DNA from: Argopecten irradians
Taxonomy: Eukaryota; Mollusca; Bivalvia; Pectinida; Pectinidae
Reading direction: 5' to 3'
Assembly: GCF_041381155.1 (NCBI RefSeq)
Contig: NC_091135.1
Span: 68,165,067 to 68,229,066, forward strand
Length of the DNA stretch: 64,000 nucleotides
Below, piece after piece: positions 1 through 64,000 of the stretch. How positions within the stretch are numbered: position 1 is the first letter of the stretch; the number at the start of each line of letters is the position of its first letter. The notes below the pieces were generated by a model. That model worked only from the letters and a program-made list of their open reading frames with translations. It was not told the DNA's origin and searched no databases. The translations under genes were made by a program, and so were the position numbers.

Positions 1-786
1 TAACCAAGTTTGTCTCGTTTCCAATGAAAATTGAGCAAAAAATGCTCATAAATGTGTTTCCCTACTAAACTATAGTAAACTTGACCCCCTCCCCAGGGGG
101 AAACTTGAGACCCCAGGGTCATATTATTCACAATTTTTGTAAAGGACCTTAAGACATTTCTATTTATGAAAAGTATTTTATTCTACCATTTCCAGAATTT
201 CAGAAGAAGATTTTAGCCTATTTGACCCCGCCCCTAAGGCCCCTAGGGGTCAGTCATAGAAAATTTGTTAATAGGATTAAATGGCCATCTCATACTGATA
301 ATTCTGACAACATTTGACTCATTTCCTATTACAAATGACCAAATAATGCTCAAAAATGTGTTTTCCCAATATACACTATAGTAATTTTAACCCCTCCCCA
401 GGGGGAAACCTGAGACCCCAGGGTCATAAAATTCACAATTTTTGTAGAGGGCCTTGAGACCTTTCTATCTATGAAGAGTATTTGATTCTACCACATCTGT
501 GAGTAGAGAAGAAGATTTTTGAAATTTTACTAAATTTTACCCCCTTTTGGCCCCTCCCACAGCCCCCTGGGTGGTGGGTACCCCATAATTCACAATTTTG
601 ATTGGCCTTATGCCTTAGAAGGTTTGTGCAAAATTTCATTGAAATTGTTTCAGCAGTTTTGGAGAAGAAGTCGAAAATGTAAATTGTTTACGGACATACG
701 ACGCACGACGGACGACAGACGACGGACGACGACGGACAAAAGGCGATTAGAATAGGTCACTTGAGACTTCGTCTCAGGTGACCTAA
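1..786. repeat. Dispersed repeat, internally duplicated, with hairpin tail
   Basis: Two degenerate copies of a roughly 300-bp module lie head to tail: the 'aatgctca', 'cctccccaggggg' and 'gaccccagggtcat' blocks recur near 41-125 and 346-428. They are followed by a tract of cgacgga-type repeats (about 697-738) and a hairpin at 754-784 whose arms read aggtcac.tgagac and gtctca.gtgacct. A fragment with the same tail lies at 54795-54844. From memory such tails are common in bivalve DNA, but I cannot name the family. The left end is cut by the window edge. Confidence 0.6.
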
Positions 787-912
787 AAATACAAATTGTG
801 CGAGACAGACAAACCAGTTATCATTTAAATTCCATCTATATGTAATGTTCATATATTTTTAAAGTAAATAAATGTTAGATAAATGACTATTTCACGTCGG
901 CTCTCTATCAGT

Positions 913-1091
913 TTATTCATGGTCAGGTAAGGGCGTATCAGGTTGGTGGAGGAAATCCGCAGCACCCGGTGAAAACCACAGATCAGCGTTCAGTATCTGG
1001 CAACTGCCCCACATGGGATTCAAACTCGCAACCCAGATGTGGAGGGCTTGTTGTGATATATCGGGAACCACACGCCTACCGCGCCACACAT
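913..1091 (-). mobile_element. tRNA-derived SINE, degenerate
   Basis: Read on the minus strand, the head carries a box A-like TGGCGCGGTAGG (1086-1075) and a box B-like AGTTTGAATCC (1026-1016), the spacing of an RNA polymerase III promoter. Beyond the tRNA-like head comes a block (about 1000-935) with gggtgctgcggatttcctcc, resembling the conserved central (Meta-type) domain known from mollusc SINEs. The SINE at 28449-28697 has a similar block. No clear target-site duplication was found. The 99-codon open frame over this interval is incidental. Confidence 0.6.
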
Positions 1092-1737
1092 TTCTTACTA
1101 TATGAGACTTAACATTTTCATCGAAAGTAACTGTGTGCGTGTGATTAGTAAAATAACAACAAACACATTGATCAAACTTTTGCCTTTTTATTTCGTCTAT
1201 AACAATCGACATGCAGGTATCACTGGATTGAAGCTCATTGTATCGCAGGCAGTGTGTATACGTTCAAGTATGGCCGAGCTAAAGCTTATTCTGTTGACAA
1301 AGTGAATCTAATATTCGAAAACGAAAGTTGTCAAATCTTTAAATATATAACACACGGTGTTTTATTGTTATTATAAAGTCGATGGCGTCTAAAAATAGAT
1401 ATTTGTATTCCATAAGTTTCATCTGATGTAAATGCAATCAGGAATTGTATTGTAATATATTTAGAATAAATCAAGTTATACCAAAAATATATGAAAGTGC
1501 ATTTCCCGACTTTCCTTTAGAAGTTGCATCCACTAGGGTAGGTGTCCTCATACCCAACAGTCTGTCAGAACTTAACATGGTATCACTGGATGTAATGACA
1601 CAGGTTACACGCTGTAACAGTCGGTTAGATAAGTCTTCTGAGTAGTTTACGTGATGTCATCTTTCCGAGAACGATTTAAAGCGAGGCTGCTCATTACACG
1701 CGGCTCACTGTATGTTGGAGAGAGAGTGTGCTACAGT
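1092..1737. other. 3' flank of alpha-kinase gene 1, no gene seen
   Basis: AT-rich sequence downstream of the first alpha-kinase gene. A minus-strand AATAAA (plus-strand tttatt at 1361-1366) could serve as its polyadenylation signal. Short open frames here show no family resemblance. Confidence 0.4.
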
Positions 1738-2628
1738 TCATGTGATTTGATCGTACGGTGGTGGAGCTGTTGGTAAAAGAGGTAATGTCCCCAATTTTTC
1801 AAAATCAACGCGCCATTTTGAATCGTAGGCAGGTGGTCGAATGCCATCTTGGCACCGTATCGTATCTGTAGATGTCTTTGAGTTCTGGGGTTTATTGTCT
1901 GTTTCTAAACGGTTGAACGGGTTCATCAGAACAGGTTTCGGCCATTGCGAACAAACGGGCGTGCACACGTGTGAAGAGAAAAAGTTAAGAATTGCTTTTT
2001 CGCCAATGTCGTCTGGTCCATATTTCTTGACAATCGAGTTCATTGATGGTGACGTGAGTTTGAACTTTTGACCCTGTTTCGTCACTACACCCTTTAACCC
2101 CGTCACAATTTCATGTCCTTTAGATTCGTTGTAAACGAAATGAACAAATTCTTGTAGTTTACCACAACAGTTGCTATTGACGGTACCGTCACGCTCAATA
2201 AAGGTTTGGAAATTTTCTCCGAGATCCCGTTCAAAAACTACAACATCATCTTTACTGAGATGGCGCTTATAACGTCCGTCGCTCGAACGTATTTTACTCG
2301 AACATTTTGCAACCCGGTCCATTTCAGCTGAACGAATTTCTATGAAAGTTATTGCCTTCCCTCCGTATTTCTTCAAGTATTTCTCTGCTACGTTTGTGTT
2401 CTCAATGTAGCATAAACTTCGGAGACGGGCTGATTTCCGGTCATTCTCTGTTGTCTGTCTAAATGCCTTGATCAACTGATCACCAGCCCGATGTTCCGGT
2501 GCAATGCCCCGAAAAGCTACCAGTCGCTTGCCAGATGCAGTAGGTCTGAAGTCAAAGACTGCCCAAGATCCGGATTCCGAATTTAATGTTTCGTTTTGAA
2601 AAAGTATCGCTATTATTCGACTTCCCAT
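1738..2628 (-). CDS. Alpha-kinase domain protein 1 (probable pseudokinase) with PTAP/PPPY tail
   Basis: 296 aa with the alpha-kinase (MHCK/eEF2K) fold. Residues about 20-230 show the N-lobe block ASGKRLVAFRG (31-41), the likely ATP-binding Lys54, Glu133, His163 in the family's F-x-H-x-x-Y block, a glycine-rich segment near 204-210, and the zinc ligands H220-x-C222-x3-C226. The family catalytic motif D-L-Q-G reads G-L-K-G (177-180) and T-D-P reads T-S-P (192-194), so both family aspartates are absent. Phosphotransfer is therefore doubtful. The 70-residue tail is Pro-rich with PPAY (265-268) and PTAP overlapping PPPY (286-292), a pairing known to bind TSG101 and NEDD4-type WW domains. On the minus strand a splice acceptor (ttttttcag) ends at 2642, 13 nt before the ATG, so the 5' UTR is probably spliced and the coding region is one exon. 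The family call is firm; cellular role unknown. Confidence 0.85.
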   Translation of the reverse strand: MGSRIIAILFQNETLNSESGSWAVFDFRPTASGKRLVAFRGIAPEHRAGDQLIKAFRQTTENDRKSARLRSLCYIENTNVAEKYLKKYGGKAITFIEIRSAEMDRVAKCSSKIRSSDGRYKRHLSKDDVVVFERDLGENFQTFIERDGTVNSNCCGKLQEFVHFVYNESKGHEIVTGLKGVVTKQGQKFKLTSPSMNSIVKKYGPDDIGEKAILNFFSSHVCTPVCSQWPKPVLMNPFNRLETDNKPQNSKTSTDTIRCQDGIRPPAYDSKWRVDFEKLGTLPLLPTAPPPYDQIT

Positions 2629-2642
2629 AGTGATCCAATATC

Positions 2643-3603
2643 TGAAAAAAATAACAAACTTGCTTTACTCTTAAATAAAATGAAATTACAGAGACAAATT
2701 ATGGCATTCAGATTATCAAATATGTGTTTGTGTTGGAGTAACATTTATGGCTTATCTATTAAGTGGTTAAACTGCTATCCAGGAGCTGCTACGTCCAACT
2801 GTTCGTGGAAAGTACAAAAGACGTATGAATACATGTATGTATATTTCCTCCCTAAATAAAATTGTGCGAAATGATTATTTATAACGGGTTCAACCATATG
2901 GCGTTTATCTTAGTTTTTACAAATTAAACCCGCAATATGCTGATATATCGGTATAAGTTTTATGGTAATCGGTGATCGCACATCTCACCTATATATAATA
3001 ACGAATCAGATAGCTGCTTGTCATAGCAGACGTCAAGTAACTAGTCATTCTATATCTCTAGAAGATTATCTTTCTAACAACTGAAATATCTTTGCATGCA
3101 CTTAAATCCTGGTTTTAGTTATCGAAATGATAAAGTTGTAGGGACTATATTCTATTATATATACAAGATGAAGAATTCATATAATGAAGTACAAAAACTA
3201 AAGAAGAAACTGATTCTCATATCCTGTCGAAAAAATGTAAATGACGCGAAAATATGACGTCACAATTAAGAAATGAAATTAGGAATTAAATGTCTTATTT
3301 ATTTTTTGATTAGAACATTGCATATATATTTTATTTCAAACGAATTCTTAAATAATATCATCAGCATTAAATTAATCTTCTTTTTTATTTGACGGATGAA
3401 TGAAAATTGCAACAAATCTGCATTGATTCTAGCAAAATATACAATCGAAATTAAAAAACGAATTCTATGCTTCGCTAAAAGAATATCCATGATTAATTAT
3501 GACCGAACTTCCAAATATATGAAATGTCAAGAATTATTCATAATAGAAATATATATTATAGTATTGCTTAAAACATAAGTGTAACTACTATACACATCCA
3601 TAA
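2643..3603. other. Upstream of alpha-kinase gene 1, no gene seen
   Basis: AT-rich sequence, probably the 5' UTR intron of the gene to the left. It contains one full CRE-type TGACGTCA at 3255-3262. The short open frames look random. Confidence 0.35.
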
Positions 3604-3697
3604 TTCTTACCAAACTTACGTGGCAGCGTCTCAGGACAGGAGGACAACAATTCTTACCAAACTTACGTGGCAGCGTCTCAGGACAGGAGGACAACAA
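3604..3697. repeat. 47-bp tandem duplication carrying minus-strand splice-donor-like sites
   Basis: Two essentially identical 47-bp copies (3604-3650, 3651-3697). On the minus strand each contains CCAC followed by GTAAGT, a strong donor match (exon-side ends at 3620 and 3667). One of them could close a non-coding first exon of the alpha-kinase gene whose acceptor is at 2642, giving an intron of about 1 kb. The exon assignment is inference. Confidence 0.5.
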
Positions 3698-5222
3698 TGA
3701 ATGTTTACGTAACAAGTAATATTTATATACAGACAAATGAGTTCAAATCTGTTAAAAATCTTAGACTACAAATCCCCGCGTTATTTTGGTAGCCGTGAAA
3801 TTATGAATAAAATTACGATAACGTAATAAAGATGCTGGTCTGAGCTATATTCTATATTTAGATTTCTCTTACTTGTAAGTGTTATTGTCACAAGGTTTTT
3901 TATTCACTAGGAAGTGTTGGTAATCAATTTAACTTCGTGATCATATAAATAACTTCTCAGTAATACCCGGTATGATATAAAAGTGTGGTGGTTTACTTTC
4001 GTTTTCTTTGTGACTGATGTGTTTGTATTAATAAACACATATACACTACCACACACTTAACCATTGATCTATACGTGACACTTCTTTGTCAAAGTTTTTT
4101 TTTTGGTTTTCATTACCAGTACATATCTTTAATTTTAATGCAATGCTCGAAAGTAAGATTCCATTAAACAAAGATAAAATATCAACAAAACATAGATTTA
4201 CATTCTAAGAGAGTAAGTTTACGTAGGTTTATGCTTCATAAGATACTGGCTCATATCTCGATGAACATTCAAAGTACACTAGATGTATAGCCAAAAAATG
4301 CTTCAATTATTATGAGAAAATTGTACAATTTTAAAACGTGATTTGTGTCACATTTGTGTCACTGTATGTTTCCTCATGTAGCGACCGGATAAATTGTGCA
4401 TAATTTAGTATAGTCCATTGGTAAAATCATGTTCGTTAATGCAAGAAAAATTACTGCATCCCACGCCTTCTGTAGAACACATTACACCTTTATACGACAG
4501 TTACATATGTATCATATGATCAGGTATTTGTTACTACAAACCAGCTAATTGTCGCGGCAACTTAATCTCATGCTTGTATGCTTTATCTTTTCACGTCTAT
4601 TTAATTTCGCGATTTTGCTTCTGTAGTATATGTACTAAAAACAGCTATTTTCGTGGCGATCAATTTTCACAATTTCTGATTTTTTGCGCAATACGCAAAA
4701 TTTAACCGCGTACTAAAATAATTTGGTTGACAGTATCAACATCATTACGTATTAACTGAAAAGATGCTACTATAAATGTGCAAAATCACAACGTGTTAAC
4801 ATGGGAAAAAATCAAATATTGTTTTAGATAAAATGTTTGCTTAGAATATTAGAATATCAAACAATGACTAGGCAAATGATGCTTTCAATACTAATACCAC
4901 TATAATGGGTACCACCTCATGCGTATGACGAAAAAACTACTTGATGTAGATCTTATTTTATTCTTTATTATTAAAATGCATCATTTGGGTGGAAGTAATA
5001 AAATGACGAAGAAGAATTTTTTATTAATTAAAAAACCACGTCAGTTTCGAGATCCTAAAACGATGTGAGTGACGTACACTTAATCGTCGATAAGGCGCAT
5101 CTTCCGGTGATGGTGACGTCATTTTAACGCGTGCTGGGACTGATAGACGGTAAAGCGTACACAGCCATAATGTCTTCAGTAAATTCATGTCATGTTCATG
5201 TCAATTTCAGAGCAAAAACGGT
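3698..5222. other. Intergenic, with a nested hairpin and a CRE site
   Basis: No gene seen. A nested inverted repeat lies at about 3983-4061: outer arms aagtgtggtggt and actaccacacactt, inner arms atgtgttt and aaacacat. A TGACGTCA lies at 5114-5121. The rest is unremarkable AT-rich DNA. Confidence 0.4.
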
Positions 5223-5227
5223 AATTT

Positions 5228-5364
5228 AAGGTCAAAACCTTGACCTGAAATTGACCTGAAATTGGCCTGTATTTCACCTGAAGATTTATTCATTGACCTC
5301 AAGTTTTCTTCATGTGAAATTGACTTCAATTTCAGGTCAAGAATTGTTCAGGTCAAATTGACCT
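5228..5364. promoter_or_regulatory. Cluster of AGGTCA half-sites including a perfect inverted repeat with 3-bp spacer
   Basis: At least six AGGTCA/TGACCT half-sites fall within 137 bp. The last two form AGGTCA-aat-TGACCT at 5350-5364, the consensus layout of an estrogen-receptor-type element (IR3), inside a 21-bp near-palindrome. Three sites near 5239-5270 are spaced about 12 bp apart as direct repeats (the third reads TTGGCCT). The cluster lies 4 kb upstream of the riboflavin transporter ATG. It may be an enhancer or only a locally duplicated simple sequence. Confidence 0.35.
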
Positions 5365-5370
5365 GAAGCT

Positions 5371-6647
5371 GTAATATAGAGCCTACTAAGTGTTTATCTA
5401 CATGAAGATTTATAGAAGTCCCCCTTCGTTTTACATATACTATTGAAATATAACTAGGTCAAGAGGATAAATCATACATATAAGGTACATGTTTCGTCTG
5501 TCTATAAGTATCAGAGTTGCATAAATCTATACATAAATGTCTATATTTGGTATCAGCCCATTACATAACGGTGATTAATGCGTATTACTTCTTTGCAATG
5601 TTAATAGTGGCATTAAACGATACCCTAAGTTATTTAAATTCTTCAGATTTTTTTATTGCTCACAATATATTATTCAACATTTTGTCAATGAAATTGTTTC
5701 ATTTTTAATATAGTTTTTTCTATCCATGTGTAATGGCGAGGACACTATCTAACGTGTTTGATTCCATTAACTTTAAACCGATTATATCTATAATCTCTGT
5801 AGTTAGATCACATTGTGTCATAGAGTGTTACCGCCGTGTCGGATATATATCAATTTACATTTGTATTAAAAACAGCTGGTATTAGAGATATATGATATCG
5901 GAACTATTTAATGTTTGGTATGCTTCTAAACATTTTTGAACACTATTGTTTTCTGTTGCCTTTCATTTCCTGTCGTCATTTACATGATACGTATATATTC
6001 ACAATTTCAAGACCTCCATTATAAAACGAGGACCTTTAAAACGTTATTACTTACGCTTTAATAATCAATCTAATTATGTCTTGCATTTCATCTCTAATGA
6101 CAATGCGTTGTATGCATAGATATCAATAAGGACTTCCCGTGTGAGATGTTGAAGCTAAAATAAACATGAAGGGTCAGGGATGCTACCGACATAATTAAGG
6201 ACATCGTCGATAGACAACAAACAGAATCGTTCTCCGTCCCAATGAGGACTGTCCCAGGACACCACAGTCTATAAATAACAACACTTCACCAAGTCTTCCG
6301 TTTTGCTGCACCTATTTTATACACAAAGGGATTTTCCATTTAGAAGCTAAATAAAACCTCGAACAATTCCACTGAGTTCAGTCACCCATGTCACTGACAT
6401 GAGTGACTGTCACTTTTCAAAGTATAAGAGTCCTTTTAAAAGTATAAATGTATATATAAAGTTCATAATTTTATTTAGATTGTTATAAAATAATATAATT
6501 ACTGTGAACACATTGTCGAATTAGAGCTTTTAGTGATCCCAGAAATGGATAATGTAATATAATTATGTATATATTTTATTTTTATCGATGTCGCCATATA
6601 AAATACTATGATTTAAAATCACTACCAGGGAAAACAGAGAGTACTAT
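5371..6647. other. Intergenic, no gene seen
   Basis: AT-rich DNA without a credible open frame, RNA gene or recognisable repeat. A short inverted repeat around gtcactcatgtcagtgac occurs near 6380-6410. Confidence 0.35.
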
Positions 6648-6740
6648 CTATCTGCTTGTCTGTCTTTCTATTTGTCTCTATCTGCTTGTCTGTCTTTCTA
6701 TTTGTCTCTATCTGCTTGTCTGTCTTTATATTTGTCTCTA
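6648..6740. repeat. 30-bp tandem repeat, three copies
   Basis: A pyrimidine-rich 30-bp unit (starting tctgcttgtctgtctttcta) is repeated three times with one substitution. The 72-codon frame over it is a by-product of a period divisible by three. Confidence 0.85.
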
Positions 6741-8100
6741 TGGTACTTGGTATCATATGATTATCTCGGAGATAAAGTCATAGATGATATGATGTCACAT
6801 CATCTAATCGCTTTAATCTGAAATAGGGAACACTGAAAGAAACTCAACCTCAATTTATGTTCTTTGCAAAATATAAAAGTACATGTGTATATATATAAGT
6901 CCATAATTTAATTTTGGTTATTTGGTATTATATGACTATCTAAGTGATATGGTCAAACGCTTTTCCAACACGGAAGTGCAACGGAGTTCGTGGTATTCCT
7001 TAATGAAACATTAAAGAAATTCCAGATATGGAAGTGTCGCAAACGAAGCGGTAATACAACATGCGTAAAAGGGTAGTATTTCGGCATGTAAATAATTCTA
7101 GGAAACTCCGTATAATACTTAGAATTAAAAAAAAATACATCACTGTTCGAAATTTGTTTTATTTACTACTTGTTATTGACCATCAAATTATCCATAAATA
7201 TTTATTCACATATTTAGAAACAAGTAAGAATAATGCCGCATTAGCGATGGTATACCATACGTTGGAACATTTTCTACTAACGCTTAATAAGGATTACAAG
7301 TAATGTGTTCTCACTTGAAAGACTGCCAAACTACAGTTACATGTGGGTAAATAAGATACTCAATTTGGTCAGCTTAACGATGCGGGTAAAATAAATACTT
7401 GAGCAATAATTGTTTTTTACTTAGGTTTACATTACTTTTGGTGCATGCACATTTAGTCTTAAATTCATCAACGGGATCGTAGATTATAGTATATCTTGTC
7501 GCACACATTTATTTTTATATATATTCAATCTAAAAATAAATAAGAAGGCCATTTTTTAAAGTGTGGTGAAAGTGTGATTTTGTCATGACGCCAATTAAGG
7601 CTAGCTCTTTGTTATTTTAATAGATAAAATATATATGTCTATGTGTCCGCAATAAAATATATCTCTAATGCCCTATCACGGAACAGCATTTTAACAATCA
7701 CAGCATTTACAACATTGTTTTGAAAATTTTTAAAGCAATCTAAATATTTTGCATTCAGCATAATAATAATGAATACTACGAACAGACATGAATGATAACG
7801 TTCTAACTAATATTATCGAAAATAATTTTTATATTCCTATTGCTTGTTCAACTTAATGTACATGACCTTCAAAATTATTGCTATAATATTGTTCATGACG
7901 TCATCCATTATCGAATACCAGGTTGCCGTAATCAGTCAAGGTCATTATCAGAATTGTTAACAAATTGAATTCGAATTTATAGCACTCTGATGGTGTACTA
8001 TGTGTGATTTCTTTTGTATGGACCAATAAGTTACGTCTAATAGATCCGAAAACATACTTTGAGTTTTAAGATAATTCAATTGAACACTGAAATAATAGAT
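6741..8100. other. Intergenic, no gene seen
   Basis: AT-rich, with a TGACGTCA at 7896-7903. No coding or structured element identified. Confidence 0.35.
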
Positions 8101-8287
8101 TTTAATCATACGTTGTGAGCGGAGTCAATATTGATGATGACAGTATCGGTCACTGATAAACAGAGCAAACATAGAGTGTCACCGACCCAGACTAGTCCTA
8201 AGTCTAACTGACGCTTAGATAACTTCCGGTACATCAGTATATTGTACTGTATCACCCAGCCTTCATATGCTGCGACTGTCTCCCGAG
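8101..8287 (+). other. Candidate 5' UTR exon of the riboflavin transporter
   Basis: Sequence ending CTCCCGAG at 8287 is followed by GTAAGTAATG, a near-ideal splice donor. An acceptor (cttttccattacag) ends at 9304, 53 nt before the transporter ATG, so an intron of 1017 nt is plausible. The left end of the exon is not defined by the sequence. Inference only; transcript data would settle it. Confidence 0.35.
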
Positions 8288-8289
8288 GT

Positions 8290-9040
8290 AAGTAATGTAT
8301 ATTATATACATATATATAGCTAGGCAGCCCCACACAAATAATAATCAAACTGAGATCATTAGTTGCATTAATGTTTATTTTATTTAATGTTATGTACAAT
8401 AACTTATTAACATAACTAGTATTATGAGGTAACATATACTAGTGTACTTATACATGGTCCTTCTCATCATGTAATAAAGTTAGCTCACAATACATGAGTA
8501 AACTTTTTACGTAGTCTATATTGTAGAAAACCCAGAGTAAAACCAAATGGTGGACATAGCGTTATGTCGTGTGATGACAGGAACGTGCGAACGAAAAGAA
8601 AAAAAAGAAGGGATAGTAGAAAGAGTGAAGTTAGTGATAAATAAAGATTTTGTTGTGGATGAATCCGGTTGGCTTGTAGTCAATAATTTATCCGCCCTTT
8701 AATTAAATAAGGATTGTGTTAGATTAACCTTTTGTTTTGTCTGTCCACATTTATTCCCATTTATTCAGATTCTCACATTGATAAAGACAATAGTCAAAGT
8801 ACTCTCGCACACAGTTAGCTGTTCATTACTAAATATTATATCTCATGGAGGACATTAGTACGAACAAAGATGTCTCTCTTAATATTGTTTAGGGCATTTA
8901 GTTGTTTCCCGACAAACATGTCTCTAATGACAAATGAAAAATAAGAGCATAGAGACAAGAAAGCTGTAAGCTGTTCACAATTTGCGTTTCGTATAATAAT
9001 ATATATCTCAATAAATGTTCAAGTATATATCTTACCCATC
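8290..9040. other. Likely 5' UTR intron of the riboflavin transporter
   Basis: AT-rich sequence with a purine-rich patch near 8595-8630. No open frame of interest. Confidence 0.3.
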
Positions 9041-9218
9041 CTAACGTTTACAATCCCACTTTTTGTCGACAACAATAATTCACCCGTTTTTCCTTTGTCT
9101 ATAATCTACCTGGTGTTCATATCTCTCTCCTAACGTTTACAATCCCACTTTTTGTCGACAACAATAATTCACCCGTTTTTCCTTTGTCTATAATCTACCT
9201 GGTGTTCATATCTCTCTC
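9041..9218. repeat. 89-bp direct tandem duplication
   Basis: Two copies (9041-9129 and 9130-9218) that are identical as far as I can compare them, so this is a recent duplication. It lies about 140 bp upstream of the transporter ATG, within its putative 5' intron, and duplicates a pyrimidine-rich run. Confidence 0.9.
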
Positions 9219-9357
9219 CTAACAACTGACTGATGTATTTTATTAAGTATATCCTTTTTCGTAAAACATCGACAGGTAATTAGAAAACAACTTTTCCATT
9301 ACAGAGCTACATAGCTGAAAAGGAACTTTCTAAACAGTCACAGTATCAATCTTCTCC

Positions 9358-11549
9358 ATGGCTGAAGAGAAGGCCTGCGGTCGATACGGCGAGGTTAAAA
9401 TCTTTATATATGTCCTCGTCGTTATTTTTGGCATTGCATCATGGTTAGCTGTCAATGGATTATGGGTAGAACTACCTATTATGATTCCTCATTTACCCGA
9501 AGGCTGGAACCTACCATCATATCTAACTATAATTTGCCAACTAGCAAACATAGGACCTGTTTTTCTTACAGTTTGGTATGTGTGTTTCAAATCTCCAGTT
9601 CCCGAAAAGTCCATTGTATACCTCATTTTATGTATAGGAGCAGCCGTTTGCCTTCTTCTGGCATTCTTCTGGAAAAGTACGTCGTATATTGCGGATGCGA
9701 TGCACAGTACGGGTTTGCTAATATTGCAGTTCTTCCTTGCTACTGTCGACTGTACATCGTCTGTCTTGTTTCTTCCCTTCATGTCGCTGTTTAAACCCCA
9801 GTACATATCCGCTCTATATATTGGAGAAGGACTCAGCGGCCTCATACCGAGTCTTGTTGCTCTAGGACAAGGTGTTGGACAGATGATCTGTCAAAACATA
9901 TCGGTGGTAAACACAACTACAAATATATCTCATTATGATATACAGCCGCGGTATGAAGATCCTTCCTTCCCTGTGGAGCATTTCTTTTACTTCCTGTTTG
10001 CTATGGTCGTGATGAGTGCGCTAGCCTTCACTTTGCTGAATTATCTACCATACTGTAAAAGAGAACATCTAAGTATAAGTCAGGAAACAAAAGAAGACGA
10101 AACCTTTATCACTAGTTATAACTTAAACAGCGAATTTTCCCGTAACTACACTACCTTTCACGATACATTTCATAATCCATCTATTGGAGACAGTTCTTCA
10201 CAAGAACTGGTACCCAAAGACAAAAGAAAACGTGTAATTGATATATATTCTGAAAGTGTGAATCAGGCGCCCCCTTTAGAACCTGAGATTGGCCGAGGGA
10301 CGTATGTCTTCCTCCTACTTCTGGTAGGCTGGATAAACGCTTTAATTAACGGGATACTCCCTTCCATACAAACATACTCGTGTCTTCCATACGGAAACAA
10401 CGCTTACCACCTCGTAGCCACTCTATCCAGCATCATCAATCCTGTCGCCTGTTTGGGAGTATTCATGTTGCCAGCGTCTTCAAGCCTCGTTATAGGTTGT
10501 CTCGTGGTTCTAGGATCCTCCTTGGCAGCGTTCATCATGTTAGCAGCTGTTCAGAGTCCCACTCCTGTGTTGTATGACAATGAGACGGGACCTGGTGTAA
10601 TGGTAAGGATTTGTATTATATCTTTTATGTGTTCAGATCATATGAACAAAATATGTTATCATTTAAAACCTCTCCCTTGACCATTTACGAATCCTCACAC
10701 AGAGGAAGACTAAAAGCTCATCCCACCTTAAAGGCAGTCTAGACATTACTTGGGAGGGTACAAATTCTGATATATGTAATTTTATTCTTAAAGATGCTCC
10801 GCCGCCGACAGAGCATAAATAATATTAATCATTTGAACAATAATTGGTGTTTAATGGTGTATATATATGCCTAATTAACACAAACAATAACATAAAATAA
10901 CTTCTCTCTCCTTTGGTGCATGCGCAATCAGTACTTCATTCCATATAGGATATAGTGCCACGGATTTTTTTCGGGATGCAATTAATTGCTTTTCATATTT
11001 ATAACTTGAAGTAAAATTAGAAGCTCGACCTTTTCAATGGTGATACTTAAGTAAAGTAAGTAACTTTTGTAATTGAAGAAAAATACTAAATCGTCTGCTC
11101 CCTTTTTTGATCATGAAAAAATACCATTTGTCAGCTGTGGAGCATCTTTAAATGTGATATCCTATTTGATGATATTGAAACACTGAATAAAAACAAACAA
11201 TGATAACTTAATGCAAAATAATTTAATAAGCATTATGATATATTTTCACTAAGGAGACATTGTATTGTTCCAGTGACATCGATGTTGTTGTGTTTTTGTT
11301 TCCAGTCAATTTATGTTTTCTCTTATCACTCAATTTGTTTAACTTTTAAAGGTGGCAGCCTGGATTCTGTTGGTATTGCTTATGACTTTCTCAAAAGTGT
11401 CCATAGCAACGCTCTTCAGAAGAGAAGGTAGAAAAGCATTGTTTTGGTGCGGAGTGGTGACGCAGGTTGGATCAACAGTGGGTGCCATATTAACATATAT
11501 ACTTGTGAATGAGACTGACATATTCCAGAGCGCGCCAGAATGTCCTTGA
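9358..11549 (+). CDS. SLC52A3: Riboflavin transporter, SLC52A family (two coding exons)
   Basis: Join of 9358-10602 and 11352-11549, giving 480 aa (human SLC52A1-3 are about 445-470). The product moves vitamin B2 across the plasma membrane. Family signatures are plain: GLWVELP (34-40), LPEGWNLPSYL (46-56), QLANIGP (61-67), VDCTSSVLFLPFMS (130-143), GEGLSGLIPSLVALGQG (156-172), NGILPSIQTYSCLPYG (331-346) and AYHLVATLS (349-357). About eleven membrane segments are visible, nine in exon 1. A hydrophilic loop spans about 231-312, and sequons N180, N185 and N189 lie in the preceding loop. The ATG at 9358 fits the family's N-terminus. Exon 1 ends ATG/gtaagg and exon 2 starts after ttttaaag, phase 0. 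Without splicing, exon 1 would run on 25 non-homologous residues to a stop. SLC52A3-like is the usual label; exact orthology to member 1, 2 or 3 cannot be set here. Confidence 0.95.
10788..11151. mobile_element. MITE-like element with TTAA ends, in the transporter intron (family 1, copy 1)
   Basis: Terminal inverted repeats AGATGCTCC (10792-10800) and GGAGCATCT (11139-11147) are flanked by TTAA on both sides (10788-10791, 11148-11151), the target duplication typical of piggyBac-type elements. The interior is non-coding. It is homologous, in inverse orientation, to parts of 18143-19036 (for example the tracts around gagcttctaattttacttca and cctatatggaatg). Confidence 0.75.
11352..11549 (+). 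CDS. SLC52A3: Terminal coding exon of the riboflavin transporter
   Basis: Encodes residues 416-480 starting VAAWILLVLLMTFSKVS and ending SAPECP. It supplies the last two membrane helices. The block REGRKALFWCGVVTQVGS matches the conserved SLC52 segment before the final helix. A 749-nt intron (10603-11351) carrying a MITE-like element precedes it. Confidence 0.93.
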   Translation: MAAWILLVLLMTFSKVSIATLFRREGRKALFWCGVVTQVGSTVGAILTYILVNETDIFQSAPECP

Positions 11550-11565
11550 TATAGGTTCATTCGGA

Positions 11566-11571
11566 AATAAA
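11566..11571 (+). terminator. Polyadenylation signal of the riboflavin transporter
   Basis: AATAAA lies 17 nt after the stop codon. A second AATAAA at 11692-11697 is an alternative and would give a longer 3' UTR. Confidence 0.5.
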
Positions 11572-11699
11572 ATTGTTTACTTTTATTTGCTACACTCGAA
11601 CATTTGATCTTAGACTAAACTTGTTATTGTGGAATGTTGTTATAGAAATGGAACGTAGATAAATCACTGATATCAACACTGAAGTGTTTGTAATAAAGA

Positions 11700-13020
11700 T
11701 ATAGCATACACTGTATGCATGCTGTATTTTATCTGAATTTCCTGTTTAACACAACAATGGGTGTCGGCTGTCTTCATGCAGTTGTGTGTTTTGTTTTACG
11801 ACATTGTGCTTGATAGTATGACTTATTTTTGGTATTTGTATATATGATGGTATGAAATATATAAATGTTGAAAGAAACAAAATCTAGGATAAAAGAAATT
11901 GTTCTCTGCAAGATATTTAATTCAAGTAAGAACAACGTTGATCGATAATAAAAGACAGTCAAAATCGTATTAATACTTTTTGGTGACATAATCTAATCCT
12001 AAACGTACACGGTTTAAAATATCATTAATCTTTGAGAATTACATAATGTTGCACATAAAGTGGTAATGTGAAGTTAAGGGGGTCAGACGTCACATTATCG
12101 AACAATACCTAACAGGATAAAAGGACTTGTAATAATTCCAGCTAATTTATTTCATACCTACGGTGACCTTGAGTAACCAAGGTCATGGATGCGCATTACC
12201 CCTAATATACAACTGTTTTTCAAACACAAAATTCATGTTTATGTGAACGACATTTAATGTGTCTATTTTTATGTTTGTATCTTTGTAGGTCTGATCGTGT
12301 TTCTAGTATCCATTTTGACTTAGAAGTACGGGGTTGTATGTATGTAGTATCGTTTGTTTTAATGCTCGTCATCACTTTTCTTCCAGGCTCATATTTATCT
12401 TTATGACGTCAGATAATGGTTAATAATTTGTAGTGTTTATCAGGTCAAGTAAAATATATCTGCAAGTGTATTATTGACAATGAAGAAATAGGTTTCACGA
12501 AATGTTTGATTATCAACAAAAACCATAAATGAAAACAAATCTTTACGCTTAGAATGAATACCTTCAACCAGTTAAATGCCTAAATGCCCCTCACAGGAAC
12601 GTTATCTAACTGGGAATTTAATATAATAGTATTGCGAAATATTGACCCATTAAATCTGTATTCGAGAATGTGATCATCCGTGACCGATTTACGCCCGTTA
12701 AAGTAGTCTTACTCAATAGCTTAATGCAGTTTACGTGGTGTTTTTACAGTTAGAAGAAAAGGGGACTTTCTTTTCTCATCCTATTGTAAATATGTTTGGA
12801 ATATAATTTTAAACAAATCGTCACTAAATAAATGTTTATATTGTTTTGTTTGACAAAGAAAGAACATTGCTAAATAGACATGATAATCGGATACATTTTT
12901 CATTTAGAAGAATAAAGCCGGGGTTAATATTAAAACAATGGAATGTTTTAAAATTATCTATTGTTGTGACATTTTTCTACAATGGACTTTAGATTTAACT
13001 AGTGATGTCAAATAATTATT
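11700..13020. other. 3' flank of the transporter, no gene seen
   Basis: AT-rich intergenic DNA with one TGACGTCA at 12404-12411. No credible open frame or repeat. Confidence 0.35.
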
Positions 13021-13250
13021 TAACTTTAAAATAATAGATGGATTTTGATACCGAAATTGATTTAGAAACTTTTAATGATAGATGGATTTTAATATGGAAA
13101 TTTCTTTATAAACTTTAAAATAATATGTGGATTTTGATACCGATATTGCTTTATAAAGTTTAAGATAATATATGGATTTTGATACCGACATTGCTTTATA
13201 AAGTTTAAGATAATATATGGATTTTGATACCGACATTGCTTTTTCAAACA
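13021..13250. repeat. 45-bp tandem repeat, about five copies
   Basis: A unit containing ataatatatggattttgata recurs with a period of about 45 bp. The leftmost two copies are degenerate and the last two nearly identical. Confidence 0.85.
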
Positions 13251-13264
13251 TTAAAAAGTATTTT

Positions 13265-13303
13265 GTAGGTAGGTTGGTAGGTATGTAGGTAGGTCGATAG
13301 GAA
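13265..13303. repeat. TAGG-type microsatellite, imperfect
   Basis: Interrupted run of taggt/tagg units directly after the 45-bp array. Confidence 0.7.
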
Positions 13304-14321
13304 GTTAAGTATCCATCAATGTATTTTGAAGGACGAAAACAGTAGTTGTATATTACATATGTTTACCCTATACGAATGACAAAGCATAAAACATTTTCCG
13401 TTTGAATGAGTGTAAAACCTAGGAGTATTCATGCATGGAACTGACTTTCTCTACAGGGGAACTGATAGTCACTGTACACGTACGTATACATGTACCTCCA
13501 AAGTACGGAGAGTTACGCTGATGTTTAAACTGTGTTCATAACATATCTACACTGACCGACTTTTTCGCGAGTAGATTATACCACAACATAATCCAGGTCT
13601 ATAGATCCTCTTGTAAATAAAGAAGTGTAACGACTTGGTAATTATTTGTGAAATCCACCGACCAAACAAGTTTCATTATGCATAAACTACGCTTAACCCC
13701 AATAGCTTATACACCGTCCCAGCAAAATTATCTGAAGCGCAATAATATGACACCGATCCTAAAATAACATTCAACGCAAAATTATCGATACAAAAATATA
13801 AAGAACTAAACTCTTATGTTATGTTTGTGTTCTATCTGTACAAAGGACAAACCCTGTAAGTAATTTTCTAAGTTTTAATAAGTAGTTAATGTCAATGTAT
13901 TACAGTGTAAATGTAAATCGATCAATGCAAATCGCTGTTTGCGTATACACAAAATGTATGGTTTGATAAAATTAGCATCCTGCCTTACATTTGTATGTCA
14001 CAATGCATCATTGATAAAATCAGTTTATAAACAAAATCACTAATGTATGATATTTGTCGCGCATTTCATGATAATTATGAATGTTATTAAAACTATAATT
14101 ACTTGTATGCCTATATTATTACCATTAATTAGTATTTCGCATTAGAAATTTGCATATAAATAAAACAACTTAATTAACGCTATACTTAATAAGTGTTAGA
14201 GGTATTATGAATTAATTCATCTAAAAGGTCAGGCATTATCAAAAATGAACAATTATCAATATTATCATCAAGTCAATAAAGTCATTAAAATAGCACATTT
14301 TTTGGAAGTGATAAAATATAT
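13304..14321. other. 3' flank of alpha-kinase gene 2, no gene seen
   Basis: AT-rich DNA with no coding signal or recognisable repeat. Confidence 0.35.
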
Positions 14322-15254
14322 TTATCCACATTGCAGAGAACTAACTGCATCACTTCCGGTCATTGACTGTTGTCGGCAATGTTCCGGAAGAACAACAACA
14401 GAGTTATCTCCCAACCGAAATCGGTGACAGTGGTTTCCACAAACGAGCTGAATCACTGACTTGTATGACGGCGGTGGAGTTGCTGATCCTGCGTTCTGAT
14501 TGTTTAACATCATGTTTGTTATTCTCCCAAGGTCAAGAGCCGGTGGGGAAGAGAGTGGGTGTCTCCAGTTAGCCCCACAACGACTATTACAGGCATGTCC
14601 GAGAAAGAACTTGAAAACAGCTTCCTGGCCGCGGTCGTCCGGTCCGAGAGTACCGCCCTTCGTGTGAATTCTTGGAGCAGTTAACTGGAACTTGTCATTT
14701 TTCCAGGCGCCTTTTAATCCAGTGATTATCATCTTACCATGTGATTCATGGTAGCTGTAATGACAGAATGCCTCTAATATCTCAGGACATTCCTCTTCTA
14801 TGGTGCCATCGTCATTGATGAATGTTCGAAAACATCCATCAATATAATTTTCGAATATAGTCAATTCGTTTTTCCTTAACTTCCGGTGTTGTCCGTTTGA
14901 CATCTTGAACTGTTTATTGAATGTCGACACAGTTTCTATTGTACTCCGAAAACACTTGGGGAAGGTAATGCTTTTATAGTCTTCAGCGAACACCTCCCCA
15001 ATGGCCACACTCTTGATGTATGTTGATGCCCTCAGGTCCCACACACCGTTTGTTTTATCGTTGTTATTGCGATAAACTTTAACAGCTGCTTTTATTGGAT
15101 CTGCTCCGATTGGATTAACCAATGACATCAGACCTTTGAATATAACCATGGTTTCTCCGGAAGCTTTTGGTGAACAACTGAAGTTTGCAAACCGTTCATC
15201 TGTTGACGCTTTTGCGGAGTACGTCTCATTGTTCAGTGTGATAAAACTCGCCAT
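14322..15254 (-). CDS. Alpha-kinase domain protein 2 (probable pseudokinase) with PPSY tail
   Basis: 310 aa from the ATG at 15254. I prefer this start because a minus-strand splice acceptor (ttctacttggcag) ends at 15277, 22 nt upstream. The in-frame extension beyond it to 15353 looks intronic. Kinase-domain features: KASGETMVIFKG (30-41), Lys59 in AVKV, Glu135, His165 in CHYSYH, a glycine-rich segment near 201-209, and the zinc site H220-x-C222-x3-C226. As in gene 1, D-L-Q-G is G-L-K-G (179-182) and T-D-P is T-A-P (192-194), so both family aspartates are missing. The tail carries PPPSY (260-264), a PPxY WW ligand, then about 46 residues without a motif I recognise. It is most like gene 1 in the C-lobe. 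Function unknown; a scaffold or regulator is the likeliest role. Confidence 0.85.
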   Translation of the reverse strand: MASFITLNNETYSAKASTDERFANFSCSPKASGETMVIFKGLMSLVNPIGADPIKAAVKVYRNNNDKTNGVWDLRASTYIKSVAIGEVFAEDYKSITFPKCFRSTIETVSTFNKQFKMSNGQHRKLRKNELTIFENYIDGCFRTFINDDGTIEEECPEILEAFCHYSYHESHGKMIITGLKGAWKNDKFQLTAPRIHTKGGTLGPDDRGQEAVFKFFLGHACNSRCGANWRHPLSSPPALDLGRITNMMLNNQNAGSATPPPSYKSVIQLVCGNHCHRFRLGDNSVVVLPEHCRQQSMTGSDAVSSLQCG

Positions 15255-15276
15255 TCTGTTGGTGTCAACTTTCAGT

Positions 15277-16314
15277 CTGCCAAGTAGAAATATATATAAA
15301 AGATAAGCGAATTCGTAAATAGTACATCCTAAATTGATATTATAATCAATCACGCTGGAGCATTAATTTCTTTTCATTGCCCCTTTGTAGGCAAAACCGT
15401 CCATAACATATTGACATGGCTGCTTTTCTCTCATAAGCTTTATATTCTAAAGCACTATCTGACCAAATTTGAAACTTTAACCCTTTATATCTCGTCCACA
15501 CTAACCCATCCATCTATCCTATACTCATCTCTATAGTCACTCACCTGGTACTATCACATTTAAGAGTTTTTATGAAATACGATATGTTCCCATGTCCTCT
15601 ATGTGGGCCTGTCAGGACACTGCCCTGACCAATTCTACCCCTATACCCGGTCAACACCCGCTTTATACCCAATGTAACGATCGTAACAACATTATGTCAT
15701 GGCTATAGAGGCGTGTTATATAAGTATTAAGTCGTTCAAACATTGCTGATGGTATTATAGGTAGGTATTGTAATCCATGTGTATGGTGGGGTATGGCGGG
15801 GTGTAGTACATATATTGTCAGGTAAAGATCGACACAGATGTTCAAGTCCACAAATATACACATTCATGACAGTAGGGGTTTCTAAATTCATGATAAATAT
15901 CCCATTCTCCTACTATAACACAAAAAGTACACACGTACTTAGAATTGGTATCGTATTTTGTCTTCTTTAAAGAGAAAAGTTGATTACTTTTTATTATCAT
16001 GTGCGTATTATTTAAATTAGGATACCATCGATTTTATATAAACATATATAATACAACTGAATTCTCTGTGTTAATGTGCGGGAATTTAGCTTACCTTAAA
16101 ATTAATAATTTAAAAAAAATCTTTTCTTCTTGCTTGGGTGTTTTAGTTTCGCTTGTGATTCACGTATAAACGACTCTCGTTTACTTAACAAGAGCTTATA
16201 TACTAGTGATAATTCTAAAAATAGCACATGGAAACCACCACCCGGTGTCTGTATATTTACTACAACAAACTCGAGTATTTCGAAATGCGCCTCGACACGT
16301 CAAAGCTTACTTAC
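15277..16314 (-). other. Probable 5' UTR intron of alpha-kinase gene 2
   Basis: Bounded on the minus strand by a GTAAGTAAG donor (16314 and below) and the acceptor ending at 15277. No open frame of interest inside. Confidence 0.35.
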
Positions 16315-16420
16315 CATTTATCACGTTGTGACCGGTATAAACATAATGATCTGTGATAGCTACACTACGTGCTATCAGTCACCACGATCTTGCTGCGGTT
16401 CCGGCTGAATAGTTACAGCA
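16315..16420 (-). other. Candidate non-coding first exon of alpha-kinase gene 2
   Basis: The minus-strand sequence ending ACGTGATAAATG at 16315 is followed by GTAAGTAAG, a very strong donor about 1.04 kb upstream of the acceptor at 15277. The 5' boundary is not visible. Inference. Confidence 0.3.
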
Positions 16421-16693
16421 TGGTGCGGATCAACTTTAAGAAGCTGTGGCCAGTACATTGTATGATGATCTCGCTGGGTGAACCACATACCAATAATACT
16501 AACAAATCTGCTAGTAGTGTTTACATTTCATAGATATAGATATCCTGGAGTATAGGCTGTTTACTTTCTAAATGTACATCAAGTGTCAGTGTTCTCTCTA
16601 AAATAAAGCCAAGGTCATGCTTATAGCACAAGTGTTACTTATCTCGTAATATATTTCAACATTATTCTTCATTTCTAATAAATGCTATTTTCT

Positions 16694-17067
16694 GATTGTG
16701 AAACATCTCAATATTTCTTTTGATTGTCAAACATCTCTTTATTTCTTTTGATTGTCAAACATCTCTATATTTCTTTTGATTGTCAAACATCTCTATATTT
16801 CTTTTGATTGTCAAACATCACTATAAATTTTTGATTATCAAACATCTCTATATTTCTTTTGATTGTCAAACATCTCAATATTTCTTTTGATTGTCAAACA
16901 TCTCTTTATTTCTTTTGATTGTCAAACATCTCTATATTTCTTTTGATTGTCAAATATCTCTGTATTTTTTTTGATTGTCAAACATCTCTATATTTCTTTT
17001 GATTGTCAAACATCTCTTTATTTTTTTTTTGATTGTCAAACATCTCTATATTTCTTTTGATTGTCAA
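16694..17067. repeat. 28-bp minisatellite, about 13 copies
   Basis: A unit beginning gattgtcaaacatctct is repeated with a few substitutions (aatat/tttat/tatat variants) and one expanded T run near 17021-17030. Confidence 0.92.
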
Positions 17068-17248
17068 TCAACGATAACATATTTCCATTAAGCTAATAAC
17101 ACAAACACTATTTCAGTCTAACACTTATTTCACAATACTCTGTGCATTTCAGTGTTTATCGTTTTTAATGTATGACTCGATAATTCTATTTAAAGGCTAC
17201 AGTATAGTCATCAAAACAACAAGGAATCATGTTTATAGTCTCACCGAA

Positions 17249-17356
17249 ATGTGACAAAAATAGACATTTCACAATTTCACAATTTGTCACAATTTGTCCA
17301 AAGACAATGTGACAAAAATAGACATTTCACAATTTCACAATTTGTCCAAAGACAAT
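17249..17356. repeat. Direct duplication of about 50-59 bp
   Basis: Two copies of a block that starts gtgacaaaaatagacatttc and ends caaagacaatg. The first has an extra acaatttgtc insertion. Confidence 0.8.
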
Positions 17357-17797
17357 GAGGATTCCATCAGCTTTTAAAATAATAAAGACACGTTTAATGT
17401 TTAACAGGATTCTAATGGGCGTGTATGAAAAATGTAAACTTCATGACGCAGTAGAGATTAGCATTTCGTGTTTGAGTAAATTGAAGTTACTGTTAGCCTT
17501 AAAAGTATATTATGCATGCTAAATATGTCACAAGATAAAAGTTTTCGTCAACTAATGTGATCACTGATGTTGTCAAGATCGTAAAGCTTATGAACAACAA
17601 ATATAAATATCTTAACCGTGTTGCTATCCTATACTGCGGTATGCTACTACATCATTACATTTCTACTAGTCGGGTAGACTGCTGCTATATCAATATATGG
17701 CTTTTTAAACACATTTGTGCTCCATGATTTGTAATTATCCATGGAAACATACACACTAAATAGCAACTAAGTGACAAAGTATTACTCTTTTTAAAGT

Positions 17798-18142
17798 TTA
17801 AAGTGAACAGTCGGGCAAGGATGGCTAAAGTCGGTAAAAATGGTGTGAATGTATCCAGTATAATTTCTTATGAAATAGAAAAATAAAATCTCTCGCCAAA
17901 ATCTGTCTGCGTACGAAGAAATTAATTTAAAATATGGGAATTCTAAAGCGTCCTCCCGGCTCACTATGTCCGTGGTTACATTTCCGAGCAGCCTCGTTTT
18001 CAATGCTTTCAACTTTTCTTTACTTTAATGGTCAGAACTGGGAAACTAAGCATAACTTGACCGTCGTATTAATAAGTGCGAATTTTTGGAAGGCCAATGA
18101 ACGCATTTAGACTGGTTTTCTTTGCCCGACTATTCACTTTAA
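17798..18142. mobile_element. MITE-like element with TTAA ends (family 2)
   Basis: Terminal repeats AGTGAACAGTCGGGCAA (from 17802) and its near-perfect inverse TTGCCCGACTATTCACT (to 18138) are flanked by TTAA at 17798-17801 and 18139-18142. The 337-bp interior has no transposase; the 73-codon frame inside is incidental. Confidence 0.75.
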
Positions 18143-19040
18143 AGATTTCTCTATCAAAAACAGGAGCAAGCGATTTAGTATTTTAAGTTACCCTCTTTAC
18201 ACACCACCATTGAAATGTTTGAGCTTCTAATTTACTTCAAGAAGAAAATATTAAAAATAATTAATTGCGTCCCTGAAAAATACGTGGCTCTGTGTCCTAT
18301 ATGGAATGTAGTACTGATTGCGCAAGCACCATATTGTTCAAATGATTCGGTAGCAGAAAACAGTAGATTTGGACAATCTATGAAAATAAGGCGCATGCCT
18401 TAGAAATATAGATATAGTCATTTAACTGTAAAAAATTACCTGTACAAAAGTATATATATAATTAATCAGCATAACTTTTGCAATTACAATTTGATATTTT
18501 GATACAGATTTGGCCATATTCTGCGCTTATTCATGCATGTGAATACAATAGTAACAACAAAAAAATACCTGAAAAGTTGTAAAATATCATGATTTTAGCC
18601 CAAAATTGCAGAAAATTGTACACAATTTTTTTCTTAAGACCTGTCTTAATTGACTACTTCTATCACAATGGCAAAATAAGCAAATTTATTTCATGGGTCG
18701 ATAGTGTGGATTTTTCAATATTTTTGCCTAAACCCGCGCCATGGATTTTCCTTCAAGTAAAGCTAGATCAAGCCGATCAAGACGCATTTCCGGAGGAGCC
18801 AAGAATTGTAATCTCTAACCCATTTTTGTTATGTTAACTTTTTGAAAAGAATTGAAACTTAAATCAAACCCTCCATATTGGATGTACCAATTTCAGAATA
18901 TATTTGATTTTTAATTTTTTTATGCATGGCTCAAAACAGGGGCTCCCCACTTAATAAAAATATAGACGGGGCCAGGCTGTTCTTCCCGGGTGTGCTACCT
19001 TAGTCTAATTTATTCTCTATCGGCGGTGGATCATCTTTAA
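18139..19040. mobile_element. MITE-like element (family 1, copy 2) with a nested insertion
   Basis: Right end ATCATCT followed by TTAA (19037-19040) and left end AGAT after TTAA (18139-18142) match family 1 copy 1 (10788-11151) in inverse orientation. Matching tracts cover about 18165-18345 and 19005-19036. The 650 bp between has no counterpart in copy 1 and looks like a second insertion. Its left TTAA is shared with the neighbouring family 2 element. Confidence 0.6.
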
Positions 19041-22000
19041 GTAACAGGAAAAGAAATGTTTCGGACAAAAATCTTTTTATAATGTAATATTCAGAAGTGT
19101 TTATTAAGCTTCTGAATCAAATTAAACATAAAGTGACATTAAACTGCAATAGTATACCAATTACAACCAAATAAAGTATTTAAAATACCCAGAATGACAG
19201 AAGAATCAGTTTAGTTGTGAACACAGTTATGTCCCTTAGTATAAATTTGCAATATCATGGTACGAAGTCCTTGTTTTAATTGCTGGAACATATCTACAAC
19301 ACCTGCGATAGAAGCCTAAAACTGAAACATAATGGGGTGAGGTCGCTATCTCGGACGGGAGGGTGACAACGGAAGGCTTATAAAGGGGACCTTAACACTA
19401 TTACACTAATCCGTTCGATGGTTTACTATTATCACTTAAGTATTTGCACAATATATTACCATTTATTGTATGATGATTCGACACGAGTAGCATTCAATGG
19501 TTCTTCCGCGTATCACAACCTTAATAAAATTACTGAGCCAGATATATCATCACAATGTAGGACCCCAAAAAACATTAAGGGCAGATCCCAGTCCGATACT
19601 ATGTTGTAAACTAAATCACTTTGATTAATATCAGTTCTAGAAAGAAACCTTTCTAATTTAAGTATTAAGAACAAAATGGGTCCTAATATACCTGTTACAA
19701 TAATAGCTATGTCCTTTTTACTTACCATCACTACACGATTATCTGACACGACTTTGAAAATCAAAATAGGATATGAGGACTACCTTGTACTGTATTATAA
19801 TCCGTAAAATACTACTACTATATATGTTGAAAAATCAAGACAGACGAAACACAAACTTAACAAATCTTAAAGTATTAAATATATCGATAATTCATTTACA
19901 TATTTAAATGAAGCGTAGATGGTCAGGTTTTTTTTTTTTTTTTTTTTTTTCTTTTGGGGCGGAGTTATGCCTGTATGAAAGATGAAAATTACAATGTCAA
20001 GGGTCAAGTATGAGAAAGAAATACTCTTACAGAACAGAGATAATTTAACCTCAGAGTCACAACATACGGTAAAACGACACTTCGTGATCCTCGGGTATCC
20101 TTCATACATAGATAGGGGAGAGTATTGAAAAAAATAAGTTATATTGTTAATGCATGCCTTTATTACAATGCATGTACTAAGTTAAATTTCAAAATCTTTC
20201 TGAAATATCAATTACAGCTAACTGTACTGGGGCGGTTGTGTTTGTTAAGCGATACTATTTTTGTGATTGTTGGTAAATAGCATGGAAGTGTTGAATTTAT
20301 CGATTATCATGTTTTAAATGTTATCTCTTAAAGACCATCTACCATTTCGAAACGACGTTTAATTTTTAAAACCTAAAACGAGATTGATAATTTTGTAAAT
20401 TTACAAAGGTTGTTAGCTTACATGTAATACTACACTTATCATCACTTTCTGAACAATTTATTTAAAATGAAATAAATGTTATATCCATAACGCGAGTCGT
20501 CTGATGTGTCCTGATGTCGACCTAATGACCGGACGTTAGTTGACTATCGCTACGCCAGACGGTAAAATGGCGAAATGAATCTTCACTGTTAACATGGATT
20601 ACACCGGAAATTTGCATTTGTTTGGTATCGTAACCTCATTATAGGCCATCGATATAAATTTTATTATATTATTATTATTTAAAAAAAATGTTTTGTTTCA
20701 GAAAGTTAGTGGGCCTTTAAAAAGATGTGCAGATTGCTTTAATACTTTACGATCTATATACACTTTAGTATTATTTGAACTTCATTAATCTGTTAATAAT
20801 TATATATCTAATTCCAATATTTAAACTTTACCAAATAAACCATTGAAGTACTAATATCGTTTAATTTCCGTTAATCTGCCTAACGGTTACAAGATAAACA
20901 GATATTTACAATAAACAATTTATCTTAACTACTTCATGATTATGTTCCATCTAACCGACAAAAACGAAACAACGGAATCACAAACCTTCAAAATCAAAGC
21001 GCTTTTGATAAAAAAACTTGGCAATAAACATTTGTTGAAAAGAGACTGAAGGAAGAAGCAAAGACAAAAATACGAAGAGGAACAAGGATAATTTTGCTTT
21101 CCGTTTGTGGACTAACATGGAACAGACGGATCGTCCATCTAGCGAATGGATTGGGCTTTTTACCTGTAATGAAGCAATTTCGACTAATGTTCAAAAAAAA
21201 TACTTCTCGAGCGATGACATGTTTCATATGGACATTGTGTATATATTTCAAATTACCTATTGGTTGTTGAGGTATTCTTTATATATCGCAGTTTTGAAAA
21301 AGTAACCAACTGTAGGCAATTAAGAGAAAAATGTGGATTGCTTAAATTGTAATTATGGGCAGAGTTTTTCTCAAACAATATTTTTCTGTGAAGTGATTAT
21401 TTGTATTAGCCTAGAGCGAAATAGATACATTTAATTTTAATTACAATTGACCGATAAGAAATATGGTGTTTACAATTGTACTAAGCGTTAGGATAATATA
21501 TAGTCAATTCTTTCACGTAAAGAAATCCTAGATTTAAGGGAATTGTGAAATTTTGTGATACTGTGGCAATATCTTACTTAAAACTTTGTTATCTATAACA
21601 GTAATTCTATCAGTGTTGCATTTTGTTTTCAAATAGATTAGGTTTGGTGTAGTGTAAACGTACATGCATAGTGACTGTATTTTTGGATCAGGTCAAGTTG
21701 CCAGGGGGGTATAAATAAAACAAATATATATAGATATTTACTCATAATGCAAACACGGGTTTTCCACTTTCATATTGTCAATAAAAACATATTCTATTGT
21801 GTATGCTTCGGCATGGATACAGGTACACGTATGTTTGCAAGCACGAGGTGAAGCTACGCACTGTCTGGCGATCTGCCAACTATTTGATAAGTGATTCCAG
21901 GAAGAAATGTAAAATACATGAGTATACAAGCATGTCACTTTCTTAGAAAAATGTCTGTACTTAGAAATAAATATGAATATTGCCTCAAAAAAACTCGTAT

Positions 22001-23340
22001 AGCTATTGTATGTGAACGAGGCTTTTTGGGTAGAAAATTCCGTTCTATACGGGATTGTAGCAGGTTGGATATCATTGTATCTGTATATCGTATATTTAAA
22101 CGAGTTCGTCATACATTGTAGCTACATACTGTGATTAAAAACCACGTCGCGCCGATCACTGCCACAAAATCTAAGCATCCGCGCTATACGCTAAATTTTA
22201 TAACATTTCAACAAAAATTTTATTTCAAACAAACAAGTTGAAATAGGATCGAACAACAGGCAGTGCCTATGTAAATTTTATAACACACGGATAGAATTCA
22301 GTTTCATATGTTACACTCATTTATGTTGGTAAGATCTTTAAAGTTGTTTTTCCATAGACCGAAACAATTGGACGTCAAGTCATACACAACTTTTTCGCGG
22401 GATATTTCAAAAGAATAATGCTTAAAAGTGTTTTATGGCAGTGTGCTTACCCTTTCCCAAAACTGCTGACCTCCATGTAATTTTAAAGTGTTTAAACGTA
22501 AAGCCTATATAGTGGAACACGCTTATAATGTCAAAAGGAAACACATCAAATATCTATATTTATAATTGTTGTGTCCTATAATACATATATTAAAACACTC
22601 TAAACATATTAAACTGTTTTGTGATGAGAGCTAAATTGTGACATGTGGCAAAGAACGGTGGCTACTTGTTTATACATAAACCTCTTAAGCAAATAAACTA
22701 TTTCCTGTACAATTTTACAAATAGTTGTTAAGTTAACGGTTGCATCTAAATCAATTCAGGTTTGAGATTTCAGGATAAACATGTATTATTTTACCTGGGA
22801 ACGTTGGCATGTGCAATGTAGAGAAATTCGATTGCAAATACATGGTATCTCCACATATGAAATTGACGGGGTTTTCTGTGTCAGTCGTTTATCAGACTCC
22901 TCGTGCACATGATGTGGCAGTATTTTAAGATCAGGTGAGTTACGATGGATTTATTTATATAATGATGTCAGGATTATGAAACAGAATACACAAAGAATAT
23001 CCAATATTATATTAAACAAAATGTGTTTGCTCAAAACATGACTCTGCGTGATAGATCGAATTATAATCTATGTAAATTGTCTGTTTATTTCATTAATCAA
23101 GCTTTTCAAAACAAGTATTAAATATCGAATATATGATTCTATTTCATGCTTGATACATTTTGACATTGATGAATTTTTATCTGTTTTGATAGACATGCAT
23201 TTACTTATACATAATCATACATGTATCTACATATATGTATATCATAAAATAGCATTATCACTACAGAACGTTATGATAATTTTATATTGACCACACGTCA
23301 AAAAAGTTGTCTTATTTTTTATATTATTCTTGCCAGGGAT
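19041..23340. other. Long intergenic stretch, no gene recognised
   Basis: Mostly AT-rich DNA. A run of 23 T lies at 19928-19950. The best open frame is on the minus strand (70 codons from an ATG at 19722 down to 19513), with one hydrophobic segment. I see no homology, and its ATG is directly followed by GTAAGT, so it may be splice-site-like rather than coding. Other frames look random. Confidence 0.35.
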
Positions 23341-23483
23341 CCATGGCTTATTTTCAAGTGCGGCCTATTTTCAAAACCGACCTATTTTCAAGATACATAT
23401 AGTTTGACTGTAAGAATTCCAAGGCTTACTTTCAAGAGCGGCTTATTTTGTATTCAGGCTTATTATCGAGATTTTAGGGTATA
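23341..23483. repeat. Dispersed module, copy 1 (source-type for the 32-bp array)
   Basis: About 143 bp rich in 'cttattttcaag' blocks, ending in attcaggcttattatcgaga followed by ttttagggta. Homologous to 23825-23931 plus the first unit of the following minisatellite. Confidence 0.65.
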
Positions 23484-23824
23484 CTATTAAAGAAGTGAGA
23501 GCTAATGGATCAGGTATTGACAAAAGTTAACTGAGATACATCTTTGACATATTATAGCTATAAAGCATTTGTTTGTGACTGTCACCGGCTATTTTGCTGC
23601 TTCGCTCACACAAAAACGGATTCAGATGAGATCTCAGATCTCGATTATAAGTCGCCATTTATATTCTTTTTATCCTGAAAGGCATGGTAGGTTTACTTAC
23701 AAGACCGCTTTACTTTCGAAACCTTTCAGTGTTCTTCAAATTAAAAAAAAAAGTAAAATAAAAAATTCCGTATCACACGTCACTTAACTTCAGCTTATTT
23801 AGGAGATAATGTCGATGCAAAGAA

Positions 23825-23931
23825 TCCAAGTCTTACTTTCAACTGTGGTCTATTTTCAAAGCCGGCATATTTTCAACATACATTTGAATGTAAGAAATGC
23901 AATGCTTACTCCCAAGACCGGATTTTGTTCA
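23825..23931. repeat. Dispersed module, copy 2, running into the 32-bp array
   Basis: Repeats the 'cttactttcaa', 'ctattttcaaa' and 'catattttcaa' blocks of 23341-23483 in the same order and orientation. The minisatellite begins exactly where copy 1 has its last 30 bp. Confidence 0.65.
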
Positions 23932-24474
23932 ATTCAGACTGATCACCGAGGTTTTACGGTATGATTCAGACTGATCACCGAGGTTTTACGGTATGATTCA
24001 GACTGATCACCGAGGTTTTACGGTATGATTCAGACTGATCACCGAGGTTTTACGGTATGATTCAGACTGATCACCGAGGTTTTACGGTATGATTCAGACT
24101 GATCACCGAGGTTTTACGGTATGATTCAGACTGATCACCGAGGTTTTACGGTATGATTCAGACTGATCACCGAGGTTTTACGGTATGATTCAGACTGATC
24201 ACCGAGGTTTTACGGTATGATTCAGACTGATCACCAGGTTTTACGGTATGATTCAGACTGATCACCGAGGTTTTACGGTATGATTCAGACTGATCACCGA
24301 GGTTTTACGGTATGATTCAGACTGATCACCGAGGTTTTACGGTATGATTCAGACTGATCACCGAGGTTTTACGGTATGATTCAGACTGATCACCGAGGTT
24401 TTACGGTATGATTCAGACTGATCACCGAGGTTTTACGGTATGATTCAGACTGATCACCGATGTTTTACGGTATG
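23932..24474. repeat. 32-bp minisatellite, 17 copies
   Basis: A unit starting attcagactgatcaccgagg is repeated head to tail with almost no variation: one 1-2 bp deletion near 24235 and one G-to-T in the last unit. Near identity implies recent expansion. Confidence 0.95.
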
Positions 24475-24514
24475 AACAAAGGCACGATAGTAAGTTGTCT
24501 TTAAGATGCTTGGC

Positions 24515-24524
24515 TTTTTTTTTT

Positions 24525-24555
<31 letters not shown>

Positions 24556-24558
24556 GGG
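24515..24558. repeat. Homopolymer junction, 20 T then 24 G
   Basis: Twenty T (24515-24534) pass directly into twenty-four G (24535-24558). It may be real, with G-quadruplex potential, or a sequencing or assembly error; run lengths are unreliable. Confidence 0.7.
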
Positions 24559-24559
24559 T

Positions 24560-25782
24560 TCGTGACATTAACACCACTTGTAGTTAAAGCTTGCTGTACA
24601 CTAGACAAACATTCCTCATAAAATTACGTATAAATGAGAAATTAATGTAGAACTATAATTGCACCGCCTGTTTAGTAAAAAATAACACTTCGAACATCTG
24701 GGAATCGTGCATCTTCTCATTTAGTTCTCAAAAGAAATGCAATCACTAGTATGCAGGCATGCAAGATCTGTATTGCTCTATATCCCGTCGTGGTATGTTG
24801 TACAGTTCGCGAAATAGTTTCAAAAGAATTTTGGAAATTTGGACGGTGAGCATAACGATGTCATAACGGATATTATTTGTTTCCCTTGGAGGTATGTGGG
24901 AGGCTAGGCATGTTCTGTGCTTCATGGTTAGTTTTATTTAACTCTTCGCATCCCATTCTTAATAGAAATGGATCTTTATGCAGGAGAGAGCACTTACTAT
25001 TCAGGAATCCATGGTTCTATTGCCGTTCCGACTGGTCGATCGTAGGTATGAAATAATAAAGACGCGTGTTTTATCAGCAAAGGTCTTTTATTAATACATT
25101 AGAATCAATAACATGTATATGAAAAACTTTTCAGCAGACAAATCATAAAATTAAATAGTCTTTGATTTTCAGCATACCAACCATTAAATAAAATGTCCAT
25201 TGTTCGGGTTTTTTTCAAAAGGAATATTACAGACGAATCGCTTACCCTAAAATAAGATTTCTTTTATTATTTCATTTCTCCAGTTTAATTTTGATTGTAA
25301 AAACCTTCTGTTTTAATATTTAAAGTAAGAACGATATTAATAATATAAATGAATACATCTGACATTCCATATAATTTATATCACATAGAAATATTGATCT
25401 AATTGTAGAATAAAAGAAAAATTCTATATATAATTTGTAGAATTCTTATCACATTAAATAGGGAATAATAAATATAGATAAACAAAAGTAGGTAAATGTG
25501 ATATATCACTAACAATACATAGTATACTACAGGTAGGGGTCACCTTTGATTTCCCTTTATAATCACAGCCAGGTGAGCCATCAGTCAGGTAATCCCAACT
25601 CTATCAACAGATACATGCACGTGTATCAATTCATACATATAAATCCCAACTGTATGTGACAGTCAGAAATAATTTAGGATTCATTTACGATATGTACAAG
25701 AAAACATCAGTTGATGAAATTGATATGAAGAATTGTGAAAATGTTTGGTCCTTTCTGTTACAAATTCTGCGGATCAAGAATC
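24560..25782. other. Intergenic, no gene seen
   Basis: AT-rich. A possible minus-strand polyadenylation signal (tttatt at 25263-25268) could belong to the downstream end of alpha-kinase gene 3. Confidence 0.3.
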
Positions 25783-26118
25783 TTATGATACAGAGAACAA
25801 ATAATATGAACATAATAATGTTTGTCTGGCTATGGTTAATCCGTTTACCTTTATAAATACATAGTACACGTCAGTTTGAAAACTACATTGACAGCCAGTG
25901 GTAAAACGTCTGAAGGGCCATAATGTAAATTTTACATAAGCTGATACATTGTTGCAAGTCCATGTTTTGGCAGACATTATTAATGCTTTCCATTTTGCTT
26001 TAACACTTTTGTACCTGTGTGAATGCATTACTAAATCCATTTGACTGGCAATGGAATCAAAACGGACATACTTTCTTCCACTGCCATCGAAGGCATTGCT
26101 GACAATCAACGATGCCAT
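25783..26118 (-). pseudogene. Possible fragment of a fourth alpha-kinase-like exon
   Basis: A 111-codon open frame starts MASLIVSNAFDGSGRKYVRF. Like the three kinase exons it sits just behind a splice acceptor (gcttggcttacag), and MAS-x-I and the block GSGRKYVRFDSIA recall the N-lobe blocks ASGKRLVAFRGIA (gene 1) and KASGETMVIFKGLM (gene 2). No zinc site, glycine-rich segment or PPxY tail follows. It may be a truncated, diverged paralogue or chance resemblance. Weak evidence. Confidence 0.22.
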
Positions 26119-26286
26119 TATACCAAAACTTGAGGCGGTAGACTGTAAGCCAAGCAATTTCGATGTTTGAACACATTCGAATGAACAAGAACTGATATGG
26201 ACATCAATTTGTTCTCATTTGTTTTAGCCAAGCTTTGTTATGCTGTAAGTTTGCGCACAAATTAACTGGACCCGCTATGTTAGTTA

Positions 26287-27291
26287 TCAATACGTTCTGA
26301 CATCAGGCGAGGAAAAATGGTTCAAAAGTCCAGCATTGTTTGACTTTCCATGACAAGATTTGCTTTGGAAATCATACGGAGGTGGAGCCATGGAATCAAT
26401 TCCCTCATACGCTGGAGGATGTATTTCCGCCGTTACTAAAAGACTGCGCTCGTTATAGGAAAATTCCGGACTGTCACATCCGGATCGTTCGCTTGGATAC
26501 TGGACAGGAAATGTGTCCGTAAATGAGTACGGCTTTTCACATGAAAGACTGGATGACGCGGATAGGTCAGTGGGAGAAAATTTCGGCAGCTCGCTACAGT
26601 AGGCGTTACACTGGTGGTGGGAGAAGAATGTAGATATCCCTCCCTCACCAGCGTCGGTGTTCCCGTACTGTCGCGACCGCGAGTGGACGCATGGTGTCGA
26701 CAGGGTGTAAGAGTTGCCGTTCTTGACGCCCTGTAGTCCAGATACCACCAATTCCTCGTTACTAGCGTGGTAAGTGTAGTGGCAGAACGCCTGTAGGATC
26801 GCCTCACAATTAGACGTAATACCACCATTTTTGTAAATAAATGATACAAAATCACCATCAAGTTTCTCTTCCATCAACACACATTCGCCTTCTGTCAGTA
26901 CTTTATCGTAACCCTTCAGAAAGCGGAAAATACCGTTAAACACCGAGACGGTATCCATCACGGCCGCCAGAGGGCGTTGAAATCGGATAGAAAACTGTGG
27001 AAACTTTTTCGAAAATCCTTCCGCAAATTCCTGTGCTTTAATCGCACCACTCACTTCCGCTTTGCCATCTTCCTCCGTTCCTTGTCCGTAATTTGTACAC
27101 TTTATCATAGCATGTGTTTGGCTCCAGTAATTGTTTGGAACGTACATCATTCCTTCAAAAACTGTTTTCCGACCGCCAACAGCAATTGGGTAGAATTCAA
27201 AGCTAGAAAACCACTCATGACCATCTTTACACTTGGTCAGAGAGGGAAGAGTGCAGTTGTCGGTGTGCTTTAGCTTTGATAGAATCCCCAT
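26287..27291 (-). CDS. Alpha-kinase domain protein 3 (probable pseudokinase) with two PPxY motifs
   Basis: 334 aa from the ATG at 27291, chosen because a splice acceptor (gaatattttcag) ends at 27293, one base before it. The extra seven residues to 27312 are encoded by that acceptor. Domain features: GGRKTVFEG (39-47), Lys64 in MIKC, Glu141-Glu142, His171 in CHYTYH, the glycine-rich segment G-N-T-D-A-G-E-G-G (210-218), and the zinc site H226-x-C228-x3-C232. D-L-Q-G reads G-L-Q-G (185-188) and T-D-P reads S-T-P (198-200). Of the three it best keeps the family C-lobe consensus, yet it also lacks both aspartates. A 100-residue Ser/Pro-rich tail carries PPAY (292-295) and PPPY (303-306). It probably acts as a WW-domain-binding adaptor; function unproven. 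Confidence 0.87.
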   Translation of the reverse strand: MGILSKLKHTDNCTLPSLTKCKDGHEWFSSFEFYPIAVGGRKTVFEGMMYVPNNYWSQTHAMIKCTNYGQGTEEDGKAEVSGAIKAQEFAEGFSKKFPQFSIRFQRPLAAVMDTVSVFNGIFRFLKGYDKVLTEGECVLMEEKLDGDFVSFIYKNGGITSNCEAILQAFCHYTYHASNEELVVSGLQGVKNGNSYTLSTPCVHSRSRQYGNTDAGEGGISTFFSHHQCNAYCSELPKFSPTDLSASSSLSCEKPYSFTDTFPVQYPSERSGCDSPEFSYNERSLLVTAEIHPPAYEGIDSMAPPPYDFQSKSCHGKSNNAGLLNHFSSPDVRTY

Positions 27292-27312
27292 CCTGAAAAT
27301 ATTCAAAGACAT

Positions 27313-28440
27313 TTTTTTTTCAATTCTGCTTAACCATAAAATACAATGGTAATACGGTGGGTGAAAATCTCAACATGGCGCGAAGATATTGAATTGTTCG
27401 ATAATCAAAATATCGTAATGCAAAGGCTAATAAAAATTCCCTCGAAATAAAATCAGACATAATTTCTGAATGTGATTTAAAAAAAAAAATCTTAATTTTA
27501 TACCAATAAAATAAATATTTTTTTTCTTCCTTTCAGTCAACTTTTGTATAAATGTATAACTGGCATCAGTAGCCATTTAATGCTTTTATATTTCTATATT
27601 TAGATTGCCACTGCACAGTACCAATATGTTGCTATAAAGTCTAATGTATGCTAATTTCTAATATCAACATTGACAGTTAGTCCATAATCAGAGTTCAAGA
27701 GGTCATAAAAAACTGGGTTTAAGCCAATTGCATTCATACCACCTTTAACGCAATCAACACACTGTTCAATAATTATATACATAAAAAGTCTTCTTTTACA
27801 TGTTTGTCGTCAAATTTAAAACGGTGTTGGTTGTTAAGTTGGGTGGTCAGGATGACTGACGATATAATTCCGATTGTTGAACGCTATAGCTGCAGTTTGT
27901 TTTGAAATATTACAATGACACGTTTCAATTATTTATTTTTTTCAATTTGAATATTTGATCATATATCAATAATGTCCCTTTCGAAAAACATGAAGATAAC
28001 TGAGGCGGTACGACTAAGCATCGCTCTAGTGATGCTGTCCGAAGTGGAGCGAGCCGCGATATTTGATTTTCAACAGTGATGTTTTAACGGTTGTTCACGC
28101 TGCTGAATGTATGTCATGGATGTATCCGTCTACGAACTTGATATAAATCCGACCTACCGAAGACTAAATTCTTCATAATAATATAGTCATAACCTTCATT
28201 TTCTAGTATAGAAAAAGGTTTGCACTGTTTGTAGGCCTATTTCGAATATTATGACGGAAGATAAAGCTGATGATACTGTTTCGGATTTTTTTTCCCTGGA
28301 AACCTGTACGTGATCTACCCTACAGTTCGCTTAGAAACTCCCAGAATTGTTCTCCAATCAGATGTGCTGTGTATTTAGGCGAGAGGAGTGACCGTACAAA
28401 TGAACAAGCCTACTGATGTTATCATGGAATTTCCTGGGGA
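27313..28440. other. Upstream of alpha-kinase gene 3, no gene seen
   Basis: AT-rich, likely intronic. No convincing first exon was found nearby. Confidence 0.3.
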
Positions 28441-28705
28441 AAGCCTCAAAAAAATATGAACTTTATTCATTTTACATCGATTACGAAACAAGTTATACAA
28501 CTTATGTAAATCACTCTCGATGACCCGGATGTAAGTGCGCGAAGGATCTTAGTGTGGGAGGAAACCGGAGTGCCCGGAGAAAACCCACGTGATCGGGTAG
28601 GTGACCCCTAACCTTTTTCACGTCCGTGTCGGGGATCGAACCCCGGCCGGCTAGGTGAAAGGCGAGTGGCTTAACCACTTCACCACCTGATCACCCTAAG
28701 CCTCA
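28441..28705 (-). mobile_element. Full-length tRNA-derived SINE with target-site duplication
   Basis: On the minus strand: a box A-like TGGTGAAGTGG (28685-28675), a perfect box B GGTTCGATCCC (28642-28632), then a conserved block gggttttctccgggcactcc (about 28593-28574) of the Meta-domain type, and a tail with aatgaataaag. The 8-bp sequence AAGCCTCA flanks it at 28441-28448 and 28698-28705, so the element proper is 28449-28697 (249 bp). The intact promoter and visible duplication suggest a fairly young copy. Confidence 0.87.
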
Positions 28706-29150
28706 GGTTGTAGCTCCGACCAGAAATTCAGTTTGTTGTTTATTACCGTTACAGTGCTTTTGTTTCTGTTTTGATGTCAAATACTTATTTAATTTGATCT
28801 GATAACAACTCTTTAATGTTATTTTATATACGTCATTTAAGGACGAGGAAACTTTAACTGTTATATGTCATTGTAATTTCCGACTGTCAACTGAGTACTG
28901 ACGAGAATAAGACTGTCTGTGCCGCCTAAGGATTGGTCTTGAGACCAATACCGAAAACGTCCTTCAGTTTAGTATGAATTCAAACCAAATCTGTCATCTG
29001 TGAAAAGTTAAAATGTTAACTTAGTAATTTAAGTTTATTTAGATTATCATATGACACAACATCTTGCGATTGTACGCTAATTTGAATGCAACGCCCTGCA
29101 ATTGACTACATATAGGGTCATATGTATATGGTTACATAAAGCGGACTTAC

Positions 29151-29215
29151 TTTACGTTGAACGCACAGGGGCCAAAGTGTCTTAAATGGAATCTTGCTAT
29201 CAGGATCGGTGTTAC
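29151..29215 (-). CDS. Candidate coding exon B of an unrecognised minus-strand gene
   Basis: A 65-nt segment between a strong acceptor (tattgtttttctgcag) and a strong donor (GTAAGT). Joined to the exon at 29352-29399 it continues the same open frame, reading G-NTDPDSKIPFKT then LWPLCVQRK, and ends in phase 0. I do not recognise the protein. It cannot join directly to the kinase exon ending at 27292 in the kinase frame, so it is either another gene or needs a further exon. Confidence 0.4.
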
Positions 29216-29351
29216 CTGCAGAAAAACAATAGAATAATACAATGTATATTTATTTAATATAACCACATCTGGATATTGTTTCATTTATCTATTACTCAAT
29301 CATATATTTAATTACCTTTCTGACAGCATAATTTGAATCAACATTATTTAC

Positions 29352-29399
29352 CTGGATAAGAAGTTGGCCCTCCTCTCCTATCAGGCCTGCTCGGATTTA
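29352..29399 (-). CDS. Candidate coding exon A of an unrecognised minus-strand gene
   Basis: A 48-nt segment after acceptor tttctgttccag and before donor CCAG/GTAAAT. Only one frame is open; it reads NPSRPDRRGGPTSYP and is phase 1 at both ends, matching exon B. Two adjacent short exons with good borders and a shared frame are unlikely by chance, but the gene remains unidentified. Confidence 0.4.
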
Positions 29400-30449
29400 C
29401 TGGAACAGAAAATAAAACCCTTGCACAAGCATGCACATATAAGTAATGCATAAAACATATAGATATGTTACTTAGATAGTCGTTTTCGGCTAACGACCAA
29501 TCGGTATGTCAGAACGAAAAATACTATCAATCACGTGACAATCCAAACCTTATAGGAATATGCATTCACATTTACAGCGTAACTATGGCCCTGAGCATTA
29601 ATTCACGATAGAAAGTCGTTATCCTTCTCTGACCTTGTATGCTTTAAATTACGGAGATATTTAAATAAACAATATATTGATTAGTACAGAATTCCATTGG
29701 CCTACCTTTAGATAAATGGTATTTTATGTCATTCTATTGTTTCATAAATAAAACAAACAAAAGAAATGAAAAGAATGAATTGTTATTATTCATGTTTTAA
29801 TGTTAAATGGAGCAATCGAATATTACTTATTTATGTTCCGATGTCACTTGCTAGAAACAGTTAAATTTTAACGACACATAGCTATGTGTGTGGCAATGGT
29901 CTAAAGCCATTATCTTCTTTTTAAGTTATAAATACCGCTTAGAACATCAAACGACGAAAACAATAAAATTCTGAAATAAATGTTTATCAAGTAAATATGT
30001 GATGTACCTTTCGATAGACAGGCCGAAAAAGTTGATAATTTCATTCGTTTATATATTATATATATCTATTGAATAGGAAAGAATTCGAACTCCTAGGCCT
30101 ATCCAATATGTAAAGAACACTTAACCTGTGTAGACTCGGATCAGATCAAAGTTACATCATTACTAGGTAAAATTAAAGAAATGTTAACTGATAAAATTAC
30201 CGCAGCCCTCACTGTAACTATACCTAGGATTTTACCCCTAAATAGATACAAGTAAGTTCTTAAAATAAGCACTCGTCATATTTTCAGTGTTTCTAGTTAT
30301 ACTTTGAGCTTATCAGTTATAGAAAAACCTCACATCATTATCTGTTTATAGACATGTACGTGTCTTTAAATGAAAAATTAAACATGTTTTCTTTTTTAAT
30401 TTTATTTGCAAAATTATTTGATCAATCTGATTATAGTCTGAATAAATCT
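29400..30449. other. Intergenic or intronic, no gene seen
   Basis: AT-rich; no further exon with matching phase was found upstream of exon A. Confidence 0.3.
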
Positions 30450-30520
30450 TATGGCAGGATTGAACCATGTAAATATGTAACCGAATTACGTGTTGTGAAC
30501 CCACTGCGCTATAAGGTTCT
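30450..30520 (-). mobile_element. tRNA-like SINE head, degenerate
   Basis: Minus-strand TAGCGCAGTGGG (30511-30500) matches a polymerase III box A and GGTTCAATCCT (30466-30456) a box B, 33 nt apart. The T-arm and acceptor stem do not pair properly, so this is a SINE head or tRNA relic rather than a working tRNA gene. Confidence 0.45.
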
Positions 30521-33255
30521 TCGCTGGTAAAAACCCAGCGGTGATGGTAAAAGGTATTATCATCACCTAGTGACCGAATCAACCGAGAATGGATTTGTCA
30601 ATGAAACGTTTACTACAGTTTAATCAAAACTCCCAACACAGATGTCCCTAATTATATACGATACTATTAGTGGGTAGTTACGTCATTTGTTCTTCTATAA
30701 ATGTTAGCATTACATCTATTGATAGCATTTAGTCATTTATTACCATAAAGTATTTTAAAAGAACAAAATCCACTTTCATTTGTACAGGATATCAATCAAT
30801 AAAGCAGTGGGGTTTTTCCATGAGTTGTATGAATTAGGAATTGCAACAAATACCACTGGCTATTTTTATTCATTCCAGGAGATGTTTATCAAACGTGACC
30901 TTGGAAAATAAATGCAGCATTAAAATATTCAATTGTTCAGTTAGGAATTCCTTAAATAAGGAATGTTCGTAACTGGACCTAGATAATTCGCTCATCTATT
31001 AACATCCACCTTCACCCTGTTTCCCCTCAGATAACTCATTTTACAGTAATCCCCTGTTCCTCTGAAATATTAAATTCGATTTTGTTTTCAGAATCAATCT
31101 GTACCTGTAGAATATATGCTATGTCGGAGCGAAATACCAATTACGGCTAGGGGCAGGTCACATCTGTAGTTGATTGGCCCTGATCTCATTATGTGATGTT
31201 ATTATCTTCAATTAGTGTTATAAACAGCTACGTTTACTACTCTACGGTAACACGTGCAGTCAGTGGAAATTAACATCAGTGTAATGCACGTGTACACGCG
31301 CGCACGCATACTGTAGGTATGTACGCGATATACATATCGCAGATTAATCTTATTTTTTAAGTACACATACACATGTGTATTGGGTGTGTAACATATGGCG
31401 CTAGCTCCTTCCGCTGTAGCAGATGTGTAGAGAGAGAGCACACACATGTAGGAGAGTTATCATAGAGAATACACGGTAGATAACATCAACATCGGGGTAC
31501 TAAGTACGCTAATGAAAATCAACCACATATCGATCTATCTAGGTGATAAATACTAACACAATTACAAAGAAAAATAGTGCAGTTATTTGGAGGGTAAGAG
31601 ATATCTTATGTTCAAATGACTTCCATCTGAATTTATAAGAATGTAGCCCATTCCTGTATTTCTATTTCACCATTCGCTTATTATAATAAATTTACACATA
31701 CAATTTCCGTTTATACCACAACATTCATTTAGATGTTACGTATTAGTGGGGAAATACTGCCGCAATATACACAGGAAAGACATCAGCGCGTATCGGAAAA
31801 TTTACATCCGTGAAGGAAGATCATAATATAATACATGTACTCGCCGAGTCTAAATTTCTTCAACAATACATCCTGTCTAAATATACTTGATATGTGAGAA
31901 GGCTTTTAACAAAGGCAAAAATCTACCTCAGAAGTTCACGAAAAATTAGAATTAGCGATATCGAAACTGACACAGGTAAATTATGTAATTTACAAAATAA
32001 AAGAAAATACATAAAATGTATTTAGACATCTTGATAAACGCACATTTCATCAACACAACCAAGCCAGATTATCAGTATGTAGAAATATAAAAGTGTTTTG
32101 AAGCACTTCACACAAACATGCTCGTTTTTAGACGATGAAAAATAAATACTAAACTGATCTTTTGAGGATTTCACGATTTTCTTCACAGCAGCATAGAGTT
32201 AATGAGTCTAGATGGAGTTAGTAATACAGAGGATAGGACTGGGGCGAACAAGATCTCGCATAAATTGGATATTACCAGGAAATGTCTTTCTGGCAAAACC
32301 CTTTTGAGTCGGAGAAAATACTTCTCTTAATAACTATTATAAGAAATTAAAAAAATATTGAACGCTCCATTCTACAATATTGTTAAATTCACATTTAATC
32401 TTAAGAAATATCACATAAACCTTTCTTATAACCCCAGCTTGTTATATTGTTATACTCTGAAATAACAAACTTAAACGAACATGTTGTTGTAATTTCACAC
32501 AAATGTATGGTAAGCCTTCATAATTACTTTTATCCTGCAACTGCCGCGCACACTGACCGATACCGACTATAAAATATTGACATCGCAGCTTTTTGTGTTA
32601 TAAGATACTAACCATGCATTCTCTATATATAATGTGGAAAAGTGATTATCAATAAAAAAAAAGTCTACACATGATGTAATCATATCATTTGAGTAGAACA
32701 AGAGGTGAATCAGGTTAAACTTTTAAAGTTAATCAAAATCAAATATTCGAATAACTTTTCTTTTGAAATGGCATATAATTTAGGTGCATAAACTCTAGAA
32801 AATATAGAAAAATCTCTCATATATAGTTTACATACTATATACCTAAGTCACCAACAATTCACTAAAAATATCAAGTATGTTCGATTATGTTGTTTTAATT
32901 CTATCTATAATCTGAAAACAATCCGTATTAACTGAAGCTGAATAATAAAATATGTGTTCATAGTGATATAAACGATGGGGAGAAATCCGTACATGTAGCC
33001 ATGACTAAATACCAACACATATCATCTTAGTATTCTTAATGAAATAAAATATTCATAATGTTCTTCACTAAGTCTTTAAAACCAAAGTCGATAAAACAGT
33101 AAAATATTATACATACACATCTGCTAAAGCCCTGTATTCGTCACGTACATAACATCCCCTGAAATATGATCGTCTATCCATGCATGCACGTTCGTTCGCT
33201 GAGATGAAACACTGCCTTGTTTCAGCGGCTGGGTGAGCATATACATAAAGCTTAC
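30521..33255. other. Intergenic or intronic, no gene seen
   Basis: AT-rich DNA with a short alternating purine/pyrimidine patch near 31270-31320 (cacgtgtacacgcgcgcacg). No gene signal. Confidence 0.3.
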
Positions 33256-33300
33256 CTATAGATGTTTTATAGATATACAAAGTATACGTGTGTGTGCTAT
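33256..33300 (-). other. Exon-like segment on the minus strand
   Basis: 45 nt between a pyrimidine-rich acceptor (ctactcccctccacag) and donor TATAG/GTAAGC. It is open in more than one frame and has no recognisable product; possibly a UTR exon. Confidence 0.25.
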
Positions 33301-33681
33301 CTGTGGAGGGGAGTAGCAGGTTAAGACGAGTTTCGTGCTGTCTATAACAGTCTGTAACATCCCAGCCTCTGATAGAACACAAACATTAACCCTCCAGCCA
33401 ATGTCGATTTCCATCACGTTGCCTTGCAAATCGCTAAACCAAATGAGTACTGAAGTCACCATAACTTCTAAATGTAATTTACCGAGGAGAGGCCAACGTC
33501 TCAAGAGAAATGGGGTGAACTTTAATATTAGATTATCGTTTTGTCTGACACGATTTAGTTATTTAATAGAGGACTTCAATCATTGCTGATTAAACTGTAA
33601 AGCTGATCACAAGTGGATTTATTTCACGGTTAGTTCGTGTGATTAGATAAAACTACTGTCGCTGTTATACAACTTAAAGCT
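33301..33681. other. Intergenic, no gene seen
   Basis: No coding family, repeat or RNA gene recognised. Confidence 0.3.
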
Positions 33682-34191
33682 TTAAAGTTATATGTGCCGT
33701 AACTGGACGAAAATTTTGACATGTTATTGTTTCTTCATTAATCTATTGAAAACCGTAAGGTTTGAAATAAACCGTGAAAATCATTCAAATGGTTCTAGAT
33801 GTCTGACAAACGTTAGTTGCAACACAGAATTTAAGTACTGTAAAATTGTAGGTTTTTATGCCTTATGTATGTTTATATGGAAACATACCTGCAGAAATAA
33901 CATTACAATGACTAATAACATTATACAAATGCTAAATGAAATTGTAGACCACGATTTGGCTTAATGGTCCGACCGTATGTACTCATTTCACTTCACTATA
34001 GATGTACATATAATAATTTTTGGCAGTACTGCCAAAAATCATTTTTAGCTCTTATATGTACTCGTAAAATTAAAACGTAAGCATTGGAAATACTGTAATT
34101 CTCAAAATGTTGGTAACTTTTGGTAATAAATAATATATCAAAAACTCATCTTGATTCGTGAGTATGAAAAATACGGCACATATAACTTTAA
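33682..34191. mobile_element. MITE-like element with TTAA ends (family 3, copy A)
   Basis: Perfect 16-bp terminal repeats AGTTATATGTGCCGTA (from 33686) and TACGGCACATATAACT (to 34187), flanked by TTAA at 33682-33685 and 34188-34191. The 502-bp interior is homologous to the element at 54099-54500 in inverse orientation, sharing tracts such as atgccttatgtatgtt and aaatgaaattg.agaccac. No transposase. Confidence 0.82.
34016..34039. repeat. Perfect 24-bp palindrome
   Basis: Two 12-bp arms (atttttggcagt and its complement) with no spacer, inside family 3 copy A. I see no counterpart at this spot in copy B, so it may be an insertion or local change. Confidence 0.85.
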
Positions 34192-34216
34192 CATCAAGCA
34201 CTAGAAAGCCTTTATA

Positions 34217-34761
34217 TACGATGGCCGATAGCGGCCGCCACATATCAAAATAACTATTTTGTGTACATGTATCTCCTCAAAAAGTCAGCAGAAATATACT
34301 TTCACAATGCTGTGACATGAGCTGTATTAACTGGCATGTATAGTAATATGCATGTAGTCGCGCGGTTTTATCGCTAACTGAACTTAGATCTGAACTTTCA
34401 ATGTAAATAAGTCTGTTCCATATATATCTACAATGTATATCTCTTTTTTCATTTCCCTGTACTCTCAACTTTTGAGGAATAAAGAATGAATGATGATGAT
34501 GATGATGATGATGATGATAACAAAATCTGCACTCATTCTGCTCATAATACAAACGCGTCCGTGTTCTCGCATTTGTATTTCAGTTTCTTGTCAAAACTCT
34601 CGCATTACATTTCCAGCGACATTCTTGTTTTCTGCATGATTTTGACACATTTTGCAATATTAAGTAGTTGTACTGCACATGCACATTTTTAAAAAAAAAT
34701 GTACATGTACACAAAATTGTTATTTGATACTGTTATGTGGCGGCCGCTATCGGCCATCGTA
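34217..34761. mobile_element. Foldback element with arms of about 60 bp
   Basis: The left arm starting TACGATGGCCGATAGCGGCC at 34217 (to about 34273) is repeated inverted at about 34695-34761. Both arms contain the rare GCGGCCGC octamer (34231-34238, 34740-34747) and the tract ttttgtgtacatgta. The interior is non-coding and includes a GAT microsatellite. It lies 25 bp from family 3 copy A. Confidence 0.75.
34487..34519. repeat. GAT trinucleotide microsatellite
   Basis: About ten uninterrupted gat units inside the foldback element. The Asp- and His-run open frames across it are by-products. Confidence 0.9.
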
Positions 34762-35080
34762 TTAATATACCTTTAGTATACAGACACGGCGTGTGATAGA
34801 CAGACAGACACGGTGTGTGATAGAGAGATATCTACCATAATAGAAATTCACATAATATTATTTGAGCTGGTCGATATGACAATTGGTATATCCTAAACGA
34901 TTATGATGATATTATCAGAAATAATTCACTAGATAAAAAGCGCATTTTCGTTTTAAATCGTTGGTATATGTATATGTAATTTGTCTATTCCGTTCAATAA
35001 ATATCAGTTCAACATATTATTTGCACAAAAGGAATTTACATATTTTATGTTCATATCTTACAAATCACTATCAAAGATGC
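34762..35080. other. Short intergenic stretch
   Basis: Two imperfect copies of cagacacgg.gtgtgatag at about 34781-34822; otherwise nothing seen. Confidence 0.35.
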
Positions 35081-35183
35081 ATATCATAAAATAGACCAGA
35101 TATCATAAAATAGTTCATCATAAAATAGTTCAGATATCATGAAATGGATCAGATATCATAAAATACTTCAGATATCATAAAAT
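35081..35183. repeat. Tandem repeat of about 22 bp
   Basis: Five degenerate units based on agatatcataaaatagttc. Confidence 0.75.
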
Positions 35184-35426
35184 CGTTTTTTTATATTGTT
35201 TCGTGTATTACCAACAGCACTGTGATTCACTAAAAATACCAACTCAATTCGCCAGCGTCATATTCAAACAGGAAATTGTCAATGCATTGATCTGTCGTAA
35301 AAAATCTAAACCACGCAGTTACGAAACTTAAACCTATAAATCATAATCAGTGAAAATAATATTTCCTGTTTCATTCACTAAAGTTTTCTTTGTAAAAATA
35401 TTATTTACAATATACTTATAGCCGTT

Positions 35427-35842
35427 AGTACGTGTAAATATCGACTACACTATCAGAAGACGTGTTATTGTTTAGATACAGTACGTGTAAATATCGACTA
35501 CATTATCAGAAGACGTGTTATTGTTTAGATACAGTACGTGTAAATATCGACTACACTATCAGAAGACGTTATTGTTTAGATACAGTACGTGTAAATATCG
35601 ACTACATTCAGTACGTGTTAATATCGACTACACTATCAGAAGACGTTATTGTTTAGATACAGTACGTGTAAATATCGACTACATTATCAGGAGACGTGTT
35701 ATTGTTTAGATACAGTACGTGTTAATATCGACTACATTCAGTACGTGTAAATATCGACTACACTATCAGAAGACGTTATTGTTTAGATACAGTACGTGTA
35801 AATATCGACTACGTTATCAGAAGACGTGTTATTGTTTAGATA
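35427..35842. repeat. Composite tandem repeat with 26- and about 53-bp units
   Basis: Units starting gtacgtgtaaatatcgacta and ending in attgtttagataca alternate in places with a short form lacking the second half. The mix of full and short units indicates higher-order rearrangement. Open frames across it are incidental. Confidence 0.88.
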
Positions 35843-36689
35843 CGTAAAGCAGCAACAATTTTATAAAAGAACTTAAATTCATAGGATATTTACATTTTAT
35901 TTTACAGAAATATCATCAGAAATGAATTCCATAATCTGTTAATAACAGTAAAAATCTATATTGAGTTTTGTTACTACACTTCATGAACTCCCAATTTCGT
36001 CAATTAGTTTATGTTCAGTTCAACAAAATCATCCTAAAATCATTTGTTTACATTTAAAAGCTTCCTCATATTCACCATGATACCGTGATTCATTGAAATG
36101 TACACCAACAATAGAATAGTTTGCCAGCGTCAATATTTTACAAGGAAATTGCAAATAAAATGACAGTCAAAACCAGTTGCTGTTTCACTTTGCACTTTTG
36201 AGATGTTAAAGCTGCGTGAATATTTGAACAGACATGCTTTATTTGATGGATAATAAAATGTCGCTTCATGAGACATTGGTCTTAAATGAATAACGACAGG
36301 TCTTAGTCCTCTGGACCAATGACATTGTAGATATGTTATCATGTCGTGTTTAGACGTACCCAATCGTATAGCCACTGACCATTACATGACCACCCGGACA
36401 TGATACATTGTCAGGTCCCATTAACACCTGACACTGTAATTAAACATTCAGGGCCACATATCACTTGTAGAGTAATAATGGGGAAATCTGCTAGCATCGG
36501 CCTCGCCACCAGATTGATTTACAAATACCCCCCTGGAGTGGTATTGATTCGTGTGGAATACACGTGCGTGTCCAAACAGTGGGCAGTGGTAGACACCTTA
36601 CCTGTACAGCTGAATGACTGGCCTCAAAGTCTCCATACAGTATGATACACGAGCGTCAGGTAGACTTGTAACCTGTAATACACACAATA
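35843..36689. other. Intergenic, no gene recognised
   Basis: The plus-strand frame 36400-36645 (81 codons) has a protein-like composition but no homology I recognise. A good minus-strand donor (ACAG/GTAAGG, exon side at about 36603) overlaps it on the other strand. Confidence 0.25.
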
Positions 36690-36990
36690 AATTCTCATTA
36701 GCATATTTATATTAGTGACAGTCGACTGTTCTGAAATAATAAACAGGTAAACAGATCATACAGTTCCAGTGTTGGCTGTCGACAGTGCTGAAATAATTAA
36801 TAGTTAAATATAGCAGCATACTAAATGAAAATAGACAATATATTCTCATTAGCATATTTCCATTATTGAAGGTCGACCATCGTTGAGCAATAAACAGGTA
36901 ATAGAACAACCTTGTAGTGACATGTATTGTAGTATATATAACACATATTAATTAGCATGTTTTCTTATCGACGGTCGCAGGTACATCATT
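36690..36990. repeat. Degenerate direct repeat of about 80-150 bp
   Basis: attctcattagcatattt recurs near 36692 and 36841 and, shortened, near 36951. Each is followed by a gtcga-containing motif and the block ataaacaggtaa or a relative. Confidence 0.55.
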
Positions 36991-38300
36991 AGACGATAGA
37001 TGACACTTGCTCATTATCACGGTCTCTATCAATAACTGTTATAAATAGGTAGATGTGACATGGTATATACCCAACACCCGTAATCCGAATCATCCGTACA
37101 TCCCAGACATTAATGTATTAGATATATTAACACTGATTCACACCTCACGGTCACACATCCAATACTTAATGATAAAACCATAATCACCATATTATACAGA
37201 ACTATCCATGGTTTATGACGGACGCTGTAAAATCCCACTACTCCATATAATTACGATGATATAGACCGAACTGAGTAACGGGAAGTTAAACTGTATAGTT
37301 ATATTAACACATGCAAAAGTACACAAACCATCCTCAATATAGGAATCCAGCGGTCAATCTTGTTCCTACTTCATCACCCGGTCAATATATTCAGTCTCCG
37401 CTGACCACGGTAAATTGTTAATTAAGTTATTCTCACCTGTCCTTACCTGGTCACGATAAAGGTACCTGATAATTACTGGTATACATATGATTGTATATAC
37501 CTGTGTAATTAAGTGCATCTGTGTTAATGTTGGGACGAGCCTGATCATGACGAGAGGTATAATGATATTGGAGTTTGTTGTACACTAATTGGGGTAAACT
37601 ATTGTGTTTGTGGTATACTATTGTATATAATGTTTTACAACGCTAAGCTCCGCTATTTAAATGTGCAAACTTTAAAGTTAATTTAAAAAGCTGGATTTTA
37701 AGTTTATAAGCGACAAAATCTGCTTTGTCAATCCTATTCTGCAAATTAAATGTTTCCCTTTAAACTTGATTTACCATCAACACACAACACTATTTAAACA
37801 TGGCGTTGATAACAAAATCAGATCGCCACACAATCGAGATCAACAGATATGTTATTATCTTACGCTCCTAGACAATAGAGAATGATGATAATTGATCAGG
37901 TTTTATATAGGTTCTGTAACATTGAGGAGTAAATCGCTCAGTGAAGTTACCGTGTTACACTGATAATTGTAGTGGTGGTGAACTTTTTCCAATGATAAAT
38001 ATATTTTTGTCATCTTACTCTAGGACCTTGATAAATGATGCTGTTCATCAAATTATACACGGTGTTCGTTGGCAGTAAAAAGAATTATCTCTACTACATA
38101 TCTTATCTACCTCAATATCTTATTTTTATCTATCATATTTAATTAATTAAAGGAACCAATAAAATTATCATAGCGATCCAGGAAGTGTAACATTTGTGAT
38201 TCTATGACGCTATAAACTCAATCCAAACTATGTAATACAATGTATTGAATATCCAACATACGACAGATAGTCTACCTTAATATACCTATATCTTTCATAC
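36991..38300. other. Intergenic, no gene seen
   Basis: AT-rich. Several short acctgt/acaggt motifs near 37430-37500 look splice-site-like but form no exon. Confidence 0.3.
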
Positions 38301-38309
38301 CTACACGTG

Positions 38310-38774
38310 TAATACTGGCTGGTCTAGGGCAATACACTCATGTCGCCTGAGGCTGTATTGCATGGCTACCCATGCAATAAAGCCTCGTGACGTCACGGCG
38401 TCAACAAAATCTCTATTTCCTCGGTAAAATTTTAACATTTTTTTCACAAAATTGACTGGTTTTACTATAAAAGATGCAAGCAACGGAATTTGTGTTGAAA
38501 ATATCACGTAATTTTTCATGTATGGAAATTAACTTCCAGTCGTGGATTTCTTCGAATTTATTTCAAAATGGCGGGATATTATAGTTGTAAAATTGCAGTA
38601 AAACGTCGTGGTATGAAAGAAAAATACTCTTTCATAAGTGGATATGAAGGATAGGGATATTCTACCCTCGGGATCACAAAATGTTGCAAAACCCTCGGCA
38701 AGCCTCGGGTTTTACTACATTTTGTGACCCTCGGGTAGAATATCCCTATCCTTCATATCCACATATGAAAGAGT
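38310..38774. repeat. Structured repeat with a 148-bp hairpin
   Basis: 38627-38774 is a near-perfect inverted repeat with arms of about 74 bp and almost no loop: the outer 40 bp differ at one position, and the inner part carries a few mismatches around ccctcggg. Upstream sit a small perfect hairpin (attgcatgg and ccatgcaat, 38358-38379) and a TGACGTCA at 38388-38395. Probably one foldback-type element; outer limits uncertain. Confidence 0.75.
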
Positions 38775-40279
38775 CTTATAATATATACTTATATGCCCAA
38801 ATGATATCTACAGTATTAAATACGGTTTTTTTATTATTTCTTTATCATGTTAGTGTTTCACGTAATAAACTTTACTTAAATCAACACTATTCGTTTGTTT
38901 TAAATGGAAAAAAAACACATTAATCTTGTGTTTTTTTTATAAAATAAGAACATTATGATATTCGGTGCCTTCAATGTCAACAAAATATTATATAAATATA
39001 TTTGATATTTTAATAAAACTGACTGAAAGGGACCGAACTACAACATTTAGGTAAGGTCTCTCCCGATATGTCAGGGAAACAAAACAGTAACGACAAAGGC
39101 AAGCATGAGGACGGCTTCAAATAATACAAGGATTGATTCCTTGGTGTAGAGAGGAATTGAAGAGGTGAGACTGGTGGAAATCAGATGATGAAACAGTCCT
39201 ACCTTTGACTAGTACCGGACATGATCGTCTGTCCTAAGTAAGAAACGCTTTATCTGGTCAAAACAGATAAATAACGTGTCCATTATAGAAATATTAATTA
39301 GAGTTACGTTGTAACTAATCAGACACGATACTCCATAGGGGCTAGGATCACATGTTCTGTCTTCACCCCAGTAATCCCTGGTGTATCGAGGATAATGTAT
39401 GTAATAGCATTAGTTGTCTGTGTAAATAATTCATACAGGGAAATATTTCCGAGAATTGCTAAACACTAACACTGCTGCGGTAGCTTCATTTAAAAACGTT
39501 ACTGATATATCAGTATACTGTAAATCAAGATACGTTTTGTGGTATTTATAGTCGTGATGAGGATCTAGGAATGCACGATTCCATATGACTATTATTGAAA
39601 TAACATGGTCATGATCATGTAAAAGACAGGACAGAAACGTTAATATTTCGTACCCACCAACAACAAAAAATGAAAAATAAAAAAAAAAAACTGTTTTCAT
39701 ATCTCAACCCCACAAAAAAAGTGTTCAAATTGCTAAGTTGAGTATCCGCGAAGCATTTCTTTATTTTTGACTCCGACGTTGTAATTTAAAGAGCCCAAGA
39801 TCACTGGCTTTCTCCCGATTTAAAATTTGGTTTTAAATCCGTCTGTGTCGCTAGCTGGAGCCTTGTATTAAATAGAATTTAAATGACATGCAATATGAAT
39901 AAAACATTCCGACATATTTACTTTTGCATGAAAAGATAAAGGATAATTTCCTGCTTGCCCCAGAAACATGCTTAATCAATAAAATAAGCTATAAACTGCG
40001 TATTTTATCTGAGAGAGTAAAATAGGATGTCGGTAGGAGAGGGATATACAGAAATATGTTGTGACAGCTTGGCATTATCATACTAGCTCATCTCACTGCG
40101 ATATCAAGCTTCTCACCAGCTCTTCCTACATCTACAGGTATCGACAAAGCATCGCATGTTCCTCTTCTCGATAACGCCATGTCGATTTCCATTATTCCAA
40201 CAGACATATTTTCTTCGTCACTTTTCTTTCTAGCAGAAAACACTGACAGCAGGTCAAGATTGATGTGTCTATATGATGC
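38775..40279. other. Intergenic, no gene recognised
   Basis: AT-rich, with A-rich runs near 39665-39692. On the minus strand a 94-codon frame covers 40088-40372. It is unusually long for this DNA but matches nothing I know. Confidence 0.25.
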
Positions 40280-40378
40280 TAGCCCTTTTGTATCAACTAT
40301 TTTAAAGAAACTCGTATTCAAATAAAAAGATAGCCCTTTTGTATCAACTTTTCGAAAGAAACTCGTATTCAAAGAATT
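40280..40378. repeat. 51-bp tandem duplication
   Basis: Two copies with period 51 bp, starting tagcccttttgtatcaact. The period equals 17 codons, so it keeps the minus-strand 94-codon frame open (NTSFF..VDTKGL appears twice). Confidence 0.8.
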
Positions 40379-40610
40379 TTTTTGATTCTGAAATTACTGA
40401 TGCTGTGTCATTTTGAAAATACGTAAAACTATAAATACTAAATCATTTCTGTATATTAATCAATTTACTGTCTTCTCTTAAAGGACCTATATCTACAAAA
40501 GGATAATCTCTTACAACTAGTTTTCCTATGAAAAAATATTTGGGTTCTAGTTGGAATCCCGGGCTGAATGGCTATACTAAATACAGTGTAATCCAGCTAT
40601 GTAGCTTTTA

Positions 40611-40717
40611 CATTCTGGCCCTAGATCACGAAACAGTCTTAGGTTTACACTCAGCCAATGGAAAATAACGTTACAAAATGTTAAGTCATATTTGCTTGGC
40701 TAAGCATGAAACCTGGG
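40611..40717 (+). repeat. Dispersed repeat, copy 1 of a pair
   Basis: Shares acaaaatgtta and tgcttggctaag in order with the inverse complement of 47287-47414, flanked by similar ctggnnc and cctggg ends. Confidence 0.6.
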
Positions 40718-40719
40718 TA

Positions 40720-42318
40720 TTCAATTTTCAATCGGATTTTGAGTGTGAAATCTGTATTCCTAGATGTGATTAGCTTGTCAGATTGTGTCATTGTCTTTAT
40801 TGTTCTACTATCACAACTGTTCAAAAGTCTAATGTGTTTTATTGAAACAAATAATACTAACTCTTCACTTATACATTTCGAATAATTTCAGACAACCACA
40901 AATGGTTCAGATCTACTTAAATGATTTAATTCAATAGTAATCTTTGTCATATACGTTCTTCTATGTATCAAGTTTTCCTTTGCGATACGTGTAATGGTAT
41001 GTTTGTTCGATGGTACTTTATTTCGTGGGTTGGAACTTTCAAGTATTTCAGGAGGAGAACTATTTTTGATTCCACGAAAACTACAGTTTCTAGACAACGA
41101 ACATTTCAAATTGATAAATACAGATATAACCACATATATGTTACACTGTATCTAAAGGGGACTTTTTAAATAGCCAATGAGATCATGCAAGTTTGCCTGA
41201 TAACATTTTTCACGAATATTGTAATTCTAAACAATAACAATTTCATTCAAACTTTGTCAATTTACAAAATGTGCAAAATTAAGGTATAAAAAATATATGG
41301 TATTAAACACCAGTAGTCAGGACTCGTCAAGGTGTTAAACATTGGAGGCAAGTAAAGCCGGAATATAAAAGTTTGTATCACATATATAATTTTCTTGTTA
41401 CACCAAGGTAAATATTTCCATCAAGGAGTTGTGTAATCCTCCGTTGTTAGTAATCTGGTCAGCGTAGCATTGGAATATCCTGTTACATACCCTATACCCT
41501 GCACAAATATCTAAGATTTCAACAAAATCTAGGAAACTACCAAAAGAGATTACCCTCATTACCGTGAGGGTTTATGTTGCAACATTTCAGCTAGTCCAAC
41601 CATAAAAGGTAAGCCTATCCCCTTTGAGCCACAGTAACTTAATTAAAATGGCGAGGAATGCGACATCAGCTAAGTCTTATGACATAACCTCCACACACAC
41701 TTGAGCCAACAGAAGGCTACAACAGCTTTTAGAAACATAAAATTTTAATGCTTTCGGTCTAAAACACAGTCGGCCCTGTATATTGTAATCTTATAAAGTT
41801 ACATATACGAGTTTAGTATTTCATAAAAACACACGGTCTTGCTGGGTTTACACATTCATCGATTAGAGACAAAGTCAATTTAGAAAGCAGGGATTCATAA
41901 TGATGGTTTTTGTGCCTGATAGTAGCGTAATAGATTTATTAGAAAACGATGTTATCTTCGCACTCATTTAATGCTCAAAAAGTATACATGTGATAAATTA
42001 ATGGAATGAAAAAGATCAACAACACTATTCTGATTTCTTGTACAAGATATAAATGTTGACGACTGAAACTACTAGATTTATAGTTTACACCGTTAAACCT
42101 CAAAACTGACCAAGATGATGTGACGAAGTTTGTCAAGTAAATAACGAATCACAGTTCTACTTAACTTTAACATAAAACGTGGAAAAAGGAAGAAAGGGTC
42201 GAATAAATTTCACCAACGCGACAGTTATAGTCGTTTATTTTGCTGGGCCTCAAACGGACATTTTACATTTTTACATTTAAGTTACAAGATCATCTTGCTA
42301 ACGTCTACATTGGGCGTT
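40720..42318. other. Intergenic, no gene seen
   Basis: A small hairpin (accctca/tgagggt) lies near 41551-41571. No gene or large repeat. Confidence 0.3.
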
Positions 42319-42537
42319 CAGCGGTCCCATACCCAATGTGACCCAGCGGTCTCATTCCCAATGTGACCCGGCGGTCTCATACCCAATGTGACCCAGCGGT
42401 CTCATACCAAATGTGACCCGGCAGTCCCATACCCAATGTGACCCAGCGGTCCCATACCCAATGTGACCCAGCGGTCCCATACCCAATGTGACCCAATGGT
42501 TCCATACTCAATGTGACCAAGCGGTCCCATACCCAAC
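42319..42537. repeat. 25-bp minisatellite, about nine copies
   Basis: A unit based on gcggtcccatacccaatgtg with point variants (gcggtc, gcagtc, atggtt). It is GC-richer than its surroundings. Three units give 75 bp, hence the repetitive minus-strand frame across it. Confidence 0.92.
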
Positions 42538-43787
42538 ACATCATATAATAAACTTGAAAGGGACGAATGTCGAGCTTCTACTATGCCTGTATATGGTGGT
42601 AATACAATCGTAACGTCATGCGAGCGCATGAAAAAGACAGACATACAAGGTTAAGAAACTGTTTTTTCCGAAGAATATCGAAGATAATAGAAAACTCTCC
42701 GAAATACAGCACGACGCTTGTGCAGTCCATATTTTCGTGAGAAGTTATTGTAAGTAAATTGATGTGAGAGTAGCGTTACTAGTTTGTGATTTTCTCTTAC
42801 AAAATTACAGTCGAATATAATTGCATTAAAATTCGATTCGCCGAGAAGATACATTATTGTAATTCTAAATAACAAAAAGAACATAAAGATACCTTCTATC
42901 AGTTAAGTAAAGTAAACCCTATAGACCTATTGGATATGATAGTGTTAAATTCTTCATAAACTTGTAATGTTAGTATACGATAGAGAACTATTAACTAGAA
43001 TTTGAAACATCATCAGAGAAAAGCCTGGAGAAAATCACCCTTAAGGTTCTCATCGACATTTAAATACGGAATAGGCTGCAGCGTCAGCTAAATGTAGTGA
43101 AAGTAGAGACCCTGGTCTATCTGGAAGCGAATTGTGCAAGGTAAAATGATCACGCAGAACAAAAAGTGCCACATAAGCTTTAATTCTGAAGAAGAAATGG
43201 CAAGATCTGATCGACTGAAATTTGAACGTCAGACAGTATTCTGTTGACACAATTACGTTTCATAATAAAACTTCACATCTTTGCATTTTGCATCGTTAGG
43301 TCTCGGTAAATCGAATCCTTTATAATATGGTTGCCTAGTAACAACTTTGTTCGAGACGAATTCCCAAATGACGTATTTGAATTGTAAAATGGATAGCAAC
43401 GAAGTCATTAGAATTACTACAAACCACTGCGCCACACCAATGCAACATCAATCGTCAACCACGCATGCGCTTTACAAATATCTCAAAATGTCACAAAGGG
43501 GAAAGTAGAATGAGGATTAATGAGAATCAATATTGTGGATCTAACAGCGAGAAGAGCGTAACAGACCCTCGGTACAAGACCCCCTCCGCAACGTGATTAA
43601 AACAGTGACGACGAACAAATTAACTGATTGTCGAGCTGAATTACAGAGAAAAAGAACTCACTATTACATGAATATGATATATTTTGACACATAATCAGAT
43701 TAGTAAACAACTACACGGCGATTTGTTGACACCAGTATGCGATTAAAAACGAGTCTAGAATGATTAGTTAGTCATGTTTAACCTGCT
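42538..43787. other. Intergenic, with one small minus-strand open frame
   Basis: A 51-codon frame runs from an ATG at 43408 to 43253 (MTSLLSILQF start, one hydrophobic stretch). An NRF1-like ACGCATGCGC (43461-43470) lies upstream and a CCAAT at 43436-43440. However, the sequence just before it (GTGGCGCAGTGG) also resembles a SINE box A. I cannot decide between a small gene and a SINE head. Confidence 0.25.
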
Positions 43788-44080
43788 AGTTTTGGGAGAC
43801 TGTGGTATGTTCGGCTAGTGTCTCCTTGTCTCCTCTCTATAGTTCTATCTCCTTAAATCATGTCACCAAAGATATCAGAGAGTGCATCTATCCTCTAATC
43901 ACCTTATAGTGACAACGAGCAAACCAGTCATTTAACTCCCTTTAATGTTGAGTGCTACATAGGAGCAGAAACTATCACGTTTATAATGTCTCTAATTGGG
44001 GACAACCCAAAGCTTTTCTTCACAGGAACAAATGCTCAGCTCAAAGCCAAACGTGAGGTGGTGTCGAGGGAGGCGTTATG
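43788..44080 (+). repeat. Dispersed repeat, copy 1 of a pair of about 300 bp
   Basis: Homologous in the same orientation to 49857-50167. Shared blocks in order: gagactg.ggtatgtt, gtgtct.cttg, gaacca-gtc, ctccc, gagcg-ta-caggagc-gaaactacca-ttta and gaggcgtta. Diverged, so an old copy. Confidence 0.7.
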
Positions 44081-47000
44081 AAGTCAGGACAACAGAAAAG
44101 ATCCCATGACGCCTTTTCACATCATGCAATAGAAGCAGAAGACACAATTCTTACGCTCATCCTGCTGAGCAACATGTTTTTGGTAAAGATGCAACCAGCA
44201 CAACAATTACTTAACATGTATTATCGAAAAAGTGATAGGCGTACTTCGATACTGATAGAATGTCAAGTAAACTATTTAAAAAGGAGTGTAAAAGAAGCAT
44301 CCTTTATAATTGTAGCAGCAGGAGTCAGGGGGGTTTGTGGACTTGTTTAAAGACTGAACGAGAAACAACATGTAAGAATGTGTTGTACCGGACCATAACT
44401 CCATTAAAATGTACCAGAGAATAAATAGTTAAGTGTGATATTGCAGAAAAGATCCATTAAGACGTATGCTATACAATAGCTATTTGAACCAAAGCCTTAT
44501 TGTATGGCCAGGCTTCTGTCAATATTGTGTTGAAAACAATTGCCGGGCAATAAAAGTCCATCTGCAGTAAATGTTTTCACATCGATCTCTCTCAGCAAAA
44601 GTCGGCATCGCAGTCACTGGCTGTCAGATACATAGCTTTCTCATTTTGACATTGTCTGACATCCAAATGCTTTTTACTGGAAATTTCATAATGATAATCG
44701 CTACGGCAGGAGACTTGGCCGTCGATTCTTACCCGAGTCGCAGAGAGCATATGTCAGTTTTAGCCTGTAATTGTGTAGAGCTGTACAGTTAGTGGTTCTA
44801 GCCAAAATATGGCGTGTAAAATATTCAGCCATCGCCAAAGAAGGCACCAATGTAACCCCATTATAAAACGTGGAGAAGTGCGGAAATGGGCTGAGATTGG
44901 AGACCTGGGTATACTTGTGTTACACCATTAGTCGACGGTGTTAAAGTTTCTACAAATACATGTATATAGGCATGTAAAGAGTAGTGAGCCACAACACCAC
45001 AGGAAAGGTAAGCCAAGCAAGAGACACAGGGGCGCTGGTTTATGGCAGAAACTAACATAAAACACATTTTACATGCAGGCTGGTCGATATTTCACAACTG
45101 CCCTAAAAGGTCAGAGAGGAATCATTCCAACTGATTTATGTGGAGTTTATTTTACAAGTGCACTGTTGTTGTCTCGTTATGTTAGGACACCTAGTCAAAG
45201 GACATTCAGCAGGAAGGGAAAAATGATCTTTACAGAAATGTGTCTTTAGTCTAGAATATCCTAAATTTTGTTTCAATTAAACTTGATTGCGGAAAACAGG
45301 AGGAAGAATGATGTTTATAGAAATGTGTCTTTTGTCTAGAAGATTGCTACATAACGTGTTGCTAAGAGACATTATTATGGACATAGACAACTTTTTGACA
45401 GGTGCTCAATATGAAAGGTCAGACCGTCCGTGAATATAATTTTAGAATATAAAATAAATACAAAAATATATTTTATTGCCAAACTATTTTTCATAGATAT
45501 TATATACGATTTCATCAACCAAACAAAAGTATTACGCTTGTTTTATTTTTTCCAATGCACATTATAGGATAGAGCATCTATTATGTATAGCATACCACCA
45601 ATTTGATCAAACAGTACACTATAAACCCCTAATTTCAACCTTTACTGGATAGGAGTAAAAACGAATGTCGTAATAGTAAAACAAAATATAATCATAAACC
45701 TACTCTACACAACATGTAGGTTTGCACTGAAGCAGAAGATACAAGAACCCGGACCAGACGTTCCAGAGGAGTAAGTATTATCTGCTACAATGTCCATCCC
45801 GCCACACATATCTAGGTCAAGGTCACTATCACAAATTAAATGATGATTGTACGACAGAGGAACTGTGACAGGACTACTAAACAAACCTTACCCTTATATA
45901 AACAATGAAATACAGACATATGAATGAGATTTGCCAGCAATTTCGTGTAGTATCGGAAAAGTACTATTATATGTCGTTTGTATGTTCTTTTTAAATAGTA
46001 TATTAAGTCAAGGACGCTTTATCGAATGCACACAAACTAGGAAAACAGATATCAATATTTAAACCGGTAAAACACGGGGATGTTGGAACCAGATTCTAAA
46101 TACTCAAAAGAGTGGCGATTAGTTTATCTGAGAAAGAGCCAAGGGAAATCATGTGTTCCTGCTGCCGATGTTCCAGAAGATTGGTTCTAGATTGAACGAA
46201 TCTCTGGACAGATGTTAGAATGGCACATTAACCAATAGAATAATCCGGTAAATCTGGTACTTTGTAAACTTGTATACCATTATCACGATTTATCAAACAA
46301 GAAGAAGAAACAAAGCGTGTGTGTTTATAACATAATATATGCGCAGAAAGTCGCAATCTATCCTGAATACTCAGTCGGCTAATGTCGTGGGTATTAACGT
46401 TAAATAGGACAATTAAAGTTTAGCAAATTAAACTGTATGGCTCACAAATTGACAAAAAATTCAATAAAATATCAACCTTAGGAAAACAACCGACTATACG
46501 GTAAATCTGCAGATGTCCATATATTTTACAACAATGCTATCGTTTTGTTAAAAGAAATATTGACTTTAATAACTTCGTGGTGAAGGCATCAATAAACCTC
46601 ACATACCTGAGGTCATATAAACCAGAAATGAGACATCTGCGGTACCTATGGCGGAAGAGGACTTACTTCTGGCAATTCTTACCCTATAGTTTCCAACAAC
46701 TGTCTTTACCAAGGTTTTATCGGTGGACAAAACACAGCGGGAGTAGAGGAAATGCTAAAATATTAAATGGGATTGGTCATAAAACGGTCAAGGCCAGAAC
46801 AGTTAGTGACGTCAACACTTCACATTATTGAAATGAAGGTAGCATGTGTCGATAGAAAATTGGATATTGACTGTATAATTAAATTATATCTCAGGATAAA
46901 ATATTGAAACAATGCTGTCCTCATCCGATCTGTAGCATTCTCGAAGCGACATTATCGGACCATATTGCTCTTAAAACATCTTTATCAAACTAAGATCTGT

Positions 47001-47286
47001 CTAAACGACTCTTTGTATTTGTTTCGGTAAATACATGTGTGTTGATACATCAGTAACACATGATACATCAACATCTTCCAATAACTGCACTGTCTAAATT
47101 CCTAGAATTGTGACAACTCAAAGAACCCACGGTACTTGTTTATATCGAGGTTGGTACCAATGATGGCATGTTTGCTTACTGTGCTTGTCTTTTAATTCCT
47201 CTAAACAAATATGAGCGAACAAAATCATTTTGATTGTGGAAGATCCGACTTCCTGAACTTACCACCAACTGATGTCATTACCTGAC
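44081..47286. other. Intergenic, no gene recognised
   Basis: A degenerate direct repeat (about 93-bp period, block agaaatgtgtctttagtcta) lies at 45208-45341. A strong minus-strand donor-like CCTCAG/GTATGT sits near 46604, and a TGACGTCA at 46807-46814. Open frames of 70-90 codons show no homology. Confidence 0.3.
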
Positions 47287-47414
47287 TCCAGGATGATGAA
47301 AAAATCTTAGACTTAAGTTTAGACTTAGCCAAGCATTAATTATGTAACATTTTATAACGTCATCTTTGATTGCCTTTGTCTAAACTAAGCCAGTTTTGGA
47401 CCATGATCCTGGGA
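47287..47414 (-). repeat. Dispersed repeat, copy 2 of a pair
   Basis: Inverse copy of 40611-40717. It also contains its own short inverted repeat (aagtttagacttag and gtctaaacta). Confidence 0.6.
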
Positions 47415-48285
47415 CCAGACCTCTAATGCTTGTGTTTCAAAACCGCTTATTGCGGAACAGAAAGAGTTCAAAATAATTACAGGAAAAGTTATCATCATAG
47501 AACCCGAAATAAACACAGAACCCGAAATAAACACAAAGTTCCGTGATTATCTCGTTTGAAAATGTCAGTTGATCTTTATAGAAAAAATGCCTTACATATA
47601 TACCCTCTAGTAATGTATTTGCTTCAATTTACAATACATGTAATATCAATGCCAGCAACATTTCATTTATTGAATGATCGATCAGAAGAATGAGTGATGC
47701 TCCTGAAAAGAAACCTCAAATCGAGAAAATGTGATTTGAAAAAACATTCAATGAACCTTGCTCTATTTTAAAATTCAAGAAAGATGAAAACGGCAAACCC
47801 GAAAAAAAAAGACAACGCCGTTCGATCAAAACAAATATAAGCAACGAAAGTGATAGTAAAGCAACTTTCCAAAGATACCATAATAACATACAAGACTAAA
47901 AATTACATACGTTATAGGCAAACGGAATCAGTAATACCATTCAAGTCAATATCAGTTTTAAAACCTTACCGATTTACGCAATTACTAATCATTAGTGGGT
48001 CTTCGTTGAAACAGTATTAATACATATCGTTATAGTATTTGAGTGTCGGATGAAGTGTAAATATGATGGAAACTTATCAATATTTAGACTGGTATTTTGG
48101 TGTTCATCGTGACATAACAACCAATGTGTAGAGTTAATCATTGATAAGACTATTGACAGCTATAAACACACAACAGGTCACACACCAATGGGAGTGCCAT
48201 ATACACGGAATAAACCCCGATAGATGTGGGTCTCGCCTGTTTGTGTTCCACGTGGAGATGGCACTACCATTTACACAAACCTTAC
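47415..48285. other. Intergenic, no gene seen
   Basis: An 18-bp direct duplication (agaacccgaaataaacac) lies at about 47499-47537. Nothing else recognised. Confidence 0.3.
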
Positions 48286-48500
48286 CTCAGACGGCCGCCA
48301 TCACCACTTCACCAAACCGACTTGAATCACGACAGAACACAAGTAAACATTGACTACAAGCATGCGATTGTACACATGGATAGTAAACCTTGATTGGGCA
48401 TGCGCTGAACAAACACCAATTCAGGCTCAGCAGCAAGTAGCGAGCGAAATCGACTGGCGCATGCGTAGTGTAGAATGCGTGATCGATAATTATCAATACA
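48286..48500 (-). promoter_or_regulatory. Candidate promoter and first exon on the minus strand
   Basis: GGCGCATGCGTA (48446-48457) and GGCATGCGC (48398-48406) resemble NRF1 sites, with inverted CCAAT boxes nearby. Reading leftward, ATGGCGGCC lies in a CG-rich context and GTCTGAG at 48286 is followed by GTAAGG, a strong donor. That ATG meets a stop after four codons, so the exon would be mostly untranslated. A second donor-like GTAAGG follows TATAG near 48555. No matching downstream exon was identified. Confidence 0.35.
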
Positions 48501-49856
48501 CACACCGTTTGGAGTGAGGAGTAGTGTAGTTTGTATAAACAGAGCTGACCTTACCTATATATATTACTGATATCAAACATACGGCCAACCCCGCATCACC
48601 AGATGGTATCTCATTGATCTTTCCATCGGTCTTGGCTTATTGGTGTCGATTTAGTCAGCGGTCTAGTTCTATCATTTAAACTAATTACTTATCTGATTTG
48701 GCGTATTTGATACACTTGTTGCGAGTTTACTGGGCTGATCAGTGTTATTCAGCAAGCTTTTAAGAATATCTGAAACGGTAAGGTGCAGAGGCTGTAATTC
48801 AGTATGAATTCGCAATACTATAAAACATTATGGAACAGAACAAAATGATAACTGTGTCGATAAAAGTGTCAGTTCGTGATGTACAGAGAATCGTAAAACA
48901 ATGCAGTCTTGTAATTTTTCACTGTACCAGCTTCTGTGTCGAATGTCAAAAATGACGTCAAGGCTGTCAAAGCATGCATCGTTTGTGTACATAACACACC
49001 CTCGCTATCTAACTGTTGATTTTAACGTCTGTGAACCTCACTTTGACACCTACAAGAACGAGATATGCATCCGCTAACGTAAACCACAGACGAAAGTTTA
49101 AACATCTCGGTCAATGTTACGAAAAACATGTAAAAGGGTCACAATGAACACTTTCTTTAGGGTTGTACAGAATAGGGCCTGAGGCTTGTATGGGCTCATG
49201 GCGGCGTAGTGGTTAACGTGTCTTCCGATGTCGCTACCAGAATCTGACACATTCCAGCTGAAGTATTCAAGCATAATAACTCTGGCCATCTCAATTGCAT
49301 GAGCCGTTCAGAAGATCATATAAACCGGGTAGACTTACTTGATATCAGACAATACACAAAATCCACGAGATAAAAGTTCTAAGACAGCTCTGAACAGACA
49401 TTGGAAAAGCATCAACATAACATTCAGTGCCAACTGCTATGCCTACAACTCAACAAGGGTTAAAAAATCACCCATTCCCATGCACTGCATTATTATATAA
49501 TAAAAGGCACAATGGGTGCATTGACTGCACACAAGTAGAATCAAAAATAATTCATATTGATATTAATATAACCGATACATAGCATGACACTTCTGTAAAG
49601 TCATAAATCACAGGAGCGTTCTTTGTACCGATACCCACAGTTAGAGATGACTGAGTGTAACACACAAATTATCTGGATAAGATACCGTGCGATGGTACCT
49701 TACATACAAAACTTTCAAAAAAGTCCGATTATGGTTCAGGACAAAATCAAAGTGTTTTGTTAGTTTGATTAAATTACCGTCCTGTTAACAACCAGGGTCA
49801 TGTAAGGACGGCATCCCATGCATGCGTTTGTAGCGTTTGTGTAATGCGAGGTGCGT
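48501..49856. other. Intergenic, with a SINE-head fragment
   Basis: TGGCGGCGTAGTGGTTAACG near 49199 resembles a polymerase III box A, but no box B follows, so at most a broken SINE. TGACGTCA at 48953-48960. No gene seen. Confidence 0.3.
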
Positions 49857-50167
49857 GTTTTGAGAGACTGCGGTATGTTTGTGTTGTGTCTTCTTGTATA
49901 ATGGAACTCTTGCCATTTTTATAGTGCTATATCACTGAAGCATGTTGCCGAAGACACCAAGCAACAGTTCCCATCCGGTCACATAATACTGTCAACGCGC
50001 GAACCAGTCGTTCCACTCCCGGTATACTGAGCGCTAAGCAGGAGCGGAAACTACCACTTTTATAGACTTTGGTGTGTCTCGGCCAGGGGACAGAACCCGG
50101 CCTACCTCACAGGGGCGAGCGCTCAACAAAAAGCCAAAAGTAAGGCGGTTTTAAGGGAGACGTTAGG
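49857..50167 (+). repeat. Dispersed repeat, copy 2 of a pair of about 300 bp
   Basis: Better preserved relative of 43788-44080, with gaaccagtcgttccactccc, gagcgctaagcaggagcgga and cagaacccggcctacc. The ~300-bp layout with this motif order recalls a widespread mollusc repeat, but I cannot name it. Confidence 0.7.
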
Positions 50168-50516
50168 AAAAATAATGTTAGAAAGAAGAGAAAAGATAAT
50201 ATACTAAATTTAGTCGCCTTTTACAGTGCTAATACCGGGTTAAAAGTTAACGGATATGAAGCGATTTATCGTTACTGGGATCCTACCAGAAGTCATGAAG
50301 GAACAGTTGTCACGATTTGGGGAAAATTTAATTGATTGCGTCTCATGAAACACATTATTTCCACATAAACAAAACAACACCATCATGAAGTATTCGTCAG
50401 ACATCAGAAATCTGGGCGCACAGTAGAATATACACACAATGAATCACGACTACTGTTCCGTCACGACTACTGGGGTGTCTTTGGGCGACAACTTTTTTCC
50501 TACATGAGGGTCACAC
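50168..50516. other. Short intergenic stretch
   Basis: A 13-bp block (gtcacgactactg) is repeated at about 50459-50472 next to a partial copy. Nothing else seen. Confidence 0.3.
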
Positions 50517-50975
50517 GAGAACATGTTCTCATGAATTCCCAAACACTTATTAAAATGCAACCTGGTCAGTCAATATTGTTATGCCTTATACATAAGTGAC
50601 ACTCGTTCCAGTGTTTCTCGCATTTCTAAACACGTAGCGAGTACGGTAACGTTACATTAATATGAAGAGAGATCATTGGAAATTTGTCAAAAATCGAACT
50701 TCACAATATTTTACGACCTATTAATACTTAGAATAATATAAATTCATAATTAACCGTTTGATCAGTAATTTTAATCACTTTCACGGCCACAAACAAGAAA
50801 GTCAAATTGCAGCGAAAGGCTAATCTTTAACCTTTACTTTGCCGCCATGTTTGTTCTTGTTTGTTCTTCATGCTCTACTTTGGAGGTGGTATGAGATTTT
50901 GTTCCGAGAACAATGTTCTCGTTTCTTGTTCATTGTGTTTGGGTGAAAATATCACCGGAGAACATTGTTCTTGTA
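50517..50975. promoter_or_regulatory. Cluster of AGAACA/TGTTCT palindromes
   Basis: GAGAACATGTTCTC (50517-50530), GAGAACAATGTTCTC (about 50906-50920) and gagaacattgttctt (about 50960-50974), with extra tgttct half-sites near 50849-50868. The half-site is that of steroid (3-ketosteroid) receptors, but spacers of 0-1 bp differ from the 3-bp canonical layout, so function is doubtful. A Kozak-like gccgccATGT (ATG 50847-50849) opens only 15 codons. Confidence 0.3.
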
Positions 50976-51557
50976 TCAAGAATATGTTGCACAAGGACGC
51001 CCCTGGTTGGGTCCCAGTATATAGACTACTCACAAAACTTATACAAACGGGAAGTGGAAATGTCTTCATTTAAATTAACTCTAGTATCTAGGGAGTAGGG
51101 AACCGGATTATAATAACTTATTTACATCGGAGATCGTGGTATTAAATGGGGCGTCAATAGCCAAACAGTGAAAAAATAAAGTCCCTGTTGTTTTTTTTAG
51201 AAATTGACATATAATGTAAATTGCAGCTTCCGCCAAAAATGGGGTTGTGAACCTAATTATTTTGGATTGGTTATTGCATAACAACAGTTAATCTGTAAAT
51301 AATATCCAGCGATATTTATCCATACCTTTCGTTCCTCTTCGTTGTTCCGATAAACCTTGCCTATGAATAGTTTCTCCCCACGTGCCGTAAGATAAATCCC
51401 CCCAAACAAATATCTCACAGCTGTTCGGGTTTACATCACGTCTCTGTCGGAGTTATTAAAAAAAGTACTGGAACAAGGCGAATCCAATCTCGCCTTCAAT
51501 AGAGTGACTACAACACCAAACACCTAAACGCAGTGCGTTGCTAGACTAGGAACATTA
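50976..51557. other. Intergenic, no gene seen
   Basis: No coding family, repeat or RNA gene recognised. Confidence 0.3.
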
Positions 51558-51581
51558 TGACGTCATGCAATTGTGACGTCA
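51558..51581. promoter_or_regulatory. Pair of full CRE sites
   Basis: TGACGTCA at 51558-51565 and 51574-51581, 16 bp apart start to start, separated by tgcaattg. This is the densest of ten such sites in the window. Confidence 0.4.
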
Positions 51582-51824
51582 TTAATTATTCTTTATCAAC
51601 TATAAAGACACATAATTAGATAAAATTATCATTAGCTGAAGCCAAGAGAGAGGTTAAATTCGTTGGTTCTCTACTGAAAAGTTCACAATTCCCATGAAAT
51701 GACATTTGTAAAGTATACTGACGAGATATTTCCTTGTAAAATCGTTCTGCGTGTATACATTGTCAGGTATTTGGATAAGAATGAACATTCATTAACTTTG
51801 GATAGAGAAGGTGCATATAAACAC

Positions 51825-52154
51825 TTATGGTGGCTGATTACGGCCATCTCGTGTTGTTGTGTTGTCGCCTTGTCGTGTTGTCGCCTTGTCGAGTTGTCGC
51901 GAGTTGTGACAACCCGAGATTTAACAGTTAAAATATCGACTTGTCGCGTTTTCGAACCGCGACAAGTCGACAACACGACAGGACGACAAGTCGACAACAC
52001 GACAAGTCGACATTTCAAACACGCTAATTAGCGCGTACAGAATCTCGTGTTGTCGCGGTAAAATGTCGACTTGTCGTGTTGTCGCCTTGTCGTGTTGTCG
52101 ACTTGTCGTGTTGTCGCCTTGTCGACTTGTCGCCCTCCTGTTACACATGCGCAA
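51825..52154 (+). mobile_element. GTCG-rich hairpin element, copy 1
   Basis: 330 bp bounded by ttatggtggctgattacggc and ctgttacacatgcgcaa. The body is built from alternating ttgtcg/gttgtcg words in the left flank, then their complements, a palindromic core cgctaattagcg (52022-52033), then the words again. The arms next to the core pair (cgacaagtcgacatttc.. with ..aaatgtcgacttgtcg). Copy 2 lies inverted at 56001-56304. Several long open frames here are low-complexity artefacts. Confidence 0.78.
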
Positions 52155-54098
52155 GTCATATGAAATAGCCACTATATTTGAATATAGAAAACTGAAGTTA
52201 GTGCTTGTGAATATTTGGTGTGTTTTTAAGATATTCGATGTACAAAATTGTTTAAAAATTATATTTTCCCCATTGTTAACTCTTTTGAAATATTATACTT
52301 AACGGAATTGTGATATTAAATTAATTGAATATTAACAAAACAAAGGATGTTGTCAGAACACAGAACAAAAATGTTTGTACAATGAACAGTAACAGAGGGG
52401 ACAAATGTACATGTATATTAACTTAATATTGTAAAATCTCCTTTACAAAATATTGTGTTATTAATCGGTAAAAACTTATTATTCAATTTGAAGAATTGAA
52501 GAGAACACGGATGATAAGACGAAATATTATCTATTATAACTAATTACTGTAATAGGTTATGTGTGTAGTACATCAAACAATAACCTTGATTTAAGATCTA
52601 ATAAAGAATTTGATGTAAAACAATTAGAAAAAAATCATTAAAACTTTCATTTAATCCAAAGCGTTATAGAACAGATAAGGTGTTGTGCCCCATCTTTCTG
52701 GTAATTAGTTCATGTATTTTGATCATCAGCATGCATCACAACGTACATAATGTAAATATTCTTTTTTATAAAATTTGTTTATTGTAATACAGTAAGATTT
52801 AACCCTGGAAAGTTTGATTGTGTAACTTGACTACAGTAATTCATACAATAATATACAAATGCTGGAGCATAGATACTTCCAGGGAACATTTAATATAATG
52901 TAACTCTTGCAAAAGAAAAGTACACAATTAGTATTTCTGGGTCTAGAAATTCCTAATACACAAAACATGTGTTCATTTAACGAAATGAATATCATAATTA
53001 TATATAATAATCTTTCTCAAAGCGATCAATTTGTGGTTAAGAGAGGCTTGGCTAATTCTGATACATTCAAGTGTAATTGACCTGTGTTAATATGGTCCGA
53101 GTGCAAAGTCAATAACAGCAACTCAAGTTACATTACGCAAACATTGAGTTCTTCAGGGTGGTGTCCTATGGTCAATGCTTTTTCTTGCAACATGCCAAAG
53201 AAAATGATATCTAGTATAAAAAAGAACCTCAGTTTCGGTTCATATGGTGTTATTCCCCCTGGTATAATTTAAAATAATGACCTCGGGCTACGGTCAGGGT
53301 TATTTACATGTATTCTACCAGGGCGGAACAACAACATATATACATCCTTATACATGTATGTCTACAGTGCTTTTATCTTTATATTCTGTAATTCCTGTGT
53401 TATATTCGATACAGTTACCATTACGCTCTGTCGTTATATCAAGATATTCGATGCCTTTTCCTGTATATTATGTAGCTAAAATTAAACTTTATATTCGGTA
53501 CAAATTTCTTTAAATTCTGTACACACTTCTTTATATGATGTGCAACCTTCTTTATATACTGTGCAAACATTTATAAGATGAAGATCAAAGCCGGTTTATA
53601 ATATATGCATAATTTTTCGGCTGCTTTCGTCTTTGTGACAGCACTTTGTATAGTTATGTAGGATTTTGAAAAGAAAATTATTGCTCTTACCAACGGTAGT
53701 AACCGCTTTTGTGAAGACTTAACAGAAATATGATTTTAACCGCTAAAACTACATGTAGGTGGACTAATTTTTGTTTGTCTCGGGATCTATCCATCCTATA
53801 TATATAGGATAATATATATATCACAATGTAGATTACGATTTTACCAATTTTTGTATTTAAACTCATAATACGTCTAAAATGGTCTATGCATGACACTGTG
53901 GTGGGTCCAAATTATTGGATCGCCATCTACATGTAGACAATTAATCATGTGTCTACATTGGATCACCAATATAAGAAAGAAATTGATTTTGTTTTAATTT
54001 TAGATGTACTACTATTTTGTTAATTCATATATATGAAAATGAAAACAATTAAGAAGCAAATGCTAATTGAATTCTTCGTTTCGGAATGTAGTTGGTCT
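52155..54098. other. Interval between hairpin copies, no gene recognised
   Basis: AT-rich. A small palindrome (atcctatatatataggat) lies near 53794-53811. No coding signal. Confidence 0.3.
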
Positions 54099-54500
54099 TT
54101 AAAGCTTTATATATGTGCCGTAATTTTCGTACTCACAAATCAAGAGCTTTTGGATATATTTCATCATCGACTTTTTGAAAATTACATTTACAAGTATGAA
54201 TAAGAACTGAAAATGATTTTGACAGTATATATGCGGTCAGGCTATGAAGCCAAGATGTGGTCTGCAATTTCATTTAATTTTTTTTATGAAGTAATAAGAA
54301 ATTACAAAGTGATTACTGCAGGTATGCATTTATCTTAACATACATAAGGCATAAATTCTGACTTGTAAATAATGTTTACAAGGCATCGTACATGGTTTTC
54401 TGACCATTTGAATGATTATCACACCTTAAAACTACCTGATGGTTTTCAATAGTTTCTTGAAGAAAAAATTGCATGCCCAGTTACGGCACATATAACTTAA
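54099..54500. mobile_element. MITE-like element with TTAA ends (family 3, copy B)
   Basis: TTAA at 54099-54102 and 54497-54500, with ends AGCTTTATATATGTGCCGTA and TACGGCACATATAAC. Read on the minus strand, its interior follows copy A (33682-34191) block by block: attgaaaacc, atgccttatgtatgtt, catacctgcag and gaaattgcagaccac. Confidence 0.82.
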
Positions 54501-54794
54501 CCAATCAATACATAGAATCGGGTAATTAATAAAACAAAATGTTCCCAGCCGCCATACATCATTTATGATATAGGTACATGTATATATTATCCGAATAGCG
54601 TATATTGAACTTTGATTCCTAGGCGTGGCAACATTATAAGATTTTTCAAATATCTACATATATATGTAGATCTGCTACCCTGTTGAGATCAGCCGCTTGA
54701 TTTTTACACTTTACCTATCCTAAACATGCTCCCTTACAGATTTAGTTGAATTCGGACCAGTTGAGAAGATGATGGAATTGCTATGTTTAATGGT

Positions 54795-54844
54795 GACAGA
54801 CGACAAATAAAAGTGATGTCGATAGGTCACCTGCCTGGGTGACC
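54795..54844. repeat. Tail fragment of the dispersed repeat seen at 1-786
   Basis: gacagacgacaaataaaag is followed by a hairpin ggtcacctgcctgggtgacc (54825-54844), the same layout as 697-784. Confidence 0.55.
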
Positions 54845-54852
54845 ATCTTGTC

Positions 54853-55763
54853 CTTAAGGCTTAATAGTCCGAAGGCCCGTTAATCTTAACGTCCGTTAGT
54901 CCGAACGACCGTTAGTCCTAAGGCCCATTAGTCCGAAAGTCTGATAGTCCGATAACCGATATAAATGTACAGACTTTAATTACAAGACTCAGTAGTAAAC
55001 TTGCTAAGATATGTGTAACTCTAGATTGACACCATCTTCAGTGACCCACGGATGATTGCACTACACTACGCTACATTTATCACAAATGTAGCGTAGGGTC
55101 ACATACAAAAAGCGAAATGCGACTTATTTCAAAAGTTGTGAAAAAAACCATAATCTTGCAATACATGTACGTAAACGTATCCGATATGAAAGAATGTATA
55201 TGTACACTGCAATCCTGGTTAGTAGTTTTACAGAAATTACCATTATGCGAACCATTTTCATCATTGCAAAAAGGGGAGAATAAACAAGTAAAAGGAAGAA
55301 GAAGGAAACATAAAAATAAGTAGTGAAATACATATTTCATACATGTATGCAGGTTAGAATCGGTGATATATATCATCCATTCATGCAACCATGTTATCCC
55401 TAATGCAATCAAATTACAAGGGACATAAGCTTTACATTAGGCATATATTTGTAAGATAATTCATAAAATGTATATTTATGTGACATCTAATAAAATGTAA
55501 GATATTTTCTTTCTTTTTATGATTTTTTTTAAATTATAATTTTGATGTATTTTTTATCTTGCAATGCTCATTGAAGAAATCACAACTTGCCGTCCATAGA
55601 AGTTTGCAGTTAAATAACTTTAAAGAATTGCCTAAAAATGTATTTGTCATAACTTATTGAAAACATGTCAAACTTTCAATTTACATAAGTTAAACAACTA
55701 TATAAATTGCAATATTTTCTAATTTTCGGATTAACGGGCCTTCGAACTATTAGGCCTTAGCGG
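54853..55763. mobile_element. Inverted-repeat element with GTCCGAAGGCCCGTTA motif
   Basis: The left arm (54853-54885, containing tagtccgaaggcccgttaat) is repeated inverted at 55729-55763 with about four mismatches. The left side is extended by five degenerate copies of a ttagtccgaaggccc word up to about 54955. A small hairpin (cgctacattt/aaatgtagcg) sits near 55068-55092. Interior non-coding. Confidence 0.65.
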
Positions 55764-56000
55764 TTCAAGTGACCTTAAAATCAACAGATGAGGATCACTG
55801 CGTACTAATCAGACGGCGTGACCAGACCATTATTACACGATTATCATATAATAAACAAATTATTAAAATACATAGTTCAGAGCAAAAATACTTTGACAAC
55901 TCTCGGTAAAAAATTGCTATCAAATATCTTCATCTAGCTACAACCACATGCACACAATTATTTTCATTAGCAATCCAATATGGCGAGTGTTATCAATTAT
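55764..56000. other. Short spacer between two inverted-repeat elements
   Basis: No feature recognised. Confidence 0.3.
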
Positions 56001-56304
56001 TTGCGCATGTGTAACAGGAAGGCGACAAGTCGAGAACTCGACAACACGACAAGTCGACAACACGACAACTCGACAACACGACAAGTCGACATTTTACCGC
56101 GACAACACGAGATTCTGTACGCGCTAATTAGCGTGTTTGAAATGTCGACTTGTCGTGTTGTCGTGTTGTCGACTTGTCGCGGTTCGAAAACGCGACAAGT
56201 CGACATGTTAACTGTTAAATCTCGGGTTGTCACAGTTTGAGACCGCGACAACTCGACAAGGCGACAACACAACAACACGAGATGGCCGTAATCAGCCACC
56301 ATAA
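56001..56304 (-). mobile_element. GTCG-rich hairpin element, copy 2 (inverted)
   Basis: Inverse copy of 51825-52154 with the same boundary sequences and palindromic core (56122-56133). It has fewer ttgtcg words, so the two copies differ mainly in word number. Confidence 0.78.
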
Positions 56305-59176
56305 ACATTAGTATTAGTTTCCTTTGATTCTAACTTGTACTTTCCGGTATGAATATCGCTTGGCATGGATAGGGTGTTATTTTCGCAGAATATAATTAGT
56401 TTTGGTTGTTGGTGGTATTTTTTGTTATTTAAACAAAAATTTAATTCAACGCTTAAAAAATATCTAAGAGCTTAACAAACATGAGAAATGGTGTGTAATA
56501 CGCCTTATTATGATATTCTAATGTGTGATTGACCGGCGTATTGATTTGTTAATGTCACTGGCCCTTAATTGATCATCTTATGAATATTAATACTACTGTT
56601 GGCTCGTTATATACCGAGGCTCAAAGTGGGGCCCTAAGTGGTGTAAATCGAGTCGACCTTGATCGCAATTTACATTTACATTTGTTGTTCGTTTTACACC
56701 TTCAGATCCTCTCATGGTTTCCCCCTTACTTTTCACCCTCCATCTTGATTAATGTTCGTCTTTTCCTTCCTACCATTTTGAACACTATGCGCTACGTTAA
56801 AACTATGAGTTACCATAACCTTTCTGACCAGCGTTCCAATCGCCCTCATACGCCACAACATGTTGTTTATCTATTTATCTATTTTTCATGAACATTGTCA
56901 AACAAACCATGTTATACCAGTAATAAGGTGTTGTGGGGCCACAAAAACACTAATTTACAGTAGCCTTATAGCTCTATTTATGACTGTTTTATATGTACCC
57001 CGTCCCCTGTAGCCCCAGATTATCCCCCTTTATCGCTCGCCCCTGCAGGCTACTGATGGGTTCAAGGTGATATATTTACATTTCACATACCGACTAGTGT
57101 ATTACCTTATCGATCCCTGTGGCACGCGCTGGCCCCATACTGACCTGACGTCATTCCCTAGGGGACTGGTTCACTTGTTACCATACCATGATTGTTTACC
57201 TAGAACAACATGTGGTCGGTATCCATGGTGGTCATATTGAAGACCAAGCAACCATGACCTTGGCATGCTGACATACAATGAACACATAGTAAGTTTTAAT
57301 TGCGGAATCATTGTCAGAGCTGCTCCTCCAAAAGCATCAAGAAACCACAAGTTTCTTCGTTATACAAAACAAATTCTAATAAAGCAAACAGCTTGCTTCA
57401 CCTTAAAGTAAAGGTCGATGGCAACATTCAAACATGCATAGTACGTCGCAGAATATCCGATGATATTTTTCACTCCTGGCCTCCAGGTCAGAACAAATTG
57501 AAATGAATTCATTGCACTTTACTCGTCTATAGGTGTGTAAACAGCATGGTTAATCGCTATTTATTACGGACAAATAATATTGAAACGCGGAATTATAAGA
57601 AACACGAAAACAATACAGCACACATTGCCTTAATGATGCAAAAAGATACTAGATCTATACTATTTTATTAAGATACTATTTTGAACTAACAAGGGCCAGA
57701 GGAACGACACTTAAAAGGCATTGTCTTCATGGATTTATCATCCTTGATTTCCAGGGGTTACGATCAGCCTTCAATTTTGCTTTGACATGTCTGTAGTATC
57801 TCCTGGTTATTTGCAGAAAATCTGCAGTAATATTTTGTCATAACAACCAACGAGCTTATCTTTATCGCGAATTAATAGATTGGTTTAAGTCTTTAGTTAT
57901 GCTGGACTTATATCTACCAAAATTCCTAATCATTTTTGAAGCACATAAAGAACGACAATTCAAACGCTTGACTATACGATCCCAAAGTTTCGCCAACGGA
58001 AGGCGAATTTTACCGGCACTAGTTTACCTATACAGCATTCCTAAGCAAGACTTTTGATACGGATTTATACTTCAAAAGAAACAGGTCATGATAATCTCTT
58101 CTCCTTGTGATATATATCCCACTGTCGATAAGACAATTCGGGGCACGTGCGTATCCTTAACGATTAGGAGTATAAGCCTCTTGGGGAGATTCTCTTTCTA
58201 CCATCAGGGGTCAAGCGTGGTCAAGTGATCGGCATCACAGCACGTGCTACTTAGGATTCATATGATTTACATGTATAATAGACGATGGCGAGTAATCGGG
58301 GGGATTGGGCAAGGAAAGGGGATGTGTTTGGGATGAAAGCTGTAAGAATAATCTGTAAAGAGAAGTTCTGAATGGCTTCAACAACATCCCTACTACCAGG
58401 GATAAGTGGTACGCCACGTCCATCACAGAATCATCGCGGAATTCGGGGTGAAAACCTTGGCGGATTAAAAATGATATTATATATGCTTATTGATTGACGA
58501 GTTTCGTACTATCACACAATGGCCTGTCATTTTAAGTTCTTTCTCGTGTTTGTTGAGTTCTCGATAACGATTCTCCCTGGTGGGATTTGGTACTGCGGTA
58601 TCTCCCATATCATAGCGGGTTTCATATCAATGTATAAATTGACATCACCTTACCACCTCGCCATCAATATCATCAGATACATTCGCTGGTCAACCCTGGC
58701 TACTTCTGATGATAACAACTTGGAATCTCCATTTGATAATATCTCGTGAAAAGTTCCAACATTCTACTAAGTAGTCTTTCACCTGTTGGATATTGGTCAG
58801 AGACTCGCACGGTAGATTGTCCGTTTCCGGTGGACAAAGACTGCTTTTTACAAATCGGTGGAAAACTTATAATTTGATTAAATCAGCATCTAAAAGACGC
58901 CACTTATTTAGCGGTCATTCATATTAATTCCGATTGACCAAGAATTTAATGACACGAAGAATGACAATGGCTTATTGACCCTGTTTCAACAAACTGATCG
59001 TCTTTGTCGATAACTGTTTATCAAAGTCCTAAGTATGTTATGTATAATTAGTTTAATTGATCGATACCCAGTCCCGATCACCCGAATGTCCCGACACTGA
59101 CCCGACGTAGCCTATATCTAGATCTAGGGGACTCCTCGTGGTGTCCATTACCTGATTACATTACGTCACCAGTTAC
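56305..59176. other. Intergenic, no gene recognised
   Basis: A TGACGTCA lies at 57146-57153. Open frames at 56580-56891, 57300-57506 and 58519-58749 (68-103 codons) have no homology I recognise and no flanking splice signals that make them convincing. Confidence 0.3.
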
Positions 59177-59215
59177 CAATTCACACGTGGACCAAATGGT
59201 AGAGGCGGCAGCCAT
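59177..59215 (-). other. Candidate short first coding exon
   Basis: On the minus strand, CAAAGATGGCTGCC combines a YY1-like AAGATGGC with an ATG (59215) that reads MAAASTIWSTCEL before a donor-like TTG/GTAACT. An MAAA start in a YY1 context is common for animal first exons. The downstream exon is unknown, and it could be chance. Confidence 0.22.
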
Positions 59216-59421
59216 CTTTGTCGGCGAGACATTACGTTGGTTGAAAGTAATTGTATAACCTGGAATATGTGTCCCGGATCAAAAACTTGAGGACACATAA
59301 AATCCGAAGTCCCATGAACAACGGTCGTTATATCGAATTGGTAACAAATTTTCCTCATTGATAGCCGATAAATTTCGAGAAAACGATGAAGGTTTATCGT
59401 AATAAAGATTTCGTGACGAGG

Positions 59422-62400
59422 CATCTAATTTACAGTTAATGTTTGTTATTCATGGTTAGACACCATATTTACAGTTAATGTTCGTTATTCATGGTTTGAC
59501 ACCTTATTTACAGTTAATGTTCGTTATTCATGGTTAGACACCTTATTTACAGTTAATGTTCGTTATTCATGGTTAGGCACCTTATTTACAGTTAATGTTC
59601 GTTATTTATGGTTAGGCACCTTATTTACAGTGAATGTTCGTTATTCATGGTTAGGTACCTTATTTACAGTGAATGTTCGTTATTCATGGTTAGGTACCTT
59701 ATTTACAGTAAATGTTTGTTATTCATGGTTAGGCACCTTATTTACAGTAAATGTTTGTTATTCATGGTTAGGCACCTTATTTACAGTTAATGTTCGTTAT
59801 TCATGGTTATGCACCTTATTTTCAGTGAATGTTCGTTATTCATGATTAGGCACCTTATTTACAGTGAATGTTCGTTATTTATGGTTAGACACCTTATTTA
59901 CAGTTAATGTTCGTTATTCATGGTTAGACACCTTATTTACAGTAAATGTTCGTTATTCATGGTTAGGCACCTTATTTCACAGTTAATGTTCGTTATTCAT
60001 GTTACACCTTATTTACAGTTAATGTTCGTTATTCATGGTTAGACACCTTATTTACAGTTAATGTTCGTTATTCATGGTTAGGCACCTTATTTACAGTTAA
60101 TGTTCGTTATTCATGGTTAGGCACCTTATTTACAGTTAATGTTCGTTATTTCATGGTTAGACACCTTATTTACAGTTAATGTTCGTTATTCATGGTTAGG
60201 CACCTTATTTACAGTTAATGTTCGTTATTCATGGTTAGGCACCTTATTTACAGTTAATGTTCGTTATTCATGGTTAGGCACCTTATTTACAGTTAATGTT
60301 CGTTATTCATGGTTAGGCACCTTATTTACAGTTAATGTTCGTTATTCATGGTTAGACACCTTATTTACAGTTAATGTTCGTTATTCATGGTTAGGCACCT
60401 TATTTACAGTTAATGTTCGTTATTATCATGGTTAGGCACCTTATTTACAGTTAATGTTCGTTATTCATGGTTAGGCACCTTATTTACAGTTAATGTTCGT
60501 TATTCATGGTTTGACACCTTATTTACAGTTAATGTTCGTTATTCATGGTTAGGCACCTTATTTACAGTTGAATGTTCGTTATTCATGGTTAGGCACCTTA
60601 TTTACAGTTAATGTTCGTTATTTATGGTTAGCACCTTATTTACAGTTAATGTTCGTTATTCATGGTTAGGCACCTTATTTACAGTTAATGTTCGTTATTC
60701 ATGGTTAGGCACCTTATTTACAGTTAATGTTCGTTATTCATGGTTAGGCACCTTATTTACAGTTAATGTTCGTTATTCATGGTTAGGCACCTTATTTACA
60801 GTTAATGTTCGTTATTCATGGTTAGCACCTTATTTACAGTTAATGTTTGTTATTCATGGTTAGGCACCTTATTTACAGTTAATGTTCGTTATTCATGGTT
60901 GGACACCTTATTTACAGTTAATTGTTCGTTATTTATGGTTAGGCACCTTATTTACAGTAAATGTTCGTTATTCATGGTTAGGCACCTTATTTACAGTTAA
61001 TGTTCGTTATTCATGGTTAGACACCTTATTTACAGTTAATGTTCGTTATTCATGGTTAGACACCTTATTTACAGTTAATGTTCGTTATTCATGGTTAGGC
61101 ACCTTATTTACAGTTAATGTTCGTTATTCATGGTTAGGCACCTTATTTACAGTTAATGTTCGTTATTCATGGTTAGGCACCTTATTTACAGTTAATGTTC
61201 GTTATTCATGGTTAGGCACCTTATTTACAGTTAATGTTCGTTATTCATGGTTAGGCACCTTATTTACAGTTAATGTTCGTTATTCATGGTTAGGCACCTT
61301 ATTTACAGTTAATGTTCGTTATTCATGGTTAGGCACCTTATTTACAGTTAATGTTCGTTATTCATGGTTAGGCACCTTATTTACAGTTAATGTTCGTTAT
61401 TCATGGTTAGGCACCTTATTTACAGTTAATGTTCGTTATTCATGGTTAGGCACCTTATTTACAGTTAATGTTCGTTATTCATGGTTAGGCACCTTATTTA
61501 CAGTTAATGTTCGTTATTCATGGTTAGGCACCTTATTTACAGTTAATGTTCGTTATTCATGGTTAGACACCTTATTTACAGTTAATGTTCGTTATTCATG
61601 GTTAGGCACCTTATTTACAGTTAATGTTCGTTATTCATGGTTAGGCACCTTATTTACAGTTAATGTTCGTTATTCATGGTTAGGCACCTTATTTACAGTT
61701 AATGTTCGTTATTCATGGTTAGGCACCTTATTTACAGTTAATGTTCGTTATTTCATGGTTAGGCACCTTATTTACAGTTAATGTTCGTTATTCATGGTTA
61801 GGCACCTTATTTACAGTTAATGTTCGTTATTCATGGTTAGGCACCTTATTTACAGTTAATGTTCGTTATTCATGGTTAGGCACCTTATTTACAGTTAATG
61901 TTCGTTATTCATGGTTAGGCACCTTATTTACAGTTAATGTTCGTTATTCATGGTTAGGCACCTTATTTACAGTTAATGTTCGTTATTCATGGTTAGACAC
62001 CTTATTTACAGTTAATGTTCGTTATTATGGTTAGGCACCTTATTTACAGTTAATGTTCGTTATTCATGGTTAGGCACCTTATTTACAGTTAATGTTCGTT
62101 ATTCATGGTTAGGCACCTTATTTACAGTGAATGTTCGTTATTCATGGTTAGGCACCTTATTTACAGTAAATGTTTGTTATTCATGGTTAGGCACCTTATT
62201 TACAGTAAATGTTCGTTATTCATGGTTAGGCCACACCTTATTTACAGTTAATGTTCGTTATTCATGGTTAGGCACCTTATTTACAGTTAATGTTCGTTAT
62301 TCATGGTTAGGCACCTTATTTACAGTTAATGTTCGTTATTCATGGTTAGGCACCTTATTTACAGTTAATGTTCGTTATTCATGGTTAGGCACCTTATTTA

Positions 62401-64000
62401 CAGTTAATGTTCGTTATTCATGGTTAGGCACCTTATTTACAGTTAATGTTCGTTATTCATGGTTAGGCACCTTATTTACAGTTAATGTTCGTTATTCATG
62501 GTTAGACACCTTATTTACAGTTAATGTTCGTTATTCATGGTTAGGCACCTTATTTACAGTTAATGTTCGTTATTCATGGTTAGGCACCTTATTTACAGTT
62601 AATGTTCGTTATTCATGGTTAGGCACCTTATTTACAGTTAATGTTCGTTATTCATGGTTAGGCACCTTATTTACAGTTAATGTTCGTTATTCATGGTTAG
62701 GCACCTTATTTACAGTTAATGTTCGTTATTCATGGTTAGGCACCTTATTTACAGTTAATGTTCGTTATTCATGGTTAGACACCTTATTTACAGTTAATGT
62801 TCGTTATTCATGGTTAGGCACCTTATTTACAGTTAATGTTCGTTATTCATGGTTAGACACCTTATTTACAGTTAATGTTCGTTATTCATGGGCACCTTAT
62901 TTACAGTTAATGTTCGTTATTCATGGTTAGCACCTTATTTACAGTTAATGTTCGTTATTCATGGTTAGGCACCTTATTTACAGTTAATGTTCGTTATTCA
63001 TGGTTAGGCACCTTATTTACAGTTAATGTTCGTTATTCATGGTTAGGCACCTTATTTACAGTTAATGTTCGTTATTCATGGTTAGGCACCTTATTTACAG
63101 TTAATGTTCGTTATTCATGGTTAGGCACCTTATTTACAGTTAATGTTCGTTATTCATGGTTAGGCACCTTATTTACAGTTAATGTTCGTTATTCATGGTT
63201 AGGACACCTTATTTACAGTTAATGTTCGTTATTCATGGTTAGGCACCTTATTTACAGTTAATGTTCGTTATTCATGGTTAGGCACCTTATTTACAGTTAA
63301 TGTTCGTTATTCATGGTTAGGCACCTTATTTACAGTTAATGTTCGTTATTCATGGTTAGGCACCTTATTTACAGTTAATGTTCGTTATTCATGGTTAGGC
63401 ACCTTATTTACAGTTAATGTTCGTTATTCATGGTTAGGCACCTTATTTACAGTTAATGTTCGTTATTCATGGTTAGGCACCTTATTTACAGTTAATGTTC
63501 GTTATTCATGGTTAGGCACCTTATTTACAGTTAATGTTCGTTATTCATGGTTAGGCACCTTATTTACAGTTAATGTTCGTTATTCATGGTTAGGCACCTT
63601 ATTTACAGTTAATGTTCGTTATTCATGGTTAGGCACCTTATTTACAGTTAATGTTCGTTATTCATGGTTAGGCACCTTATTTACAGTTAATGTTCGTTAT
63701 TCATGGTTAGGCACCTTATTTACAGTTAATGTTCGTTATTCATGGTTAGGCACCTTATTTACAGTTAATGTTCGTTATTTATGGTTAGGCACCTTATTTA
63801 CAGTTAATGTTCGTTATTCATGGTTAGGCACCTTATTTACAGTTAATGTTCGTTATTCATGGTTAGGCACCTTATTTACAGTTAATGTTCGTTATTCATG
63901 GTTAGGCACCTTATTTACAGTTAATGTTCGTTATTCATGGTTAGGCACCTTATTTACAGTTAATGTTTGTTATTCATGGTTAGGCACCTTATTTACAGTT
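59422..64000. repeat. 39-bp satellite array, about 117 copies, running off the window
   Basis: The unit reads ggcaccttatttacagttaa, then tgttcgttattcatggtta. Copies left of about 60200 carry more variants (gtgaatg, gtaaatg, tgtttgt, ttgacacc); most copies to the right are identical, with scattered gacacc variants and 1-4 bp indels. A period of 13 codons keeps one frame open as LGTLFTVNVRYSW repeats for up to 299 codons. These frames have no start in the standard unit and are not credible genes. Confidence 0.97.

Follow-up and report, generated by a model that had tools for sequence, protein, structure and literature searches.

The 64,000-nucleotide stretch of Argopecten irradians DNA analyzed here (the window) contains three alpha-kinase-like genes, all on the minus strand, which belong to a group of five copies (K1–K5) spanning ~61 kb of a single contig, with the other two copies located upstream of the window. 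The window copies encode predicted alpha-kinase-fold pseudokinases of 296 (K1, 1738–2628, with its ATG at 2628), 310 (K3, 14322–15254), and 334 residues (K4, 26287–27291), each from an unbroken reading frame, and uninterrupted frames of 293–334 codons are found in all five copies. A Pfam alpha-kinase profile search, suggested as a check on the original prediction for this locus, matched the three window proteins at E values between 5e-21 and 7e-30 (K1, 5.1e-21; K3, 5.7e-24; K4, 7e-30). The corresponding scores of 76, 85.7, and 104.9 bits compare with a cutoff of 21.3, placing the match to Alpha_kinase far beyond chance, and all five copies pass the gathering cutoff of PF02816 (76–105 bits versus 21.3). 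The predicted gene structure is common to the whole set and comprises an intron in the 5′ UTR followed by a single coding exon. In the window, the predicted 3′ splice acceptors, placed by consensus only, are the AG dinucleotides at 2642–2643 (K1), 15277–15278 (K3), and 27293–27294 (K4), which lie 13, 22, and 1 nt before the respective ATG on the minus strand.

Three other candidate features of the locus were set aside. The interferon-type element GAAANNGAAA occurs six times in the window against an expectation of 4.75, and 31 of 100 shuffles reach six. A Met-Gly start, which might have indicated N-myristoylation, is present in four of the five proteins, but only K5 fits the PROSITE pattern (judged by eye), which does not support such a signal. 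The match of the K3 reading frame to Rubella_Capsid (E = 0.0076; 16.5 bits, below the cutoff of 27) was taken as chance.

The active-site columns were read on an alignment of the five copies with pieces of TRPM7, MHCK-A, 4KUJ, and eEF2K, and residues are numbered here according to TRPM7. The residues that brace the C-lobe are retained throughout: the zinc site H...H-x-C-x3-C (His1751, His1808, Cys1810, and Cys1814) is present in all five copies, as are the ATP-site Lys1646 (Lys66 of P0001, aligned to the MHCK-A Lys) and the adenine-contacting Glu1718 (Glu145 of P0001), confirming the earlier claims that the zinc site and ATP-site Lys are conserved. The glycine-rich segment, also said to be kept, is conserved in part, with its last glycine (Gly1797) present in 5/5 copies and Asn1795 replaced by Asp in every one. 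Nearly all of the 30 invariant columns of alignment A1 fall within the kinase domain. The stretch around Arg1622, the phosphate-contacting Arg of the N-lobe, is covered by a sub-threshold match alone (−0.9 bits), and AlphaFold models of the window proteins, built from their alignments, were too poor for use (mean pLDDT 32.3 and 31.4).

In TRPM7, Asp1765 is the catalytic Asp, Lys1727 the catalytic Lys, Gln1767 and Asp1775 are metal ligands, and Asn1731 and Asn1795 are the phosphate and substrate Asn residues. At the Asp1765 position a Gly is found in all five copies, corresponding in the window to Gly177 of K1 (codon GGG, 2098–2100), Gly179 of K3 (GGA, 14718–14720), and Gly185 of K4 (GGA, 26737–26739), all on the minus strand. 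Asp is likewise absent from the Asp1775 position in 5/5 copies, where K1–K5 carry Ser, Ser, Ala, Thr, and Ile, respectively; the codons in the window, again on the minus strand, are those of Ser193 in K1 (TCA, 2050–2052), Ala193 in K3 (GCT, 14676–14678), and Thr199 in K4 (ACA, 26695–26697). As four different residues occupy this position, it appears to have been released rather than fixed. The original prediction that the three alpha-kinases of the window lack both family aspartates is thus borne out by the coordinates, the Pfam matches, and the alignment columns. The loss extends further, with Lys1727 replaced by Thr, Thr, Thr, Ser, and Leu in K1–K5, Asn1731 by Arg, Arg, Asp, Lys, and Glu (the K5 residue being uncertain owing to a gap), and Gln1767 retained in one copy and lost from the other four. 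Gly1723 is absent from two copies. The four reference pieces are intact at these positions where they have letters (the human eEF2K piece is blank at Glu1718, Lys1727, and Asn1731), and the genome's own eEF2K is likewise intact at the sites read.

Taken together, every copy has lost five positions with catalytic, metal, phosphate, or substrate roles, and four of five have lost a sixth, which supports the assignment of these proteins, from their sequences, as pseudokinases. The earlier proposal of a pseudokinase set therefore holds, with the set comprising five copies rather than three and the loss being wider than the two aspartates. Every copy is missing the catalytic Asp and Lys, the metal Asp, and both Asn residues, and four also lack the Gln; canonical phosphotransfer is therefore not expected. 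In TRPM7, mutants at these sites retain <1% activity, Asp1765 mutants included, and N1795A ~2%, according to the part of PMC4197629 available.

The Asp at position 1795 is the sole invariant acid in the set besides the normal adenine Glu. This residue could take part in chemistry, a possibility that runs counter to an adaptor-pseudokinase reading. It is conceivable that the proteins are still enzymes, in which this Asp serves catalysis or metal binding and supports a modified form of phosphotransfer or some other ATP chemistry; the ATP-site Lys and adenine Glu kept alongside it would suit such a role. However, the missing catalytic Lys, metal Asp, and (in 4/5) metal Gln, the free variation at position 1775, and the low activity of the TRPM7 mutants weigh against retained catalysis, which is considered improbable.

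The C-terminal tails carry a feature missed by the original prediction. Seven PPxY motifs are found in the tails of four of the five copies, with one or two per tail, against a chance expectation of ~0.2, and a count of seven was reached in none of 20,000 shuffles, a test that for short motifs such as PPxY and PTAP measures excess over chance and not binding. In the window (minus strand), these motifs are PPAY at 1825–1836 and the C-terminal PTAPPPY at 1753–1773 in K1, in which PTAP and PPxY overlap; PPSY at 14463–14474 in K3; and PPAY at 26407–26418 followed by PPPY at 26374–26385 in K4. The overlap of P(T/S)AP with PPxY occurs in two copies, K1 and K2, both of which have two PPxY motifs despite tail DNA that is just 56–60% identical in the last segments compared. 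A motif scan of the five tails found no PPxY in that of K5. PPxY is recognized by Nedd4-like ligases and PT/SAP by TSG101, as described in the available part of PMC7995964. The genome contains 108 matches to HECT-domain exons, a count that covers HECT in general and does not distinguish the NEDD4 type.

These tails would give concrete form to the idea of a scaffold. Alternatively, the function could lie in the kinase domain alone, as a nucleotide sensor or protein scaffold of the kind proposed for ALPK3 (PMC9698156, in the portion available), leaving the PPxY motifs a secondary role, such as in the proteins' own turnover. K5, which lacks the motif, and the concentration of invariant columns in the kinase domain both fit such an arrangement, for which ALPK3 provides the precedent, but seven PPxY motifs over four tails exceed chance, and they have been kept between K1 and K2 while the tails diverged. 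A function confined to the domain is therefore regarded as rather unlikely, though a more serious contender than retained catalysis.

The composite P(T/S)APPxY is reminiscent of combined late-domain motifs, and this, together with the single coding exon, might be taken to indicate acquisition from a virus or bacterium in place of descent from animal alpha-kinases. Against such an origin, a 5′ UTR intron is predicted in all five copies, and no relative was found in viral_contigs, genome_contigs, PHROGs, or NCBIfam, an absence that carries little weight because the scans used few peptide patterns and no positive control, with NCBIfam and PHROGs given three of the five copies. Acquisition is the least credible of the explanations considered here.

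In a tree with only five reference rows, the five copies form one clade (support 99/98), which fits the earlier suggestion that the aspartates were lost in a common ancestor. The number of independent observations is reduced, since a tract 95.6% identical between K1 and K2 (codons 136–195; 2044–2223 on the minus strand in K1) spans both Asp codons, so that these two copies do not count separately for the loss; the tract is suggestive of a gene-conversion-like event. Variation at position 1775 likewise qualifies the ancestral-loss proposal. Selection on the fold, also proposed, is favored by the intact reading frames and by the K1–K2 pair (dN 0.30, dS 1.69), and is limited by saturation of dS in the other nine of the ten pairs. 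High dN (0.3–1.05 over the pairs) and saturated dS mean that, from these pairs alone, relaxed constraint is possible, and position 1775 is free to vary, as might be expected of duplicates decaying without function. That decay is under way is nevertheless very doubtful, given the five intact frames with their zinc ligands, the gene structure shared by every copy, and a search of 173.9 kb (translated segments of at least 25 residues) in which no decayed extra copy was found at E <1.

The active alpha-kinases TRPM7, Dictyostelium MHCK-A, eEF2K, and 4KUJ belong to the same Pfam family as the cluster, have its zinc site, its ATP-site Lys, and its adenine Glu, and differ at the six activity positions described above. 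The best match among solved structures is 4KUJ (E = 5.5e-23), an Entamoeba kinase whose DIQG-TDP loop equals those of K3–K5 in length. The vertebrate muscle protein ALPK3 resembles the cluster in its alpha-kinase fold, lost active-site positions, and non-enzymatic role. In the available part of PMC9698156, the residues lost from ALPK3 are given as Gly1725, Lys1729, Gln1769, and Asn1797; if these follow human TRPM7 numbering, an offset of +2 would equate them with mouse TRPM7 Gly1723, Lys1727, Gln1767, and Asn1795, of which the cluster has lost the second and fourth in 5/5 copies, the third in 4/5, and the first in 2/5. ALPK3 is described there as retaining its predicted catalytic Asp1774 as well as Asp1784, whereas the cluster copies have lost both family aspartates, and no PPxY tail is mentioned in that part of the source. 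It is also much larger, at 1907 residues in three domains compared with 293–334 residues. A further parallel is NUDT9H of human TRPM2, an enzyme fold that has lost catalysis and serves as a ligand-binding domain (PMC5671594, in the part available), with an unrelated fold and ligand. Among the titles and abstracts of the literature matches listed, no paper on this clustered alpha-kinase family was found, which does not prove that none exists; a phrase match in PMC8917759 concerned, in the part available, a different kinase name.

Collectively, these data suggest that the five genes probably encode former enzymes that have been put to new use as adaptors. Alpha-arrestins are PPxY adaptors of NEDD4-type ligases, and they resemble the cluster proteins in placing behind a folded binding domain a PPxY tail, to which K1 and K2 add the overlapping P(T/S)AP; they differ in having an arrestin fold instead of an alpha-kinase fold, and binding by the cluster proteins is predicted from motifs. 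On balance, it appears reasonably likely that the tandem pseudokinases act as adaptors for WW-domain ubiquitin ligases. The catalytically dead domain, with its zinc-braced C-lobe, ATP-site Lys, and adenine-contacting Glu in place, would persist for its binding capacity, with nucleotide or a partner protein as conceivable ligands, and the PPxY motifs of four tails would serve to bring in proteins with WW domains, NEDD4-type ubiquitin ligases foremost among them. The overlapping P(T/S)AP of K1 and K2 could additionally recruit TSG101/ESCRT-I. Such an adaptor would link the binding partner of the kinase domain to ubiquitination and membrane sorting. As K5 has no PPxY, this reading does not span the whole set. 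More tentatively, the cluster might represent a new class of adaptor, a small zinc-braced pseudokinase that has lost both aspartates, uses a P(T/S)APPxY tail to connect a bound ligand or nucleotide state with NEDD4-type ubiquitin ligases and ESCRT-I, and has its C-lobe homogenized between neighbors by gene conversion.

A cluster that has lost nearly the whole catalytic set and yet keeps the fold provides a measure of how far the alpha-kinase fold reaches without catalysis. At ~300 residues, its copies are small proteins suited to finding the binding partners of a catalytically dead alpha-kinase, and the PPxY tails make one possible answer directly testable.

Five alpha-kinase-like open reading frames lie on one strand of a single contig (C2), spanning ~61 kb. 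Three are located in the window on the minus strand, K1 (1738–2628, 296 aa from the chosen ATG), K3 (14322–15254, 310 aa) and K4 (26287–27291, 334 aa), each with a Pfam Alpha_kinase match well above the cutoff, and two further family copies, K2 (C2:68156456–68157334) and K5 (C2:68131674–68132669), lie outside it on the same strand. A genome-wide family search covering 845.8 Mb, in which ten of ten first-look candidates were scored and counts are lower bounds, gave at least seven matches: the five single-ORF copies plus, on contig C5, a pair of exons belonging to one gene, which is assigned to eEF2K because it matches the human protein at 6.6e-37. Two protein searches each recovered K1–K5 again, together with a single exon of the gene on C5. 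A profile search over 173.9 kb spanning the cluster found no sixth copy at E < 1, with two segments matching at chance level (E 2.5 and 4.5).

A single-ORF SLC52 riboflavin transporter gene (window 9334–10680, plus strand; E 2.1e-129) sits between K1 and K3, on the opposite strand to both. Retrotransposon-like frames, with reverse transcriptase and integrase judged by eye, are located upstream of the cluster (C2:68113955–68117454), and a mariner-type transposase-like frame, also judged by eye, lies between K5 and K2 (C2:68142151–68142726). A 32-bp tandem repeat (window 23932–24475; 17 copies, 99% match) is found between K3 and K4. A large 39-bp minisatellite occupies window 59419–64000 (117.5 copies, 97% match within the window), continues beyond it, and is open in frame, thereby mimicking ORFs of ~300 aa. 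Repetitive stretches at window 51683–52302, open on both strands, and 55997–56329 have related translations (CRVVDLS, TTRQVD) and are probably copies of one repeat.

The active site was compared in a C-lobe alignment of K1–K5, four reference fragments (TRPM7, MHCK-A, 4KUJ and human eEF2K) and the eEF2K of this genome. Residues carry mouse TRPM7 numbers; those other than the zinc ligands, E1718, G1768, P1776 and G1797 follow PMC4197629. D1765 is Gly in all five copies and D1775 is Ser, Ser, Ala, Thr and Ile in K1–K5, respectively; the original prediction that the three window ORFs lack both family aspartates thus holds, and extends to K2 and K5. K1727 is replaced by Thr, Thr, Thr, Ser and Leu, N1731 by Arg, Arg, Asp, Lys and Glu (the K5 residue, which hinges on a gap, being less certain), and N1795 by Asp throughout, while Q1767 is Lys except in K4, which keeps Gln, and T1774 is Thr except in K4, where it is Ser. 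Overall, the active site fails at five positions in all five copies and at a sixth in four. E1718 and G1797 are present throughout, as are, in line with the first reading, the zinc site (H1751, H1808, C1810 and C1814) and the ATP-site Lys, which is invariant and pairs with the MHCK-A Lys. The N-lobe R1622 has no confident placement in the five copies. The references are intact at all these sites wherever letters exist, the human eEF2K piece being blank at E1718, K1727 and N1731. PMC4197629 reports activity below 1% for the TRPM7 mutants K1727A, N1731V, D1765N/A, Q1767N/A, T1774S and D1775A, and ~2% for N1795A; PMC5318989 names D1765 as the key catalytic aspartate. Loss of the D1775-type aspartate alone is compatible with nucleotide binding, since its MHCK-A counterpart, D766A, was crystallised with ATP (PMC9921739).

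One rival to a pseudokinase set is an active site rebuilt around another acid. Among the 30 columns invariant in K1–K5, acids occur only at E145 and D219; because E145 is the normal adenine Glu, D219, at the N1795 position, is the sole candidate for the compensating acid that would count against the prediction.

K1–K5 form one clade against five references (99/98; a small C-lobe tree of 107 columns, midpoint-rooted). Within the limits of those five references, none a close relative, this supports the predicted loss of the aspartates in a common ancestor, before the cluster expanded. Overall DNA identity between K1 and K2 is 66%, rising to 95.6% across 60 codons (K1 residues 136–195) against 58% elsewhere, a tract matched by none of 10,000 codon shuffles and containing both aspartate-site codons (GGG and TCA in each copy). 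Per-site synonymous differences fall to 0.0, 0.055 and 0.195 in the three 30-codon windows from K1 codons 137, 152 and 167, compared with 0.6–1.1 in most others; these low values favor gene conversion over protein-level constraint. In the remaining nine pairs every 60-codon window is at most 55.6% identical, and the mild clustering in K1–K3, K1–K5 and K3–K4 (48, 44 and 21 of 2,000 shuffles, respectively) is as expected for a domain with a conserved core. The D1775-site codons (TCA, TCA, GCT, ACA and ATT in K1–K5) suggest a drifting site, while the Gly at D1765 is held. Selection on the fold, also predicted, is consistent with dN of 0.30 against dS of 1.69 for K1–K2, but the indication is weak because dS is infinite in eight of the other pairs and 3.3 in K1–K4.

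A putative splice acceptor (YAG preceded by at least 8 pyrimidines in 12) ends 1–23 nt before the ATG in all five copies. Equal-scoring sites lie within 30 nt of 19% of the 2,890 ATGs in the window, giving a chance of ~2.5e-4 for five of five on the assumption of independent copies, which does not hold for K1 and K2. An in-frame stop separates acceptor from ATG in K2 and K5, and the chosen ATG is therefore the start in these two, provided that splicing occurs at this acceptor. Each gene is predicted to have one intron, in its 5′ UTR, and a single coding exon. The kinase domain of this genome's eEF2K is divided among exons, and three kinase-domain introns are given for ALPK2/3 and TRPM6/7 in PMC13143021. 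A retrocopy followed by tandem duplication would account for the single coding exon.

Past the last zinc Cys, the C-terminal tails (68–102 aa) contain two PPxY motifs each in K1, K2 and K4, one in K3 and none in K5, where shuffling gives a mean of 0.005–0.076 per tail; neither seven motifs nor four motif-bearing tails arose in 20,000 joint shuffles. K1 ends in PTAPPPYDQIT and K2 in PSAPPSYECVT, with PT/SAP overlapping PPxY in both. PMC7995964 describes binding of PPxY to Nedd4-like ligases and of PT/SAP to TSG101, the combined motifs there belonging to viral budding proteins; no viral relative of K1–K5 was found in scans of viral contigs with a few peptide patterns. HECT-domain exons gave 108 matches in the genome, a count of the HECT domain generally rather than of the NEDD4 type as such. 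From these motifs, we infer that the PPxY-bearing copies, K1–K4, may act as adaptors.

An alpha-kinase pseudokinase, ALPK3, has already been described (PMC9698156), its four lost positions apparently being numbered as in human TRPM7. On that numbering, mouse K1727, Q1767 and N1795 are lost both in ALPK3 and here (Q1767 in four of five copies), whereas the aspartates are retained in ALPK3 and lost from K1–K5.
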